Of a stretch of DNA of 52,452 nucleotides, positions 1-52,452 are shown piece after piece. Source of the stretch: an uncultured Lachnospiraceae bacterium. Its GTDB lineage: Bacteria; Bacillota; Clostridia; Lachnospirales; Lachnospiraceae. Made by a program: the position numbers and the translations under genes. The DNA is taken from assembly GCA_947565305.1 (NCBI GenBank), contig CANOFO010000008.1, positions 1-52,452 on the forward strand, in the 5' to 3' direction. Each line of letters begins with the position of its first letter. Position 1 is the stretch's first letter. The notes below the pieces were generated by a model. The model was not told the DNA's origin. It ran no database searches and was given only the letters and a program-made list of their open reading frames with translations.

Positions 1-56
1 GCTGCTTTTTGTACCCATTTGTGCAAATCGCCAGTATCATATTTATTTCCAATCTT

Positions 57-88
57 TTGACACCCTAATCTTATAATAAATTTATAAA
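57..88 (+). promoter_or_regulatory. Weak candidate promoter for the AmmeMemoRadiSam genes
   Basis: A perfect -35 hexamer TTGACA lies at 57-62. The nearest -10-like hexamers are TATAAT at 72-77, only 9 bp away, and TTATAA at 82-87 with a 19-bp spacer. The second is the more usable pair, but spacing is not ideal, so the call is tentative. Apart from this, the first 191 bases hold no convincing gene. Confidence 0.35.
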
Positions 89-191
89 GTCCTAACAGGC
101 TGCTGGAATTTTTACAGGTAAAAGCGTAGAGGGATAGCAATGATTACATTTGGAAATAACAATAAAAATATTTATAAAGGAGAATGAAACG

Positions 192-1577
192 ATGGGAATA
201 ACCGCAGCATTTATGGTTCCCCACCCGCCGCTTATCATACCAGATATCGGAAAAGGGCAGGAAAGAGCCATACAGGATACAATCAATGCCTTTCATGAGA
301 CCGCCAGGAGAATCGGTATGCAAAAGCCGGAAACGATAATCCTCATCTCTCCGCATCAGACAATGTACGCGGATTACTTTCACATTTCTCCCGGAAAAGA
401 AGCCAAAGGCGATTTCGGGGAGTTTGGGGCAGGTCATGTGAAAATGACAGTTTCCTATGATACTGAATTTGTGGATAAGCTCTGCCATCTGGCAGATAAA
501 AAGAATCTGCCCGCCGGAGTCCTTGGACAGCGGGGTAAATCCTTGGACCATGGCACGATGGTTCCGCTCTATTTTGTAAATCAATACTGGCAGGATTACC
601 AATTGGTGCGAATCGGACTTTCTGGCTGTTCTCTTACCACCCATTATGAGCTTGGAAAAGCCATCCGGGAAACAGCGGATATCCTTAACCGGAAAACCGT
701 AATCATCGCCAGCGGCGATTTGTCTCACAGGCTGAAAGAAGAAGGACCTTACGGCTACCGCGAAGAGGGGCCTGAATATGACAGCCGAATTATGGATGTT
801 ATGGAAACCGGAGCGTTTATGGACCTCTTTGATTTTTCAGAGGATTTCTGTGAGAAAGCAGGAGAATGCGGACATCGCTCTTTTACGATTATGGCAGGTG
901 CACTAGATAAGACAAAAGTGGAAGCGGAACGTCTTTCCTATGAAGGACCATTTGGCGTGGGGTATGGAGTTTGCTGCTATCAGGTGTGCGGAGAGGATGA
1001 GGCACGGAATTTTAAAGAGCGTTACGAAGAAAAAGAGCGCAGTCTGACTGCACAGCGGCAGGAGCAGGAAGATTCTTATGTCAGGCTGGCGAGAAATACC
1101 ATTGAAACATATATTCGTACTGGAGAAATCATAAATCCACCGCAAAATCTGCCGCAAGAAATGTACCTTCAGAGAGCGGGAGTCTTTGTTTCTATCAAGA
1201 AAGAGGGAAGCCTCCGGGGCTGCATCGGAACGCTTGCAGCTACCTGTTCTTCCGTTGCGGAAGAGATTATCCATAATGCTATCAGCGCGTCTACCAAGGA
1301 CCCCAGGTTTGCCCCCGTGGAACCTGCAGAGATTGACAGGCTGACCATCAGCGTGGATGTGCTGGGTGACATGGAAAAAATAGATTCCCCGGATATGCTG
1401 GACGTCAGGAAATACGGCGTGGTCGTTACGAAAGGGCGCAAAAGGGGATTGCTGCTCCCTAATCTGGACGGTGTAGATACCGTGGAAGAGCAGATTGCCA
1501 TTGCTAAGCGCAAGGCTGGTATCAATGAGCGGGAAGCCGTTTCCCTGGAACGTTTTGAGGTTGTTCGGCATTTTTAA
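192..1577 (+). CDS. amrB: AmmeMemoRadiSam system protein B/A fusion (MEMO1-like plus AMMECR1 domains)
   Basis: Two-domain protein of 461 residues. Residues 1 to about 275 match the MEMO1/LigB-like AmmeMemoRadiSam B family, with the typical N-terminal PHPP motif and a later SGDLSH segment. Residues about 295 to 460 are an AMMECR1-type domain (AmmeMemoRadiSam A), marked by LRGCIGTL near residue 341. A longer reading frame opens at 150, but ATG at 192 is preferred because AAAGGAGAA sits just upstream and the MEMO fold starts there. In many bacteria and archaea A and B are separate genes; here they are fused and followed by the radical SAM partner. The biochemical role of the system is not well established. 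It probably acts in the cytoplasm on a protein or small molecule together with the radical SAM enzyme. Confidence 0.93.
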   Translation: MGITAAFMVPHPPLIIPDIGKGQERAIQDTINAFHETARRIGMQKPETIILISPHQTMYADYFHISPGKEAKGDFGEFGAGHVKMTVSYDTEFVDKLCHLADKKNLPAGVLGQRGKSLDHGTMVPLYFVNQYWQDYQLVRIGLSGCSLTTHYELGKAIRETADILNRKTVIIASGDLSHRLKEEGPYGYREEGPEYDSRIMDVMETGAFMDLFDFSEDFCEKAGECGHRSFTIMAGALDKTKVEAERLSYEGPFGVGYGVCCYQVCGEDEARNFKERYEEKERSLTAQRQEQEDSYVRLARNTIETYIRTGEIINPPQNLPQEMYLQRAGVFVSIKKEGSLRGCIGTLAATCSSVAEEIIHNAISASTKDPRFAPVEPAEIDRLTISVDVLGDMEKIDSPDMLDVRKYGVVVTKGRKRGLLLPNLDGVDTVEEQIAIAKRKAGINEREAVSLERFEVVRHF

Positions 1578-1722
1578 GGAGGCACTGCAAAGCAGCTTTA
1601 GGCACAAAATATTTAAGATGAGATTTTTGCGCACAAGCGACATATTGTGTCTGGTTGATGCTTTGTGGCAGTTTCTTGGGAACTTTGTTGGCTGCGTAAG
1701 GATATGTAAAAAGGGAGAAATT

Positions 1723-2547
1723 ATGGAAACAATTTGTCATACATGTATACATCGCTGTCGCCTTAAGCCAGGGCAAAGAGGTCTTTGCCGCGCAAGAATC
1801 AATGACGGCGGAATTATCCGCTGTGAAAATTATGGAAAGATAACATCTCTTGCCCTGGATCCTATTGAAAAGAAGCCGCTGCACATGTTCTGTCCCGACA
1901 GCATGGTTCTGTCCGTGGGAAGTTACGGCTGTAACTTAAAATGTCCGTTTTGCCAGAATCATGAGATTTCTATGGCTGGCTATTCTTCTGCGGAAACCGT
2001 CTATCTTTCGCCTGAAGAGCTGACAGCCAGAGCGCTTGCTTATAAAAAGAATGGCAACATTGGCGTGGCTTTTACCTATAACGAACCTCTTGTAGGCTGG
2101 GAATATGTGCGCGATACGGCAAGGCTCGTGAAAGCTGCCGGCATGAAAAATGTGCTTGTCACGAATGGAACGGCATCTATGCAGGTTCTTGAGGAACTTC
2201 TTCCCTATATAGATGCCATGAATATTGATTTAAAAGGCTTTCGGCAGGAATATTACCAAAAGCTGGGCGGAAGCCTTGAGGTGGTCAAAGAGTTTATTTC
2301 TCAGGCTTCTAAGCATTGCCATGTGGAACTCACCACCTTGATTGTCCCCGGTGAGAATGACAGCATAGGGGAAATGGAGGAAGAAGCCGCATGGATTGCC
2401 TCGATTTCGCAGATTCCCCTCCATGTCACCCGATTTTTTCCGAGGTATCACATGATGGACCGTGAGGCGACAGAGGTGGCGCAGGTACATTGTCTTGCTG
2501 AGGCTGCCAGGAAATATCTCAACTATGTGTTTGTGGGGAATTGCTGA
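1723..2547 (+). CDS. amrS: AmmeMemoRadiSam system radical SAM enzyme
   Basis: Radical SAM protein of 274 residues. The CxxxCxxC cluster motif is GCNLKCPFCQNHE near residues 69-81, which would bind the 4Fe-4S cluster that cleaves S-adenosylmethionine. A Cys-rich N-terminus (ETICHTCIHRCRL) and the SVGSYGCN context fit the AmmeMemoRadiSam/PflA-like family. ATG at 1723 is chosen because AAGGGAGAAA precedes it and the family begins with this Cys-rich segment. The frame is open further upstream, with another ATG at 1618, but that extension looks like non-coding spacer. The gene lies 145 bases after the A/B fusion, so co-transcription is likely. The substrate is unknown. Confidence 0.93.
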   Translation: METICHTCIHRCRLKPGQRGLCRARINDGGIIRCENYGKITSLALDPIEKKPLHMFCPDSMVLSVGSYGCNLKCPFCQNHEISMAGYSSAETVYLSPEELTARALAYKKNGNIGVAFTYNEPLVGWEYVRDTARLVKAAGMKNVLVTNGTASMQVLEELLPYIDAMNIDLKGFRQEYYQKLGGSLEVVKEFISQASKHCHVELTTLIVPGENDSIGEMEEEAAWIASISQIPLHVTRFFPRYHMMDREATEVAQVHCLAEAARKYLNYVFVGNC

Positions 2548-2616
2548 TAGTTTTTGAAGGTGTATATAGACTGATTAATCGAGATAAGCTGTATTAGTAA
2601 AAATAATAAAAAAAGT

Positions 2617-2668
2617 AAAAAATCAACATCTAATTCTAAAATTAATTAAAATTAGATGTTGATTTTTT
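2617..2668. terminator. Bidirectional-looking terminator, perfect 19-bp inverted repeat
   Basis: Left arm 2617-2635 and right arm 2650-2668 are exact reverse complements, with a 14-base AT-rich loop. The arms carry an A-tract on the left and a T-tract on the right, so the hairpin would work as an intrinsic terminator in either direction. It separates the AmmeMemoRadiSam genes from the accessory block. Confidence 0.85.
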
Positions 2669-2685
2669 GCTAAAATGGATATAAT
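2659..2685 (+). promoter_or_regulatory. Candidate promoter of the defence block
   Basis: TATAAT lies at 2680-2685, 41 bases before the start codon at 2726. A TTGATT hexamer at 2659-2664 gives a 15-bp spacer and overlaps the right arm of the terminator. The -10 is perfect and the -35 is weak. Confidence 0.5.
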
Positions 2686-2725
2686 ATAAAAAAGTAATTG
2701 ATTTCAGATAAATGAGGACGAAGAT

Positions 2726-4021
2726 ATGTTGATACAATTTAATTTTAAAAATTTCAAATCATTCCGGGATGAGGTTTCATTGGATTTGTCGGCAACTAAG
2801 ATAACGGAACATGAGGAACATGTGGCAGAGATTGCTAATGATAAATTGTTGAAAGTTGCAGCAATTTATGGCGCCAATGCCAGTGGAAAGTCTAACGTAT
2901 ACGCGGCATTTGAATATATGAGCTATTATGTGGAAGAATCTTTCAATTTTGGCGGAGAAGAGGAGAGCAGGCGGAGAGAAGGGAACATTTACCTGAAAGT
3001 TTTGCCATTTCTTTTTGATGGAAATAGCCGGGAGGAAGAAACAACATTTGAAGTGTTCTATATTGATAATTCAGAAAACAGCGGAAAAACATACCAGTAT
3101 GGATTTGCCCTGAAAAGAGATGAGGTCGTAGAAGAGTGGCTGTATTCTAAGGCAAAGACGGCAAGGGGAAAGTATCGGACAATTTTCTATCGGAAAAAGG
3201 GAGAAGAATTGGAGATGAATGGCTTTTCCAAAAGCCATGTGGAAAATATCAAGGCATCTTTAAACAAGGAGTCCCTTATCGTATCGCTGGGCGCTAAATT
3301 GCGGATTGCCAGGCTGAAAAAAGTCAGAGATTGGTTTTTGAATAATGAAATTATAGATTTTGGAGACCCGGCAGAGAATTTTTTCCGTTCCCGGGTTTTG
3401 CCGGAAGGATTTGTTGACAGCAGGGAGGTGCAGGAGAATGTAGTAAGGTATTTTTCCTCATTTGATGAGGCAATACGAGACTTTCAGGTGGAGGAACTGC
3501 CGCAGGATGAAGAGAAAGATAACGGAAAAAGCTATCGGATTGATGCTGTCCATAAAATGGCAGGAAGTGGTAGGGTGGCTTCTATTCCGTTAAAACAGGA
3601 ATCGAGCGGAACGCTTAAAATGTTTGCGTTATATCCGTCTTTAAAAGGAGTGCTCGACAATGGAGGAATTTTATTTGTCGATGAATTAAATGCCAGGCTG
3701 CATCCTTTGCTGGTAAGGAATATCATTCTGACCTTTCTATCTCCGGAAATCAACACGCAGAATGCGCAGCTGATTTTTACGACTCATGATGCATGGCAAT
3801 ATTCCAATGAGTTACTGCGCCGGGATGAGATATGGATGGTAAATAAAAACAGAGAAGGGGTTTCTGAACTGTATTCTCTGGCCGAGTTTCGAGATGAGGA
3901 TGGCAATAAGGTGCGCCGGGATGAGCCATTGGCTAAGAAATATCTGACAGGAAGCTATGGGGCAATTCCAGCGTTAAAGCCTATGGATATGTTGGCAGAA
4001 AGGAATGTGGATGGGGAATAA
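2726..4021 (+). CDS. AAA15-family ATPase, RloA/AbiLi-like
   Basis: ABC/OLD-like ATPase of 431 residues. The N-terminus (LIQFNFKNFKSFRDE) is typical of AAA15/AAA21 proteins. Walker A is GANASGKS at residues 49-56. A signature-like SSGTLKMFALYP lies near residue 292, Walker B ILFVDELNARLHP near 314, and a switch histidine in FTTHDAW after that. The downstream gene encodes RloB and overlaps this one by 17 bases, so the two form an RloA/RloB pair. Such pairs are known next to restriction-modification loci and as the AbiL abortive infection system. By family knowledge the ATPase senses phage infection and controls the RloB effector; that is inference here. Base composition is more AT-rich than in the flanking genes, which fits transfer. 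Confidence 0.85.
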   Translation: MLIQFNFKNFKSFRDEVSLDLSATKITEHEEHVAEIANDKLLKVAAIYGANASGKSNVYAAFEYMSYYVEESFNFGGEEESRRREGNIYLKVLPFLFDGNSREEETTFEVFYIDNSENSGKTYQYGFALKRDEVVEEWLYSKAKTARGKYRTIFYRKKGEELEMNGFSKSHVENIKASLNKESLIVSLGAKLRIARLKKVRDWFLNNEIIDFGDPAENFFRSRVLPEGFVDSREVQENVVRYFSSFDEAIRDFQVEELPQDEEKDNGKSYRIDAVHKMAGSGRVASIPLKQESSGTLKMFALYPSLKGVLDNGGILFVDELNARLHPLLVRNIILTFLSPEINTQNAQLIFTTHDAWQYSNELLRRDEIWMVNKNREGVSELYSLAEFRDEDGNKVRRDEPLAKKYLTGSYGAIPALKPMDMLAERNVDGE

Positions 4022-4697
4022 AAGGGGAGGAAAGCCCAGTGATTCCAGAGCTGGGAAGAGAAAGGACAGAAGTAAAAAGATAGGGGTTAGGGTACCGGAG
4101 TTGGGGTATTACCTGATTGTGACAGATACAAAGGAAACAGAAAAGAATTTTTTTCAAGGGCTGCGTGACAGTATTCCGCCAGATTTGAAAGACCATCTGG
4201 TAATAAAAGTGGAGAAAGCAAAAACCGTTGAATTAGTGGAGAGGGCATTGGAGCTTGCTGGCAAGGAGACGCAATACCGAATGCCTTGGATTGTATTTGA
4301 CAGGGATGAGGTAAAGGATTTTGATGAGATAATCAAAGCAGCTAAGAAAAATGGCGTTGGGCAGGGATGGTCCAATCCATGTTTTGAAATATGGCTTCAT
4401 GCATACTTTGGTGAAATGCCTGTAATTATGGATTCTGTTACTTGCTGTAATCGTTTTGCTGATAAATTCGAGAAAGTTGCGAAACAGAAGTATTCTAAGA
4501 ATGATAAGGATATATATCAGAAATTACTGCGGCATGGAAATGAGGAAAAGGCAATCCTGATAGCGGAGAAATCTTTGCAGAAATGTATGGAGGATGGCAA
4601 GAGGAAACCATCAGAAATGTGTCCAGCGAGTATGGTTCAGCGGTTGGTGGGAGAGATACAGGGGAAGATAGGGAAGTATCATGATAACGTCAGATAA
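4005..4697 (+). CDS. rloB: RloB family protein (TOPRIM-like nuclease candidate, AbiLii-like)
   Basis: Protein of 230 residues with the RloB pattern: a basic N-terminus, a TKETEKNFF segment matching the family TExxYF motif near residue 47, a DRDE motif (VFDRDEVKDF) near residue 101, and SNPCFEIWLHAYFGE near 126. The acidic motifs and their order fit a TOPRIM-like metal-dependent nuclease fold, the inferred effector of the pair. The start overlaps the ATPase gene. Two ATGs at 4005 and 4011 are both usable with AAAGG upstream. The gene ends 27 bases before the next module, so both modules may share one transcript. Confidence 0.85.
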   Translation: MWMGNKRGGKPSDSRAGKRKDRSKKIGVRVPELGYYLIVTDTKETEKNFFQGLRDSIPPDLKDHLVIKVEKAKTVELVERALELAGKETQYRMPWIVFDRDEVKDFDEIIKAAKKNGVGQGWSNPCFEIWLHAYFGEMPVIMDSVTCCNRFADKFEKVAKQKYSKNDKDIYQKLLRHGNEEKAILIAEKSLQKCMEDGKRKPSEMCPASMVQRLVGEIQGKIGKYHDNVR

Positions 4698-4724
4698 TTT
4701 ATATTTGAGCAGGAGGGGATAAGG

Positions 4725-6266
4725 ATGGATTTACCGAATACAAAAGACCCTAGAAATGCATTAGCGAGTTGGAACGGCTATGAATTTCAGGGACAGATTG
4801 CGTTGATTGTAGTTTTGGAGAGGATGATTGAAAAAAAGTTTCCAACAGAAAAGTGTGAATTGCTGCTTGAAGATTTGGAAGATTTTTCAATTTATGTTGA
4901 AGGTAAGAGAGTTAGTACACATCAGGTAAAAGCTACCAAGGATAAAACCGTAAAGGACTGCCAGGAAGCCTTATATAAAATGGCTTTGGGACTTCAGAAT
5001 AATAACAAGGATAAGCAAACCAAAGCCTATCTTCATACAAGTAATAAATTGAATACGGAAGATTGGGATATCAAAGTAAAAGACGCAATAGAAGGATTTG
5101 TGCCGAAAACAGAAAAAGATTTAAAAAAGGCGCTTTCAGATGATGCTGAAATCACCAGGAAGATAGACAAACTAAAAGAACGTTTTAATAAAAATAAAAC
5201 ATTTAAAACGAATAAAATTGGAGTATGGGAAGATATATACCGTCTCATGGATGAAGTTTCAGAGGAATCAGAAATATTGAGTGGGAATCTGAGAAATGCG
5301 ATAGAAAAATATCTAAAAAGTCTGGATAAAGTCGATTTGTCAAAGGATGATATTTTGAACAGAATTCAATACTATGATTACCGAAACCATGTTAATGTAG
5401 ACAGAAAAAGCACAAGGGAACGTATTAAAGAATTGATTCAGGAGTATTGGGGAGAAGAAATAGCCGAACTGCGGGAGAATAACATAGATAAATATCGTTT
5501 GGAACTACAGGAACAGATACATTGTTATGTTGTGGATAATCATGAAAATGAGCCAAATCGGAAAGGCATTCCGTTTTCTGTATTTGAACGAATTTTAAAT
5601 CAGACAAGCCTTGGAACTAGGGAATATAAAATATTGAGGAATAAAGAGGTCTTTTATGAAACGCTGGAAGAGTATTGTGAGGGGTGTCGATTTGAGAGGG
5701 GAGAGCAACTGGAAAACTGCGGAAAATGCGATTTGCATGAAAAAAAATTATGGTTTAAAGATTTGTCTGTCGCTGAACTGGAACGAGTATTTCATTTAAT
5801 GTCGCCAAATGTCAATAAAAGTTTAGAAGAAGACAGTAATATTGTAAATGAGAACGGCCTTGCTGAAAGTTATTTTTATACGCTGAACAATATGGATTTT
5901 GGAAAGATTGTACATAATGCCAAAGTGGTATATCAAAATGGAAAGGACAATTGTATCCTGACAGATATCAATATTCCCAGACGGCAATCGTCCAGAGAAG
6001 GGATTGGCAGAGGGCTTACGGAGAATGAGACCATAGAAAAGATTTGCAGCGATATCTTGGAGAACAGAGAGTTTGCAAAAGAGAGGATGGAGATTGATGC
6101 CTTGATAGTTTCTAATCAGAAAGAGGAGAAAATAAGGCTTAAAGATATGTGCAGAAGGCTTACGGAATCTGCCAGAGCAGAAGATGAGTGGTCATATCTG
6201 AAAATAACGGAAAAGAAAGATATATGTTTATGGGATGCTGAAAAATTTGTAAGCGAGAATAAATAA
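4725..6266 (+). CDS. ABC-3C-type effector candidate with N-terminal Cap4-like nuclease domain
   Basis: Protein of 513 residues. The first 75 residues carry a pattern like Cap4/DUF4297 restriction-endonuclease-fold nucleases: NGYEFQGQ around residues 17-24, an acidic stretch LEDLEDFSIY around 48-57, and HQVKA (QxK) around 66-70. The middle is a charged helical region. Around residues 310-340 two closely spaced CxxC pairs (CEGC and CGKC) suggest a zinc-binding site. The C-terminal third probably serves as the sensing or assembly domain. The gene has a strong AGGAGGGG site, and a 251-residue partner and an SMC-like ATPase follow, as in ABC three-component conflict systems. Likely action is DNA cleavage on infection. 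The nuclease assignment rests on motif reading only. Confidence 0.65.
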   Translation: MDLPNTKDPRNALASWNGYEFQGQIALIVVLERMIEKKFPTEKCELLLEDLEDFSIYVEGKRVSTHQVKATKDKTVKDCQEALYKMALGLQNNNKDKQTKAYLHTSNKLNTEDWDIKVKDAIEGFVPKTEKDLKKALSDDAEITRKIDKLKERFNKNKTFKTNKIGVWEDIYRLMDEVSEESEILSGNLRNAIEKYLKSLDKVDLSKDDILNRIQYYDYRNHVNVDRKSTRERIKELIQEYWGEEIAELRENNIDKYRLELQEQIHCYVVDNHENEPNRKGIPFSVFERILNQTSLGTREYKILRNKEVFYETLEEYCEGCRFERGEQLENCGKCDLHEKKLWFKDLSVAELERVFHLMSPNVNKSLEEDSNIVNENGLAESYFYTLNNMDFGKIVHNAKVVYQNGKDNCILTDINIPRRQSSREGIGRGLTENETIEKICSDILENREFAKERMEIDALIVSNQKEEKIRLKDMCRRLTESARAEDEWSYLKITEKKDICLWDAEKFVSENK

Positions 6267-6281
6267 AAGGGGAATGGATGT

Positions 6282-7037
6282 ATGGAACAGAAGAGAGAAA
6301 TGTTTGATTTTGTGGACTATATTTTAAGAACAAATAATTATCAAATTGTAATTGAGAAAGAGGAGATTGACAGTTATGTAAGAAATATAATTAGCGGAGC
6401 AGAATTTTCCTGTGCCCTTTATGAATCACAAGAACAGTGCGTTCAATATGTTCTTGTGTTGGATGTGGGAAAAGCCGACTTGAAAAATTTGGATTTGGGG
6501 AATCGGCAAAGAATTTTGTATAGGAATCTGCAGGAGATGGGAGATAGATTAGAGCCGGAATTTGATAAAAATGTAACGCTATTGCTTTGCGCGGAGGGAA
6601 ATATTGAAGATGAGAGTTTAGAAAGGGAAGTATTAAAACTGGAGGAAAATCCTTATTGCTTTAAAAAATTAGTGCTTACCTATTCGCGGGAGGAACTCAG
6701 CAATCTTGAGGAGAATATGGGAGAAGAAGACTTGTGGGATTATATGCAGCAAAAGCTGGATATGTTAAAGGAGGGAAGAATAAAGGTTGATGAAACATCT
6801 GAAACCATTTTAAAATTGCTGATAAAAATGCCGTTTTTGCCTGTAAATGCGGTGAAGGAACAGACCAAAAAGAATTTGATGGAAGAAATAGAAAATAGCT
6901 TAGATGACAAAGATAAAATTTTCTGGAACGACATCAAAGAAATGAACGCAAAAGAAATTGAAGACATAAAAGATGATACAGGGGAGGAACTTGATAAATT
7001 CCTGTGTAAATGGTATACAGAGGAGGAGAAAAAATAA
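6282..7037 (+). CDS. Middle component of the ABC-3C-like module
   Basis: Protein of 251 residues, acidic and largely helical, with no enzyme motif that I recognise. Position, size and its stop codon fused to the start of the ATPase gene (TAATG at 7035-7039) match the middle component of ABC three-component systems, which links effector and ATPase. AAAGGGGA precedes the start at 6282. The N-terminal 120 residues look alpha/beta and the C-terminal 100 residues are Lys/Glu-rich helices. The role is inferred from context. Confidence 0.6.
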   Translation: MEQKREMFDFVDYILRTNNYQIVIEKEEIDSYVRNIISGAEFSCALYESQEQCVQYVLVLDVGKADLKNLDLGNRQRILYRNLQEMGDRLEPEFDKNVTLLLCAEGNIEDESLEREVLKLEENPYCFKKLVLTYSREELSNLEENMGEEDLWDYMQQKLDMLKEGRIKVDETSETILKLLIKMPFLPVNAVKEQTKKNLMEEIENSLDDKDKIFWNDIKEMNAKEIEDIKDDTGEELDKFLCKWYTEEEKK

Positions 7038-9427
7038 TGGGATATCGTCTAAAGAAATTAGTGATACATAACTTTAAATTATTTTCTCATACAGAGATAC
7101 ATATAGGTGAAAATAATCTGGTAATGTTGGATGGACCCAATGGGTATGGGAAAACCAGTATTTTTGATGCGCTGGAGTATTTGTTTACCGGAGATGTAAA
7201 GAGAATTTCTGAAAATAAAGTCTGTAAAACAAACATATCATTTGAGGAAGACTGCTTAATAAAAAATCCATCTGATGGAACCCAAACATATGTAACAGGG
7301 GTATTTGACGAGGCAAAAAAATATAAAATTACAAGAAAACTTTTAGAAGGCAAGGGAGTCGAGAATAATCCTTCAAAAGTAAAATCAAGGACGAAAACAA
7401 CGTTAGTATGGGATGGGGAAACAATCTGTGATGATGCTAATGTGGATGAGGCGAATAAAGAAATATCATTGCGCTTAGGGAAAGGTATTTTAGAGCATTA
7501 TTTGCAGTTTTATTATGTCTCGCAGGAAGACCGTCTGCAGTTTTTGTCAAAGTCAGAGGAAAATAGGAATGCCGAGCTGCAAAAACTTTTTGGAATTGAA
7601 AAAGAGGAGGAAAATTATCAAAAAGTTAAGGCAACATTCAAAGTATTTCAGAATTTGAAAAAGAAATATTCTGGAGAGTTTGAGACAAAGAAACAGGAAG
7701 TAAAAAATATAGAAAAAGAGATGGAAGGAATTGATAAAGAGTCGCAAGCAACATATAAGGATTTAATTGCAGATAAAGAGATTAATTATCCTCTGTGGAA
7801 TCAAGTGCATCCCAGGATAGAAAATAAAGATAAACTTTTAGAAATGGCAGAGAGAGTTCATGCGGCAGGATATTTCTCACGAGAGATAGGTTTGTATAGA
7901 AAAGACAAGAAAAATAATTGGATAGAAGATAAGATAAAAGATAAAGAGACATTGAAAAAATTTCTGTATTTAAATGAGCATTCAGAAGAATTGGATTCTT
8001 TGAAAACAGAGATGGAGCAGTATTATGAAATATTGAAGATTTTAGAGGCGGCTGAGCGAGAGGAAGGTGGGGTTGATTATGAAAAATATAATTTTAAGAG
8101 ACTGAAAGAAATTATAAATTTACAAGTAGATTTAGAAGAAGTAACAAGAATTAAAAATGAGATTAAGGATTGTCGAAAGAATGTAAAAGCCGAAGATGCG
8201 GCAAGAGACAGACTTACAGGATTGCAAGAGCGGCTGAAGAAAGAGTGGGAGGCCTGGCAGGATAATGAATATGAGGGATTACCAGATAACCAATGTCCAT
8301 TATGTGGGCAGCCTTATGAAAATAAAGAAGTGCTAATGCAGACCTTGGATGCATGCCGAACGGCACTTGAGGGTGGAAAAGAAGATTCGCAGAAGCAGAT
8401 AGACCAGTATATTGACAGTTTGAAAGAAGTGTACGATTTACAGTATAAATTGCCCATAGAGGAATATTTGATAAAAAATAAGTGTTATGGGAGGAAGATT
8501 TGCAGGGAATTATACGAAGACTGGGATAAGATATTAATAGCCTACCGGTCCTTTATAAAAGAGAGCGGAGAGTATGGAATTTCCAATAAATATACTATTA
8601 CGGAAGAAGATTTTGAAAAAGCAGATGAAATTGTGGAGGAATTTGTTGTCTGGTTGAAAGGGTTAAAATCTGTACTTTCGGACGAGTATTATGACCATAA
8701 AGAGAAATATCAGTATGATAATGTTTTATCATTGGATTATCAGAATTGTAAAGAGAAGGTCAAGATTATAACAGAGGAAGAGGAGAAAGTAAAAATACGT
8801 TACATTGAACAAGAATATTATGGAGGCAAGCAAAAGGAATTAGAAACGAAAGAAACAGAAAAGAAGGCATTAGAGGAAAGAGTAAAAAAGCTTACAGAAG
8901 TAGCAGGTGATTTAAAAGATTTAAGTGGCAAAGTGAAAGAGAAAATTGACGACTATAAATCAGAGTTGGTAAATCAGTTAAAAATCCCGTTTTACCTGTA
9001 CTCGGGAAGAATCCTGCAAAATTATCCGGGCGGATTGGGGATATGGATGCAGGAAGTCAAAGGTGGGAAAATTCGTTTTGCAACAGAGCGCAGAAAAGAG
9101 CATGATGTGTTATATACATTAAGTTCAGGACAGTTGTCGGCTGTTGCCATTGCAATTTCACTTACCTTGAATAAAACATATGCACAACAGAGTTTAAAAT
9201 GTATGTTTATTGATGACCCGATTCAAACTATGGATGAGCTGAATATTGCATCTTTTGTGGAAGTTTTGAGAACTGACTTTACAGAATATCAGTTTATCTT
9301 ATCTACACATGAAGATGATTTTTCAGATTATATCCGTTATAAGTTTGAGAGATATGGGTTGTCCAATTGTTCTGTTGATGTCCAGGGTCTTGATAAAGGG
9401 AAAGAAGTAAAAAGTAATATGGGTTAA
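7037..9427 (+). CDS. SMC/Rad50-like ABC ATPase of the ABC-3C-like module
   Basis: ATPase of 796 residues. Walker A GPNGYGKTS is at residues 33-41 and the Q-loop region is YYVSQED near 160. Long coiled-coil arms flank a CPLCG Zn-hook-like motif near residue 421. The ABC signature TLSSGQLSA lies near 694, Walker B CMFIDDP near 722, and an H-loop in STHEDD near 757. This is the full layout of Rad50/RecN-like ATPases that bind DNA ends or dimerise through a hook. The start at 7037 overlaps the upstream stop by one base and has an AGGAGGAG site; translational coupling is likely. It would power or gate the nuclease-like partner encoded at 4725. The ATPase call is firm and the system call moderate. 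Confidence 0.85.
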   Translation: MGYRLKKLVIHNFKLFSHTEIHIGENNLVMLDGPNGYGKTSIFDALEYLFTGDVKRISENKVCKTNISFEEDCLIKNPSDGTQTYVTGVFDEAKKYKITRKLLEGKGVENNPSKVKSRTKTTLVWDGETICDDANVDEANKEISLRLGKGILEHYLQFYYVSQEDRLQFLSKSEENRNAELQKLFGIEKEEENYQKVKATFKVFQNLKKKYSGEFETKKQEVKNIEKEMEGIDKESQATYKDLIADKEINYPLWNQVHPRIENKDKLLEMAERVHAAGYFSREIGLYRKDKKNNWIEDKIKDKETLKKFLYLNEHSEELDSLKTEMEQYYEILKILEAAEREEGGVDYEKYNFKRLKEIINLQVDLEEVTRIKNEIKDCRKNVKAEDAARDRLTGLQERLKKEWEAWQDNEYEGLPDNQCPLCGQPYENKEVLMQTLDACRTALEGGKEDSQKQIDQYIDSLKEVYDLQYKLPIEEYLIKNKCYGRKICRELYEDWDKILIAYRSFIKESGEYGISNKYTITEEDFEKADEIVEEFVVWLKGLKSVLSDEYYDHKEKYQYDNVLSLDYQNCKEKVKIITEEEEKVKIRYIEQEYYGGKQKELETKETEKKALEERVKKLTEVAGDLKDLSGKVKEKIDDYKSELVNQLKIPFYLYSGRILQNYPGGLGIWMQEVKGGKIRFATERRKEHDVLYTLSSGQLSAVAIAISLTLNKTYAQQSLKCMFIDDPIQTMDELNIASFVEVLRTDFTEYQFILSTHEDDFSDYIRYKFERYGLSNCSVDVQGLDKGKEVKSNMG

Positions 9428-9443
9428 CATCTCAGGCTCTAAG

Positions 9444-9475
9444 CCTCCGCAGCTCTGCTGCGGGGGATTTTATTT
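9444..9475 (+). terminator. Intrinsic terminator of the defence block
   Basis: A 10-bp GC-rich stem (9444-9453 paired with 9457-9466, one G-T wobble, loop TCT) is followed by ATTTTATTT. It sits 17 bases after the last stop codon of the block. Confidence 0.88.
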
Positions 9476-9516
9476 ATTCATTCTGCACAAAATCAATCTC
9501 AAAAACCAATGTTTTA

Positions 9517-9546
9517 TTGCGCTTTTTTATTCCGATGTGCTATAAT
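9517..9546 (+). promoter_or_regulatory. Promoter of the secreted repeat protein gene
   Basis: An extended -10, TGCTATAAT, lies at 9538-9546, with a weak -35 (TTGCGC, 9517-9522) 18 bp upstream. The start codon is about 48 bases downstream. The extended -10 would compensate for the poor -35. Confidence 0.6.
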
Positions 9547-9593
9547 AAGCCCACTTAAATTATTTTTTATATCATAAGAAAGGGATGAGAGAG

Positions 9594-12257
9594 ATGATTA
9601 AAAAATTTTGGAGAAAGACAAATGCGTTACTGCTTGTCGCTGCTATGACAGTGACCTTGCTGCCAGCGCAGACGGCTGCTGCGGCTGGTGCGAATGATAC
9701 GGCGGGTTCAGTGCCGCTGCTGCAGGCAGATGGCATGGAGGGGCAGTTTTTCACGCAGCAGCGGGCCAATGCGAATGCATCTGTCCTGGATGCAGCTGCT
9801 GTGACAGGAAAGGAATACACGGTGATTAAAGGCAATACACCGGTTCTTCCCAAGCAAGCGCTGGTAACATCCGATAATGGAAGCATGGCTGCAGCAGATA
9901 TCCAGTGGGAAGCGTGGGACGAGAGCTTGGCTGCCGGGAATCATACGGTAACGGGTACGGCAAATGGGTATCAGCTTACAGCTACCGTCAATGTGCTTCC
10001 TTGCGATGAGGAAGTGGAAGATGTACAGGCGATGGGAAGGCAAGATGGTGACACAACACAGGAGAAATTAGATGCAATCCATCCACTGAAAGGCTACAAA
10101 GGGCTGTTTGTGGCAGAGTATGATATTGTGCCCAGCGATGTAAAGCCCACGCATGACCGGGCAGTCATCTATCTTCCGGCAGCTGACAGTAATGGCGCAC
10201 CATTCAGTGCAGAAAGCTGCTGGGATTATGGGGCAAGGCTTCAGTTTAAATATGGTTATAACAATGAGACATATTTCCAGACACAGAATGGTGATGGGCA
10301 GGTAATAGGAAACGCGAAATATTATCCGACGAATGAGGAACTGACAGAGGCGTTAGACAAAGGCGAGGCTGTCAATGCGCTGAAGTTTGATGAGACCAAT
10401 ACATATCGCGTACGCACGGTGATGGATACAGCCAGCGATACCACCAAGGGCAATGTGAAGATATACATCACAGACCCGCAGGGGGTTGAGCATGAGGTCA
10501 CGCAGCCAGGCGGCAATGGTTTCCGCCTTTATCCCACGGATGGAATTGTCAAGAATTTTGCGGCAATCCGCGGCGGCTACCGTATGGTAAACCATAAGGT
10601 TAGCTGGATTTCCGGTTATGCCACCAAGAAAACAGAGATATATCTGAAAGGTCAGAATGCTGCAGATTATGTGAAAGAGAGCGAGGATATTGTATCCAAA
10701 GAGATTCCGGGCGTCATCGCAGGTAACCCGGATACTGAGGCTGTAAGGAACAATCAGAGTTATACCTTGGATACCGGGAAATCCGGCTGGTACAATGGTG
10801 AGGAAAAAGTTGCTTCCGTGACAGCGCAGGAAGGCGACACAGTTACCTACCGTGCTTATTATAATTATGCGAAAGCCATTGACAAAGCGGAATTGAGCAG
10901 TCAGGTACAGGCTGCAGAAAGCTTGACGGAGAAAGACTATACGTCTGGCAGCTGGAGCACGTTCAAAGATGCACTGGCAAAGGCAAAACAGGTAAATACA
11001 TCCACTACTGCAAGCCAGACGGAAGTTGACAAAGCTGGGCAGGAATTGGCTGCTGCTGAGGATGCGTTGGTCAGCATTAAGAATTTGAAAGAAGCCGTTG
11101 ACAAGCTGAAAGCAGAACTTGCAGAAAAGGAAGGGCATAAAGCAGACTATGCCAACTGGAATGCCGTTGAGAGCGCGCTGACCAGCGCTGAGAGGGTACT
11201 GAACAGGGCAAGCGCTACCAAAGCGCAGGTGCAGGCGGCAGAAGACAGTTTGAACATAACATTGATTACCGTAACGGAGAAGGAAACTGCAGAGGCAAAA
11301 GAGGCGATGGAGAATTCTGTTACAGCAGCCGAGCAGAAAGTTCAGGAAATAAAAGAATCTGAATATACACCGGCAAGCGTGAAAGCATTGAAGGATGCTT
11401 TGGAGGCTTGTAAAAATCTTAATCCAGAGACGGCAACAAAGGCTGATTACGACAATAACAAAGAAGCGTTAGACAAAGCAGTAAAAGGGCTTGCCAAGCT
11501 GGCAGATAAGACCGCATTAAATCAGGCGATTGCCGATGCGAAGGCTAAGAAGGAAGCGGATTATGAGGCTGCAAGCTACAAGAACATGCAGGAGAAACTG
11601 AACAATGCCAACGCAGCTGCAGCCAATGTCAATGCCACACAAGCAGAAGTTGATAAAGCCAGGAATGACTTGCTTGCTGCTGTAGACGGTCTCGTTAAGC
11701 TGACAGTAAAAACATCGGAGGTCAAAGTATCTTCTATTAAGCCAGCAGCCAAAACCTATAAAATTGCCGCTGGCAAGAAGCTTGATTTAAAAAAGGTGTT
11801 TACCGTTTCTCCGCAGAATGCAGACAACAAGAAGCTGAACTATACTGTTGACACGAAGATAGCTGGTTATGCTTCCATAAAGTCAGGCGTAGTAACTGTA
11901 AAGAAAAAGGCAGCGGGTAAGACTGTGGTTCTTAGGGCAACGGCAACTGACGGAAGCGGCAAGACGGCAATCGTGAAGATTAAGGTTATGAAGAATGCCG
12001 TTACTAAGATTACAGTTAAGAAAAAGTCGCTTACCGTTAAGGCGGGAAGCAAAGCCAAGATTAAGCCAGTCGTTAAGACAAATGGTAAGAAAGCGAACAA
12101 GGCATTAGCCTATACATCTTCCAATCCCAAGCTTGCAACGGTCAAGAATGGCGTTGTCACCACAAAGAAAGGCAAGATAGGAAAGGTGACTATCACGATT
12201 AAATCTACCGATGGTACGAATAAGAGTGTAAAGGTTAAGATCAATATCAAAAAATAA
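9594..12257 (+). CDS. Secreted surface protein with FIVAR-like repeats and C-terminal Ig-like domains
   Basis: Protein of 887 residues with a Sec signal peptide: basic IKKFWRK, a hydrophobic LLLVAAMTVTLL core, then AQTAAAA as a likely cleavage region. Residues about 150-350 form a beta-rich domain of unknown type, perhaps a lectin/glucanase-like sandwich. Residues about 425-700 hold four helical FIVAR-type repeats, each with the pattern of a helix pair joined by a NxxxATxAxxD-like turn. Residues about 705-887 hold two bacterial Ig-like (Big2-type) domains rich in Lys and Val. There is no LPXTG anchor, so the protein is secreted or held by charge. ATG at 9594 is preferred over 9585 because AAGAAAGGG lies nine bases ahead. 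Probable role: adhesion or carbohydrate binding at the cell surface. Confidence 0.8.
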   Translation: MIKKFWRKTNALLLVAAMTVTLLPAQTAAAAGANDTAGSVPLLQADGMEGQFFTQQRANANASVLDAAAVTGKEYTVIKGNTPVLPKQALVTSDNGSMAAADIQWEAWDESLAAGNHTVTGTANGYQLTATVNVLPCDEEVEDVQAMGRQDGDTTQEKLDAIHPLKGYKGLFVAEYDIVPSDVKPTHDRAVIYLPAADSNGAPFSAESCWDYGARLQFKYGYNNETYFQTQNGDGQVIGNAKYYPTNEELTEALDKGEAVNALKFDETNTYRVRTVMDTASDTTKGNVKIYITDPQGVEHEVTQPGGNGFRLYPTDGIVKNFAAIRGGYRMVNHKVSWISGYATKKTEIYLKGQNAADYVKESEDIVSKEIPGVIAGNPDTEAVRNNQSYTLDTGKSGWYNGEEKVASVTAQEGDTVTYRAYYNYAKAIDKAELSSQVQAAESLTEKDYTSGSWSTFKDALAKAKQVNTSTTASQTEVDKAGQELAAAEDALVSIKNLKEAVDKLKAELAEKEGHKADYANWNAVESALTSAERVLNRASATKAQVQAAEDSLNITLITVTEKETAEAKEAMENSVTAAEQKVQEIKESEYTPASVKALKDALEACKNLNPETATKADYDNNKEALDKAVKGLAKLADKTALNQAIADAKAKKEADYEAASYKNMQEKLNNANAAAANVNATQAEVDKARNDLLAAVDGLVKLTVKTSEVKVSSIKPAAKTYKIAAGKKLDLKKVFTVSPQNADNKKLNYTVDTKIAGYASIKSGVVTVKKKAAGKTVVLRATATDGSGKTAIVKIKVMKNAVTKITVKKKSLTVKAGSKAKIKPVVKTNGKKANKALAYTSSNPKLATVKNGVVTTKKGKIGKVTITIKSTDGTNKSVKVKINIKK

Positions 12258-12280
12258 TATATGAGCAAGAAATGAAAGAA

Positions 12281-12311
12281 GCTGTCACCTCATGGTCCGT
12301 GAGGTGGCAGC
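12281..12311. terminator. Convergent hairpin between the surface protein gene and the minus-strand operon
   Basis: A 12-bp stem (12281-12292 with 12300-12311, one G-T wobble) has a 7-base loop. On the minus strand it is followed by a T-rich run. It overlaps the last codons and stop of the minus-strand gene ending at 12290. It probably ends transcription from both sides. Confidence 0.65.
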
Positions 12312-13171
12312 TCCTCGTCGTCTTGTTCTTCCTTTCCGCTTTCTAAAGCAGCCCCGCTATCTGCGGTTTCCGGCTGCACAAGCCTGGTCCGGCTAATGTC
12401 ATGGCTGCGTTTTTCGTTCTGTTCCTGTTGTTTTTCCTGGTGTTCGATAGCATGTTTTAAGGTGCTGGTGGATTGTTCTTTTTTGGTGCGTTCATCGAGC
12501 ATGGCCTGCAGTTCATTGCGCAGCTGCAGTTCTTTTGCTTCCTTTCGCAGCAGCCGGCTGTTTAAAGTGTCTATGCGTTTGTTCCTCTGGCTGAATTCTT
12601 CCAGAGATGGGATATTCTGTGAGTCCTTTTCCTGTGCGGCAAATGCAGTTTCCCCTTCTTTCTTCTGTGGGGAAAGTCCTTTGCCCATCTCGCGCTGAGC
12701 CAAGAGTTCCAGCTGTTCCGGCTCTTGTTCTAAGAATCCGAATGCGTCTTTTAATGTCTGATGCCCCCGCTGATGGATGAGCTGTTTCATGCATTTGAGG
12801 AAATCGGCGCTTTTCTTGCTGCCGGACATTTCGTAGAAGAGCGCCTGGTTGCGCAGCGGCGTTTCTGAGGCAAACAATGTTTTCTTATTTCCGTGGCTTA
12901 CTTTCTTCATGGAAGTGCGGTCGATGTGCTTTTCTTTTTCTGTGTGTACGGGAGTGCCTGCAGCTTCAAAAGCCTCCAGGACAAACCCCTCCCGCTGCTG
13001 TCCGTTTTTTCTGTCTTTCTTGCGATAATCAAGCTTACCGTAAGCGTTTTTCACTTCGTAAGTTTTCTGTTCTTTTTCTTGTTTTTTCGAGTCCCGGTTT
13101 TCCTTATGCAGAATAGATTGTCCCGAATCCCAACGAGGTTTTTTCTGTTCTTCTTTAAAATAAGTGCCCAT
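12290..13171 (-). CDS. Unknown charged coiled-coil protein of the CIS regulator operon
   Basis: Not recognised. The 293-residue product is very rich in Lys, Glu and Gln. The first 120 residues are basic and probably disordered. A more ordered helical segment around residues 120-165 contains the FYEMSGSKKSADFLKC stretch. Residues about 195-265 look like a coiled coil, and the tail is acidic and ends in PPHGP. The start is placed at 13171, where GGGGA precedes ATG, giving a 17-base overlap with the end of the AAA+ gene; a longer frame starts at 13228. The overlap and direction tie it to the upstream ATPase and regulator, so a CIS-related accessory role is likely, but no function can be named. 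Confidence 0.65.
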   Translation of the reverse strand: MGTYFKEEQKKPRWDSGQSILHKENRDSKKQEKEQKTYEVKNAYGKLDYRKKDRKNGQQREGFVLEAFEAAGTPVHTEKEKHIDRTSMKKVSHGNKKTLFASETPLRNQALFYEMSGSKKSADFLKCMKQLIHQRGHQTLKDAFGFLEQEPEQLELLAQREMGKGLSPQKKEGETAFAAQEKDSQNIPSLEEFSQRNKRIDTLNSRLLRKEAKELQLRNELQAMLDERTKKEQSTSTLKHAIEHQEKQQEQNEKRSHDISRTRLVQPETADSGAALESGKEEQDDEELPPHGP

Positions 13172-15065
13172 ATTCCCCATATTCGTCACGGCTGAGTTTC
13201 TTGCCGCTCTTTTCCAGCTCGTGGCCAAGTCCTTTCAGTATTTTGTCCATGGTAAGCAGCGGCTCATGGTCTTCCGCGGCAAGGAAGCTTGCATAGATGA
13301 GGGTGTTTTTAATCATGCTGCCTGATATCTCAAACTGCCTTGCCAGGAAGTCAAAGTCAATTTCATCGGACAGGGGCAGATTCGCGGGAATCATGGACTG
13401 CCACATCTGCCGGCGCAGAGCCTGGTCGGGCAGCGGAAAGTCGATGATGTCGCTGATCCGGCGCCGGAAGGCGCTGTCAAAATTCTGCAGGTAATTGGTG
13501 GCAAGGATACTGATTCCTTCATATTCTTCCATTTTCTGCAGCAGAAAAGCAATTTCCATATTGCTGTATTTATCATGGGATTCCTTGATTTCGGTTCGCT
13601 TGGAGAACAATACGTCCGCCTCGTCAAAGAAAAGGATTGCCATGCTTTTTTCTGCTTCGCCAAAGATACGGCTGAGCTTTTTTTCTGTCTCCCCGATGTA
13701 TTTGTCCACAACTGCCGGAAGTTCTACCCGGTAAAGCTCCATGTTAAGTTCTGCTGCCATGACCTGTGCCGCCATTGTTTTTCCGGTGCCGGGCGGTCCG
13801 GCAAAAATCATAGAGATGCCGTTGCCGTAGGCTGATTTCTCGATAAATCCCCATTCCTCATAGACCAGTTTGCGGTTGCGCACCCGGTTTATGATGTGGA
13901 AAAGTTTTTGCTTTTGGGGAGCGGGGAGAATGAGATGTTCCATCTTATACATGCCGCGGATTTTTTTAGCGTATTTGTCCAGGGAATGGGAGGATACCCG
14001 CAATATGGCACGCCTTAAGCATGGGCCTGAGATATAGCCGCTGCCATCGCTGAGGGCGTATGCTTTTGCCAGTTCTAATATTTCCCGCATCCTGCCCGGC
14101 AGGAAATTGTATCTGCCGAGGAAGTCCTGCCGTTCCTCTTCATGTTCCCATTGATAAGAAAGACTTAAGGCATCAAACAGTTGTTTGTCCGCCAGGACCT
14201 TTTGCGTGGAGATGGTAAACGGAAGGTATTGGCGGCGGGCACAGCTGTCCAGAGGAATCTCTTTCCAGGAGCCGGCAATAAAGATAGTCTCCTCGTCTTT
14301 GAGCCAATCCAGCAGCGGTGATAAATCTTCCGTTTCCTCCCCGAGTTCTATTACAAACATGGCGTGGTTTAAGAGGCATTCTATCTGTATTTCCCTGAGC
14401 TGGCGTTCGGACTGCAGCGTTTCATAAGGGATGATGGCAAGGCTTAAATTTGTTTGCGCAGCCAGATGTGCGAAGTTCAGTTTTCTGCCGCTTCCTTTTT
14501 TGCCTTGCAAATACACCAGTTTTTTGCCTTGGATATTGGTAAGGCATTCGTCTATTTGTGGGTACAGGCGGACAGAGGTTCCCAGAGAAGGCAGCGGCTC
14601 TCCGGTCTGGCAGTACCAGTACATGCCAGGAATGTGCTGTGTTTCCAGGAGGATTCCTTCTAAGAAGAGAAGTAAGCGGGTCGGAAGCCGTATCTGGAGA
14701 TTCTGCTGGCCGTCCCAAACCTGTTCAAACAACAGGGGCGTGGGCTGGTAGAACAGTTCTGCTGTGGGAAAGCCAGATGTTTCTTTGGCGCAGAATAGCT
14801 GCCAGATATCTGGACTTAAGTTTTCCCCGCGCAGCCCGGCATAGAGCACGGCTGCCAAAAGCATCATTTCATCCTTTTGCAGATGGCAGGAGAGGGAGAC
14901 ATAGAGGAAAGGGGAAAATTCCCCCTCGTCTGCGCTCTCTGCAGCTTTATCTAACAAGGTTAAAAAAGAGTTTGCGGGATAGAAATTATCCTGCTGTGCG
15001 AGGGTTTTATCTCCCCAGCCTGCCAGGTCATCCAGAAATTCCTGGTAATTGCGGTATCTGTCCAT
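13155..15065 (-). CDS. AAA+ ATPase of the contractile injection system (Afp15-like), copy 1
   Basis: ATPase of 636 residues. The C-terminal AAA+ domain has Walker A GPPGTGKTM near residue 421, Walker B ILFFDEADVLF near 477, sensor 1 in ILATNYLQN and an Arg-finger-like FRRRI. An N-terminal half carries a worn P-loop, GKKGSGRK near residue 197, so the protein has one degenerate and one intact AAA domain. Its closest visible relative is the ATPase at 47769 in this window, with long shared blocks such as FAGPPGTGKTMAAQV. CIS loci of the Afp/PVC type carry one such ATPase, needed for assembly or function. The gene follows the regulator by 10 bases, with a GAGGAG site, and is co-transcribed with it. 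Confidence 0.9.
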   Translation of the reverse strand: MDRYRNYQEFLDDLAGWGDKTLAQQDNFYPANSFLTLLDKAAESADEGEFSPFLYVSLSCHLQKDEMMLLAAVLYAGLRGENLSPDIWQLFCAKETSGFPTAELFYQPTPLLFEQVWDGQQNLQIRLPTRLLLFLEGILLETQHIPGMYWYCQTGEPLPSLGTSVRLYPQIDECLTNIQGKKLVYLQGKKGSGRKLNFAHLAAQTNLSLAIIPYETLQSERQLREIQIECLLNHAMFVIELGEETEDLSPLLDWLKDEETIFIAGSWKEIPLDSCARRQYLPFTISTQKVLADKQLFDALSLSYQWEHEEERQDFLGRYNFLPGRMREILELAKAYALSDGSGYISGPCLRRAILRVSSHSLDKYAKKIRGMYKMEHLILPAPQKQKLFHIINRVRNRKLVYEEWGFIEKSAYGNGISMIFAGPPGTGKTMAAQVMAAELNMELYRVELPAVVDKYIGETEKKLSRIFGEAEKSMAILFFDEADVLFSKRTEIKESHDKYSNMEIAFLLQKMEEYEGISILATNYLQNFDSAFRRRISDIIDFPLPDQALRRQMWQSMIPANLPLSDEIDFDFLARQFEISGSMIKNTLIYASFLAAEDHEPLLTMDKILKGLGHELEKSGKKLSRDEYGEYGHLF

Positions 15066-15075
15066 GTATTTCTCC

Positions 15076-17802
15076 TCAGTTTGCTACGATTTCCTTGAAG
15101 CTTTTGCCAAAGTCAAGTTCCAAATCTTCCCGGTACAATTGCTGCATCCGGTCATATTGCTGTTTCGCTTCCGACTGTTTTCCGCTCTTATAAAGGCAGA
15201 GTATGAGCTGTGTTACGATTTCTTCATTGTAGGGGTCCGCTTCTAACATCCGTCGGAAAAATGGAATAGCGGATTCAGGCGCTTCCTGTGCCGTTCTCTT
15301 TGCTGCGCCTGATTTAAGGACGGCAAGGTATTTGTTTTCCAGTTCTTTTGCCGTTCCGTAAGACCATAAATAGCCGCTGTTCCCCATATAGCTGCCAGGA
15401 TAGAGCTGCATAATCCGTTCCGGGTTTTTATCACATGCTTCCTGGTCTGAGAGAAATGAAGTCAATTCATTTAAGTCGGAATCCACAAGCTGCATGTTGA
15501 GGGAATATTTCTTTTTCTCATAAGAAATCAGGTCTTCCAGACCTTCCTGCGTAAACGACTGGCGGATGCTGTAAAGGGTTGTGTGGAAGAGGGCGATAGC
15601 GCTCTTTGCCCCGGCGTCCGGCCATAACAGTTCAATCAGGACTTCCCTGGATACGCTGCGTCCTTGCAGATGGAACAAATATGCAAATAATTCCTTTGCT
15701 TTTTTCGTCCGCCATTTCAGTTCCTGGCCATTGGAGCCGGGAAGGGATACGAGAAAGCAATCCAGACATTGGATCTTAATTTTGCCCGAGTCTTCTGTGC
15801 CGGTTTTCTCCTGTTCCCTTTTTGGGGAGATAAGATGCCGGGTATCTGCAGTATTATGGTGAATGGAGTGGATTTCCTTTAAAATCTGCTGATGTTTTGA
15901 GGAAAGTTCCAAGTTCCATATATGGTTTTTCTGTAAAAAGGTATTTCCCATGCGGGCTTGTTCCATTGCTTTGCGGTAGTTTCCTTCTTCCCAGGACAAA
16001 ACTGCCAGCAATTCCCAGGCAGCGGCTGTCTGCAGCGTCTCATGCTCAGAACTTTGGATAATTTCCTTGGCAGTCTGCCTGACAGTCTGATAATCGGCGC
16101 ATAGATAGGCTGTTTTCATCTGTTCTGCCAACAGGCAGTTTTGCAGCAGGAAGCCATCGGGAATGCTGCCTAACCGTACCTTGTGGAAAGCAGGGTACGG
16201 TTCCGTCTTCTGTTTCACCATTGATAAAATGTATTGCGCAGCGGATAAGAACGTGTTTTCCTGAAAATGTACCTGCTGTCCGGTATAGACAGCGATAAGC
16301 TGCACAGCCTCTTCAAGCTGGTGGAGGCAGCATTTTATTTTTACCTGTTCTGTGCAGAAAGATTGTGCCGTTTCATTCCAGGACAGTTCTGATTCCTTTG
16401 CGGCCTGCTCTAAATAGAGTTCCGCCTGTAAAAGCTCTCCGGCTTTGCGTTTTGCGGCGGCGGCAAACAGCAGGACTTTCTTATAGTCCTGCAGCCGTCC
16501 CTCCTCATAGAAAGCTTTTCCCGCCTGTGCAATTTCTTTATTTGCTTCATTCTCGCGCCCCAGCGCCATCAGGTATTTGCCGTAGATAAACCTGGCTTTT
16601 GATGACAGCTCGCAATGGTTTGCTAAGAGGAATGCAAACCAGCGTTCCATGGTTCCATAAAGCCGGTCTTCCAACATGGAATCGCCGGAAGCTTCGATGA
16701 CTGCCTGTATGATATCGGTTGCTTCTCCACGGCAGGCGTATTCCGCCGCCTGAATTTTGTCGTTGGTTTTCAGGAGGAAATATGCAGCTGTCCGAAGCGC
16801 GGATTGCTGCTCCTCTAAGGTTGTCTGTGACAGCAGGAAACGCTGGAAGATAGAATGGTAGCGGTAGAGGCTGCTGCCTTCGCCGAGTGTCTGTACAAAC
16901 AGGTTTTCATTGACCAGATAGCGCAGCATGCTTTCCGAGTTATAAATTCCTGCCACTTTGTTGCAGATGGGAGGCGTCATATAATCGAGGACGGCAGTCC
17001 TTTTTAAAAATGTCTGGATGTCAAAAGGCAGCATTTTGTAGACTTTCGTCATGAAATAGTCGGTTACTTCCAGCTTGTCACAGATTTCCTTAATTATCTC
17101 TATGGTAGCTTCTGTTTTATGTTGGTTTAGCTGGCTCATAATCTGGGCAACGCCCACCGGCCAGCCTTCGGTACAATCGTAAATTATTTTAGACCATTGT
17201 CTGGCATTGTCACCGCTTTCTTCCAGAAACGCGACAATTTCGTCCGGAGTGAATTTCAATTCCTCCATTCCCAGGCAGACGGCGCTGCCATTTTGCAGAT
17301 ATTTATCAAAAAAGCTGGGGAGGGAGCGTTTTCCTACAATAAACAAACGTATTTTCGTATCCATTGTCTCGATGAGGATTTCTAATAAATTAAAAATATC
17401 GGGATTGGTGATTTCCTGAAAATCATCGAAAATAACATTTAAGAAATCTATCTTCGCATCCAGCCAGAGGACGAGCTGTTCCATTACAATATCAATATTA
17501 TCGGCAAGGGAGGCAGAGACAATGAGGTCTTTTTGCAGATTCCCCATGGCATGGCAGACGGCTTCCGTAAAATTCTGGATAAAGGACATCAGGTCATTGT
17601 CCGTGCTGCTTAAACTGTACCATGCGCTTTTGCCGGAAAAATGGCGCACATAATTTGCCAGAGCCTGGGTTTTCCCATAGCCGGCGCCGGCATTGAGCAG
17701 GACGATGCCTGCTTGCAGGGAAGAGAGGAGGGCGTCGATTGCCCGCTCGTTATATCCTTTGTCTACATTTGGTATTTGGATTTTGCTGTTATCGTTGTCC
17801 AT
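15076..17802 (-). CDS. STAND NTPase regulator with C-terminal BTAD/SARP-type domain
   Basis: Transcription regulator of 908 residues. The N-terminus is MalT-like STAND: Walker A GAGYGKT at residues 39-45, Walker B NVIFDDFQE near 114-121, and a GWPVGVAQ motif near 215. A TPR-like helical array spans about 320-640. The C-terminal 220 residues form a winged helix (LKWRTKKAKELFAYL, then ELLWPD) followed by a bacterial transcriptional activator domain of TPR-like helices. MalT-type proteins usually end in a LuxR helix-turn-helix; here a BTAD unit takes that place, the reverse of the SARP order. It is divergent from the CIS operon and heads an operon with the CIS ATPase, so it is very likely the CIS activator, switched by an unknown ligand or protein. 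AGAAGGGG precedes the start. Confidence 0.88.
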   Translation of the reverse strand: MDNDNSKIQIPNVDKGYNERAIDALLSSLQAGIVLLNAGAGYGKTQALANYVRHFSGKSAWYSLSSTDNDLMSFIQNFTEAVCHAMGNLQKDLIVSASLADNIDIVMEQLVLWLDAKIDFLNVIFDDFQEITNPDIFNLLEILIETMDTKIRLFIVGKRSLPSFFDKYLQNGSAVCLGMEELKFTPDEIVAFLEESGDNARQWSKIIYDCTEGWPVGVAQIMSQLNQHKTEATIEIIKEICDKLEVTDYFMTKVYKMLPFDIQTFLKRTAVLDYMTPPICNKVAGIYNSESMLRYLVNENLFVQTLGEGSSLYRYHSIFQRFLLSQTTLEEQQSALRTAAYFLLKTNDKIQAAEYACRGEATDIIQAVIEASGDSMLEDRLYGTMERWFAFLLANHCELSSKARFIYGKYLMALGRENEANKEIAQAGKAFYEEGRLQDYKKVLLFAAAAKRKAGELLQAELYLEQAAKESELSWNETAQSFCTEQVKIKCCLHQLEEAVQLIAVYTGQQVHFQENTFLSAAQYILSMVKQKTEPYPAFHKVRLGSIPDGFLLQNCLLAEQMKTAYLCADYQTVRQTAKEIIQSSEHETLQTAAAWELLAVLSWEEGNYRKAMEQARMGNTFLQKNHIWNLELSSKHQQILKEIHSIHHNTADTRHLISPKREQEKTGTEDSGKIKIQCLDCFLVSLPGSNGQELKWRTKKAKELFAYLFHLQGRSVSREVLIELLWPDAGAKSAIALFHTTLYSIRQSFTQEGLEDLISYEKKKYSLNMQLVDSDLNELTSFLSDQEACDKNPERIMQLYPGSYMGNSGYLWSYGTAKELENKYLAVLKSGAAKRTAQEAPESAIPFFRRMLEADPYNEEIVTQLILCLYKSGKQSEAKQQYDRMQQLYREDLELDFGKSFKEIVAN

Positions 17803-17826
17803 GTTCCATCAGCCCCTTCTGAAAAA

Positions 17827-17855
17827 AGTATAAATGATTTACTGCGGCTTGCCAT
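17827..17855 (-). promoter_or_regulatory. Weak candidate promoter of the regulator operon
   Basis: On the minus strand a TATACT -10 (complement of 17827-17832) lies 24 bases ahead of the regulator start codon. An ATGGCA-like -35 sits about 17 bp upstream of it. The leader would be short. No better pair was seen in this spacer. Confidence 0.35.
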
Positions 17856-17916
17856 GATTTGCACCAATCAGGCAGTTTTTACACCAGTTTGGGAAAAAGA
17901 TAAAAAAATGTCGTAA

Positions 17917-17951
17917 TGTTTAGAATTTTGTTTAGTGGAATGTTTTATAAT
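17917..17951 (+). promoter_or_regulatory. Triple direct repeat operator and -10 of the CIS operon
   Basis: Three heptamers recur with an exact 12-bp period: TGTTTAG at 17917-17923, TGTTTAG at 17929-17935, and TGTTTTA at 17941-17947. The third runs into a perfect TATAAT at 17946-17951. There is no good -35 hexamer, which fits an activator-dependent promoter. SARP/BTAD activators bind tandem heptamers near the -35, usually with about an 11-bp period, so this is the natural target of the divergently encoded regulator. The repeats are read directly; the binding is inferred. Confidence 0.6.
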
Positions 17952-18008
17952 TTTGAAATATCATACAACAGGAACAGCATGTTGTGGAAATAACATTTTC
18001 AGATAAGG

Positions 18009-18057
18009 AAAGGAGGTAGCCGGCATAAGCAGCATAAGCAGCTTTTGCTGGGAAATT
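18009..18057 (+). promoter_or_regulatory. Displaced Shine-Dalgarno and hairpin ahead of the sheath gene
   Basis: The best ribosome site, AAAGGAGGT at 18009-18017, lies about 40 bases ahead of the ATG at 18058. Between them CAGC (18039-18042) can pair with GCTG (18047-18050) around a TTTT loop. Right before ATG only a weak GGGAAA remains. Folding could bring the strong site closer to the start. No alternative start codon suits the AGGAGG. Confidence 0.4.
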
Positions 18058-19794
18058 ATGGCTGAATATTTATCACCAGGCGTATATGTAGAGGAATTTG
18101 ATTCAGGCGGAAAGCCCATGGAAGGCGTTGGTACAAGTACAGCCGGATTTATCGGTCTTGCACAGAGAGGACCAACGGAAGGGGTTCCGCAGCTTGTCAC
18201 CAACTTTGCAGATTTTAAGAGAAAATTTGGCGGGTATCTTTCGGAAAATGAATATGGGGAATACCGGTTTTTGGCGTATGCGGTAGAACACTTTTTTGTG
18301 AACGGTGGTTCCCGCTGTTTTATTTCCCGTGTAGCGCCAAGCGATGCCAGGCCTGCCCGTGCCAGGGTTCCGGCACAGGATTCGGTTCTTAAGGTGCAGG
18401 CGAAAAATCCTGGCTTGTGGGGCAACAGCATGAGTATTGTCGTGACGCCCGCAAGCAAGGCGAAGACCCAGATTTTGGAAGAACTTGAGACAGCGGATGG
18501 GAAACAGTATTCCGTAAAGAGTTCTGTAGGCTTCCATGAAGGGGATGTAGTTGTATACAAGGACATGACGAATGTGGTATACAACCGTGTAGTAAAGAGC
18601 CAGGACAATATCATTGTATTTGAAAAAGAATTTGAACAGGATGTGGTGGATAAGAATCTGCTGCCCAAGAAGGTGATTTCCACCTGTGAGTTCAACCTGG
18701 AAGTGAAGTATGACGACATTGTGGAGTTCTATGAGAATCTGTCCTTTAATGTGTCCATACCGAATTACATTGACAAAAAGACGGCGAAATCTGATTTGAT
18801 TGTTGCCGAGTACATCGGCAGTAAGAAATCTGAGGTAATGGCGCCGTTTGATGAGATTGCCGGAGCAGATCCGGAGAAGGCATTCTGCGTGGTTGCCTTA
18901 AAGGGCGGCAGCAATGGTTCTGTAGCCAACATCAGTGCAGCGGACTTTATCGGCGTGGACAAGGGTGCGGGGAAACGTACCGGTATCCAGGCATTTTTGG
19001 ACAATGACAATGTTTCCATTATGGCAGTTCCCGGGGTGGTAGACCCCAACGTACAGCTGATGCTGGTTGCACATTGTGAAAATCTTGCCAGCCGCTTTGC
19101 CGTGCTGGATATGCCCAGGGATGCCAAGAAAATTGATGACATTATGGCCCACAGGGATATCGTTGACAGCAATTATGCAGCTATGTACCATCCGTGGCTG
19201 GAAGTATTTGACCCATTGGATAAGAAAAACCTGGCGATTCCTCCTTCTGGCTCTGTCATCGGCATTTATGCCCGCAGCGATACCTCAAGAGGCGTACATA
19301 AGGCGCCCGCTAATGAGACGGTACGTGCATGTGTAGGGCTGGACTGCCAGTTTAATAAGGGTGAGCAGGATATCTTAAACCCCAAGGGCGTGAACTTAAT
19401 CCGTTCTTTCCCAGGACAGGGCATCCGTGTCTGGGGTGCGCGCACAGCGAGCAGCGACCCAAGCTGGAAATACGTCAATGTACGCCGCTTATTCATCTTT
19501 ATTGAAGAGAGCATCAAGGCGAACACCAACTGGGCAGTGTTTGAGCCGAACGATGAGGTTTTGTGGGTGCGTGTAAAACGTACGATAGACGTATTCCTGA
19601 CAGGACTTTGGAGGTCAGGTGCACTTGCCGGCTCCGCGCCGTCTGAAGCGTTTTTTGTTAACTGCGGCAGGAATACCATGAGCCAGGATGATATTGATAA
19701 CGGAAGGCTTGTCTGCGTCATCGGCATTGCGCCGGTGAAACCTGCTGAATTTGTAATCTTCAGGATTTCGCAGAAAACAGGTGATTCTGTATAA
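18058..19794 (+). CDS. CIS contractile sheath protein
   Basis: Sheath protein of 578 residues of the phage-tail-sheath family, forming the contractile outer layer. The N-terminus has the family pattern AEYLSPGVYVEEFDSG, and GTSTAGFIGLAQRGP follows. The C-terminal 100 residues (VNVRRLFIFIEESIK, then NCGRNTMSQDDIDNGRL) are the conserved sheath core that joins neighbouring subunits by handshake strands. It is the first gene of the CIS operon. Only one sheath gene is present, unlike Afp/PVC, which have three. It is followed after 64 bases by the first tube gene. Confidence 0.97.
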   Translation: MAEYLSPGVYVEEFDSGGKPMEGVGTSTAGFIGLAQRGPTEGVPQLVTNFADFKRKFGGYLSENEYGEYRFLAYAVEHFFVNGGSRCFISRVAPSDARPARARVPAQDSVLKVQAKNPGLWGNSMSIVVTPASKAKTQILEELETADGKQYSVKSSVGFHEGDVVVYKDMTNVVYNRVVKSQDNIIVFEKEFEQDVVDKNLLPKKVISTCEFNLEVKYDDIVEFYENLSFNVSIPNYIDKKTAKSDLIVAEYIGSKKSEVMAPFDEIAGADPEKAFCVVALKGGSNGSVANISAADFIGVDKGAGKRTGIQAFLDNDNVSIMAVPGVVDPNVQLMLVAHCENLASRFAVLDMPRDAKKIDDIMAHRDIVDSNYAAMYHPWLEVFDPLDKKNLAIPPSGSVIGIYARSDTSRGVHKAPANETVRACVGLDCQFNKGEQDILNPKGVNLIRSFPGQGIRVWGARTASSDPSWKYVNVRRLFIFIEESIKANTNWAVFEPNDEVLWVRVKRTIDVFLTGLWRSGALAGSAPSEAFFVNCGRNTMSQDDIDNGRLVCVIGIAPVKPAEFVIFRISQKTGDSV

Positions 19795-19858
19795 GCGTTA
19801 CTGTTAACAAAATCATTTCTTCTAAAAATAATTAGTCAGAAAGGAGCGTTGTGAAGAG

Positions 19859-20284
19859 ATGGCAAGTACTCCATATGGAAAATTTAGATATAAGGTAGAA
19901 ATTGACGGCTTAGAGGCAGGCGGCTTCTCAGAGGCGTCCGGATTTGACGCCTCGATTGATGTGATTGAGTACCGCGAGGGCGACATGGTACAGACACCGC
20001 TGAAACTCCCCGGACTGAAAAAGTATGGCAACATCACATTGAAACAGGGTGTTGCAGATTCTATGGTAATGTATGAGTGGATGATTGCGGGCGTGGAAGG
20101 TGAAGTGGAGCGCAAGACAATCACGATTACCATTCTGGATGAGACGGAAACAGCTACGGCATCCTGGCAGGTAATCAATGCATGGCCGGCGAAATATACG
20201 GCGCCGGACTTCAATGCGACATCATCAGAGGTTGCAATTGAGAGCATTGAGATTGCCCACGAGGGGATGACCAGGGTATCTTAA
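19859..20284 (+). CDS. CIS inner tube protein 1 (gp19/Hcp-like)
   Basis: Tube protein of 141 residues of the T4 gp19-like family. The start PYGKFRYKVEIDGLEAGGF, the SEASGFD segment and the KYGNITLKQGV motif are typical. Hexamers of this protein stack inside the sheath to form the rigid tube that is driven into the target. An AAAGGAG site precedes the ATG. It is probably the major tube component, since it directly follows the sheath gene and is followed by a strong intercistronic hairpin. Confidence 0.95.
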   Translation: MASTPYGKFRYKVEIDGLEAGGFSEASGFDASIDVIEYREGDMVQTPLKLPGLKKYGNITLKQGVADSMVMYEWMIAGVEGEVERKTITITILDETETATASWQVINAWPAKYTAPDFNATSSEVAIESIEIAHEGMTRVS

Positions 20285-20299
20285 AGACAGTTAAATTTA

Positions 20300-20326
20300 T
20301 GCCCCGGGCATTGGTTGCCCGGGGCA
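20300..20326 (+). promoter_or_regulatory. Strong intercistronic hairpin after tube gene 1
   Basis: A perfect 11-bp stem, mostly GC (20300-20310 with 20316-20326), has a TTGGT loop. No T-run follows (AGATAGG), so it is not a standard terminator. It lies between the abundant sheath/tube genes and the rest of the operon and probably protects or attenuates the mRNA there, giving more sheath and tube than baseplate. Confidence 0.6.
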
Positions 20327-20351
20327 GATAGGAAAGCAGGGTGGCAAGCAG

Positions 20352-20720
20352 ATGTTTGAAACAGAATTTTCTTTTGTCCTCCCCAAAGGTTACATGGACA
20401 GGGATGGCAATTTGCACAAAGAGGGGAAGATGCGCCTGGCCACAGCGGCAGACGAGATTATTCCGCTGCGTGACCCCAGGGTGCAGCAGAATCCGGGATA
20501 CCTCGTGGTTATCTTGCTCTCAAGGGTAATTACCAGCCTGGGGACGATGCCTGCGGTGGACACCAAGGTGATAGAAGGCCTGTATACGCCGGATTTGGCA
20601 TATCTGCAGGATTTATATGAAAGGGTCAACCAGGCGGAAATTCCCGTATACCGCACGGTCTGCCCACATTGCGGGGAAGAGATAGAAGTGCCCGTAAATT
20701 TTATGGAAGCCGGGCTATAA
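20352..20720 (+). CDS. CIS tail assembly chaperone-like protein with zinc ribbon
   Basis: Small protein of 122 residues of the type usually found between the two tube genes in non-phage CIS loci and named phage tail assembly protein. The pattern is a beta-rich N-terminus (FETEFSFVLPKGYMDRDG), the conserved RLATAADEIIPLRDPRV, then helical LLSRVITSLG and DLAYLQDLYERVN. A CPHC motif near residue 107, inside a short C-terminal segment, suggests half of a zinc knuckle. It probably chaperones tube or baseplate hub assembly. The start is ATG at 20352, with a GCAGGGTGG site. Confidence 0.8.
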   Translation: MFETEFSFVLPKGYMDRDGNLHKEGKMRLATAADEIIPLRDPRVQQNPGYLVVILLSRVITSLGTMPAVDTKVIEGLYTPDLAYLQDLYERVNQAEIPVYRTVCPHCGEEIEVPVNFMEAGL

Positions 20721-20902
20721 ATTTATATCCGGCGGACAAAATTTATGAGGAGGCGGCATTTGTCGCCTATTATGTGCACTGGGGCAGGGATGATATCCTA
20801 GGGCTTACGCACCGTGAACGGCTCCGCTGGTGCAAAGAAATCTCAGACATCAATCGGAAAATCAGCCGTGAGCCGGTGAAGAATGATATTTTCCAGATGT
20901 AA
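20669..20902 (+). CDS. DUF6760-like small CIS protein
   Basis: A short protein of at most 77 residues. The conserved core is YPADKIYEEAAFVAYYVHW followed by a LTHRERLRWCKEISDINRK helix, as in the small protein that regularly follows the assembly chaperone gene in CIS clusters. The only start in frame before the core is TTG at 20669, which overlaps the previous gene by 52 bases and has no good ribosome site. The true start may therefore be a rare codon nearer the core, or translation may be coupled to the upstream gene. The function is unknown. Confidence 0.7.
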   Translation: MRGRDRSARKFYGSRAINLYPADKIYEEAAFVAYYVHWGRDDILGLTHRERLRWCKEISDINRKISREPVKNDIFQM

Positions 20903-20959
20903 GGAAGATGCCGTTGGTGTTCTGTGGGGAAATGAGGCTGCGCGCAGAGGTGAGAAGAG

Positions 20960-21400
20960 ATGGCAATGCAGGACAATCTTGCAAAACGCACAAAGTTTAA
21001 AGTGATACTGGACGGAAGACCTTTGGGTTTTTCCAAGGTGTCCAATATATCGTCCACGATGGAATTTGAAACTGTTGTGGAGGGCGGGGTCAATGACAGG
21101 GTCCATTATCTGCCCAAACCGCGGCAGTCGCTGGATAAGCTGGTCTTGGAATATGGAATTGCCAGCGGGGAACTGACACGGACCACTCTGACAGCGGGGT
21201 ATGAACTCAAAAAAGGCATCATCATCATGGTCATGCCGGAGTCAGGCCTCGTGCCCACTGCCACTTATCAGGCAAATTGGGGGATAGTCACTAAATGGGA
21301 AATTGACACCCTGGATGCGACGAGCAGCGGCGTGCTGATTAAGAAAGTAGAAATCTCCCATAATGGGCTGGCGGAAACAATTAATAAAATTGGCATATAA
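20960..21400 (+). CDS. CIS inner tube protein 2 (tube initiator candidate)
   Basis: Second gp19-like tube protein, 146 residues. It begins with AKRTKFKVILDGRPLGFSKV and ends with a SSGVLIKKVEISHNGL strand. It differs clearly from tube protein 1 and lies next to the baseplate genes, as Afp5/PVC5 do. The likely role is the first tube ring that joins the spike and baseplate to the main tube. An AGAGGTGAG site precedes the ATG. Confidence 0.92.
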   Translation: MAMQDNLAKRTKFKVILDGRPLGFSKVSNISSTMEFETVVEGGVNDRVHYLPKPRQSLDKLVLEYGIASGELTRTTLTAGYELKKGIIIMVMPESGLVPTATYQANWGIVTKWEIDTLDATSSGVLIKKVEISHNGLAETINKIGI

Positions 21401-21434
21401 GGAATGCATGGTTAGAATTTGCTAGGGTAGTCAA

Positions 21435-24400
21435 ATGTTAAGGTTAAGAGAGGCTTTTTCACAAAAAATACATTTTCATATCAGACAGGATATGCTGCAG
21501 CGGCTGTGGGACAAGTATGTTCCGTCAGATTCCGCAGAGTATGGGGATATCCAGCTTATTTACCTGGGGCAGGAGGCAGCACAGCCAGAGGAACAGTCCC
21601 AGAAGATACAGCTGCTGATTAGCCTTGTGCTCAGAAACAGGATTATGCGCATGGGACTGGATAAAGCGCCCATTAAGACTGCGCTTGTCCGGGAACAGAT
21701 GAAAAGCAGTTCGCAGCGCATGGAGAAATATTATCTGATGCAGCTGAAATGCTGTGATTTTGTGATGTATCGAAAAGTATGCAGGTATGTGGGGCTGATT
21801 GACCAGGCAGAAGCGGAAGACAGGCGGTACAGGAACTGGCAGAAAGAAAGCCAAGCGATTGAAAAACAGCGGGAGGAGTACCGGCTGTTCTCCTTGTTTT
21901 CTTCGGAGATGAAAGAATTTCTAAAGGAACGTTCGTATGAGGCGATGCGTGCCGTAGAAAGGGATATTTTGTATGTTTTGTCAGAAAAAGAATATCATAA
22001 GCTGGCCGAACGCCTTATCTGGCAGGAGCGGGAAACATTTCTTTCCTGTCTGGAAAAGTGTGATAAAGTGCAATACAATAAAATATTAAAACGACTGGAA
22101 AAAAGCAGTAAGGAGTTAAGCATAAAGCTGTTTCAAAGCTGGGTGAAAGGTCAGGGAATGGAAGCTGTCAGGGCGCTGGATTCCCATGAGTATATGTTGT
22201 TTTACCAGCGGGCGGTAAGCGTGATAAACGAGGAGGCTGCAGACAGGCAGCTGGTGGTATGGAAGAAAAATAAAGAGAAAATGCTCCGCTATGTCAAGCG
22301 GCAGGAGCCAGAGAAGATTCTTTATCTTCTGCGGCAGATGGAACAATTTGCGGAGGAAACAAGCAGCGTTTCAGTTGAAAATATGGCGCAGTTTACCGCT
22401 GTTTTTAATGAGAAGTTCACACAGCTTGAGGAACAGTATTTTCAGCAAGTAATCAAGGAGTTGCGCGAACAGGCGGCCTCTGTTTTGAACGACAGAACGT
22501 ATCAGGCGATTGCCCAGCGGGCGCAGCATTTCCTGTGGGAAGAGACAGCTGAGAAGCCTGTGGGCGAAAACAGGTTGCCGGCAGGGGAGGAAAGGCACAG
22601 AGGAGAAAGCAGGTTCCTGACGGTTGGCGTCAGCCGGATTGCAGAACGCATAGAGCAGGAACTGACGCTGAAGCAGGAGCGGTTAAAAGAGCGGCAGGCG
22701 CAGATTTTTGTGACATACCAGAATGCATACCGTGAGGTATTGGGGACAATTAACCGTGCACTGCAGGAGCAATATGACGTATTGCAGTTTAACAAAGAAA
22801 TATTTTCGGCTCAGTATAAAGGCAAGCTTGTGAAAGAGATATTCCAAAGCCAGCACAGAGGGGAATTTAGCGAAGAGGAAATAGAGAGAATCTGTGAGCT
22901 TGGCAGGGTGTTTGCGGAACCGATTGCCACAGAAGAGGGGCAGGAGATAACCGGCGAAAGGTTTACATTGTCATGGCATACGGATGAGCGGGAGGTCCAG
23001 GGGATACAACAGGCGATTGCTGATATCCGTGAACAGAAGGAGGAAAAGCAGTCAGAATTTATCGGGAATTTGGCAGAGGCAATGTTTATCTGGGAGCAGG
23101 TACATGTATCAGCCCGGCAGATTTCCCGGATGGTGGAAGAATTGTCAGGAAAGGTTTCCTTTTCGCAGAATGCCCAAGGCAGGGTGGAAGAGGGGCAGAT
23201 ACAGCTAATAGGGGAGAAGATAACGGAATTTTCTTTGCTGCAGCGGACAGAAGAAAATCAGGCAGCAGAGCAGATACAGCTGATAGGGGAGAAAATTATG
23301 GAATTTTCTTTGCTGCAGCGGACAGAAGAAAACCAGGCAGCAGAGCAGATACAGCTGATAGGGAGAAAAATAACAGAATCTTTTTTGCAGGGCACAGAAG
23401 GGGAACGAGAAAAAGGGCAGATACAGATTCCAGGGAAAAAATTACAAAAAATCATATCACAGCGTATCAAAGGGGAGCAGGGAAACACGTATATACAGAT
23501 TACAGAGGAAAAGATAAAAGATTTTTATTTAAAGAAAATAGAAGAAAAACAGAAAGAGACAATTAGAAAGAGTGGAGAGCAGAGATTAGAAAGAATATTT
23601 ACAAAGATTCCAGAGAAAGTGGTAGAGGAGATATTCCAAAGCCAGCACAGAGGGGAATTTAGCGAAGAGGAAATAGAGAGAATCTGTGAGCTTGGCAGGG
23701 TGTTTGCGGAACCGATTGCCATAGAAGAGGGTCAGGGAATAACAGGTGAAAGGCTTGCATTACCGCGTCATACGGATAAGCATGAAACGCAGAAGGTACA
23801 ACAGGCGATTTCTTATCTCCAGGAACTGGAGGAGGAAAAGCAGTCAGAATTTATCGGGAATTTGGCAGAGGCGATGTTTATCTGGGAGCAGGTACATGTA
23901 TCAGCCCAGCAGATTTCCCGGATGGTGGAAGAATTGTCAGGACAGGCGCCTTTTGCACAGGATGTATGGGGCAGAGTGGAAGAGAGACAGATACAGCTGA
24001 TAGGGAGAAAAATAACGGAATCTTTTTTGCATGGCATAGAAGGGGAACAAGGAAAAGGGCAGATACAGATTCCGGAGAAAAAAATACAACAAATCATATC
24101 GCGGCATATTGAAGGGGAGCAGGGAGAAACATATATACAGATAACAGAGAAAAAAATAAGAGAATTCTATTTAAAGAATATAGAAGAAAATCACAAAGAA
24201 ATAATTAGAAAGAGTGAAGAGCAGAGATTAGGATTAACATTTACGCAGGTTCTGGAAAAAGTGGTAGAGGAGATATTCCAAAGCCAGCACAGAGGGGAAT
24301 TTGGCGAAGAGGAAATAGAGAGAATCTGTGAGCTTGGCAGGGTGTTTGCGGAACCGATTGCCATAGAAGAGGGTCAGGGAATAACAGGTGAAAGGCTTGC

Positions 24401-25988
24401 ATTACCGCGTCATACGGATAAGCATGAAACGCAGAAGGTACAACAGGCGATTTCTTATCTCCAGGAACTGGAGGAGGAAAAGCAGTCAGAATTTATCGGG
24501 AATTTGGCAGAGGCAGTGTTTATCTGGGAGCAGGCACATGTATCGGCTCAGCAGATTTCCCAGACGGTGGAAGAACTGTCAGGACAGGTTTCTTTTTCGC
24601 AGAGTGCCCAAGGCAGGGTGGAAGAGGGACAGATACTGCAGATGGGGAGCAAAATAAAGGAAATTCTTTTGCAGAAGATAGATAAGGCAAAAACCGTACA
24701 TGTTCCATATAGCAAATTGTGGGAGTGGGGCAGGGCGTTGCTGTTCTATCAGAAGTTGCCGGTTTCAGGAAATGTGCGGCTGGAGGAAATGCATGATTTG
24801 GTCAATGAGCAGCAGGAAAGGGGCAGCGATACAGACAATCCGCAGCAGGAGGATGTGCAGACAGATATCATACGTCGTCAGATAGAGGCAGCAAAAGACA
24901 AAAACAGCTTAAGGCAGTTGATTGTACAGATTAACCATCAGGCGTCTTCCCGACAGAAAACACAAGAAAACATCCTGGTATATGCGGATAGCCAGCTTCA
25001 TGCACAGCCGGTACAAGATTTGATCCGCTATCTGCGGGAATTAGACGAGAGGCAATATGGGGAATTTGTCAGGCAAATGTCCCAAGTTATGGAAATTCAG
25101 CGGCAGCTGCATACTGCACTGGAGAAAATAAAAGGCGATGCAAAAAATCCATGGGAAGGAGCGCAAATCCACTATCTGCAGCCGCAGGGAAATGCAGAAA
25201 AAATGCAGGAGGAAGCGGAGAACCGTTATCTGCAGCCGCAGGGAAGTGCAGAAAAAATGCAGGAGGAAGCGGAGAACCGTTATCTGCAGCCGCAGGGAAG
25301 TGCAGAAAAAATACAGGGGAAAGCGGAAATCCGCTATCTGCAGCCGCAGGGAAGTGCGGCAAATCCACAGACAGAGACTGGCCGTATTGCCGTTTGGCAG
25401 AAACAGGACAGCCAGCGTTTGGCGGCAGCATATCCAGAGCTTGCAGTGCGTATTCGGGAATTTGAGAGGCAGAGGCGTCAGCTTACGCAAAAGCGTATGC
25501 AGGCTGCCAGACAGGAATTTTTCCATCAGCCGCATCAACAAAATCCTGCACCTCAGGCAGCAGATACAGGAGAGCCAGATTTATGGCAGACGATGTTATC
25601 CATAAATGAGCCGGAATTGTTAGGAGCAGCATTGCCACTAAATGATAGAAATTCGCCGGATTTCAGGGTGGTCCTAGAAGGCGGCAAGGATGTCCTGGCT
25701 GCCCGGGAAAAAGAAATCCGGGCATGGGAGCTGCAATACTCCATGCAGAATGCATATGTTTCGGATGAGGAACAGCAGAAGGACAAAATGCGCATGCACG
25801 AGGAGACCATACAGATGAAGTCTGCGCAGGAGCAGCTTGGCAAGAAGCTGCAGGAAGTGGAAACACAGCTAAAGAAAGTGGAGACAGCGGCAAAAGCCAA
25901 AGAAGATGTGCGGGCGTTTGCTGACCAGGTAAAACAGCAGCTTTATGAGGAACTCCATGTGGAAAAGCTGCGCAGGGGGCTGATTTAG
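21435..25988 (+). CDS. Giant repeat-rich helical CIS protein, candidate tape measure or scaffold
   Basis: Not assigned to a family. The 1517 residues are strongly helical and rich in Gln, Glu, Arg and Lys, with no signal peptide or membrane helix. The N-terminal 450 residues are a non-repetitive helical region. A block starting EIFQSQHRGEF recurs near residues 468, 732 and 946. Between the first two, a 25-residue unit with the core QIQLIGEKI is repeated. Residues 1245-1316 are four 18-residue copies around YLQPQG. The C-terminal 150 residues form a charged coiled coil. It lies between tube 2 and the LysM baseplate gene. Afp-type tape-measure proteins are also long and helical but lie near the ATPase gene. 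The ribosome site is weak (TAGGG). Confidence 0.75.
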   Translation: MLRLREAFSQKIHFHIRQDMLQRLWDKYVPSDSAEYGDIQLIYLGQEAAQPEEQSQKIQLLISLVLRNRIMRMGLDKAPIKTALVREQMKSSSQRMEKYYLMQLKCCDFVMYRKVCRYVGLIDQAEAEDRRYRNWQKESQAIEKQREEYRLFSLFSSEMKEFLKERSYEAMRAVERDILYVLSEKEYHKLAERLIWQERETFLSCLEKCDKVQYNKILKRLEKSSKELSIKLFQSWVKGQGMEAVRALDSHEYMLFYQRAVSVINEEAADRQLVVWKKNKEKMLRYVKRQEPEKILYLLRQMEQFAEETSSVSVENMAQFTAVFNEKFTQLEEQYFQQVIKELREQAASVLNDRTYQAIAQRAQHFLWEETAEKPVGENRLPAGEERHRGESRFLTVGVSRIAERIEQELTLKQERLKERQAQIFVTYQNAYREVLGTINRALQEQYDVLQFNKEIFSAQYKGKLVKEIFQSQHRGEFSEEEIERICELGRVFAEPIATEEGQEITGERFTLSWHTDEREVQGIQQAIADIREQKEEKQSEFIGNLAEAMFIWEQVHVSARQISRMVEELSGKVSFSQNAQGRVEEGQIQLIGEKITEFSLLQRTEENQAAEQIQLIGEKIMEFSLLQRTEENQAAEQIQLIGRKITESFLQGTEGEREKGQIQIPGKKLQKIISQRIKGEQGNTYIQITEEKIKDFYLKKIEEKQKETIRKSGEQRLERIFTKIPEKVVEEIFQSQHRGEFSEEEIERICELGRVFAEPIAIEEGQGITGERLALPRHTDKHETQKVQQAISYLQELEEEKQSEFIGNLAEAMFIWEQVHVSAQQISRMVEELSGQAPFAQDVWGRVEERQIQLIGRKITESFLHGIEGEQGKGQIQIPEKKIQQIISRHIEGEQGETYIQITEKKIREFYLKNIEENHKEIIRKSEEQRLGLTFTQVLEKVVEEIFQSQHRGEFGEEEIERICELGRVFAEPIAIEEGQGITGERLALPRHTDKHETQKVQQAISYLQELEEEKQSEFIGNLAEAVFIWEQAHVSAQQISQTVEELSGQVSFSQSAQGRVEEGQILQMGSKIKEILLQKIDKAKTVHVPYSKLWEWGRALLFYQKLPVSGNVRLEEMHDLVNEQQERGSDTDNPQQEDVQTDIIRRQIEAAKDKNSLRQLIVQINHQASSRQKTQENILVYADSQLHAQPVQDLIRYLRELDERQYGEFVRQMSQVMEIQRQLHTALEKIKGDAKNPWEGAQIHYLQPQGNAEKMQEEAENRYLQPQGSAEKMQEEAENRYLQPQGSAEKIQGKAEIRYLQPQGSAANPQTETGRIAVWQKQDSQRLAAAYPELAVRIREFERQRRQLTQKRMQAARQEFFHQPHQQNPAPQAADTGEPDLWQTMLSINEPELLGAALPLNDRNSPDFRVVLEGGKDVLAAREKEIRAWELQYSMQNAYVSDEEQQKDKMRMHEETIQMKSAQEQLGKKLQEVETQLKKVETAAKAKEDVRAFADQVKQQLYEELHVEKLRRGLI
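22836..24560 (+). repeat. Three long diverged-spacing direct repeats inside the giant helical protein gene
   Basis: Near-identical DNA blocks begin at 22836, 23628 and 24270 (steps of 792 and 642 bases). Each starts with GAGATATTCCAAAGCCAGCA and continues nearly unchanged for about 90 bases, with longer similar stretches downstream. All steps are multiples of three, so recombination between them would change protein length without breaking the frame. Confidence 0.85.
23196..23370 (+). repeat. 75-bp tandem repeats in the giant helical protein gene
   Basis: The segment starting CAGATACAGCT occurs at 23196, 23271 and 23346 with an exact 75-base step, encoding a 25-residue unit. The first two copies are almost identical over their full length and the third diverges after about 30 bases. 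Confidence 0.85.
25167..25382 (+). repeat. Four 54-bp tandem repeats in the giant helical protein gene
   Basis: Units run 25167-25220, 25221-25274, 25275-25328 and 25329-25382, each coding 18 residues with the core RYLQPQGSAEK. Copies 2 and 3 are almost identical, and copies 1 and 4 have drifted. The step keeps the reading frame. Confidence 0.9.
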
Positions 25989-26054
25989 ATGCTATAAACG
26001 AAAAACAGGGAAAATAATTATAGCAAGCGACAAAATAGAAAGCGAGGGATTCTT

Positions 26055-26726
26055 GTGGGGCTTACGAAAGCGAAACTGGAAATTGAAAAAGAAGTAGGAA
26101 AAAGCGTGATAGACGTGCTGTTCAATCCTTCGGAATACCAGCTGACGGATGGCGCCAATTACTCAGAGAAGAAAGTGCCGGGGCTGGATGGACCGATTAT
26201 CCAGTATGTCTCCGGGGAGGCTACAGAATTATCCCTCAGTCTTTTTCTGGATACATACGTGCCCAAAAAACCAAAGTCGCTGTTTTCTTTCGGCGGCGGA
26301 AATTCGGATAGTTCCACGGATGTCTCCGATATTACCAAGAAAATTGCTGATGCGACCTCCATAGACGGAAGCCTGCACCGCCCGCCTAAAGTTACATTTA
26401 AGTGGGGGTCGCTGAAATTTGAAGGCGTTGTGACGAAATTTAACCATACTTACACAATGTTCACGGAGAGTGGGATGCCGGTCCGTGCCAAGGTAAGCCT
26501 GACGTTTAAATCCCTGATATCACCAGATGATACCAGGAGGAAATCGCCTTTTGAATCCCCGGACCGTACCAAATACCGTACCATCCGCCAAGGGGTAGGG
26601 CTTTGGGATATTGCCAATATGGAATATGGAGATCCGGATATGTGGAAAGTGATTGCCCGGGCAAACGGAATTATGAATCCTTTGGACGTAAAGCCGGGGC
26701 AGGTGGTAAAGCTTCCGGCAATATAA
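26055..26726 (+). CDS. LysM-domain CIS baseplate protein (Afp7-like)
   Basis: Protein of 223 residues. The N-terminal region starts with KAKLEIEKEVGKSVIDVLFNP, typical of the CIS/phage protein that links the tube to the spike (gp53-like). The C-terminal 55 residues are a LysM domain (RTIRQGVGLWDIANMEYGD, then LDVKPGQVVKLP). LysM domains bind peptidoglycan-type glycans, but in CIS baseplates they are mainly structural. The start is GTG at 26055 with a GAGGGA site. It is followed 24 bases later by the spike hub gene. Confidence 0.92.
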   Translation: MGLTKAKLEIEKEVGKSVIDVLFNPSEYQLTDGANYSEKKVPGLDGPIIQYVSGEATELSLSLFLDTYVPKKPKSLFSFGGGNSDSSTDVSDITKKIADATSIDGSLHRPPKVTFKWGSLKFEGVVTKFNHTYTMFTESGMPVRAKVSLTFKSLISPDDTRRKSPFESPDRTKYRTIRQGVGLWDIANMEYGDPDMWKVIARANGIMNPLDVKPGQVVKLPAI

Positions 26727-26750
26727 GGCTTTATAAAGGAGTGGACAAAG

Positions 26751-27812
26751 ATGGCAACAGTGAAGATGTCAAGCCTGGCAACAAAATATAAAAATTTTAT
26801 GGTGCCGGCGATGAAAGTGAAAAGCGGAGGATTTGACCTCATTGGGCAAAGCGATTATGCCGTGGAATCCGTAGAGGTCACACTTTCACAGTCTGCGGCG
26901 AGCGCGGCGGTAATCCGCCTGACAAATGTCTATGATTTGGAAGAACGCAGTTTTGTTGACGACGTCAGTTCCGATTTTATTTTGGGAGAACTGGTGGACA
27001 TTGAGATGGGCTATGGCTCCTCCCTGACTCCCATGTTCTATGGATATGTGGACGAAATCACGTATGAACTTTCGGAAAACCCTTCCGTGCGGGTGACGGC
27101 GGTGGATGTCCGCAGAATGATGATGGGCAGCAAAAAAAGCAACATCTCACACAAAGTAAAAAGCTATTCGGATGCTTTTAATGAAGTGGTTAAAAAATAT
27201 AAGGTTGCCTATAAGACAACGGATGTAGATGCAACGGACAAGCTTGAGGCTGAATGCATCATCCAGAACGGCAGCGATTATGATTTTATTACGGAAGAAC
27301 TGTGCAGGAAAGGAAACCGGGACTTTTTTGTCCATGCCGGGAAACTTTATTTTAAGAATATTTCAGCAGAACTGTTTGATACGGTAGAGATGGAGTGGGC
27401 GAAAGATTTTATTTCTTTCCAGAGAAAGGCGTCTTTCCAGGATGCCGTCATAAGAATTATGGGGCAGGATGCGGACAAGAAAGAAGAGGTAACGGCTGAG
27501 GTAAAGGTTAAGGCGGACGATAAGCAGAAATCGCTGGTGAAGAGTGAAAATACGCAGATGGATGCCGCGGTGGAGGATAACAGCGATGCCAAAAAAATCG
27601 CCGAGCACAAAGCGGATGAGCTGAAAAAGCAGGCGCGGCAGGCGAGCGGGGTGTGTATCGGAATCCCGGAAATCCAGCCGGGGGGCAGGGTAAAAATAAA
27701 AAAGGGTGACAGAGATCTGATTGATGGGACGTATGATATTATGGAAGCGAAGCATTCGTTTAGCGGCGATGGCTACCGGACGTCTTTTGAAGTGGGAGGC
27801 TGGAAACGTTGA
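26751..27812 (+). CDS. CIS spike hub protein (gpD/gp27-like half of VgrG)
   Basis: Protein of 353 residues of the phage late-control D type, equal to the N-terminal hub part of VgrG. The pattern includes a beta-rich N-terminus, the LGELVDIEMGYG segment near residue 80, and YDFITEELCRKGNRDFFV near 180, with a C-terminal DLIDGTYDIMEAKHSFSGDGY close. It would form the trimeric adaptor between the tube and the needle. The stop codon overlaps the start of the next gene (TTGA), which carries the OB-fold part, so the spike is split over two genes. Confidence 0.9.
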   Translation: MATVKMSSLATKYKNFMVPAMKVKSGGFDLIGQSDYAVESVEVTLSQSAASAAVIRLTNVYDLEERSFVDDVSSDFILGELVDIEMGYGSSLTPMFYGYVDEITYELSENPSVRVTAVDVRRMMMGSKKSNISHKVKSYSDAFNEVVKKYKVAYKTTDVDATDKLEAECIIQNGSDYDFITEELCRKGNRDFFVHAGKLYFKNISAELFDTVEMEWAKDFISFQRKASFQDAVIRIMGQDADKKEEVTAEVKVKADDKQKSLVKSENTQMDAAVEDNSDAKKIAEHKADELKKQARQASGVCIGIPEIQPGGRVKIKKGDRDLIDGTYDIMEAKHSFSGDGYRTSFEVGGWKR

Positions 27813-28588
27813 ATTTTTATGACGAACTGTTGGCAGATAAAGCAGAAGATAAGACATACCCGGAGATAACAGCCCCGGGGCTACTCAATGCCATTGTCAA
27901 AGATATTTGGGATGAGCAGCACAAAGGCATGATAAAGGTAGAGTACCTCATGGGAGAAGAAAATAAAAAGACCTCCGACTGGGTGAGGGTGATGACGGGC
28001 TATGGCGGAGACGGTTTCGGCAATTACTGGCTGCCGGAAATCGGTACGGAAGTCCTTGTGGGTTTCATCCACGGCAACATGAATATGCCGGTGGTGCTGG
28101 GCTGTCTCTGGAATGGGAAGGACAAGCTGCCGGAGGGAGTTGCCAGTGAGAAGAATGAGACGAAGACCGTTATGACCAAGGGCGGAAATAAGATTATTTT
28201 CACTGAGACACAGGGCAAGGAGAATATTACGGTAAATACGCCCAAAGGCCTGGAAATTATTCTGGATGATGAGAAGGAAGCCATCCATGTGCAGGACAAG
28301 GAGAAAGGCAACAGCATAATCATGGACTGCAAGAATGGGACCATGTCGCTGAAAGCCAAGAAAGAATTTTCCATCACGATAGGAACTAAGGAAGTCATGA
28401 AAGCAGATGCGGACACCATCAAGCTGACCTGCGGCACGATTCAGGCGGATGCACAGCAGAAGCTGAAAATGAAAGGACAGACGACTTCCATCCAGGGAAC
28501 CAGCGTGAAAGTAAAAGCAGATGGGGAAATGGGGCTGCAGGCATCCGGGATGGCGCAGTTAAAGGGTAGTATGGTGAAAATAAATTGA
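27809..28588 (+). CDS. CIS spike protein (gpV/gp5-like OB-fold and beta-helix half of VgrG)
   Basis: Protein of 259 residues. Residues about 10-110 form the OB-fold typical of baseplate assembly protein V (DWVRVMTGYGGDGFGNYWLPEIGTEVLVGF, here split by me into its visible core around WLPEIGTEVLVGF). The C-terminal 120 residues are a repetitive beta pattern of the needle (KGLEIILDDEKEAI, then SIQGTSVKVKADGEMGL). The start is TTG at 27809, inside the stop of the hub gene, with GGAGG ten bases upstream. The DUF4280 PAAR-like protein encoded at 42271 probably caps this needle. Confidence 0.9.
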   Translation: MNFYDELLADKAEDKTYPEITAPGLLNAIVKDIWDEQHKGMIKVEYLMGEENKKTSDWVRVMTGYGGDGFGNYWLPEIGTEVLVGFIHGNMNMPVVLGCLWNGKDKLPEGVASEKNETKTVMTKGGNKIIFTETQGKENITVNTPKGLEIILDDEKEAIHVQDKEKGNSIIMDCKNGTMSLKAKKEFSITIGTKEVMKADADTIKLTCGTIQADAQQKLKMKGQTTSIQGTSVKVKADGEMGLQASGMAQLKGSMVKIN

Positions 28589-28604
28589 TTTTGGAGGTGC
28601 CTGT

Positions 28605-29018
28605 ATGAATGCAAGGAACAGCGTGAAAGCATTTCTGGGGACAGGCTGGAAGTTTCCGGTGGAGATTGACGGCGCGACCGGGCGCATCAAAATGTCATCC
28701 AATGAAGACAGCATAAGAGAATCCATCCGTATCATTATCGGCACGAGGCCAGGGGAACTGCCGATGCATCCGCAGTTTGGCTGCAGGCTGCAGGATTATG
28801 CGTTTGAATCGCCGGACTATACAACGCTCTATTCAATGAAGACAGAGGTGGAGCATGCCCTGGTCCGCTGGGAACCAAGGATTACAGAGGTCCGGGCAGA
28901 GGTCAGCGATGAGCGAATTGAGGATGGGATTTTATTGATAAATGTTAGTTATGTCATCCGTTCTACCAACAATCAGTATAACATGGTATATCCTTTTTAT
29001 ATCAATGAAGGGGAGTAG
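28605..29018 (+). CDS. CIS baseplate wedge protein, gp25/GPW family
   Basis: Protein of 137 residues of the gp25-like lysozyme-fold family that has no enzyme activity. The RESIRIIIGTRPGELPMHPQF stretch is diagnostic (visible core IIGTRPGELPM). It forms part of the baseplate wedge and starts sheath polymerisation. GGAGGTG precedes the ATG, and the next gene follows after 14 bases. Confidence 0.95.
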   Translation: MNARNSVKAFLGTGWKFPVEIDGATGRIKMSSNEDSIRESIRIIIGTRPGELPMHPQFGCRLQDYAFESPDYTTLYSMKTEVEHALVRWEPRITEVRAEVSDERIEDGILLINVSYVIRSTNNQYNMVYPFYINEGE

Positions 29019-29032
29019 GGAAAGGAGCAGCT

Positions 29033-31960
29033 ATGGATATTCCGCAGATGGAGAGAATGTCAAAGAAAGACATCATCAGCTATATGAGAGAATGTGCCAA
29101 ACAGTATGTCCCGGAGTGGCGGTACGATGAGAGCCAGCCCGATGCCGGAACGGCATTGGTCTCCATCTTTGCTGATATGATGTATGACAATATCAAAAAA
29201 TTTAATATGTCCGTGGCTGGAGACCTGTTTTCCTTTTTTGACGGGGTGGGTGCAAAGCTTTATCCTGCAAGCCCGGCAGAGGGGTTTGTGGTATTTGGCC
29301 TGCCGGAAGGTTATGATGGTGAGGCGGAAGTTCCCAGGGGAACCAGGCTGCTTGCACAGACAGAGGACGAGCCGCTGGTGTTTGAAACCCAGGAGGAAGT
29401 CCTGGTCCGACCGCTGGGGATTGGGCGGATTTTCCTTGCAGACCCCAAAGCGGATGCAATTTATGACCTCTTTGACGGAAAAAAGGAGCTTACGCCATCT
29501 TTCTTTTTATTTCAGGGTGGGACTGAAAACCTGCAGAGCCACCGGCTGTTTTTCTGTTTTGGGCAGGAACTTTCCGTTACAAGCTATGCCAGCGCCCAGC
29601 TTTCCTTTGTGCCGGCGGATAAGAGGACGGATGAGGAACAGATGAGGCAGGCATTCTGTGACCCCTCGCGTGTCCGCTTTTTCTATGGGTCAGGGGAAGG
29701 GTTTAAGCGTATCACAGATTATACATATGAGGAGGGAAAGCTTTGTTTTAAGCTTGCAGGCGGGGAACAGGGAATTGCACCTGCGGAGGAGTTCTCTTCC
29801 CTGCATGTGATTTCCATAGAAATACTCGATGCAGCGTTTTTTTCCAGGCTTTATCTGCGGCAAATATCGCTGGCGACGGAATGCCTGGGCCGTAAGCCTG
29901 ATTTTATCAATGTTAAGGGGACGGACCAGGAAATTGAGGAATTCTTGGCTTTTGGTGAAAATCCCTCCCTCTACGATGAATGCTATATCGGCAGCGGAGA
30001 GATATTTGCCAAAGCGGGAGCGCATGTCTGTGTGGAATTTGACCTTGATTTCGTGAGGATTCCGCTGGAGGAGATTGCAGCGGGGGTAAAAATAGCCTGG
30101 AAACGGATAATGCGCAAACAAGAGTTTGTGCCAGAGGAGGAATATGACATCACAATCCGTGAGGTCATATGGGAATATTACAATGGTTTTGGCTGGAAGC
30201 GGCTGGCGGTATCCGGCAGGTATGCAAATATATTTTCTGTGGAAGATGGGTTAAAAGGCGTGCGTAGGCGCATGGAATTTACCTGTCCCGCAGATATGCA
30301 GCAGGTCCTGGTCAATTCAGCGGAGAATTACTGCATACGTGCGCGGATTATCCGCATGAATAATGCTTATAAGACAAAAGGCGCATATATCGCTCCTGTG
30401 GCGGGCAATTTCTCCTTAAGCTACAGTTATCAGGCAAGTCCGCTGCAGCCAGAAATCATATTTCAGCAGGACAATATGGAACTTTTAAGTTATCCGGCGG
30501 AGGAGATGAACGCCAAAGGATTTGCATTTCCGGTATGCAGGGCATTGGCAGAGAAACAGAAATCCTGCTATGTCGGTTTTGAGCAGCCGCCTGTGGGCGG
30601 TCCGCTGAAGCTTCTGTTTGTCATGCATGATAGCGTACAGGACAATTTGCCGGACATAAAATGGGAATATCTGTCGGAAGAAGGCTGGAAAGAGCTGCAC
30701 CCTGCCGATGGCACGGAAGGGTTTGCGCATACCGGCATGGTGTCCTGGTATGGGCGCAGAGACAGCAAGCGTGAAACATTGTTTGGGGAGGAACTGTTCT
30801 GGCTTCGCCTCAGCAAAGGGAATGAGAAAGATTCCGCTGCTGATTTGGATAACTGCCCCAAAGTGGAAGGGATTTATGCCAATGCTACCAGCATTTTAGG
30901 CGTTGAGACCGTGGAGGAATCTTTCGGGCTTTGGCCTTTTGCCGAAGATAAGCGGATTCAGCTTTCGTATGGGGATGTCTGCAGCCTGCAGGTATGGGTG
31001 CTGGGCAAAAGGGATTACAAGGACAGCCAAAATGCTAGGTGGGAACTGTGGTCGGAAGTAGGAGAATTAAGCAAGGGGAGCGGCGTCAGGAAAGAATATA
31101 TGGCGGACAGGCGCGAGGGAACGCTTATATTCCCCAAATATATGGAGGCGGCTGGAAAAAATGAGCACGATGAAATCGAGGTGCATGTGGAGTACAGCCA
31201 TTGCCGGGGGGAAAAGGGGAACGTCCCCATCGGCGAGATTAACCAGCTTGACCGCACGGTTGGCTTTATCAACAGTGTCTATAACCCCATGGCAACGGTA
31301 TGCGGGCTTGCCGATGAGGAGGTTATGGAGGCTGTGGCAAGGAGCGCTGGTTTCCTGCGCCATGGCGGGCGCTGCGTTTCTGCTGGTGATTATGAGGATT
31401 TGGCGAGGGAAGCGGCAAGGGATATCTGCAAGGTAAAATGTTTTGCCGGGTATGATGAGAATGGCAGCCGCAGCCAGGGAGCCATTACGTTGGTGGTGCT
31501 TCCCAAGGATTATGGAGAGAGTTCTTATATCTTTGAGCGGACCAGAAAGAAGATATACGATTACTTGTCGGAGCGTATGGACCAGAATGTTGTGAATATG
31601 GGGCATTTCCATATTGTGATGCCGGATTTGATACGGCTGGATGTGAAAGTTGTGCTTAAGCTGGCACAGGAAAAGGAAGTTTTTGCTGCCACCAAGAGGG
31701 TGCGGGAGGAACTGGAACGTTTTTTGAATCCCCTGTATGGGAATTTTTACGGAGACGGCTGGGAAATCGGTGTGCTTCCTGATAAAAACCAGATTACCCA
31801 TGCCCTGAAACAGGTGGAGGGGGTCAAATATATCAGCCAGTTATCGCTGCGCAAGTACCGGGGCGGACGATTTGAGGAATATGAAGTCAACGAGGAGCGG
31901 CTGCTGCCATTTTACCGGCTGCCCAGAAGCGGTTTTCATGAGGTAGTGGCAGAGCCTTGA
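29033..31960 (+). CDS. CIS baseplate protein J-like 1 (Afp11/gp6-like)
   Basis: Large baseplate protein of 975 residues. The N-terminal 120 residues contain PEWRYDESQPDAGTALVSIFAD, a segment seen in the big baseplate assembly proteins of CIS loci (core DESQPDAGTAL). The C-terminal third carries the baseplate J pattern: VARSAGFLRHGGRCVSAGDYEDLA, with core GGRCVSAGDYEDLA, then a KCFAGYDENG region. It would form the wedge dimer that ties the spike to the sheath. AAAGGAG lies just ahead of the ATG at 29033. Confidence 0.9.
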   Translation: MDIPQMERMSKKDIISYMRECAKQYVPEWRYDESQPDAGTALVSIFADMMYDNIKKFNMSVAGDLFSFFDGVGAKLYPASPAEGFVVFGLPEGYDGEAEVPRGTRLLAQTEDEPLVFETQEEVLVRPLGIGRIFLADPKADAIYDLFDGKKELTPSFFLFQGGTENLQSHRLFFCFGQELSVTSYASAQLSFVPADKRTDEEQMRQAFCDPSRVRFFYGSGEGFKRITDYTYEEGKLCFKLAGGEQGIAPAEEFSSLHVISIEILDAAFFSRLYLRQISLATECLGRKPDFINVKGTDQEIEEFLAFGENPSLYDECYIGSGEIFAKAGAHVCVEFDLDFVRIPLEEIAAGVKIAWKRIMRKQEFVPEEEYDITIREVIWEYYNGFGWKRLAVSGRYANIFSVEDGLKGVRRRMEFTCPADMQQVLVNSAENYCIRARIIRMNNAYKTKGAYIAPVAGNFSLSYSYQASPLQPEIIFQQDNMELLSYPAEEMNAKGFAFPVCRALAEKQKSCYVGFEQPPVGGPLKLLFVMHDSVQDNLPDIKWEYLSEEGWKELHPADGTEGFAHTGMVSWYGRRDSKRETLFGEELFWLRLSKGNEKDSAADLDNCPKVEGIYANATSILGVETVEESFGLWPFAEDKRIQLSYGDVCSLQVWVLGKRDYKDSQNARWELWSEVGELSKGSGVRKEYMADRREGTLIFPKYMEAAGKNEHDEIEVHVEYSHCRGEKGNVPIGEINQLDRTVGFINSVYNPMATVCGLADEEVMEAVARSAGFLRHGGRCVSAGDYEDLAREAARDICKVKCFAGYDENGSRSQGAITLVVLPKDYGESSYIFERTRKKIYDYLSERMDQNVVNMGHFHIVMPDLIRLDVKVVLKLAQEKEVFAATKRVREELERFLNPLYGNFYGDGWEIGVLPDKNQITHALKQVEGVKYISQLSLRKYRGGRFEEYEVNEERLLPFYRLPRSGFHEVVAEP

Positions 31961-31988
31961 CAGAATATGGGAAAAAGGAGCATGGGCA

Positions 31989-34112
31989 ATGTTCTATAAT
32001 TTGAATCTGGATGACAAATCATATAGGGAAATTGAGGCGGACGCGGTATTTCAGATACCGGGAGAATGCCCGGACTGGACGAATTACAACCAGTCGGACC
32101 CGGGCATTATGCTGATTGGGCTGCTTGCATGGCTCAAAGAGATACAGCAGTACCATATCAGCCAGCTTTGCGGATGGAAACGGCAGAAATATTTAAAGCT
32201 GCTGGGAGTTTCGCTGCGCCGCGCCTTACCGGCAAGGGGGTTTGTGAGTGCAGAGCCACCGGCGGGATTGTCTGCGCGCCGTTTTCCACTTCTGGCGGGA
32301 ACGCGTTTTTTGGCAGGAGATATGGAGTTTGAGACTGTGAAAAAAGAATGGCTCCATCCGCTGAAGCTCATTGGGGCATACATACTCCGCGGGGAGACCT
32401 TGGACCGTTATGTCAATATCGGCAATGATTTGGAAAAGCATATGCGCCTGTATCCGTTTGGGGAATGGCCAGAGGAGGGCAACTGCTGCTGTTTTGTAAT
32501 AGACCGTGCGTTTAGCCAGAATGGGCAGACTGTAGTTTCCTTTGGTATCTGTACGCAGTATGAAGTGGAGCGCAATGCTATCGAAGGAGATTTTATTCCT
32601 CTGGCGCGGCTCAAATGGGAATATCAGTCGAGGGGAGGGTGGGAGGAACTGCCAGTGGACTTTGATACAACGTATGCTTTTTTGCAGAGCGGCAAAATTG
32701 GGTTCCACCTGCCGCAGGAGATGGTAGAAGATGAGGGATATCAGGCATACCAGATTCGTGTGACGCTGGTGGAAAATGATTATGATGTGGCGCCCTTAAT
32801 TGAGGATATATACTTTAATGAGATAGAAGTAAGGCAGCAGCATTCATACTGCGATTTTGAAGACTATGAGGTGGCTGTGCCAGACAGCGCTGCAGAGGAT
32901 ATGCTTTCCCTGAAATGCGGCATGTTTTTGGCAATAGATGGACAGGCAGAACTTTATATTGAAAGAGATGGGGGCTTCCTGCCGGTTCCGGTAAAGCGCA
33001 AGGAGCGTGCAGAGGATGGAGATGTGGTTTTTTTCTTTGACAGGCCGGTTTGGGCAGAGGATGGCAGGAACCTGACATGTAGGCTCGCTGTGTATGAGCA
33101 AGAATTTTGGGAAAAGCGGGAACTTGGCATAGGAAATGGTTTTGCCAATCAGGAATACAGCCTGGACATTTCCGGTATTGTCTATGATGCGTTTGAAATT
33201 ATGGTCTGCGACGGGCAGGATGGCAGATTTTACCCATACAGCTGTGTGGAGGATTTTGATAATTGCCTGCCCAAAGATGCAGTGTATGTCCTGGAGCCTT
33301 CCTGGAACAGCCTGCTGTTCGGCAACTGCGAAAATGGAATGGCTCCAGATGGGGCAATACGTCTGCTGCGCCTTAGGACAAGCAGTGGGAAATCCGGTAA
33401 TATCAAGGCGGGAAAAATACATGAATGCCAGCCATATCCAGAACTTTTGGTGGAACAGAATGGAATGACCTGTGGAGGCAGGGATAATGAGACTGTGGAG
33501 GAATGCTATCAGCGTCTGTGCCGCAGTTTAAAAGAAGTCCACAGGGGCGTTACATATGCCGACTATGAACAGTTGGTGAAAAAGACGCCGGGGCTTTTGG
33601 TCCGGGACAGTAAAGTAATTCCGTTGTCTGCAGGGATGGATGGGCAGGAAAACCAGATTTCTATTGTGGTGCAGCCCTTGAGTTATAAAGAGAGGGATGC
33701 GCAGCTGAGCGATAAATACAGGCAGAATTTAGAGCAGATGCTGCTAAAAAAGAAAATGATTGGCACAACCATTAAGATTCTCAATCCGGAGTACATAGGC
33801 ATCTCCGTTTATGCGGAAATTGTTATCCAGCCGCATTTTACTGATGCGGAGGAACGCTTAGAAGAGGCGGTGCGCGCATATCTGGACGAAAAGTCATGGG
33901 AGATTGGCAGACCGGTTTCCTGCAGCGCGCTTTATGGTATTATTGATATCTTGCCCTGCGTGTGGCAGGCAAAATCTCTTTCGGTGGAGGCGAGGGGCAG
34001 GGGATTTTGCCATCTGGCAAATGGAGATGTGCAGCTGCCGCCAAATGGGCTGCCATATCTGGATGAGATAGATTTTCAGATTTTTACGGCGGGAGGGGCA
34101 ACGCTGCCTTAA
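31989..34112 (+). CDS. CIS baseplate protein J-like 2 (Afp12-like)
   Basis: Protein of 707 residues with the same plan as its upstream neighbour. The N-terminus has CPDWTNYNQSDPGIMLIGLLAW (core NQSDPGIMLIGL), and the C-terminal part has NETVEECYQRL, then RGVTYADYEQLV near residue 518 and a GTTIKILNPEYIGISV strand pair. It is the second large wedge subunit. AAAAGGAG precedes the start. It ends 47 bases before the gpI-like gene. Confidence 0.88.
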   Translation: MFYNLNLDDKSYREIEADAVFQIPGECPDWTNYNQSDPGIMLIGLLAWLKEIQQYHISQLCGWKRQKYLKLLGVSLRRALPARGFVSAEPPAGLSARRFPLLAGTRFLAGDMEFETVKKEWLHPLKLIGAYILRGETLDRYVNIGNDLEKHMRLYPFGEWPEEGNCCCFVIDRAFSQNGQTVVSFGICTQYEVERNAIEGDFIPLARLKWEYQSRGGWEELPVDFDTTYAFLQSGKIGFHLPQEMVEDEGYQAYQIRVTLVENDYDVAPLIEDIYFNEIEVRQQHSYCDFEDYEVAVPDSAAEDMLSLKCGMFLAIDGQAELYIERDGGFLPVPVKRKERAEDGDVVFFFDRPVWAEDGRNLTCRLAVYEQEFWEKRELGIGNGFANQEYSLDISGIVYDAFEIMVCDGQDGRFYPYSCVEDFDNCLPKDAVYVLEPSWNSLLFGNCENGMAPDGAIRLLRLRTSSGKSGNIKAGKIHECQPYPELLVEQNGMTCGGRDNETVEECYQRLCRSLKEVHRGVTYADYEQLVKKTPGLLVRDSKVIPLSAGMDGQENQISIVVQPLSYKERDAQLSDKYRQNLEQMLLKKKMIGTTIKILNPEYIGISVYAEIVIQPHFTDAEERLEEAVRAYLDEKSWEIGRPVSCSALYGIIDILPCVWQAKSLSVEARGRGFCHLANGDVQLPPNGLPYLDEIDFQIFTAGGATLP

Positions 34113-34159
34113 CCTCTGTTTTGCTTTGACATATCACCATAGACAAAAGGGGCGATTTT

Positions 34160-35311
34160 GTGGAACAGCTTAGATATTTTGTATTCAATAAGGAGAAAGA
34201 TTTTGCGCTTGGCTGCTCAAAGAATATCCAGGTTACAGAACAAGGGCTTGCGTTGGAGGCTAGCAAAGAGAGCGGCAGTTTCTTTTCCCGCCTGTTGGAC
34301 AGCGGGGAGGAGGGCAATCAGTGGCATCGGGCGGTCATCCAGAGCGAGGGGTATGGGGATGATTCCATCCAGTTTTATTTTTACTGCAGCGATGAGGAGG
34401 GGACGGTTGTAGATGGCAGGATTTACCGTTGGCAGGAACTGCTGCGGGATGAAGATATCACTGTGGAAAAGAAGCGTAAAATCATGAAGCCGTATTTGGC
34501 GCATATTGTGCAGAATCCCCGGGATATTCTGTTATATCATGCCAGAGGGAGGTACTTATGGGTGGAAATCCAGTTGTTTTGCCAGGCAGGGTTTCATCCT
34601 AAAATCCACCATATGAAATTATATGCTGGGAACCGCAGTTTTCTGTCTTACCTGCCGGCGATTTACCAGACCGGGGGGAAAGAAGACTTCCTCGGAAGGT
34701 TCCTCGGATTGTTTGAGACCATTTACCAGGATTTTGACGAGAAGATTGCAGCTTCTACAAGGCAGCTGGACCCCATGTCAGCGGAACCGGAGTTCCTGCA
34801 TTGGCTGGCAAAATGGGTGGGAATTTCCAATGCGCATCTGTGGCAGGATGACAAGCTGCGGCTTTTGCTGGAAGGGATTGTCAGTAAGAATTTGATCCGC
34901 GGCACCCGGGAATATATGGAGCACATGGTCAGTACTTTTACCGGGGAACGCCCATTTTTGCTGGAATACTGCGATATTGAGCAGTATCGGGGGAATGAAA
35001 TACCATACCGCAGCTTAAAACAGCTCTATGCATATGGTCCCTATGAGGTGAGTGTGCTTGTAAGGGAGCAGGCGGTGCCCTCGTTGCGGGAGCAGCATGC
35101 GTTGAAGAAAATGATTGAGGACATGAAACCTGCGCATATCAGGATTCACCTGGTTATCTTGCGTCCGGGGATTACCCTGGGGCAGAGCGTATATGTGGGC
35201 GTAAACAGCGTGTTGGCAGCTTATGAACGTGCAAATCTAAGCGGCATGGCGGCAATTCCGTCTATAGTGGGCGCGGTCCAAACTCAGGCAAAGGAGGAAA
35301 AGGAAGGATGA
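34160..35311 (+). CDS. CIS baseplate protein, phage tail protein I-like
   Basis: Protein of 383 residues. The central region SFLSYLPAIYQTGGKEDFLGRF (core YLPAIYQTGG near residue 160), then EFLHWLAKWVG and IRGTREYMEHMV, match the gpI-type tail protein domain found in CIS loci. A beta-rich first half of about 150 residues precedes it. The start is GTG at 34160 with AAAAGGGG upstream. The stop overlaps the next start (ATGA at 35308-35311), so translation is coupled. It probably sits at the outer baseplate, where phages attach tail fibres. Confidence 0.88.
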   Translation: MEQLRYFVFNKEKDFALGCSKNIQVTEQGLALEASKESGSFFSRLLDSGEEGNQWHRAVIQSEGYGDDSIQFYFYCSDEEGTVVDGRIYRWQELLRDEDITVEKKRKIMKPYLAHIVQNPRDILLYHARGRYLWVEIQLFCQAGFHPKIHHMKLYAGNRSFLSYLPAIYQTGGKEDFLGRFLGLFETIYQDFDEKIAASTRQLDPMSAEPEFLHWLAKWVGISNAHLWQDDKLRLLLEGIVSKNLIRGTREYMEHMVSTFTGERPFLLEYCDIEQYRGNEIPYRSLKQLYAYGPYEVSVLVREQAVPSLREQHALKKMIEDMKPAHIRIHLVILRPGITLGQSVYVGVNSVLAAYERANLSGMAAIPSIVGAVQTQAKEEKEG

Positions 35312-37035
35312 AGAATTTAAAAAGCTTTCCCTTTGAAAGGAACCGTTATTTCTATGGGAAGCTGTTATCGGTAGAGGATTTTGAGACAGAACAGAAATAT
35401 TTTAATGACAAGCGCAGGACAATCAACCGTTTTCTTTTTGGCTCCGGCGTGGTATGCGGGCTTGGGGTTGTGGAGGTTGACGATGAGAGCATCTCTGTGG
35501 AGCGGGGGCTGGCGCTGGACTTTGCAGGGCGCGAGATTGTATTGGACGAACCGGCAGTGCGTAAGATTACGGAACTCGAGGGCTATGGCGGCGACCAGGA
35601 TGCAGACTTTTACTATTTATGCCTGGAATACCGTGAGGAAGCTGCGGAGCTTATGCACAATGTCACGGGAAATGCTGGTAAAAACAGCAGTGAATATAAT
35701 AAATATAAAGAGGGCTACCGTCTGTTTGTCACCCAGGAAGAACCGGAACGAGAGATGTTTTCTCCTTCCAGGCTTTATGAAGAGCGCAGGACCGTATATT
35801 ATGGGCAGGGTATCCGTATCTGCCATGTGATGCCAAGGTTTTTGGAATTGGGGAAAGATACTGCTTTACAGATAGAGATAGAACATGATAATGAGCAGGA
35901 ATTTTCTTTTGAATATGAACTGGAGCTGTCATTTGTGACTGGCAATGAAGGAAACAGGGTGCACGTCCGCTTTGAAGAAAAAGACTGGGCAAAGGATAAA
36001 AAATACAAGATGGAAATCCCCTTGAAAGCTGCCAGCGTATCGGATGTGCAGGCAGAGATTGCCCTGGTAAAAGACAGCTTTCAGCTGCATATAGGGGGCA
36101 GGGATTATAGTGCCGCAGAGCCTTGTGTCATCCAGGCCCTTATCAGCAGCCTGGATGACTATGAGGCGCTGCAGGAACAGTATTATAAGACGGCAATGGA
36201 TGAAATAATGGGCAATACGTTCCGGCAGGGTATTTATCTGGCAAAAATCCAGGTTGTGCGTGCCGGCGGGGTCTGCCTGATTGACCATATTGAACCCTTG
36301 CCCTTTGCACAGAAAATCATGCATACGGAAGTTTCTGCGGCAATGATTGGCAGGCTTGTGGACGATGTGAAAAAAATTAAGCAGGACAAACTGCTGGAGG
36401 AGGAAAATAAAAAGGGCGGTGAAGAGCAAAAACCGCTGAAAGCAGCCTATGGGGAGGCTGTCTTTGAAGTCGGGCATATGCGCCCGGGAGAAATCCTCTA
36501 TTCTGATGAAATTGTACATGGCCTGGGATTTGGACCGGTTACGGTTGTGCTGAGCTATGAGGTTGATGACGGATTTGCCGAAAATTCCCAGATTATGTTT
36601 GGCGATGCTTCCTTGTTCCAGGGGCAGAGCGGATTTGCGGCATCCCTGGGAGCGAAGCTGGAGCCAGCGCAGGGAACGTTTGAAATTGCTATGAAGATTA
36701 TCCGAAATAGCAGTGCAAAGCGGGTGCGGGTACATTGGACTGTTTTGCGCAATGAGGCACAAAAGCCCCAGCTGGCAAAGAAGAAACATATCTGTATCCA
36801 GCCGGATAATCCCAATGTGTTCGTGGGCGACAGTGTGGCATTTACGGCAGTGCTGGAGGGATTTAATGATGAGCGTCTGAAATGGAAAATCAAGGACCAT
36901 AATGGAGGAACGATTAACAAAAACGGCAAGTACACAGCGCCGGAGACGCCGGGAATTTATCATATAATGGTTACCAGCCAGGCGTATCCTAAGGTACAGG
37001 CATCAACATTTGTGGTAGTACGTGAGAGAGAGTGA
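35308..37035 (+). CDS. CIS baseplate-associated protein with C-terminal Ig-like domain
   Basis: Protein of 575 residues. The N-terminal segment RNRYFYGKLLSVEDFETEQKYF (core YFYGKLLSVEDFE) followed by FLFGSGVVCGLGV is a conserved start seen in large proteins encoded next to the gpI-like gene in CIS clusters. The middle is beta-rich with a charged break near residue 370 (KKGGEEQK). The last 85 residues form an Ig-like fold (VFVGDSVAFTAVL, then GTINKNGKYTAPETPG). With no separate fibre gene in the operon, this is the best candidate for an outer, target-contacting part. The exact role is unknown. Confidence 0.75.
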   Translation: MKNLKSFPFERNRYFYGKLLSVEDFETEQKYFNDKRRTINRFLFGSGVVCGLGVVEVDDESISVERGLALDFAGREIVLDEPAVRKITELEGYGGDQDADFYYLCLEYREEAAELMHNVTGNAGKNSSEYNKYKEGYRLFVTQEEPEREMFSPSRLYEERRTVYYGQGIRICHVMPRFLELGKDTALQIEIEHDNEQEFSFEYELELSFVTGNEGNRVHVRFEEKDWAKDKKYKMEIPLKAASVSDVQAEIALVKDSFQLHIGGRDYSAAEPCVIQALISSLDDYEALQEQYYKTAMDEIMGNTFRQGIYLAKIQVVRAGGVCLIDHIEPLPFAQKIMHTEVSAAMIGRLVDDVKKIKQDKLLEEENKKGGEEQKPLKAAYGEAVFEVGHMRPGEILYSDEIVHGLGFGPVTVVLSYEVDDGFAENSQIMFGDASLFQGQSGFAASLGAKLEPAQGTFEIAMKIIRNSSAKRVRVHWTVLRNEAQKPQLAKKKHICIQPDNPNVFVGDSVAFTAVLEGFNDERLKWKIKDHNGGTINKNGKYTAPETPGIYHIMVTSQAYPKVQASTFVVVRERE

Positions 37036-37916
37036 GTCAGATGGTAATTAAGTTTCAGGACAGACAGTATGAGCTGATTTCAAAAATTAAGACGGCATGC
37101 TCCGGGGATATTGATTTGTATGCGGCATGTGAGGCTACCCGGCAGGATAGCGCAATCTATACCGTTGCCTGTATCAATGACATGGAACTGGCAAGGAAGC
37201 TGATTCCTGTGACAACAAAGAATAATATCAATTACACGTTTAAGGACCTCCATGCCAGCTTCAATGCAGATGGCAAATACTATATCGTATTCAGCCATGC
37301 CAAAGGAAAGACATTGCAGCAGGCCATGGAAAAAGGCAATTACAGCCTAGAAGAGCGTCTGCTTTTGATGAAAAATATCTATGCGCGGATTTTCCTGCTG
37401 AACATGCCGGAATGCTTCCTCTATGAAGTCCTGCGCAAGGATAATATTGTGGTGGACGATGATTTGAGTGTGCATTTCAACTATTTTTTTACGGATGTGG
37501 ATTACTATTGGAAAGTGCAGGAGCTGGACTGCATGAACCGGGTGAATGGGCTGGTGTATGAGTTGTTTGCCAGGGAGATAGAACAGAAAAGTTCGCGGGA
37601 ACTGATGAAGTATGCGCGGGATATGGCGGAGGGGCGTTTTGCTTATCTGTGGGACTGTTATGTGGCGTATGACAATATTTATGAGTCTGTGCTGACGAAA
37701 AGTGAACAGCAGCAGTTAAAGCCCGGGCGCATCTGGTGGCGTGCCTGGGAGGGCATTAAGAAAGTGTTTCCGAAGGTGAGGACGGCGCTTGCCGCTGCGC
37801 TGATTATTTCGGCAGCCGCTTATTTGCTGCTTACCTTGCCGAACCCGGTTTTGTCGGACAAAGGAGTTTCCTTTCCGCAGATTGGGACATTAGATATTAA
37901 GGAACAGGCAAAGTGA
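37032..37916 (+). CDS. Kinase-like membrane protein without catalytic residues (EssB-like plan)
   Basis: Protein of 294 residues. Residues about 10-215 look like a protein-kinase fold: a hinge-like YIVFSHAKGKTLQQAM, a helix with SLEERLLLM, then LRKDNIVVDDDLSVHFNYFF, which lines up with the catalytic loop and DFG strand of kinases but lacks the HRD aspartate and the DFG. One hydrophobic helix (ALAAALIISAAAYLLLTL) lies near residues 250-268, and about 25 residues follow outside. A cytoplasmic pseudokinase plus one membrane helix recalls EssB/YukC of type VII secretion, but homology is not proven. The start is GTG at 37032, overlapping the previous stop; ATG at 37041 is an alternative. It is probably a membrane adaptor for the CIS. 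Confidence 0.7.
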   Translation: MSQMVIKFQDRQYELISKIKTACSGDIDLYAACEATRQDSAIYTVACINDMELARKLIPVTTKNNINYTFKDLHASFNADGKYYIVFSHAKGKTLQQAMEKGNYSLEERLLLMKNIYARIFLLNMPECFLYEVLRKDNIVVDDDLSVHFNYFFTDVDYYWKVQELDCMNRVNGLVYELFAREIEQKSSRELMKYARDMAEGRFAYLWDCYVAYDNIYESVLTKSEQQQLKPGRIWWRAWEGIKKVFPKVRTALAAALIISAAAYLLLTLPNPVLSDKGVSFPQIGTLDIKEQAK

Positions 37917-37991
37917 GTGCCTTGAGGAAACAATGATGGAATCAGCATTGCCCTGAAATTTTAGAGATAACCCGGATGGGAGGGATGAAGT

Positions 37992-40910
37992 ATGAAAGGC
38001 GGATTGATTGGCCGCACAGCCAGAAGGCTGTCTCATATTTTAATGGCGCCGGTTCAGGTAGTCATCCGTAAAGGAAAGCGGATGCTCAGTCCGGACTCTT
38101 TTGCCTCTAAGGTATTGAGTGATGTGCGCAAAGGAATCAACCAGAAAAAGAATAAGAAAGAGCGGTCCATAGAGGATTATTTTTCTTTTGGGCATTATTA
38201 TGTGCTTAAGAGGATGGTGTATCTCATCTTGCTGGCCTCATTGATTCTTCCTATTCTGTATCTGAAACTGCTGCATCCCATAGTGGTGTCGCATTTTTTC
38301 ACCAAGTCCATGGTGGTAAATTCGCCGGAGATGATTGGCTATAGCGGGAAAGTGGAACTCTTTTCTGAGGATGGCAGGACCATGATTTTCAAAGGCAGCA
38401 TGGAAGAGGGACGGATTAATGGCAAGGGGCAGCTCTATACATATGAAGGGTCGCTTTTGTATGAGGGTAATTTTGAGATGGAAGCGTACTCAGGCGAGGG
38501 TGAGCTTTACTATGCAAATACGGATGTGCTCTGCTATAAGGGAACGTTTCTTTTAAACCTGTATGATGGGCAGGGGCTTCTCTACGATGAGCAGGGAAAC
38601 CTGGAATATAAGGGGGAGTTTAAAAACGGCAATTATGAGGGGACAGGAACGCTGTATTTCCCCAATGGTCAGGAGGAATATGTAGGCACGTTTGCCAAGG
38701 GGGAAATGGAAGGGAGCGGGACACTCTACGATGAAGAAGGAAATGTAGTTGCCGAGGGCGCTTTTGAGAATGGGAAGCCCTTGCTGCAGGAGGCTGTTTT
38801 GGCGGATGAAGACGGCAATGTACTTTATGAGGGAACGGTCAATGCCGAAGGCGAATATCAGGGAGAAGGGAAGTTATATGAGGATGGAGCGCTTGCGTAT
38901 GAAGGGGATTTTGTAGAGGGCAAAAAAGAAGGCTCCGGGACAGAATACGATGAAAATGGAGCGATGGTATACGATGGAGAATTTGTAAATGACAAATATG
39001 AAGGGGAAGGCAAACTTTATGCCACCGCAGATGCCGGAGCAGCAGATGCGGGCGTAGGTACAGGTGCGGATTCGGGAGCGGCAACTGGGAACTCAGGTAC
39101 AGATGCGGGTTCCGATAGTGCAGGAGGAACATCCTCTGGAAATGCGGATAGTGCAGGAGGAACAGATTCTGGAAGCGTTGCCGGAGGAAGCGTGGGAAGC
39201 GGAAATACAGCCGCCGGAGAAAGCGGGAATGCCGCTGGAGGAAGCGGAAGTGCAGCCGGAGGAAGCGGAAGCACAGCGGGAAGCGGAAGCACCGCTGGAG
39301 GAAACGGAAGTACCGCCGAAGGAAGCGGAAGCACCGCTGGAGGAAGCGGAAGCACCGCTGGAGGAAACGGAAGTGCAGCCGGAGGAAGCGGAAGTGCAGC
39401 CGGAGGAAGCGGGAATGCCGCTGGAGGAAATGGGAGTACCGCCGGAGGAAGCGGGAATGCAGCCGGAGGAAGCGGGAATGCCGCTGGAGGAAACGGAAGT
39501 ACCGCTGGAGGAAACGGAAGTATCGCCGGAGGAAATGGGAATGCCGCTGGAGGAAACGGAAGTGCAGCCGGAGGAAGCGGAAGTACCGCCGGAGGAAGCG
39601 GCGGTGCAGCCGGAGGAAACGGAAGTACAGCTGGAGGAAGCGGAACAGCCGTGGGAGGAAACGGAAGCGCTGGAGGAAGCGGAACAGCCGCTGGAGGAAA
39701 CGGAAGTACAGCTGGAGGAAGTGCAGCAGGAAGCGTAGGAAATACCGGAAATGCAGCCGAAGGAAGTGCAGGAAATGGAAGCGGTGATTCTGGGGACACG
39801 GACGGCACAGGAACAGCAGCCGGAGGAAGTGGAGCAGCCGCTGGAGGAAATGGAAGTACAGCTGGAGGAAGCGGAACAGCCGCTGGAGGAAATGGAAGTA
39901 CAGCTGGAGGAAGCGGAAGTACAGCTGGAGGAAGCGGAACAGCCGTGGGAGGAAACGGAAGTACAGCTGGAGGAAGCGATAGTAGCGCAGGAACAGGAAG
40001 CGGAAACGCGGATGGAACAGCCGGGAACGCAGACTCTGCCAATGCCGGAGATACCCAGGGGAGTGAAGCCACAGCAGCCGGAGATGCTCAGGAAAGTGAA
40101 GCAGCAGCAGCCGGGGATGTCCAAAGTGAAGCCGCGGCAAGCGTCCTCATTTATGAAGGCAGCTTTGTAAATGGGGAAAAGGAAGGCGTTGGCACTGCTT
40201 ACGATATGGAGGGCAATACCATCTTTGAGGGGGAATTTGTAAAAGGTGAATACGAAGGGGATGGCAAGCTGTATGAAAATGGCAATACCATCTATGAGGG
40301 CGGCTTTGTGGATGGTAAGTATGAGGGAAAAGGAAAAACGTATGATGAATCCGGGAAACTCGTCTATGATGGGGTATTTGCCGAGGGCAAAAAGGAAGGT
40401 CTCGGGAAAGCTTACAATGATAAAGAGCAGCTTGTCTATGATGGCACCTTTAAAGCAGACCAATACGATGGAACTGGAAAACTCTATGATACGGATAAGG
40501 GAATTGTAATCTATGACGGCAGTTTCGTGGACGGTCTGTACCAGGGGGAAGGGAAACTTACGGATGCCGAGACAGGAACGCTTGTCTATGAGGGGGAATT
40601 TTATCAGGGAAATTACAGCGGAACCGGAAAGCTCTACCATATCCCCAATGGGAATCTGATTTACGATGGCGGATTCCTCAAAGGTAAGTATTACGGACAG
40701 GGAAAGCTGTGGGACGAGAATGGAAACCTGCTCTATAAAGGGAGTTTCTTAAATGGCGTATACTATGGGCGCGGAGTCCGCTATTTGGCATCTACCGGAG
40801 AGGTCCTCGAAGCCGGGGAGTTCCGCAATGGCGTACTCACGAAAGCGGAACGGATGATAGAAATGGAGGACGAAGACGCCTACCTGTCAAGGCAGGAGAG
40901 TATTCCGTAA
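37992..40910 (+). CDS. Single-pass membrane protein with two MORN-repeat blocks and a Gly/Ser/Ala heptapeptide linker
   Basis: Protein of 972 residues. A basic cytoplasmic N-terminus of about 70 residues is followed by one membrane helix (MVYLILLASLILPILYLKLL, near residues 73-95). Residues about 112-340 hold about nine MORN repeats with the YEGxFxxGxxxGxGxLY pattern. Residues about 341-716 are low complexity, mainly heptapeptides like GSTAGGS. Residues about 717-955 hold about ten more MORN repeats. MORN blocks form rigid beta-hairpin rods that bind lipids or proteins. With the basic end inside, both rods would lie outside the membrane, in the cell wall zone. It is placed inside the CIS operon after the pseudokinase. 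It is not a known CIS core part and is likely an anchor or wall-spanning guide. Confidence 0.85.
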   Translation: MKGGLIGRTARRLSHILMAPVQVVIRKGKRMLSPDSFASKVLSDVRKGINQKKNKKERSIEDYFSFGHYYVLKRMVYLILLASLILPILYLKLLHPIVVSHFFTKSMVVNSPEMIGYSGKVELFSEDGRTMIFKGSMEEGRINGKGQLYTYEGSLLYEGNFEMEAYSGEGELYYANTDVLCYKGTFLLNLYDGQGLLYDEQGNLEYKGEFKNGNYEGTGTLYFPNGQEEYVGTFAKGEMEGSGTLYDEEGNVVAEGAFENGKPLLQEAVLADEDGNVLYEGTVNAEGEYQGEGKLYEDGALAYEGDFVEGKKEGSGTEYDENGAMVYDGEFVNDKYEGEGKLYATADAGAADAGVGTGADSGAATGNSGTDAGSDSAGGTSSGNADSAGGTDSGSVAGGSVGSGNTAAGESGNAAGGSGSAAGGSGSTAGSGSTAGGNGSTAEGSGSTAGGSGSTAGGNGSAAGGSGSAAGGSGNAAGGNGSTAGGSGNAAGGSGNAAGGNGSTAGGNGSIAGGNGNAAGGNGSAAGGSGSTAGGSGGAAGGNGSTAGGSGTAVGGNGSAGGSGTAAGGNGSTAGGSAAGSVGNTGNAAEGSAGNGSGDSGDTDGTGTAAGGSGAAAGGNGSTAGGSGTAAGGNGSTAGGSGSTAGGSGTAVGGNGSTAGGSDSSAGTGSGNADGTAGNADSANAGDTQGSEATAAGDAQESEAAAAGDVQSEAAASVLIYEGSFVNGEKEGVGTAYDMEGNTIFEGEFVKGEYEGDGKLYENGNTIYEGGFVDGKYEGKGKTYDESGKLVYDGVFAEGKKEGLGKAYNDKEQLVYDGTFKADQYDGTGKLYDTDKGIVIYDGSFVDGLYQGEGKLTDAETGTLVYEGEFYQGNYSGTGKLYHIPNGNLIYDGGFLKGKYYGQGKLWDENGNLLYKGSFLNGVYYGRGVRYLASTGEVLEAGEFRNGVLTKAERMIEMEDEDAYLSRQESIP
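39225..39977 (+). repeat. 21-bp imperfect tandem repeat coding a heptapeptide linker
   Basis: Units of seven codons, with the consensus G-[SNT]-[TA]-A-G-G-[SN], run from 39225 to about 39735 and again from about 39808 to 39977, with a less regular stretch between. Most units keep GGAGGAA. Because the unit is 21 bases, copy-number change keeps the frame. The block has no stops in several frames on both strands, which creates long false reading frames. Confidence 0.9.
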
Positions 40911-40943
40911 GACAGGTAATTCTATTGCATCAGGAGGAAGATA

Positions 40944-41522
40944 ATGTCAGATTATACGAAAATTGCAGATACGGGCAATGGCATGGTAACGCTTCTGAAA
41001 GAGGCTCTGATTCCAGAATTGCTGAACAGCCCTGACCAGATTGGGCTCTGTTCCCCTGAGGACCATGGGGACTATGCGGTAGGAATCTGGCTCTACGATG
41101 TCAAAGAAGATAATTCCATACAGGCGCATGAGATGACGAATGTGGGCAGGAACGCCCAACGTTATCCGTCTACTTACCTGACCTTGTATTACATGATTAC
41201 GCTCTATCTGCAGAGTGATTTGAAATACCGAGCCGTGCAGGAGCATCAGATTTTTGGCAGGATTATCCAGGCATTTCGGGATAAAGCGGCGATTGAGCCG
41301 GAAACTTTTCTGCCTACCGGGGAACCAGGTGCCGGCAACATCCGCATTCAGATGCAGGATTTGGAGATAGAGGAAAAGACAAGGATTTGGACTGTGCCCA
41401 ATGCGGCGTATAAGACCTCCCTCTTTTATACGGCGGGACCGGTGGAAATCCAGTCTACGAGAAAGAAGTCGGTAAAGCGGGTACAGGAAATCAGCTACCG
41501 TTTTGCGGGAAAGGATACATAG
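40944..41522 (+). CDS. CIS tail terminator protein, DUF4255 (Pvc16/Afp16-like)
   Basis: Protein of 192 residues of the DUF4255 family, which caps the distal end of tube and sheath in Afp/PVC-type particles. Visible family marks are a helical start (VTLLKEALIPELL), the GDYAVGIWLYDVKED strand, and RYPSTYLTLYYMITLY (core TLYYMITLY), then HQIFGRIIQAF. It is shorter than Afp16, which has an extra C-terminal domain; the next gene may supply that part. AGGAGGAAG precedes the ATG. Confidence 0.9.
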   Translation: MSDYTKIADTGNGMVTLLKEALIPELLNSPDQIGLCSPEDHGDYAVGIWLYDVKEDNSIQAHEMTNVGRNAQRYPSTYLTLYYMITLYLQSDLKYRAVQEHQIFGRIIQAFRDKAAIEPETFLPTGEPGAGNIRIQMQDLEIEEKTRIWTVPNAAYKTSLFYTAGPVEIQSTRKKSVKRVQEISYRFAGKDT

Positions 41523-41523
41523 T

Positions 41524-42258
41524 ATGGTGTTGCATGAGACAAAGATACGCCTGTCAAAGGCAGTCCTCTTAAGGGATGCATTTACTGGTGAGCCGGTATC
41601 ATCTGCAGTCCGGCTCCGCTCCCTGTCAGGAGGCAGAGTGGAGAGGAAAAGTGATGGCTATTTCCTGTTTCTGGATGTGGGAAGCCCCCAGTTTGAAATA
41701 GAGACGGAGTCTCCCATCTACCAGCGCAAGAAAATCTGCCTGGCAGCAGATGCAGGAAGAGAGGTGGAAGAGGTACTGATGTATCCATCTCCCTCCTATC
41801 CCTTGCGGTCTGGCTGCACTGCTGTCCGGGGCAAGGCAGCGCCAGGAAGCATATTAAGGTGTTATGTCGAGAATGAGGATAGCAGCAGCCGTCTTATCAA
41901 TGATTATAAAAAGGGGGAGGCAGAAATTTCCCTCTATTTAAGAGGCGGGACCAAAAGCGTTCTCTGGCATATTCAGGAAAAGCAGAAGAAAATGGGAGAG
42001 TTTTTCCGCATAAAAAATTTTAATGAGGGGATGGAAGTTTACCATCTGAGCCAGTCGTTAAAATATGCTTACCATAAGAAAGATACGGTGATAAGTCCTG
42101 CCCAGGAAACGGAAGCAGATGAGAATGGCGAGTTTTACTTATTGTTTCGGCAGATTCCTGAGGAGAAATGTCTGCTGCATTATTCTTATGGAAACACAGG
42201 CACGGAAAAATCCGGGGAAATTGAGATTTTACGTGCGAAAGACAATTATATTTTATAG
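41524..42258 (+). CDS. CIS accessory protein with N-terminal Ig/carboxypeptidase-regulatory-like fold
   Basis: Protein of 244 residues. The first 80 residues (VLLRDAFTGEPVSSAVRLRS, core LRDAFTGEPVSSAV, then KSDGYFLFLDVG) resemble small beta-sandwich domains found beside DUF4255 in CIS loci. The remaining 160 residues alternate strands and charged turns with no known motif. The start is ATG at 41524, one base after the previous stop, with AAAGG upstream; a TTG at 41503 in frame is less likely. It may replace the C-terminal domain missing from the terminator protein, or contact the membrane module. No enzyme motif is seen. Confidence 0.6.
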   Translation: MVLHETKIRLSKAVLLRDAFTGEPVSSAVRLRSLSGGRVERKSDGYFLFLDVGSPQFEIETESPIYQRKKICLAADAGREVEEVLMYPSPSYPLRSGCTAVRGKAAPGSILRCYVENEDSSSRLINDYKKGEAEISLYLRGGTKSVLWHIQEKQKKMGEFFRIKNFNEGMEVYHLSQSLKYAYHKKDTVISPAQETEADENGEFYLLFRQIPEEKCLLHYSYGNTGTEKSGEIEILRAKDNYIL

Positions 42259-42270
42259 GAGGAGACGAAA

Positions 42271-42654
42271 ATGGGATTATGTGTGACAGGCGGGGCATCC
42301 ATGACTTGTACCTTTGGCATGGCGCCCTCGGTGTTAAATGTGCTGCCAACGGCAAAAACCATGTCAGCAATGCCTTTGGCAACCATTGCAGATAATGTGC
42401 CCTTTGTGAATATTACGCCTTTCGGAATGTGCCAGAGCATGGCGAATCCTACGGTGGCTGCTGCGACAGCCGCAGCTATGGGAGTTTTGACCCCTATGCC
42501 CTGCACGCCGGTTCCGGCAGGTCCTTGGGCGCCAGGTGTCCCACAGGTGTTAGTCGGAGGCAAGCCGGCAGTCAATAACCAGTGTAAGCTTACCTGCGCC
42601 TATGGTGGGATGATACAGTTCACAAATTCAGGCTGCCAGACCGTGCAGTTATAG
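42271..42654 (+). CDS. PAAR-like spike tip protein, DUF4280
   Basis: Protein of 127 residues of the DUF4280 PAAR-like family that sharpens the spike tip (role of Afp10). It starts with GLCVTGGASMTCTFGMAPS and ends with a repeating beta pattern (KPAVNNQCKLTCAYGGMIQF, core NNQCKLTCAYGG). The conserved Cys residues fit metal binding at the tip. GGAGGAG precedes the ATG. Located far from the spike genes, it groups with the terminator and membrane genes. Confidence 0.93.
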   Translation: MGLCVTGGASMTCTFGMAPSVLNVLPTAKTMSAMPLATIADNVPFVNITPFGMCQSMANPTVAAATAAAMGVLTPMPCTPVPAGPWAPGVPQVLVGGKPAVNNQCKLTCAYGGMIQFTNSGCQTVQL

Positions 42655-42719
42655 AAATATAGGTTGTCATAGGTGCAGCTTTAAAGCATAGACAGAGTTT
42701 GAATCTGAGGAAAACAAAT

Positions 42720-45458
42720 ATGGAAAAGAAAAAAAATTTTGGCGGTATGGGCAAGAAAGGTTTGGTTGGTTTATGCATTATCCTGTCTGTTTCATTTATC
42801 GCTATCATCATAGCCACTGTGTATGGCAGCACTGTGAGACTGAATTATATTGAACAGATACATCTTCAGGATGGCTATCTCTATTACGTGGACCGTGGGG
42901 AAGGCGATGATTTAAAAATTATCCGTTCAGATCCGGATGGGAGCAATGGGAATATGATTGTCTGCAAACGCCATGTCAAGGAGCAGTACCGGACGGTACG
43001 GCAAATCTTTTTTGACGGTGACGGCGCGGCCTATGTGCTGGTAGCGGAGACAGATGTGGAGTCCTGGAATGACGTAAACTGTAAAGTATATGAATGCGAT
43101 TTCGCGTCCGGAAAACTGATAGAGACGGAGTATGACCTGACGGAAGACGTCTTAACATCCAGCTTGGTTGAGATTGCACGCATACAGGATGACAAGCTTT
43201 ATTATATCCGTATGCCCGAGGTGGAAAAAGGTTCGGCAAAGGCAGAACTGATGGCGCTCGATTTACAGGGAGAGCGGCAGGTTTTAGAAAAGGTAAAACT
43301 GAAATATCCGTATTTAAACACCCAGTTTTTCCTCAGTGATGAACACATCCTATTATGGATGGATTATGCGGGGGAAGTTTATGCCAAGGAAGTGGGGGCA
43401 AAACACCGTCTGCAAATTGAGGGCATAACTGGGAAGCCAGGTGTGTTCAAAAGCCTGTCCGATGATGGGAAACACGCATATGTCCTGGACTATAAAGAAG
43501 AATGTATCCGTATAATTGATTTGGCAGAAAAGACTTCCAGACCATTGTTTGCAGCAGAAAATATCAGGAAAAGCGATGCGGATTTTACGTTCCAGACGCT
43601 TCAAAGTCCCGACTGCACACAGTCCGGTTTCTGCGCGGGTGTGGAGGACGAAGAGGGGACGGTTTCTGTCTGCACTTACCTGGATGGTAAGCATCGGGAT
43701 ATCGGTAAGGTCTCGTTAACTGCTTTCACAGTCTTGCGCCGGATGTATGTGATTTATATTGCTATCCTGGAATTGTTAGGCATTTTGTGTGTCTATTGGG
43801 TGCTGCGCGTCAAGTACCATTTCCAGACAATTTTAGTTCGGCTTGGCGTTATTTTCCTGATGGGGCTTATAGTTATGGACGGTTTCCTGGAAGGCTGGAT
43901 TGATTTGTCCATGCGTCAGCAATTGGAGTGCAACCAGACGTTTGCGCTAACGGCGCTGGGGAAGATTCTCAAGGAGGATATCGCGCGCAATATTGAGACG
44001 GATGCCGAAGAATTTCCATCCGGGAAAAGGGCGCTTAAAATCAGCTGCGCAAATATCAATGAAGGAGAGAGCATTGGCGGGCTTTCTATGTATGTCTACA
44101 GCGTTTTTGCAGCGGATGAGGATGGACATTTATATGTCAGTGAGTCTATGTCGGAATACTGCGGCGTTCCCGTGGAATGGGTGTATACACAGGAAACTAC
44201 AGAGGCAATTTATCAGGCGTATGAAGCATCGGAAGTTGTGGATAAGAGCGATGAGGGCAGGGATGGAAAGCGCAATAACCAGTTTGTGCCGATTGTCTTA
44301 AATGACGGCACGAAATATGGGGTGCTTGCCGTTTCAGCGGATGGAAATGTATTAGATTATCAGATTTGGTATTATCAGTGGAATCTGAAAAATGCATCCT
44401 CTACGCTGCTTTCTATCCTTACGGTGATATTGTTGGTAATCCTCTATATATTCCTAAAACCGTTAAAGGCATTGAAACGGTGTGCGGGTACGCTGGCAGA
44501 AGGCAATCTTGGCGTGACGGTCGCCGTGCATGGGCATGATGAGGTGGCGGATATCTCAGCGGCATTTAACCAGATGTCTCTGGAGATTGCCAACTATGTG
44601 CAGGATATCAAGAATATGTCAGATGGGTATTATAAATTCATTCCGGCAAAAATTATTGATTTGTTGGGCAAAGACTCCATTCAGGACGTGGAGTTGGGCG
44701 ATGAGATGCAAGGGGAATTTACCATCCTTTCCCTGCACGCATTGGATTATCCGAAGCAAAGCGCCTCTTTTTCGGCTGAGCAGGCATATAAGGATATCAA
44801 CCGTGTGCTGTCCATGCTTGTGGAACCGATTAACAGCCATCACGGCGTGGTAGAGCATTTTGAAGATACCGGGCTGTCTGCATTTTTTGCGGTCAGCAGC
44901 AGAGAGGCATTGGATGCAGCTGTCGACATCCAGCGTTTGCTGGAAGAGCAGATGCCGGGCAACGGCAGGACAATTGCTATCAGCTATGGGCGTGTGATGA
45001 TAGGCGTGATTGGGCATGAACAGCGCATGGAAGCCACGACAATTTCTGCCCATTCAGACCTGGCAAAAGAACTGCGCTTAAAGGGTGATAGATATGGAGC
45101 GCACATCCTCATCACGCATCTGGTCTATGAGCAGATAGCAGATTTTGAGGAGCATTACCATGCCAGGTATCTGGGCAATATTTATCTTTCCGCGAACAAT
45201 GCCTATGAGCGCGTCTATGACGTATACGATGGGGATGCGGAGGAGGAATTTTATTATAAGGATCTGACGAAGCCCTTGTTTGAGAGGGGCGTGAACTTAT
45301 TTGTAGCGAAGAAGTTTTACGAGGCGCGCCTGGTTTTTGTGGAGGTCTTGAAACAGCACCGCAAGGATAAGGCGGCAAAGGAATATCTGTACCGCTGTGA
45401 CAAATATTATAAGCTTGCGGATACGGAGGAGATAGAGACGGTGATAGAGAAGTTCTGA
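42720..45458 (+). CDS. Four-helix membrane sensor with HAMP and degenerate class III cyclase domain
   Basis: Protein of 912 residues. Membrane helices lie near residues 12-34, 343-362, 371-391 and 560-582. The first outside part (about 40-335) looks like a beta-propeller; the second (about 392-558) like a periplasmic-type sensor. HAMP (about 583-635) is followed by a class III cyclase fold (about 660-830), shown by RVMIGVIGHEQRMEATTIS, which lines up with the family GxVVxGxIGxxxRxxYTVIG run. The metal aspartates, the lysine and the Asn/Arg pair are replaced (SLHALDYP, FEDTGLSAFF, HSDLAKEL), so activity is unlikely. A helical TPR-like tail ends the protein. ATG at 42720 has TGAGGA upstream. 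It is probably a signal receiver for the CIS. Confidence 0.75.
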   Translation: MEKKKNFGGMGKKGLVGLCIILSVSFIAIIIATVYGSTVRLNYIEQIHLQDGYLYYVDRGEGDDLKIIRSDPDGSNGNMIVCKRHVKEQYRTVRQIFFDGDGAAYVLVAETDVESWNDVNCKVYECDFASGKLIETEYDLTEDVLTSSLVEIARIQDDKLYYIRMPEVEKGSAKAELMALDLQGERQVLEKVKLKYPYLNTQFFLSDEHILLWMDYAGEVYAKEVGAKHRLQIEGITGKPGVFKSLSDDGKHAYVLDYKEECIRIIDLAEKTSRPLFAAENIRKSDADFTFQTLQSPDCTQSGFCAGVEDEEGTVSVCTYLDGKHRDIGKVSLTAFTVLRRMYVIYIAILELLGILCVYWVLRVKYHFQTILVRLGVIFLMGLIVMDGFLEGWIDLSMRQQLECNQTFALTALGKILKEDIARNIETDAEEFPSGKRALKISCANINEGESIGGLSMYVYSVFAADEDGHLYVSESMSEYCGVPVEWVYTQETTEAIYQAYEASEVVDKSDEGRDGKRNNQFVPIVLNDGTKYGVLAVSADGNVLDYQIWYYQWNLKNASSTLLSILTVILLVILYIFLKPLKALKRCAGTLAEGNLGVTVAVHGHDEVADISAAFNQMSLEIANYVQDIKNMSDGYYKFIPAKIIDLLGKDSIQDVELGDEMQGEFTILSLHALDYPKQSASFSAEQAYKDINRVLSMLVEPINSHHGVVEHFEDTGLSAFFAVSSREALDAAVDIQRLLEEQMPGNGRTIAISYGRVMIGVIGHEQRMEATTISAHSDLAKELRLKGDRYGAHILITHLVYEQIADFEEHYHARYLGNIYLSANNAYERVYDVYDGDAEEEFYYKDLTKPLFERGVNLFVAKKFYEARLVFVEVLKQHRKDKAAKEYLYRCDKYYKLADTEEIETVIEKF

Positions 45459-45484
45459 AAACGTTGGAAAGAGAGGTGTGGGAG

Positions 45485-47752
45485 ATGGAAGAAGAATTAT
45501 TGAAAGAAGTTGATGTGAATGGAAATGTTGGGAAGAACGATAGCGTACAGCAGATGGGGGGGAATCTCCAGCCACAGAAGCCGATAGACGGCAAGGTAAA
45601 CGAGGGAGGCATTGCGGGAGTCAATGAGTCCAGTACAGCCACGAAAGCCGTGGAGGGTGGAAGCGCTGCGGAAGTCAAAGAGTCCGGGTCAGCCGCCAAA
45701 ACCGTGGAAGAGGGAAACGCTGGGGGAGGGAATGAAGCAGGGGCAGAAACGAAAGCCGAGGGAGAGGGAAAAACTGGGGAAGTCAAAGAATCCGGGTCGG
45801 CCACGAAAGCCGTGGAGGGTGGAAGCACTGCGGGAGGAAATGAATCCGGGTCGGCCACGAAAGCCGTGGAGGGTGGAAAAACTGAGGAAGTCAAAGAATC
45901 CGGGACAGGTGACAAAACTGAGGATGAGGGAAAGACTGAGGAAGTCAAAGGATCAGAGGCAGCCACGAAAGCCGGGGGAGAGGGAAAAACTGAGGGAGGA
46001 AATGAAGGAGGGACAGTCGCCCCAACCGAGGGAGAGGGAAAAAATAAGGAAAGCAATGCTCAGAAAGAGGTACTGGCTAACGATAAAGTCAAAATGAATT
46101 CGGCTTTGACATTGGCTTCAGTTACAGATAAGAATCATCTTGGGGGGGGCGATAACCAAAAGGAGGCTGGCGATGCCTTTGATAAGCTGGAGGATCTGGT
46201 AGCGAAGAAAAAAAGAAGCGGGAGGAGCAGAAGGGCAAAGCAGGAAAATAAGGAAGGACAGGAACAAAACGAAGAGGGACAAGATAACGCTGAAAAAAAC
46301 GAAGAGGGGAAAGATAATGATGAGCAGGCGGATACGCCGCAAGCTGTTAAGAAGAACATTGATGCTCTTCGGGGAGGGCAGCTTTATATGGCAGTCGTGC
46401 TGGCGCGGCAACTGGAAAGAGGCGGACAAAACCCCATGGCAGATAATAAATTTAAGGGTTTCTTCAATTCTTCCGGCTTTAATTCCGCAGCAGATAAGAT
46501 GAAATTAGTGGGGGGGATAAATGCTACTGCGGGTATGCTGGATGCTACATTTAAAGGTTCCGTTGTCAGCCAGGCGGTAGGGCTTGCCCACAACCTGTTA
46601 GGGTTTGTGACGACCATAAAGTCTTTAGTAGAGAAAATAAAGGGGTTCAAGGCGGCAGACAACAAGCTGGATAAAGTTATGGGTGTGATTGGCATTCTCT
46701 CAGATTTTGCCATGGCGGTGTCAAAGGCAGCTGCCATTGTGCAGTCAATTGCCACTTTTGCGGGGCAATTCAAAGATACATTAAAAAATGTTGTGGGATA
46801 TATATCCACAATCTCCAATTCCATTGCACAGATTGGTGGACTCATAACGGGCGTCAGTGGGCTGAAAAAATCTGTGGCTAAACGAAAAAATATGGAAGCT
46901 TTGCGGGATAAGATGTGGAAAGAGGTAGAGCTGATTAAGCCAAATGTTAATCCAAAGCCAGGCGATGCTGACAATTACTGGGACAATGATGTGGACGGCT
47001 GGGAATCGGAGAAGGAGGAGAAAGAGAGGGAGGAGACGAAGAAACAGGAGGAGACGAAGAAACAGGAGGAGAAACAGGAGGAGAAACAGGAGGAGAAGAA
47101 ACAGGAGGAGAAAGGGAAGAAAAAGCATCGCAGCCTCAAACAGGTGAGGGAAGATGCAAAGCAGCGCAAAGCAACGCTGAAAGAGAGGCGGGCTCAGGCA
47201 AACATGCTGCTTAAGCGGGAGGATGTTTCGGATGAGGATAAAGACAAGATTGTCCGTTACCTTGCTGCGTGCAGGATGGTTGAAAATATAAAGTCAGGTA
47301 TTATCATGGGGGCTTCCGGTCTGGTGGCAAATGCCATTGGATTGGGCTCAAGCATTGCTACCGGAATATCTTATTCTGGCAATGAAAAAGCAAAGACTGC
47401 AGGTACACATCTGGGTATAATTGGCGGTTTTGCAGGAATAGAGGTATCTGCGGCAAAGCTGGGAATTGACAAGAAAAATCAAAAGAAGCAGAACAGTGAA
47501 GAGACGGATATGATAAAGGGAAGGCTCTGGGGGTATATCCATGGACTGGATGATGATAAATATGGATTAAAAGGAATCTCTGAATCATTGGAGGCGGATC
47601 CATCGCCGGAGAAAGCAGCAGAGGCAAAAGGAGTAGCTGCCAAGTACAAAGCTGTCGATGACCAGCTTAAGGGTGCATTTGTAAATTATGGAGCAGTTTT
47701 TAAAGCCAAGAATGCAGAAGAGTTTCGCAAGCTGCTGGTGGCTGGGATATAG
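45485..47752 (+). CDS. Low-complexity and hydrophobic-helix protein, candidate CIS cargo or tape measure
   Basis: Not recognised. The 755 residues fall into parts: about 1-190 acidic low complexity with repeats like SATKAVEGG; about 190-290 charged; about 290-460 with small-residue-rich helices (LSDFAMAVSKAAAIVQSIATF near 405, core AVSKAAAIVQSIATF, and ISNSIAQIGGLITGVSGL near 440); about 515-550 a Lys/Gln/Glu stretch (KKQEE units); and about 600-630 another helix set (GLVANAIGLGSSIATGIS). The rest is helical. There is no signal peptide. Tape-measure proteins and pore-forming toxins both show such helices. It lies just before the ATPase gene, where Afp14, the tape measure, lies. ATG at 45485 with GAGAGG is preferred over TTG at 45464. 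Confidence 0.7.
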   Translation: MEEELLKEVDVNGNVGKNDSVQQMGGNLQPQKPIDGKVNEGGIAGVNESSTATKAVEGGSAAEVKESGSAAKTVEEGNAGGGNEAGAETKAEGEGKTGEVKESGSATKAVEGGSTAGGNESGSATKAVEGGKTEEVKESGTGDKTEDEGKTEEVKGSEAATKAGGEGKTEGGNEGGTVAPTEGEGKNKESNAQKEVLANDKVKMNSALTLASVTDKNHLGGGDNQKEAGDAFDKLEDLVAKKKRSGRSRRAKQENKEGQEQNEEGQDNAEKNEEGKDNDEQADTPQAVKKNIDALRGGQLYMAVVLARQLERGGQNPMADNKFKGFFNSSGFNSAADKMKLVGGINATAGMLDATFKGSVVSQAVGLAHNLLGFVTTIKSLVEKIKGFKAADNKLDKVMGVIGILSDFAMAVSKAAAIVQSIATFAGQFKDTLKNVVGYISTISNSIAQIGGLITGVSGLKKSVAKRKNMEALRDKMWKEVELIKPNVNPKPGDADNYWDNDVDGWESEKEEKEREETKKQEETKKQEEKQEEKQEEKKQEEKGKKKHRSLKQVREDAKQRKATLKERRAQANMLLKREDVSDEDKDKIVRYLAACRMVENIKSGIIMGASGLVANAIGLGSSIATGISYSGNEKAKTAGTHLGIIGGFAGIEVSAAKLGIDKKNQKKQNSEETDMIKGRLWGYIHGLDDDKYGLKGISESLEADPSPEKAAEAKGVAAKYKAVDDQLKGAFVNYGAVFKAKNAEEFRKLLVAGI
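45618..46060 (+). repeat. Imperfect repeats coding the low-complexity N-terminus
   Basis: Related units of about 54 bases recur. An almost exact pair starts at 45791 and 45845 (TCCGGGTCGGCCACGAAAGC), and more diverged copies lie on both sides. The step keeps the reading frame. Confidence 0.75.
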
Positions 47753-47768
47753 CTAGGATGGTGGAGAG

Positions 47769-49961
47769 ATGTTTGCGGGGCAGGAAGAATATTTCCAGGA
47801 GCTGCTGGTCCTGGTAAGAAAAGAAATCAGCCTTTATACGAAGTATGCGGTGCTCCTTACGGAGAAAGGGACGGTCCGCCATATTTACCAGACCAAATTA
47901 TTTAAGGACGAACTTGCCAACATTTTGCAGGATCCCTTTGCGCATATGGAGCGCACTGTTTATGACAGGGAGCGGAAAGAACTTTTTGCGCAGTGGCGCA
48001 TGTTCCATGAGAAAGCTTACCGCACTATCAAAGAAGGCAATGTAATGCTTCCTTTTGCTTATCTGCTGCGCAGGCTGGGGCTGGATGAGTTTGAGCAGTA
48101 CCTTGCCTGTCTTGCCATAGCGCCGGAACTGAACCGGGAGTTTGAGCGCATGTATGCCTATCTCCAGGACGACCTTGCCTGGAGGTATCCATCCCTGGAT
48201 CTGTGCGTCAAAATGTACGTGATGGATGAGAACATACAGAATATGCTGATCCACCGCGTATTTGCCCGCAAGGAGGTTCTCTGCTGTGTGTTTGGCGCAA
48301 GGGCTATGACACAGGAGAGCGAAAGGTCCTGGCAGTTTAAGCTGAGGAATGATTTGATAGATTTTGTGTTTTTCTATGAAGCAGATTTGCTGGACAGGAA
48401 AGCAGATTATCATGTCGTTCTCCCTGCCGCATCTGTGGAGGAAGGAAACAACATCAACCGCCAGGTGTCGGAACAAATTGTAAAACGCATGCAGGATAGG
48501 GCAGACGTCAAGGAGGATGGGCAGGAAATGCGGCTGTTCCTGCTGCGGGGTCCATATGGCAGCGGGAAAAAGCTGCAGATAATCAGGGCGGCTAATAGCC
48601 TGGGCCATGCAGTTTTGTTTGTGGATTTGCGGGCGTTAGGGTGCCAGAAAGAAGAGCAGATGGCAGAAGCGGTCTGCGATGCGGTGGTGCGCGCCGTCTT
48701 AGACCAGGCGTTTCTGGTGTTTGAACATTGGGAAACTGTCTGGACGAAAGAGCAGAAGAGCCGTCAGACGGCGCTGGGATTTTTGCGTAAGGCGTCCTTG
48801 TTCTTCGGTCATGTATTCCTTACTGCAGAGGAAGCGCAGGGTGAGGATATTTTTGGCGGAAAATACCCGCAAGGGTATGAAAGTGAAGAATTCCATCTGC
48901 GTTTTCCCTCCATCCAGGAACGGAGCATGTTGTGGAAATCGTTTCTGGCAGCGGGGGAGGTGTGCCTGAAAGAGGAAGAGGTCTGTGACAAATTGGCAGC
49001 ACAGTTTGATTTTTCGCCGGGCGTGATAAAGGAGGCTGCTGAGATTGCTTGTCGGGATGCACAGGTGCAGGGGCAGAAAGAAGTTCCTGCCTCCTTTTTA
49101 TACCGCGCCTGTCAGCAGAAAATTTCCCATCGGCTGGGGGAACGCGCCAGCCGGGTAAATGCGGCATATACCTGGGATGATTTGGTGCTTGAGGATGGAC
49201 CAAAGGAATTGCTGCGCCAGGCGTGCGGGCAGGTATCGTTCCGCGGCAAGGTCTATGAGGAATGGGGATTTGAACAGAAAGTTGCCTATGGCAGGGGCGT
49301 TTCCCTCCTGTTTGCAGGACCTCCGGGAACCGGCAAGACCATGGCGGCGCAGGTAATTGCCCGGGAACTGAATCTGGAATTGTATAAGGTCGACCTTTCC
49401 GGCGTCCTGTCGAAATACATTGGGGAGACGCAGAAAAACCTGCGGGAGATATTTGACGAGGTGAAAAAGAGCAGGAGCATCCTCTTTTTTGATGAGGCGG
49501 ACGTGCTTTTCGGAAAGCGCGTGGACGTCTCAGATGCCAGGGACATCAGCGCCAATGCGCAGACGGCGTACCTCCTGCAGAAAATGGAGGAATACGACGG
49601 CATTACCATCCTTGCCACCAATCTGATGCAGAATTTTGACGATGCCTATAAACGGCGCATGAAATTCATCATCCGCTTTTCCTTTCCCCAGGAGGAACAG
49701 CGCAGGCAGCTTTGGCAGAAAGTGTTTCCCCGGCAGATGCCGCTGGATGGGGATATCGACATGGATTATCTTGCGGGCAATTTTGAACTTTCTGGGGCAA
49801 GCATCAAGAACATTGCCGTGAACGCGGCGTTCATCGCTGCTTCCCGCAGAGAAATTACTGGCATGAAGCATATCATGGAGGCGCTGCAGCAGGAATATGA
49901 GAAATCTGGAAAAATACTTGGAAAAGCGGAACTGAAAGAGTATTATATTTATAAGATATGA
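47769..49961 (+). CDS. AAA+ ATPase of the contractile injection system (Afp15-like), copy 2
   Basis: ATPase of 730 residues. The C-terminal AAA+ domain has Walker A GPPGTGKTM near residue 516, Walker B ILFFDEADVLF near 572, sensor 1 ILATNLMQN and an Arg-finger-like YKRRM. An upstream degenerate P-loop, GPYGSGKK near residue 260, marks a second, worn AAA domain; the N-terminal 200 residues are helical. It is a paralogue of the minus-strand ATPase at 13155. Position near the operon end, after the tape-measure-like gene, matches Afp15. AGGATGGTGGAGAG precedes the ATG. Confidence 0.92.
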   Translation: MFAGQEEYFQELLVLVRKEISLYTKYAVLLTEKGTVRHIYQTKLFKDELANILQDPFAHMERTVYDRERKELFAQWRMFHEKAYRTIKEGNVMLPFAYLLRRLGLDEFEQYLACLAIAPELNREFERMYAYLQDDLAWRYPSLDLCVKMYVMDENIQNMLIHRVFARKEVLCCVFGARAMTQESERSWQFKLRNDLIDFVFFYEADLLDRKADYHVVLPAASVEEGNNINRQVSEQIVKRMQDRADVKEDGQEMRLFLLRGPYGSGKKLQIIRAANSLGHAVLFVDLRALGCQKEEQMAEAVCDAVVRAVLDQAFLVFEHWETVWTKEQKSRQTALGFLRKASLFFGHVFLTAEEAQGEDIFGGKYPQGYESEEFHLRFPSIQERSMLWKSFLAAGEVCLKEEEVCDKLAAQFDFSPGVIKEAAEIACRDAQVQGQKEVPASFLYRACQQKISHRLGERASRVNAAYTWDDLVLEDGPKELLRQACGQVSFRGKVYEEWGFEQKVAYGRGVSLLFAGPPGTGKTMAAQVIARELNLELYKVDLSGVLSKYIGETQKNLREIFDEVKKSRSILFFDEADVLFGKRVDVSDARDISANAQTAYLLQKMEEYDGITILATNLMQNFDDAYKRRMKFIIRFSFPQEEQRRQLWQKVFPRQMPLDGDIDMDYLAGNFELSGASIKNIAVNAAFIAASRREITGMKHIMEALQQEYEKSGKILGKAELKEYYIYKI

Positions 49962-50034
49962 CGTAACTATTTATGGGAATAGTTTTGAGATGACGATAAC
50001 CGCAGTGCCATAGGCATGCAGAATGGAGGAAATC

Positions 50035-50580
50035 ATGAATAAAGAAGAGTTGCGGGAAGGCTTAAAAAGGCTGGAGGCATATGTCAGCGAGCAGGGAATT
50101 AAGAACATGTTTCTGGAGGAAGGGAAACAGGCGGCGATGGACACGCTGCTGCTGGGCTTGGAGATGGAGGAGGATTTAAGCATAGACATCAGCTGCAATT
50201 TTGTCTATGCACCGGAGTTTGGCAATGTCCTGCAGTATTATGGACAGCTGGAACTGACTTCCATCATGGAAGAAAATCCTCAGGCGTTCACAGAACTGAA
50301 TATTTATCAGATGATTAATCTGCTCAACAGGGAGATTCCCATTGGGCAATTCCTCTATATGCAGGAAGAGGAGGAGAAAGAGCAGGTGCGCCACCTTATT
50401 GGTATCCGCTATACGATGCTGACCGATTTGGACAATGAGGCGGAATTGGCAAAATGCTTCAGCATTGTGGACATGCTGATGAATATTTATGAAGTGCTCT
50501 GCAGTACCCTTTTGCTGTTGATGGAAGGGGAATCTTTGAGCAATGCCATGGATATCATGGCAGGCTTAATGGAAGAGTAG
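50035..50580 (+). CDS. Small acidic protein at the end of the CIS operon, chaperone-like candidate
   Basis: Protein of 181 residues, acidic, alpha/beta in pattern, with no catalytic motif. The central part (FVYAPEFGNVLQYYGQLEL and ELNIYQMINLLNREIPIGQF, cores NVLQYYGQLEL and MINLLNREIPIGQF) followed by a strand IGIRYTML and a long C-terminal helix recalls YbjN or type III secretion chaperone folds, but this is pattern reading only. ATG at 50035 is chosen because GGAGGA lies four bases ahead; ATG at 50023 is in frame too. As the last CIS gene, next to the ATPase and cargo candidate, it may load or hold cargo. Confidence 0.6.
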   Translation: MNKEELREGLKRLEAYVSEQGIKNMFLEEGKQAAMDTLLLGLEMEEDLSIDISCNFVYAPEFGNVLQYYGQLELTSIMEENPQAFTELNIYQMINLLNREIPIGQFLYMQEEEEKEQVRHLIGIRYTMLTDLDNEAELAKCFSIVDMLMNIYEVLCSTLLLLMEGESLSNAMDIMAGLMEE

Positions 50581-50613
50581 GCAGAGCCAGAGCATTATAC
50601 AGTCTTTACAGAG

Positions 50614-51921
50614 TTATGAATGGGCGATAATCTGCAGGGTGAAGAAACCATTTTCCTGACGGAAATTGACCATGGCATTGGTCTGTCTGGCAAAGGAGAG
50701 GATACTTCTTGTGCCGATGCCGTGGTTTTCACCTCTTTGTGAGACAGGCAGCCCTTCTTTATCAAACAGGATAGTTTTGCTGCATGTATTGGAGAGTTCC
50801 ATCAGGTACTGCTCTCCGACCATGCGGCTTTTTAGCGTGATGATACGTGGCCCGGGTTCATTTTTACAGGCGTTCAGCGCATTTTCCAGAGCGTTGGCAA
50901 GCGCAACAGAAAAGGCCGGGGAACTGAACTTGTCAGTAGGAGGAGCCAGCAAAGCGGTCCGAACCTGGATGCCTTCATTCTCAGCAAGTTCCAGGTAAAA
51001 AGCCAGGACGGCGTTGATGATAGAATCCTTACAGTAAGTTTTGACTTTAATTTTGCCGACGGTTGTTTCCAGCTCGGACAATAGCCGTCTCGCTTCCTCC
51101 ACAGAACCATTCTGTAAACAGGTATTCATGATATTGGAAAAATGCCGGATATCATGGCGCAGTATTTTCAATTTTTCTTCGGTGGCATGCATGTTTCTGG
51201 CTTGTGTTTCCATCGTGGAAATCTGCAGCGTCAGGATGTCCCGCTGATGGGAAATCATTTGATATTGATATTGCCGCAGGATGCTTTGATAGACGAAAAT
51301 ATAGACTACCAGAATTAATAAGAGGATTCCCAATAAGTACAGGATACGCACAGGCTCTTTGGTATAGTAGACAGGGTAGTTTGCTACAAAAAGCAGCAGT
51401 GCGCTGAAAAATACCGGAATTAGCGACAGGGAAGCCCAGCCAATCTGCACAGCTTCTGTCAGTTCCAGGAAAGGTCTCCGCAAATATCTATATTCCAGGA
51501 ATATTACAAGCGTATAGACAGCGATGAGAATCAGGAAATAACTGACGATTCTGCCATGGACAGCGGTATTTATCAGGAGCGCTGCCATTGTCAGTATGTA
51601 AGAGATCATGACTTGCGTGGCATAGTTAAACACAGACAGGGCAGGAGAGTTGCAGTCCATGGCGTAAGCAAGTGCGACGGCAGGCACGGAAATCGTGAAG
51701 AACATGCAGCGGGTGAACGTGAAAAATCCTGCAAAATGGATGATAAGCCCGGTGCTTATGCCAATCCATACCAAATAAATGCCAAATAAAGACAGTACTT
51801 TCCGGGGATGGTATTTGAAAGACGTCAGGCTTGACATCATGCCCAGTGTAAGAGCAGTAATCAGGGTTACACGGACGATATTGATAATGGTATTATTATC
51901 ATAGAAATTCCCTAATGTCAT
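50614..51921 (-). CDS. AgrC-like sensor histidine kinase with GHKL ATPase domain
   Basis: Kinase of 435 residues. The first about 210 residues hold six to seven membrane helices. A short linker leads to LRHDIRHF near residue 253, where the His accepts phosphate. The GHKL ATPase follows with an N-box NALENALNAC near residue 340 and a G-box ENHGIGTRSI near 395. It forms a pair with the LytTR regulator gene, whose stop codon overlaps this start (ATGA at 51918-51921). AgrC-type kinases sense peptides. It is convergent with the CIS operon, so a functional link is possible but not shown. Confidence 0.92.
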   Translation of the reverse strand: MTLGNFYDNNTIINIVRVTLITALTLGMMSSLTSFKYHPRKVLSLFGIYLVWIGISTGLIIHFAGFFTFTRCMFFTISVPAVALAYAMDCNSPALSVFNYATQVMISYILTMAALLINTAVHGRIVSYFLILIAVYTLVIFLEYRYLRRPFLELTEAVQIGWASLSLIPVFFSALLLFVANYPVYYTKEPVRILYLLGILLLILVVYIFVYQSILRQYQYQMISHQRDILTLQISTMETQARNMHATEEKLKILRHDIRHFSNIMNTCLQNGSVEEARRLLSELETTVGKIKVKTYCKDSIINAVLAFYLELAENEGIQVRTALLAPPTDKFSSPAFSVALANALENALNACKNEPGPRIITLKSRMVGEQYLMELSNTCSKTILFDKEGLPVSQRGENHGIGTRSILSFARQTNAMVNFRQENGFFTLQIIAHS

Positions 51922-52452
51922 ATCTCTTTCCCCTCCTTGAGCCAGTAACTTATGTAACTTTGCTGAACCTTTGCGGCAAAGGAGCGGGCAACAGGAACGA
52001 CATCGCCGGTAGTCAGGGACAGTGTGTTGGTTGCCAGGCCGTTTGAATAATTCAGGTTTACCACAAAGGATGTGTGTGTCTTAATAAAATTGGGCTGTTC
52101 TAAAAGCGGTGTCAGAAACTGGTTGAAGCCGGAGCGCAGATACAGGCTTTTGAGATGCCTCCCATCTGCCAGATGAAAATGACAGACATGGGAGAGCAGT
52201 TCTGCATATACGACCATGTGAAAGGGAATCTGCTGGATTCCCTCTGCTGTTTTGAGGATAAATACGTTGCTGTCCTGCTTGTGCAGATGATTGGCAATTT
52301 TATCAAAAAGCGGAAACAGGATGTTCCTCTCCACCGGCTTGCAGATATAGTTAAAGGCGTACAGGCGGAATGCATCCTGATAATAGTCCCTGCTTGAGGA
52401 CAGATAGACAATCAAGGGTTCCGCGAGTATCTGGGAAAGCTGCTCTCCCAGG
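51918..52452 (-). CDS. LytTR-family response regulator, cut at the window edge
   Basis: Partial gene; the N-terminal part lies beyond the right edge, and the frame is open to the last base. The visible start is the end of a receiver domain (PLIVYLSSSRDYYQDAF, then YICKPVE with the conserved Lys-Pro). After about residue 60 of the visible part a LytTR DNA-binding domain follows (EGIQQIPFHMVVYAE, HVCHFHLADGR, NFIKTHTSFVVNLNY). It is the partner of the kinase encoded directly after it, with a 4-base overlap. It would bind DNA direct repeats near target promoters. Confidence 0.9.
   Translation of the reverse strand, partial: LGEQLSQILAEPLIVYLSSSRDYYQDAFRLYAFNYICKPVERNILFPLFDKIANHLHKQDSNVFILKTAEGIQQIPFHMVVYAELLSHVCHFHLADGRHLKSLYLRSGFNQFLTPLLEQPNFIKTHTSFVVNLNYSNGLATNTLSLTTGDVVPVARSFAAKVQQSYISYWLKEGKEI

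Follow-up and report, generated by a model that had tools for sequence, protein, structure and literature searches.

The stretch of DNA analysed here (the window, 52,452 nt from an uncultured Lachnospiraceae bacterium) carries at positions 18058-50580 the complete gene set of a contractile injection system (CIS). An apparently dead kinase, a MORN-repeat protein and an apparently dead receptor are encoded in the same cluster, which suggests a machine that is docked to the cell membrane and fired from it on a signal. The probability that this is an intracellular CIS coupled to the cytoplasmic membrane by a dedicated three-protein module is put at about 0.6. The CIS gene set, its conservation and gene order, the kinase fold, the catalytic losses in both enzyme-like domains and the fusions of the pseudokinase (PK) with the MORN protein were all computed.

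The locus consists of 22 genes on the forward strand, and coding sequence makes up 97.5% of positions 18058-50580, with 21 intergenic gaps of -20 to 239 bp in the open reading frame (ORF) list. All 35 of the 35 listed ORFs were compared with Pfam at E values up to 0.01, and ten each with the PHROG and NCBIfam collections. The genes, and those that diverge from them, are as follows.

18058..19794, +, tail sheath; Pfam Phage_sheath_1 and 1C, two domains, E 1e-19 and 7e-19
19859..20284, +, inner tube 1 (gp19); Pfam, the two gp19 tubes at 3e-44 and 1e-14
20352..20720, +, small CxxC protein, tail-assembly-chaperone-like; PHROG 508, E 6e-7
20960..21400, +, inner tube 2 (gp19); Pfam
21435..25988, +, charged, repeat-containing protein of 1517 aa, possible tape measure or scaffold; no Pfam or PHROG match
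26055..26726, +, CIS_tube / LysM hub-adaptor; Pfam CIS_tube, 9e-35, and PHROG matches to the C-terminal part
26751..27812, +, hub, gpD-like; Pfam GPD, 4e-6, below cut-off
27809..28588, +, spike, gpV-like; Pfam base_V, 4e-22
28605..29018, +, gp25 baseplate wedge; Pfam, 2e-23
29033..31960, +, baseplate J-like protein 1; Pfam Baseplate_J (5e-6 and 4e-10 for the pair)
31989..34112, +, baseplate J-like protein 2; Pfam Baseplate_J (E values as for the pair)
34160..35311, +, gpI-like; Pfam Tail_P2_I, E 0.0015, below cut-off; position shared with relatives
35308..37035, +, Cis13-family protein without a membrane helix, proposed docking arm; NCBIfam NF053767
37032..37916, +, membrane-anchored pseudokinase (PK); predicted inside kinase fold, one membrane helix and outside IG tail
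37992..40910, +, membrane-anchored MORN-repeat protein, repeats predicted outside, Gly/Ser-rich insert; Pfam MORN, 2e-23, and topology
40944..41522, +, cap / tail terminator, Pvc16_N; Pfam, 5e-25
41503..42258, +, conserved protein; no Pfam or NCBIfam family; position shared with relatives
42271..42654, +, PAAR-like tip, DUF4280; Pfam, 1e-32
42699..45458, +, receptor (CYC) with a beta-propeller on the outside, four membrane segments, HAMP, a degenerate domain of the class III cyclase type and a helical tail at the C-terminus
45464..47752, +, low-complexity protein of 762 aa with a hydrophobic Gly-rich stretch, candidate cargo; no confident Pfam, NCBIfam or PHROG family
47769..49961, +, AAA+ ATPase (Pvc15-like); Pfam AAA and WHD, AAA+ at 5e-31
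50023..50580, +, protein of 185 aa; no Pfam, NCBIfam or PHROG family
15076..17802, -, divergent BTAD-type regulator, likely of the CIS cluster; Pfam BTAD; homologues adjoin several related loci
13155..15065, -, second AAA+ ATPase; Pfam
12290..13228, -, protein of 312 aa downstream of the second AAA+; no family; homologues in G056 and G309

Sheath, tube, hub and spike, gp25, J wedges, cap (Pvc16_N, which we take to be the former DUF4255) and AAA+ ATPase are clustered without phage head genes (Pfam, 35/35 ORFs; NCBIfam, ten ORFs), the combination by which a CIS is recognized. No capsid, portal, terminase or integrase was matched by Pfam at E up to 0.01 in the 35 ORFs or by PHROGs in ten. One PHROG named endolysin matches the LysM protein (26055-26726) at 1e-9, and apart from this match no lysis families are found by Pfam (35 ORFs) or PHROGs (ten ORFs). 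The hydropathy scan marks one segment in the 37032 protein, one in the 37992 protein and four in the 42699 protein. Thus the original prediction, which described a complete CIS on one strand with short spacers, free of phage head, packaging and integration genes and with three membrane proteins embedded in it, holds at this level, and its LysM label agrees with the PHROG matches to the C-terminal part of the 26055 protein. It placed the receptor start at 42720, which is the first ATG; the longest frame opens at a TTG at 42699. Genes beyond its list are those at 20352, 21435, 41503, 45464 and 50023, and the regulator and second AAA+ gene at 13155-17802. The scan also marks one segment each in the 45464, 50023 and 20352 proteins, and these are not taken as membrane proteins.

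Phage sheaths are distant, since all 2482 of the 2482 matching phage records are less than 60% identical to the window sheath; the eight matches listed show 26-34% identity. The source draft genome (3.07 Mb) has a single sheath match. No match to the TssJLM membrane complex of T6SS was found by Pfam (E up to 0.01, 35 ORFs). Receptor-binding tail fibre families of the Afp13 type are absent among the Pfam matches of the 35 ORFs, and Cis13 occupies their place.

Counterparts of the 21435-25988 ORF, between the tube 2 and LysM genes, range from ~170 to 1600 aa, with none seen in G385; the 1517-aa protein could set the length of the tube or serve as a scaffold. The 45464-47752 protein adjoins the AAA+ gene and has homologues in close relatives.

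The 35308 protein matches the CIS13-family model NF053767 over residues 9-151 (NCBIfam, 8e-27, below the full-length cut-off). It thus retains the N-terminal family domain, and the hydropathy scan marks no membrane helix in it. A membrane segment was flagged in only 3 of 103 homologues from overlapping sets, two of these at residue 46, in the conserved N-terminal part. Its closest named relative, at 94%, is from an uncultured Lachnospiraceae bacterium. The protein has no helix of its own, and the next gene encodes a membrane-anchored PK; most simply, Cis13 would dock on this PK.

That the PK protein (37032-37916) has a protein-kinase fold is shown by the family alignment, the structure model and profile-profile comparison. 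Single-sequence searches of Pfam, NCBIfam and PDB gave nothing firm, with two PKC rows at E 1 to 1.4. At the positions placed by alignment, the catalytic Lys is kept in 6 of 51 sequences, and the HRD Asp and the DFG Asp in 0 of 51 each; judged by these residues, PK is a dead kinase. One membrane helix and a conserved tail follow, and the topology of PK, as of the MORN protein and the receptor, is predicted from hydropathy and charge counts. A comparison of PK with 50,697 phage records returned no match at E up to 0.001.

The build of PK, with a pseudokinase-like domain inside, a single membrane helix and a part outside, is also that of EssB/YukC from type VII secretion. However, EssB/YukC belongs to a different machine, and no YukC family appears among the Pfam matches of PK up to E 5. 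The idea that PK is of EssB/YukC type found no confirmation, the listed structural rows being likewise free of YukC.

Four loci (L126, L133, L134 and L169) encode PK domain and MORN protein as a single polypeptide with one membrane helix. This supports both the pairing of PK with the MORN protein and the predicted topology, but all four are from one isolate series (HAN) and may represent one event. In the family sample, G385 has the PK-MORN fusion. The length of the MORN protein in relatives varies from about 320 to more than 1000 aa. In the window, the middle third of the protein (37992-40910) is a long insert rich in Gly, Ser, Ala, Asn and Thr that separates the repeat blocks, and it is perhaps a spacer through the wall.

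The receptor (42699-45458) combines a predicted outside propeller with HAMP and a degenerate class III cyclase domain at its end; the structure model is weak in the cyclase half (pLDDT 69.6). The columns for two metal Asp, a transition-state Asn and an Arg, which we take to be the catalytic cyclase positions, were placed by alignment with CyaB. Counted were the 75 distinct proteins with letters at all four positions, the incomplete L097 being left out. None of the four residues is kept in 63, one in 9, two in 1 (Herbivorax, L137) and all four in 2. The full set is found in 0 of the 73 receptors from CIS-bearing loci, 63 of which have none of it. Thus, as far as sequence can tell, the cyclase domain at these loci has lost its catalytic set. 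Both receptors with the full set, L086 (G125) and L071 (G200), have the same four-helix build and lie away from CIS genes in the pieces fetched; they may represent an ancestor or an outgroup of the CIS receptor.

Genomes of the same family were scanned for these genes. The sheath is present in 44 of 397 genomes, and Cis13 in 39 of these 44. Of the 39 Cis13-bearing genomes, 37 have PK next to Cis13 on one contig (profile search), and in the other two the contig breaks at the PK site: G365 starts inside PK, followed by receptor and MORN, and G006 ends 133 bp past the Cis13 match. It should be noted that the PK gene of G380 is short, gives a weak match (E 4.5e-8) and has no membrane segment. MORN was not seen in G149 by its repeat pattern. 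The receptor is found in 34 of the 39, in 33 at E below 1e-11 and in G357 at 4e-8, near its PK. The single-sequence search of the 39 did not find it in G085, G104, G176 and G384, and G006 was assigned to neither group. Of the 353 sheath-negative genomes, two (G125 and G200) gave a receptor match at E below 1e-11. Two gene orders occur: window-like loci have Cis13-PK-MORN-cap-u251-PAAR-receptor, and a second clade has Cis13-PK-receptor-MORN.

In the five remaining sheath-bearing family genomes (G046, G233, G253, G344 and G361) both Cis13 and a clear PK are absent. G046, G253 and G361 have a sheath without a neighbouring CIS and were counted neither for nor against the module. Their sheath genes (G253:C163 and G361:C15, L045-L049; G046:C1, L080-L081) are 54-70% identical to that of the window, with no other recognized CIS genes nearby, apart from a tube gene that accompanies the G253 sheath. 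The surroundings in G253 and G361 are alike, near a sugar-polymer-like cluster.

A PK search with a single sequence matched 32 of the 397 genomes, 31 of them sheath-bearing; its sensitivity is lower than that of the profile applied to the sheath-bearing genomes. The remaining match, in G120, was considered as a CIS-free PK and set aside as a real kinase, as it carries HGD and DFG, which we take as the names of kinase motifs.

A scan with the Cis13 profile gave 495 relatives, and the loci of the best 80 of these were fetched and searched in six-frame translation. At least 10 of the 80 contigs agree in length with contigs of the family sample and are taken to be identical with them, which makes the two counts partly redundant. 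Among these best 80 of 495, PK is present in all 80 and MORN in 77, the misses (L092, L114 and L124) being loci that end shortly past PK. The receptor domain is present in 58 of the 80, and 18 of the 22 misses are loci cut by the contig end. The others are L122, L131, L164 and L165. L122 is the G310 contig, where the receptor sits about 15 kb past the CIS cluster, outside the fetched stretch; for L131, a receptor is marked by a looser model. The original prediction had named absence from related CIS loci as grounds for rejection, and such absence is not what these loci show. The three membrane proteins are not passengers of the CIS. Named strains that bear the module are Petralouisia muris, Sporofaciens musculi, Cuneatibacter sp. 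NSJ-177 and Anaeromicropila populeti.

In a wider sample of the phylum (299 genomes) the sheath is found in 12 and a clear PK in 4. Both occur together in G000, G180 and G602. G479 has a clear PK without a sheath match; since this PK is flanked by the end of a Cis13 gene on one side and a MORN gene on the other, in a contig of 7.4 kb, the missing sheath is tentatively taken as a draft gap. Conversely G542, from another family, has the sheath, Cis13, MORN on the opposite strand and a receptor beside the CIS that keeps 1 of 4 cyclase residues, and PK is missing from the genome. No clear PK was found in the 8 other sheath-bearing genomes of this sample. Together with G542 these tie the module to one clostridial CIS set, and not to sheath systems generally. 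G542 without PK, the short and weak PK of G380 and the four genomes in which no receptor was found also indicate that no single member is indispensable everywhere. Weak matches to the PK profile were obtained in 16 phylum-sample genomes, and the two examined are PASTA kinases. In G493:C2 and G581:C2, from another family of the phylum, sheath genes occur as a tandem pair.

The view that the layout cannot be matched to known systems was too strong, as reports on tCIS (PMC8894136), T6SSiv (PMC12210884) and the CisA-dependent CIS (PMC12237407) describe comparable cases. In the Anabaena tCIS the N-terminus of Cis13 sits on the baseplate and its C-terminal membrane helix anchors the particle; after removal of this helix, 9 of the 14 particles observed were floating free, and an extension of Cis12 is also part of the anchor (PMC8894136). 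The window shares with it a CIS gene set with Cis13; in Anabaena the baseplate is held at a membrane. Unlike the tCIS as described there, the window Cis13 has no membrane helix and is accompanied by a separate three-protein module. For T6SSiv of Amoebophilus, which has eCIS-like genes and works at the inner membrane, the proposed anchor is a Cis13 homologue; pseudokinase, MORN protein and receptor go unmentioned in the available sections of that report (PMC12210884). Contraction of the Streptomyces CIS requires CisA, a single bitopic membrane protein whose outside domain is solute-binding-like and which may connect the baseplate with the membrane (PMC12237407). As in S. coelicolor, where CisA is required for firing, the host is Gram-positive and a dedicated membrane protein gene lies downstream of the baseplate genes; here, in contrast to the CisA system, there are a pseudokinase, a MORN protein and a pseudocyclase receptor. 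Since membrane-linked CIS (T6SS, tCIS, T6SSiv and CisA-dependent) are already known, the present system is a variant among them. A literature search that covered neither preprints nor most subscription journals found nothing that joins a CIS to MORN repeats, a pseudokinase or a HAMP/cyclase receptor.

We infer the following arrangement. The Cis13-family arm would serve to dock the baseplate on the inside PK domain of the 37032 protein. PK would pair with the MORN protein within the membrane and outside of it, as one unit, and the MORN protein would reach into or contact the cell wall. The propeller-HAMP-pseudocyclase receptor would sense a signal from the outside or the envelope and relay it inward as a change of shape, and not by cAMP or phosphorylation, upon which the baseplate would be released to fire, presumably in an outward direction. 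A fuller version should be considered tentative and rather unlikely as a whole. It is that of a receptor-gated Gram-positive CIS in which a signal at the propeller or MORN protein passes through pseudocyclase and pseudokinase to the baseplate and the sheath fires outward across membrane and wall, with one sub-clade adding a secreted TolC-like protein and further secreted partners as a trans-envelope complex.

The original prediction of a CIS held at or gated by the membrane is partly supported: it would fit the anatomy, and recruitment under stress alone would fit as well. The latter would be the Streptomyces type of action, with particles that drift free in the cytoplasm and membrane proteins that do no more than recruit and fire them upon stress, which kills the producer. 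We consider this somewhat improbable here, about one case in a few: Pfam matched no solute-binding family, the build of the CisA outside domain, in the three proteins, and a three-part receptor complex appears to exceed what a recruiter needs. To our knowledge Lachnospiraceae do not form multicellular hyphae, which also counts against it.

The linkage of the genes also fits a purely regulatory role. The trio may be a signalling system that governs CIS expression or assembly without ever contacting the particle, as could be expected of a HAMP receptor with a signalling-type domain and a regulator next door. Yet catalytic residues are lost in both enzyme-like domains, no DNA-binding family is found in the three proteins (Pfam, NCBIfam), and PK stays beside Cis13, with MORN or receptor beside PK, rather than beside the regulator, so that this role is improbable. 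Least probable is an ordinary released eCIS in which the membrane proteins are immunity or cargo-related factors. MORN-like repeats are found in YwqK-type antitoxins, and there is an adhesin-family match at 8e-10, far below its cut-off; against these stand the recurrence of the same set with the structural genes in many genera and the joining of MORN and the kinase-like domain in one protein.

The clade with the membrane module offers a defined and conserved set of parts in named strains, in which single gene removals could address what holds a CIS at the membrane and what makes it fire, two questions that most systems leave open. If the membrane-coupled reading is right, dead kinase and cyclase domains have been reused as a mechanical relay, for which the CIS-free receptors of G125 and G200 are a natural comparison. 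A receptor-gated CIS, if real, would be a mode apart from T6SS, eCIS, tCIS and the Streptomyces type.

In the second clade, MORN is followed by a secreted-looking protein that matches the TolC family OEP, at E 1.5e-11 in G180 (L058:10109-12271) and at 0.006, below cut-off, in G085. Twelve homologues of the OEP-like protein occur in the loci examined, including that of Herbivorax (L137). Further large proteins with N-terminal hydrophobic segments are also encoded in this clade, in cells expected to have no outer membrane. Elsewhere in the window, positions 2726-9427 carry likely defence genes, with AAA_21 and RloB followed by the ABC-3C parts CTD1 and MComp1 and an SMC-like ATPase (Pfam).
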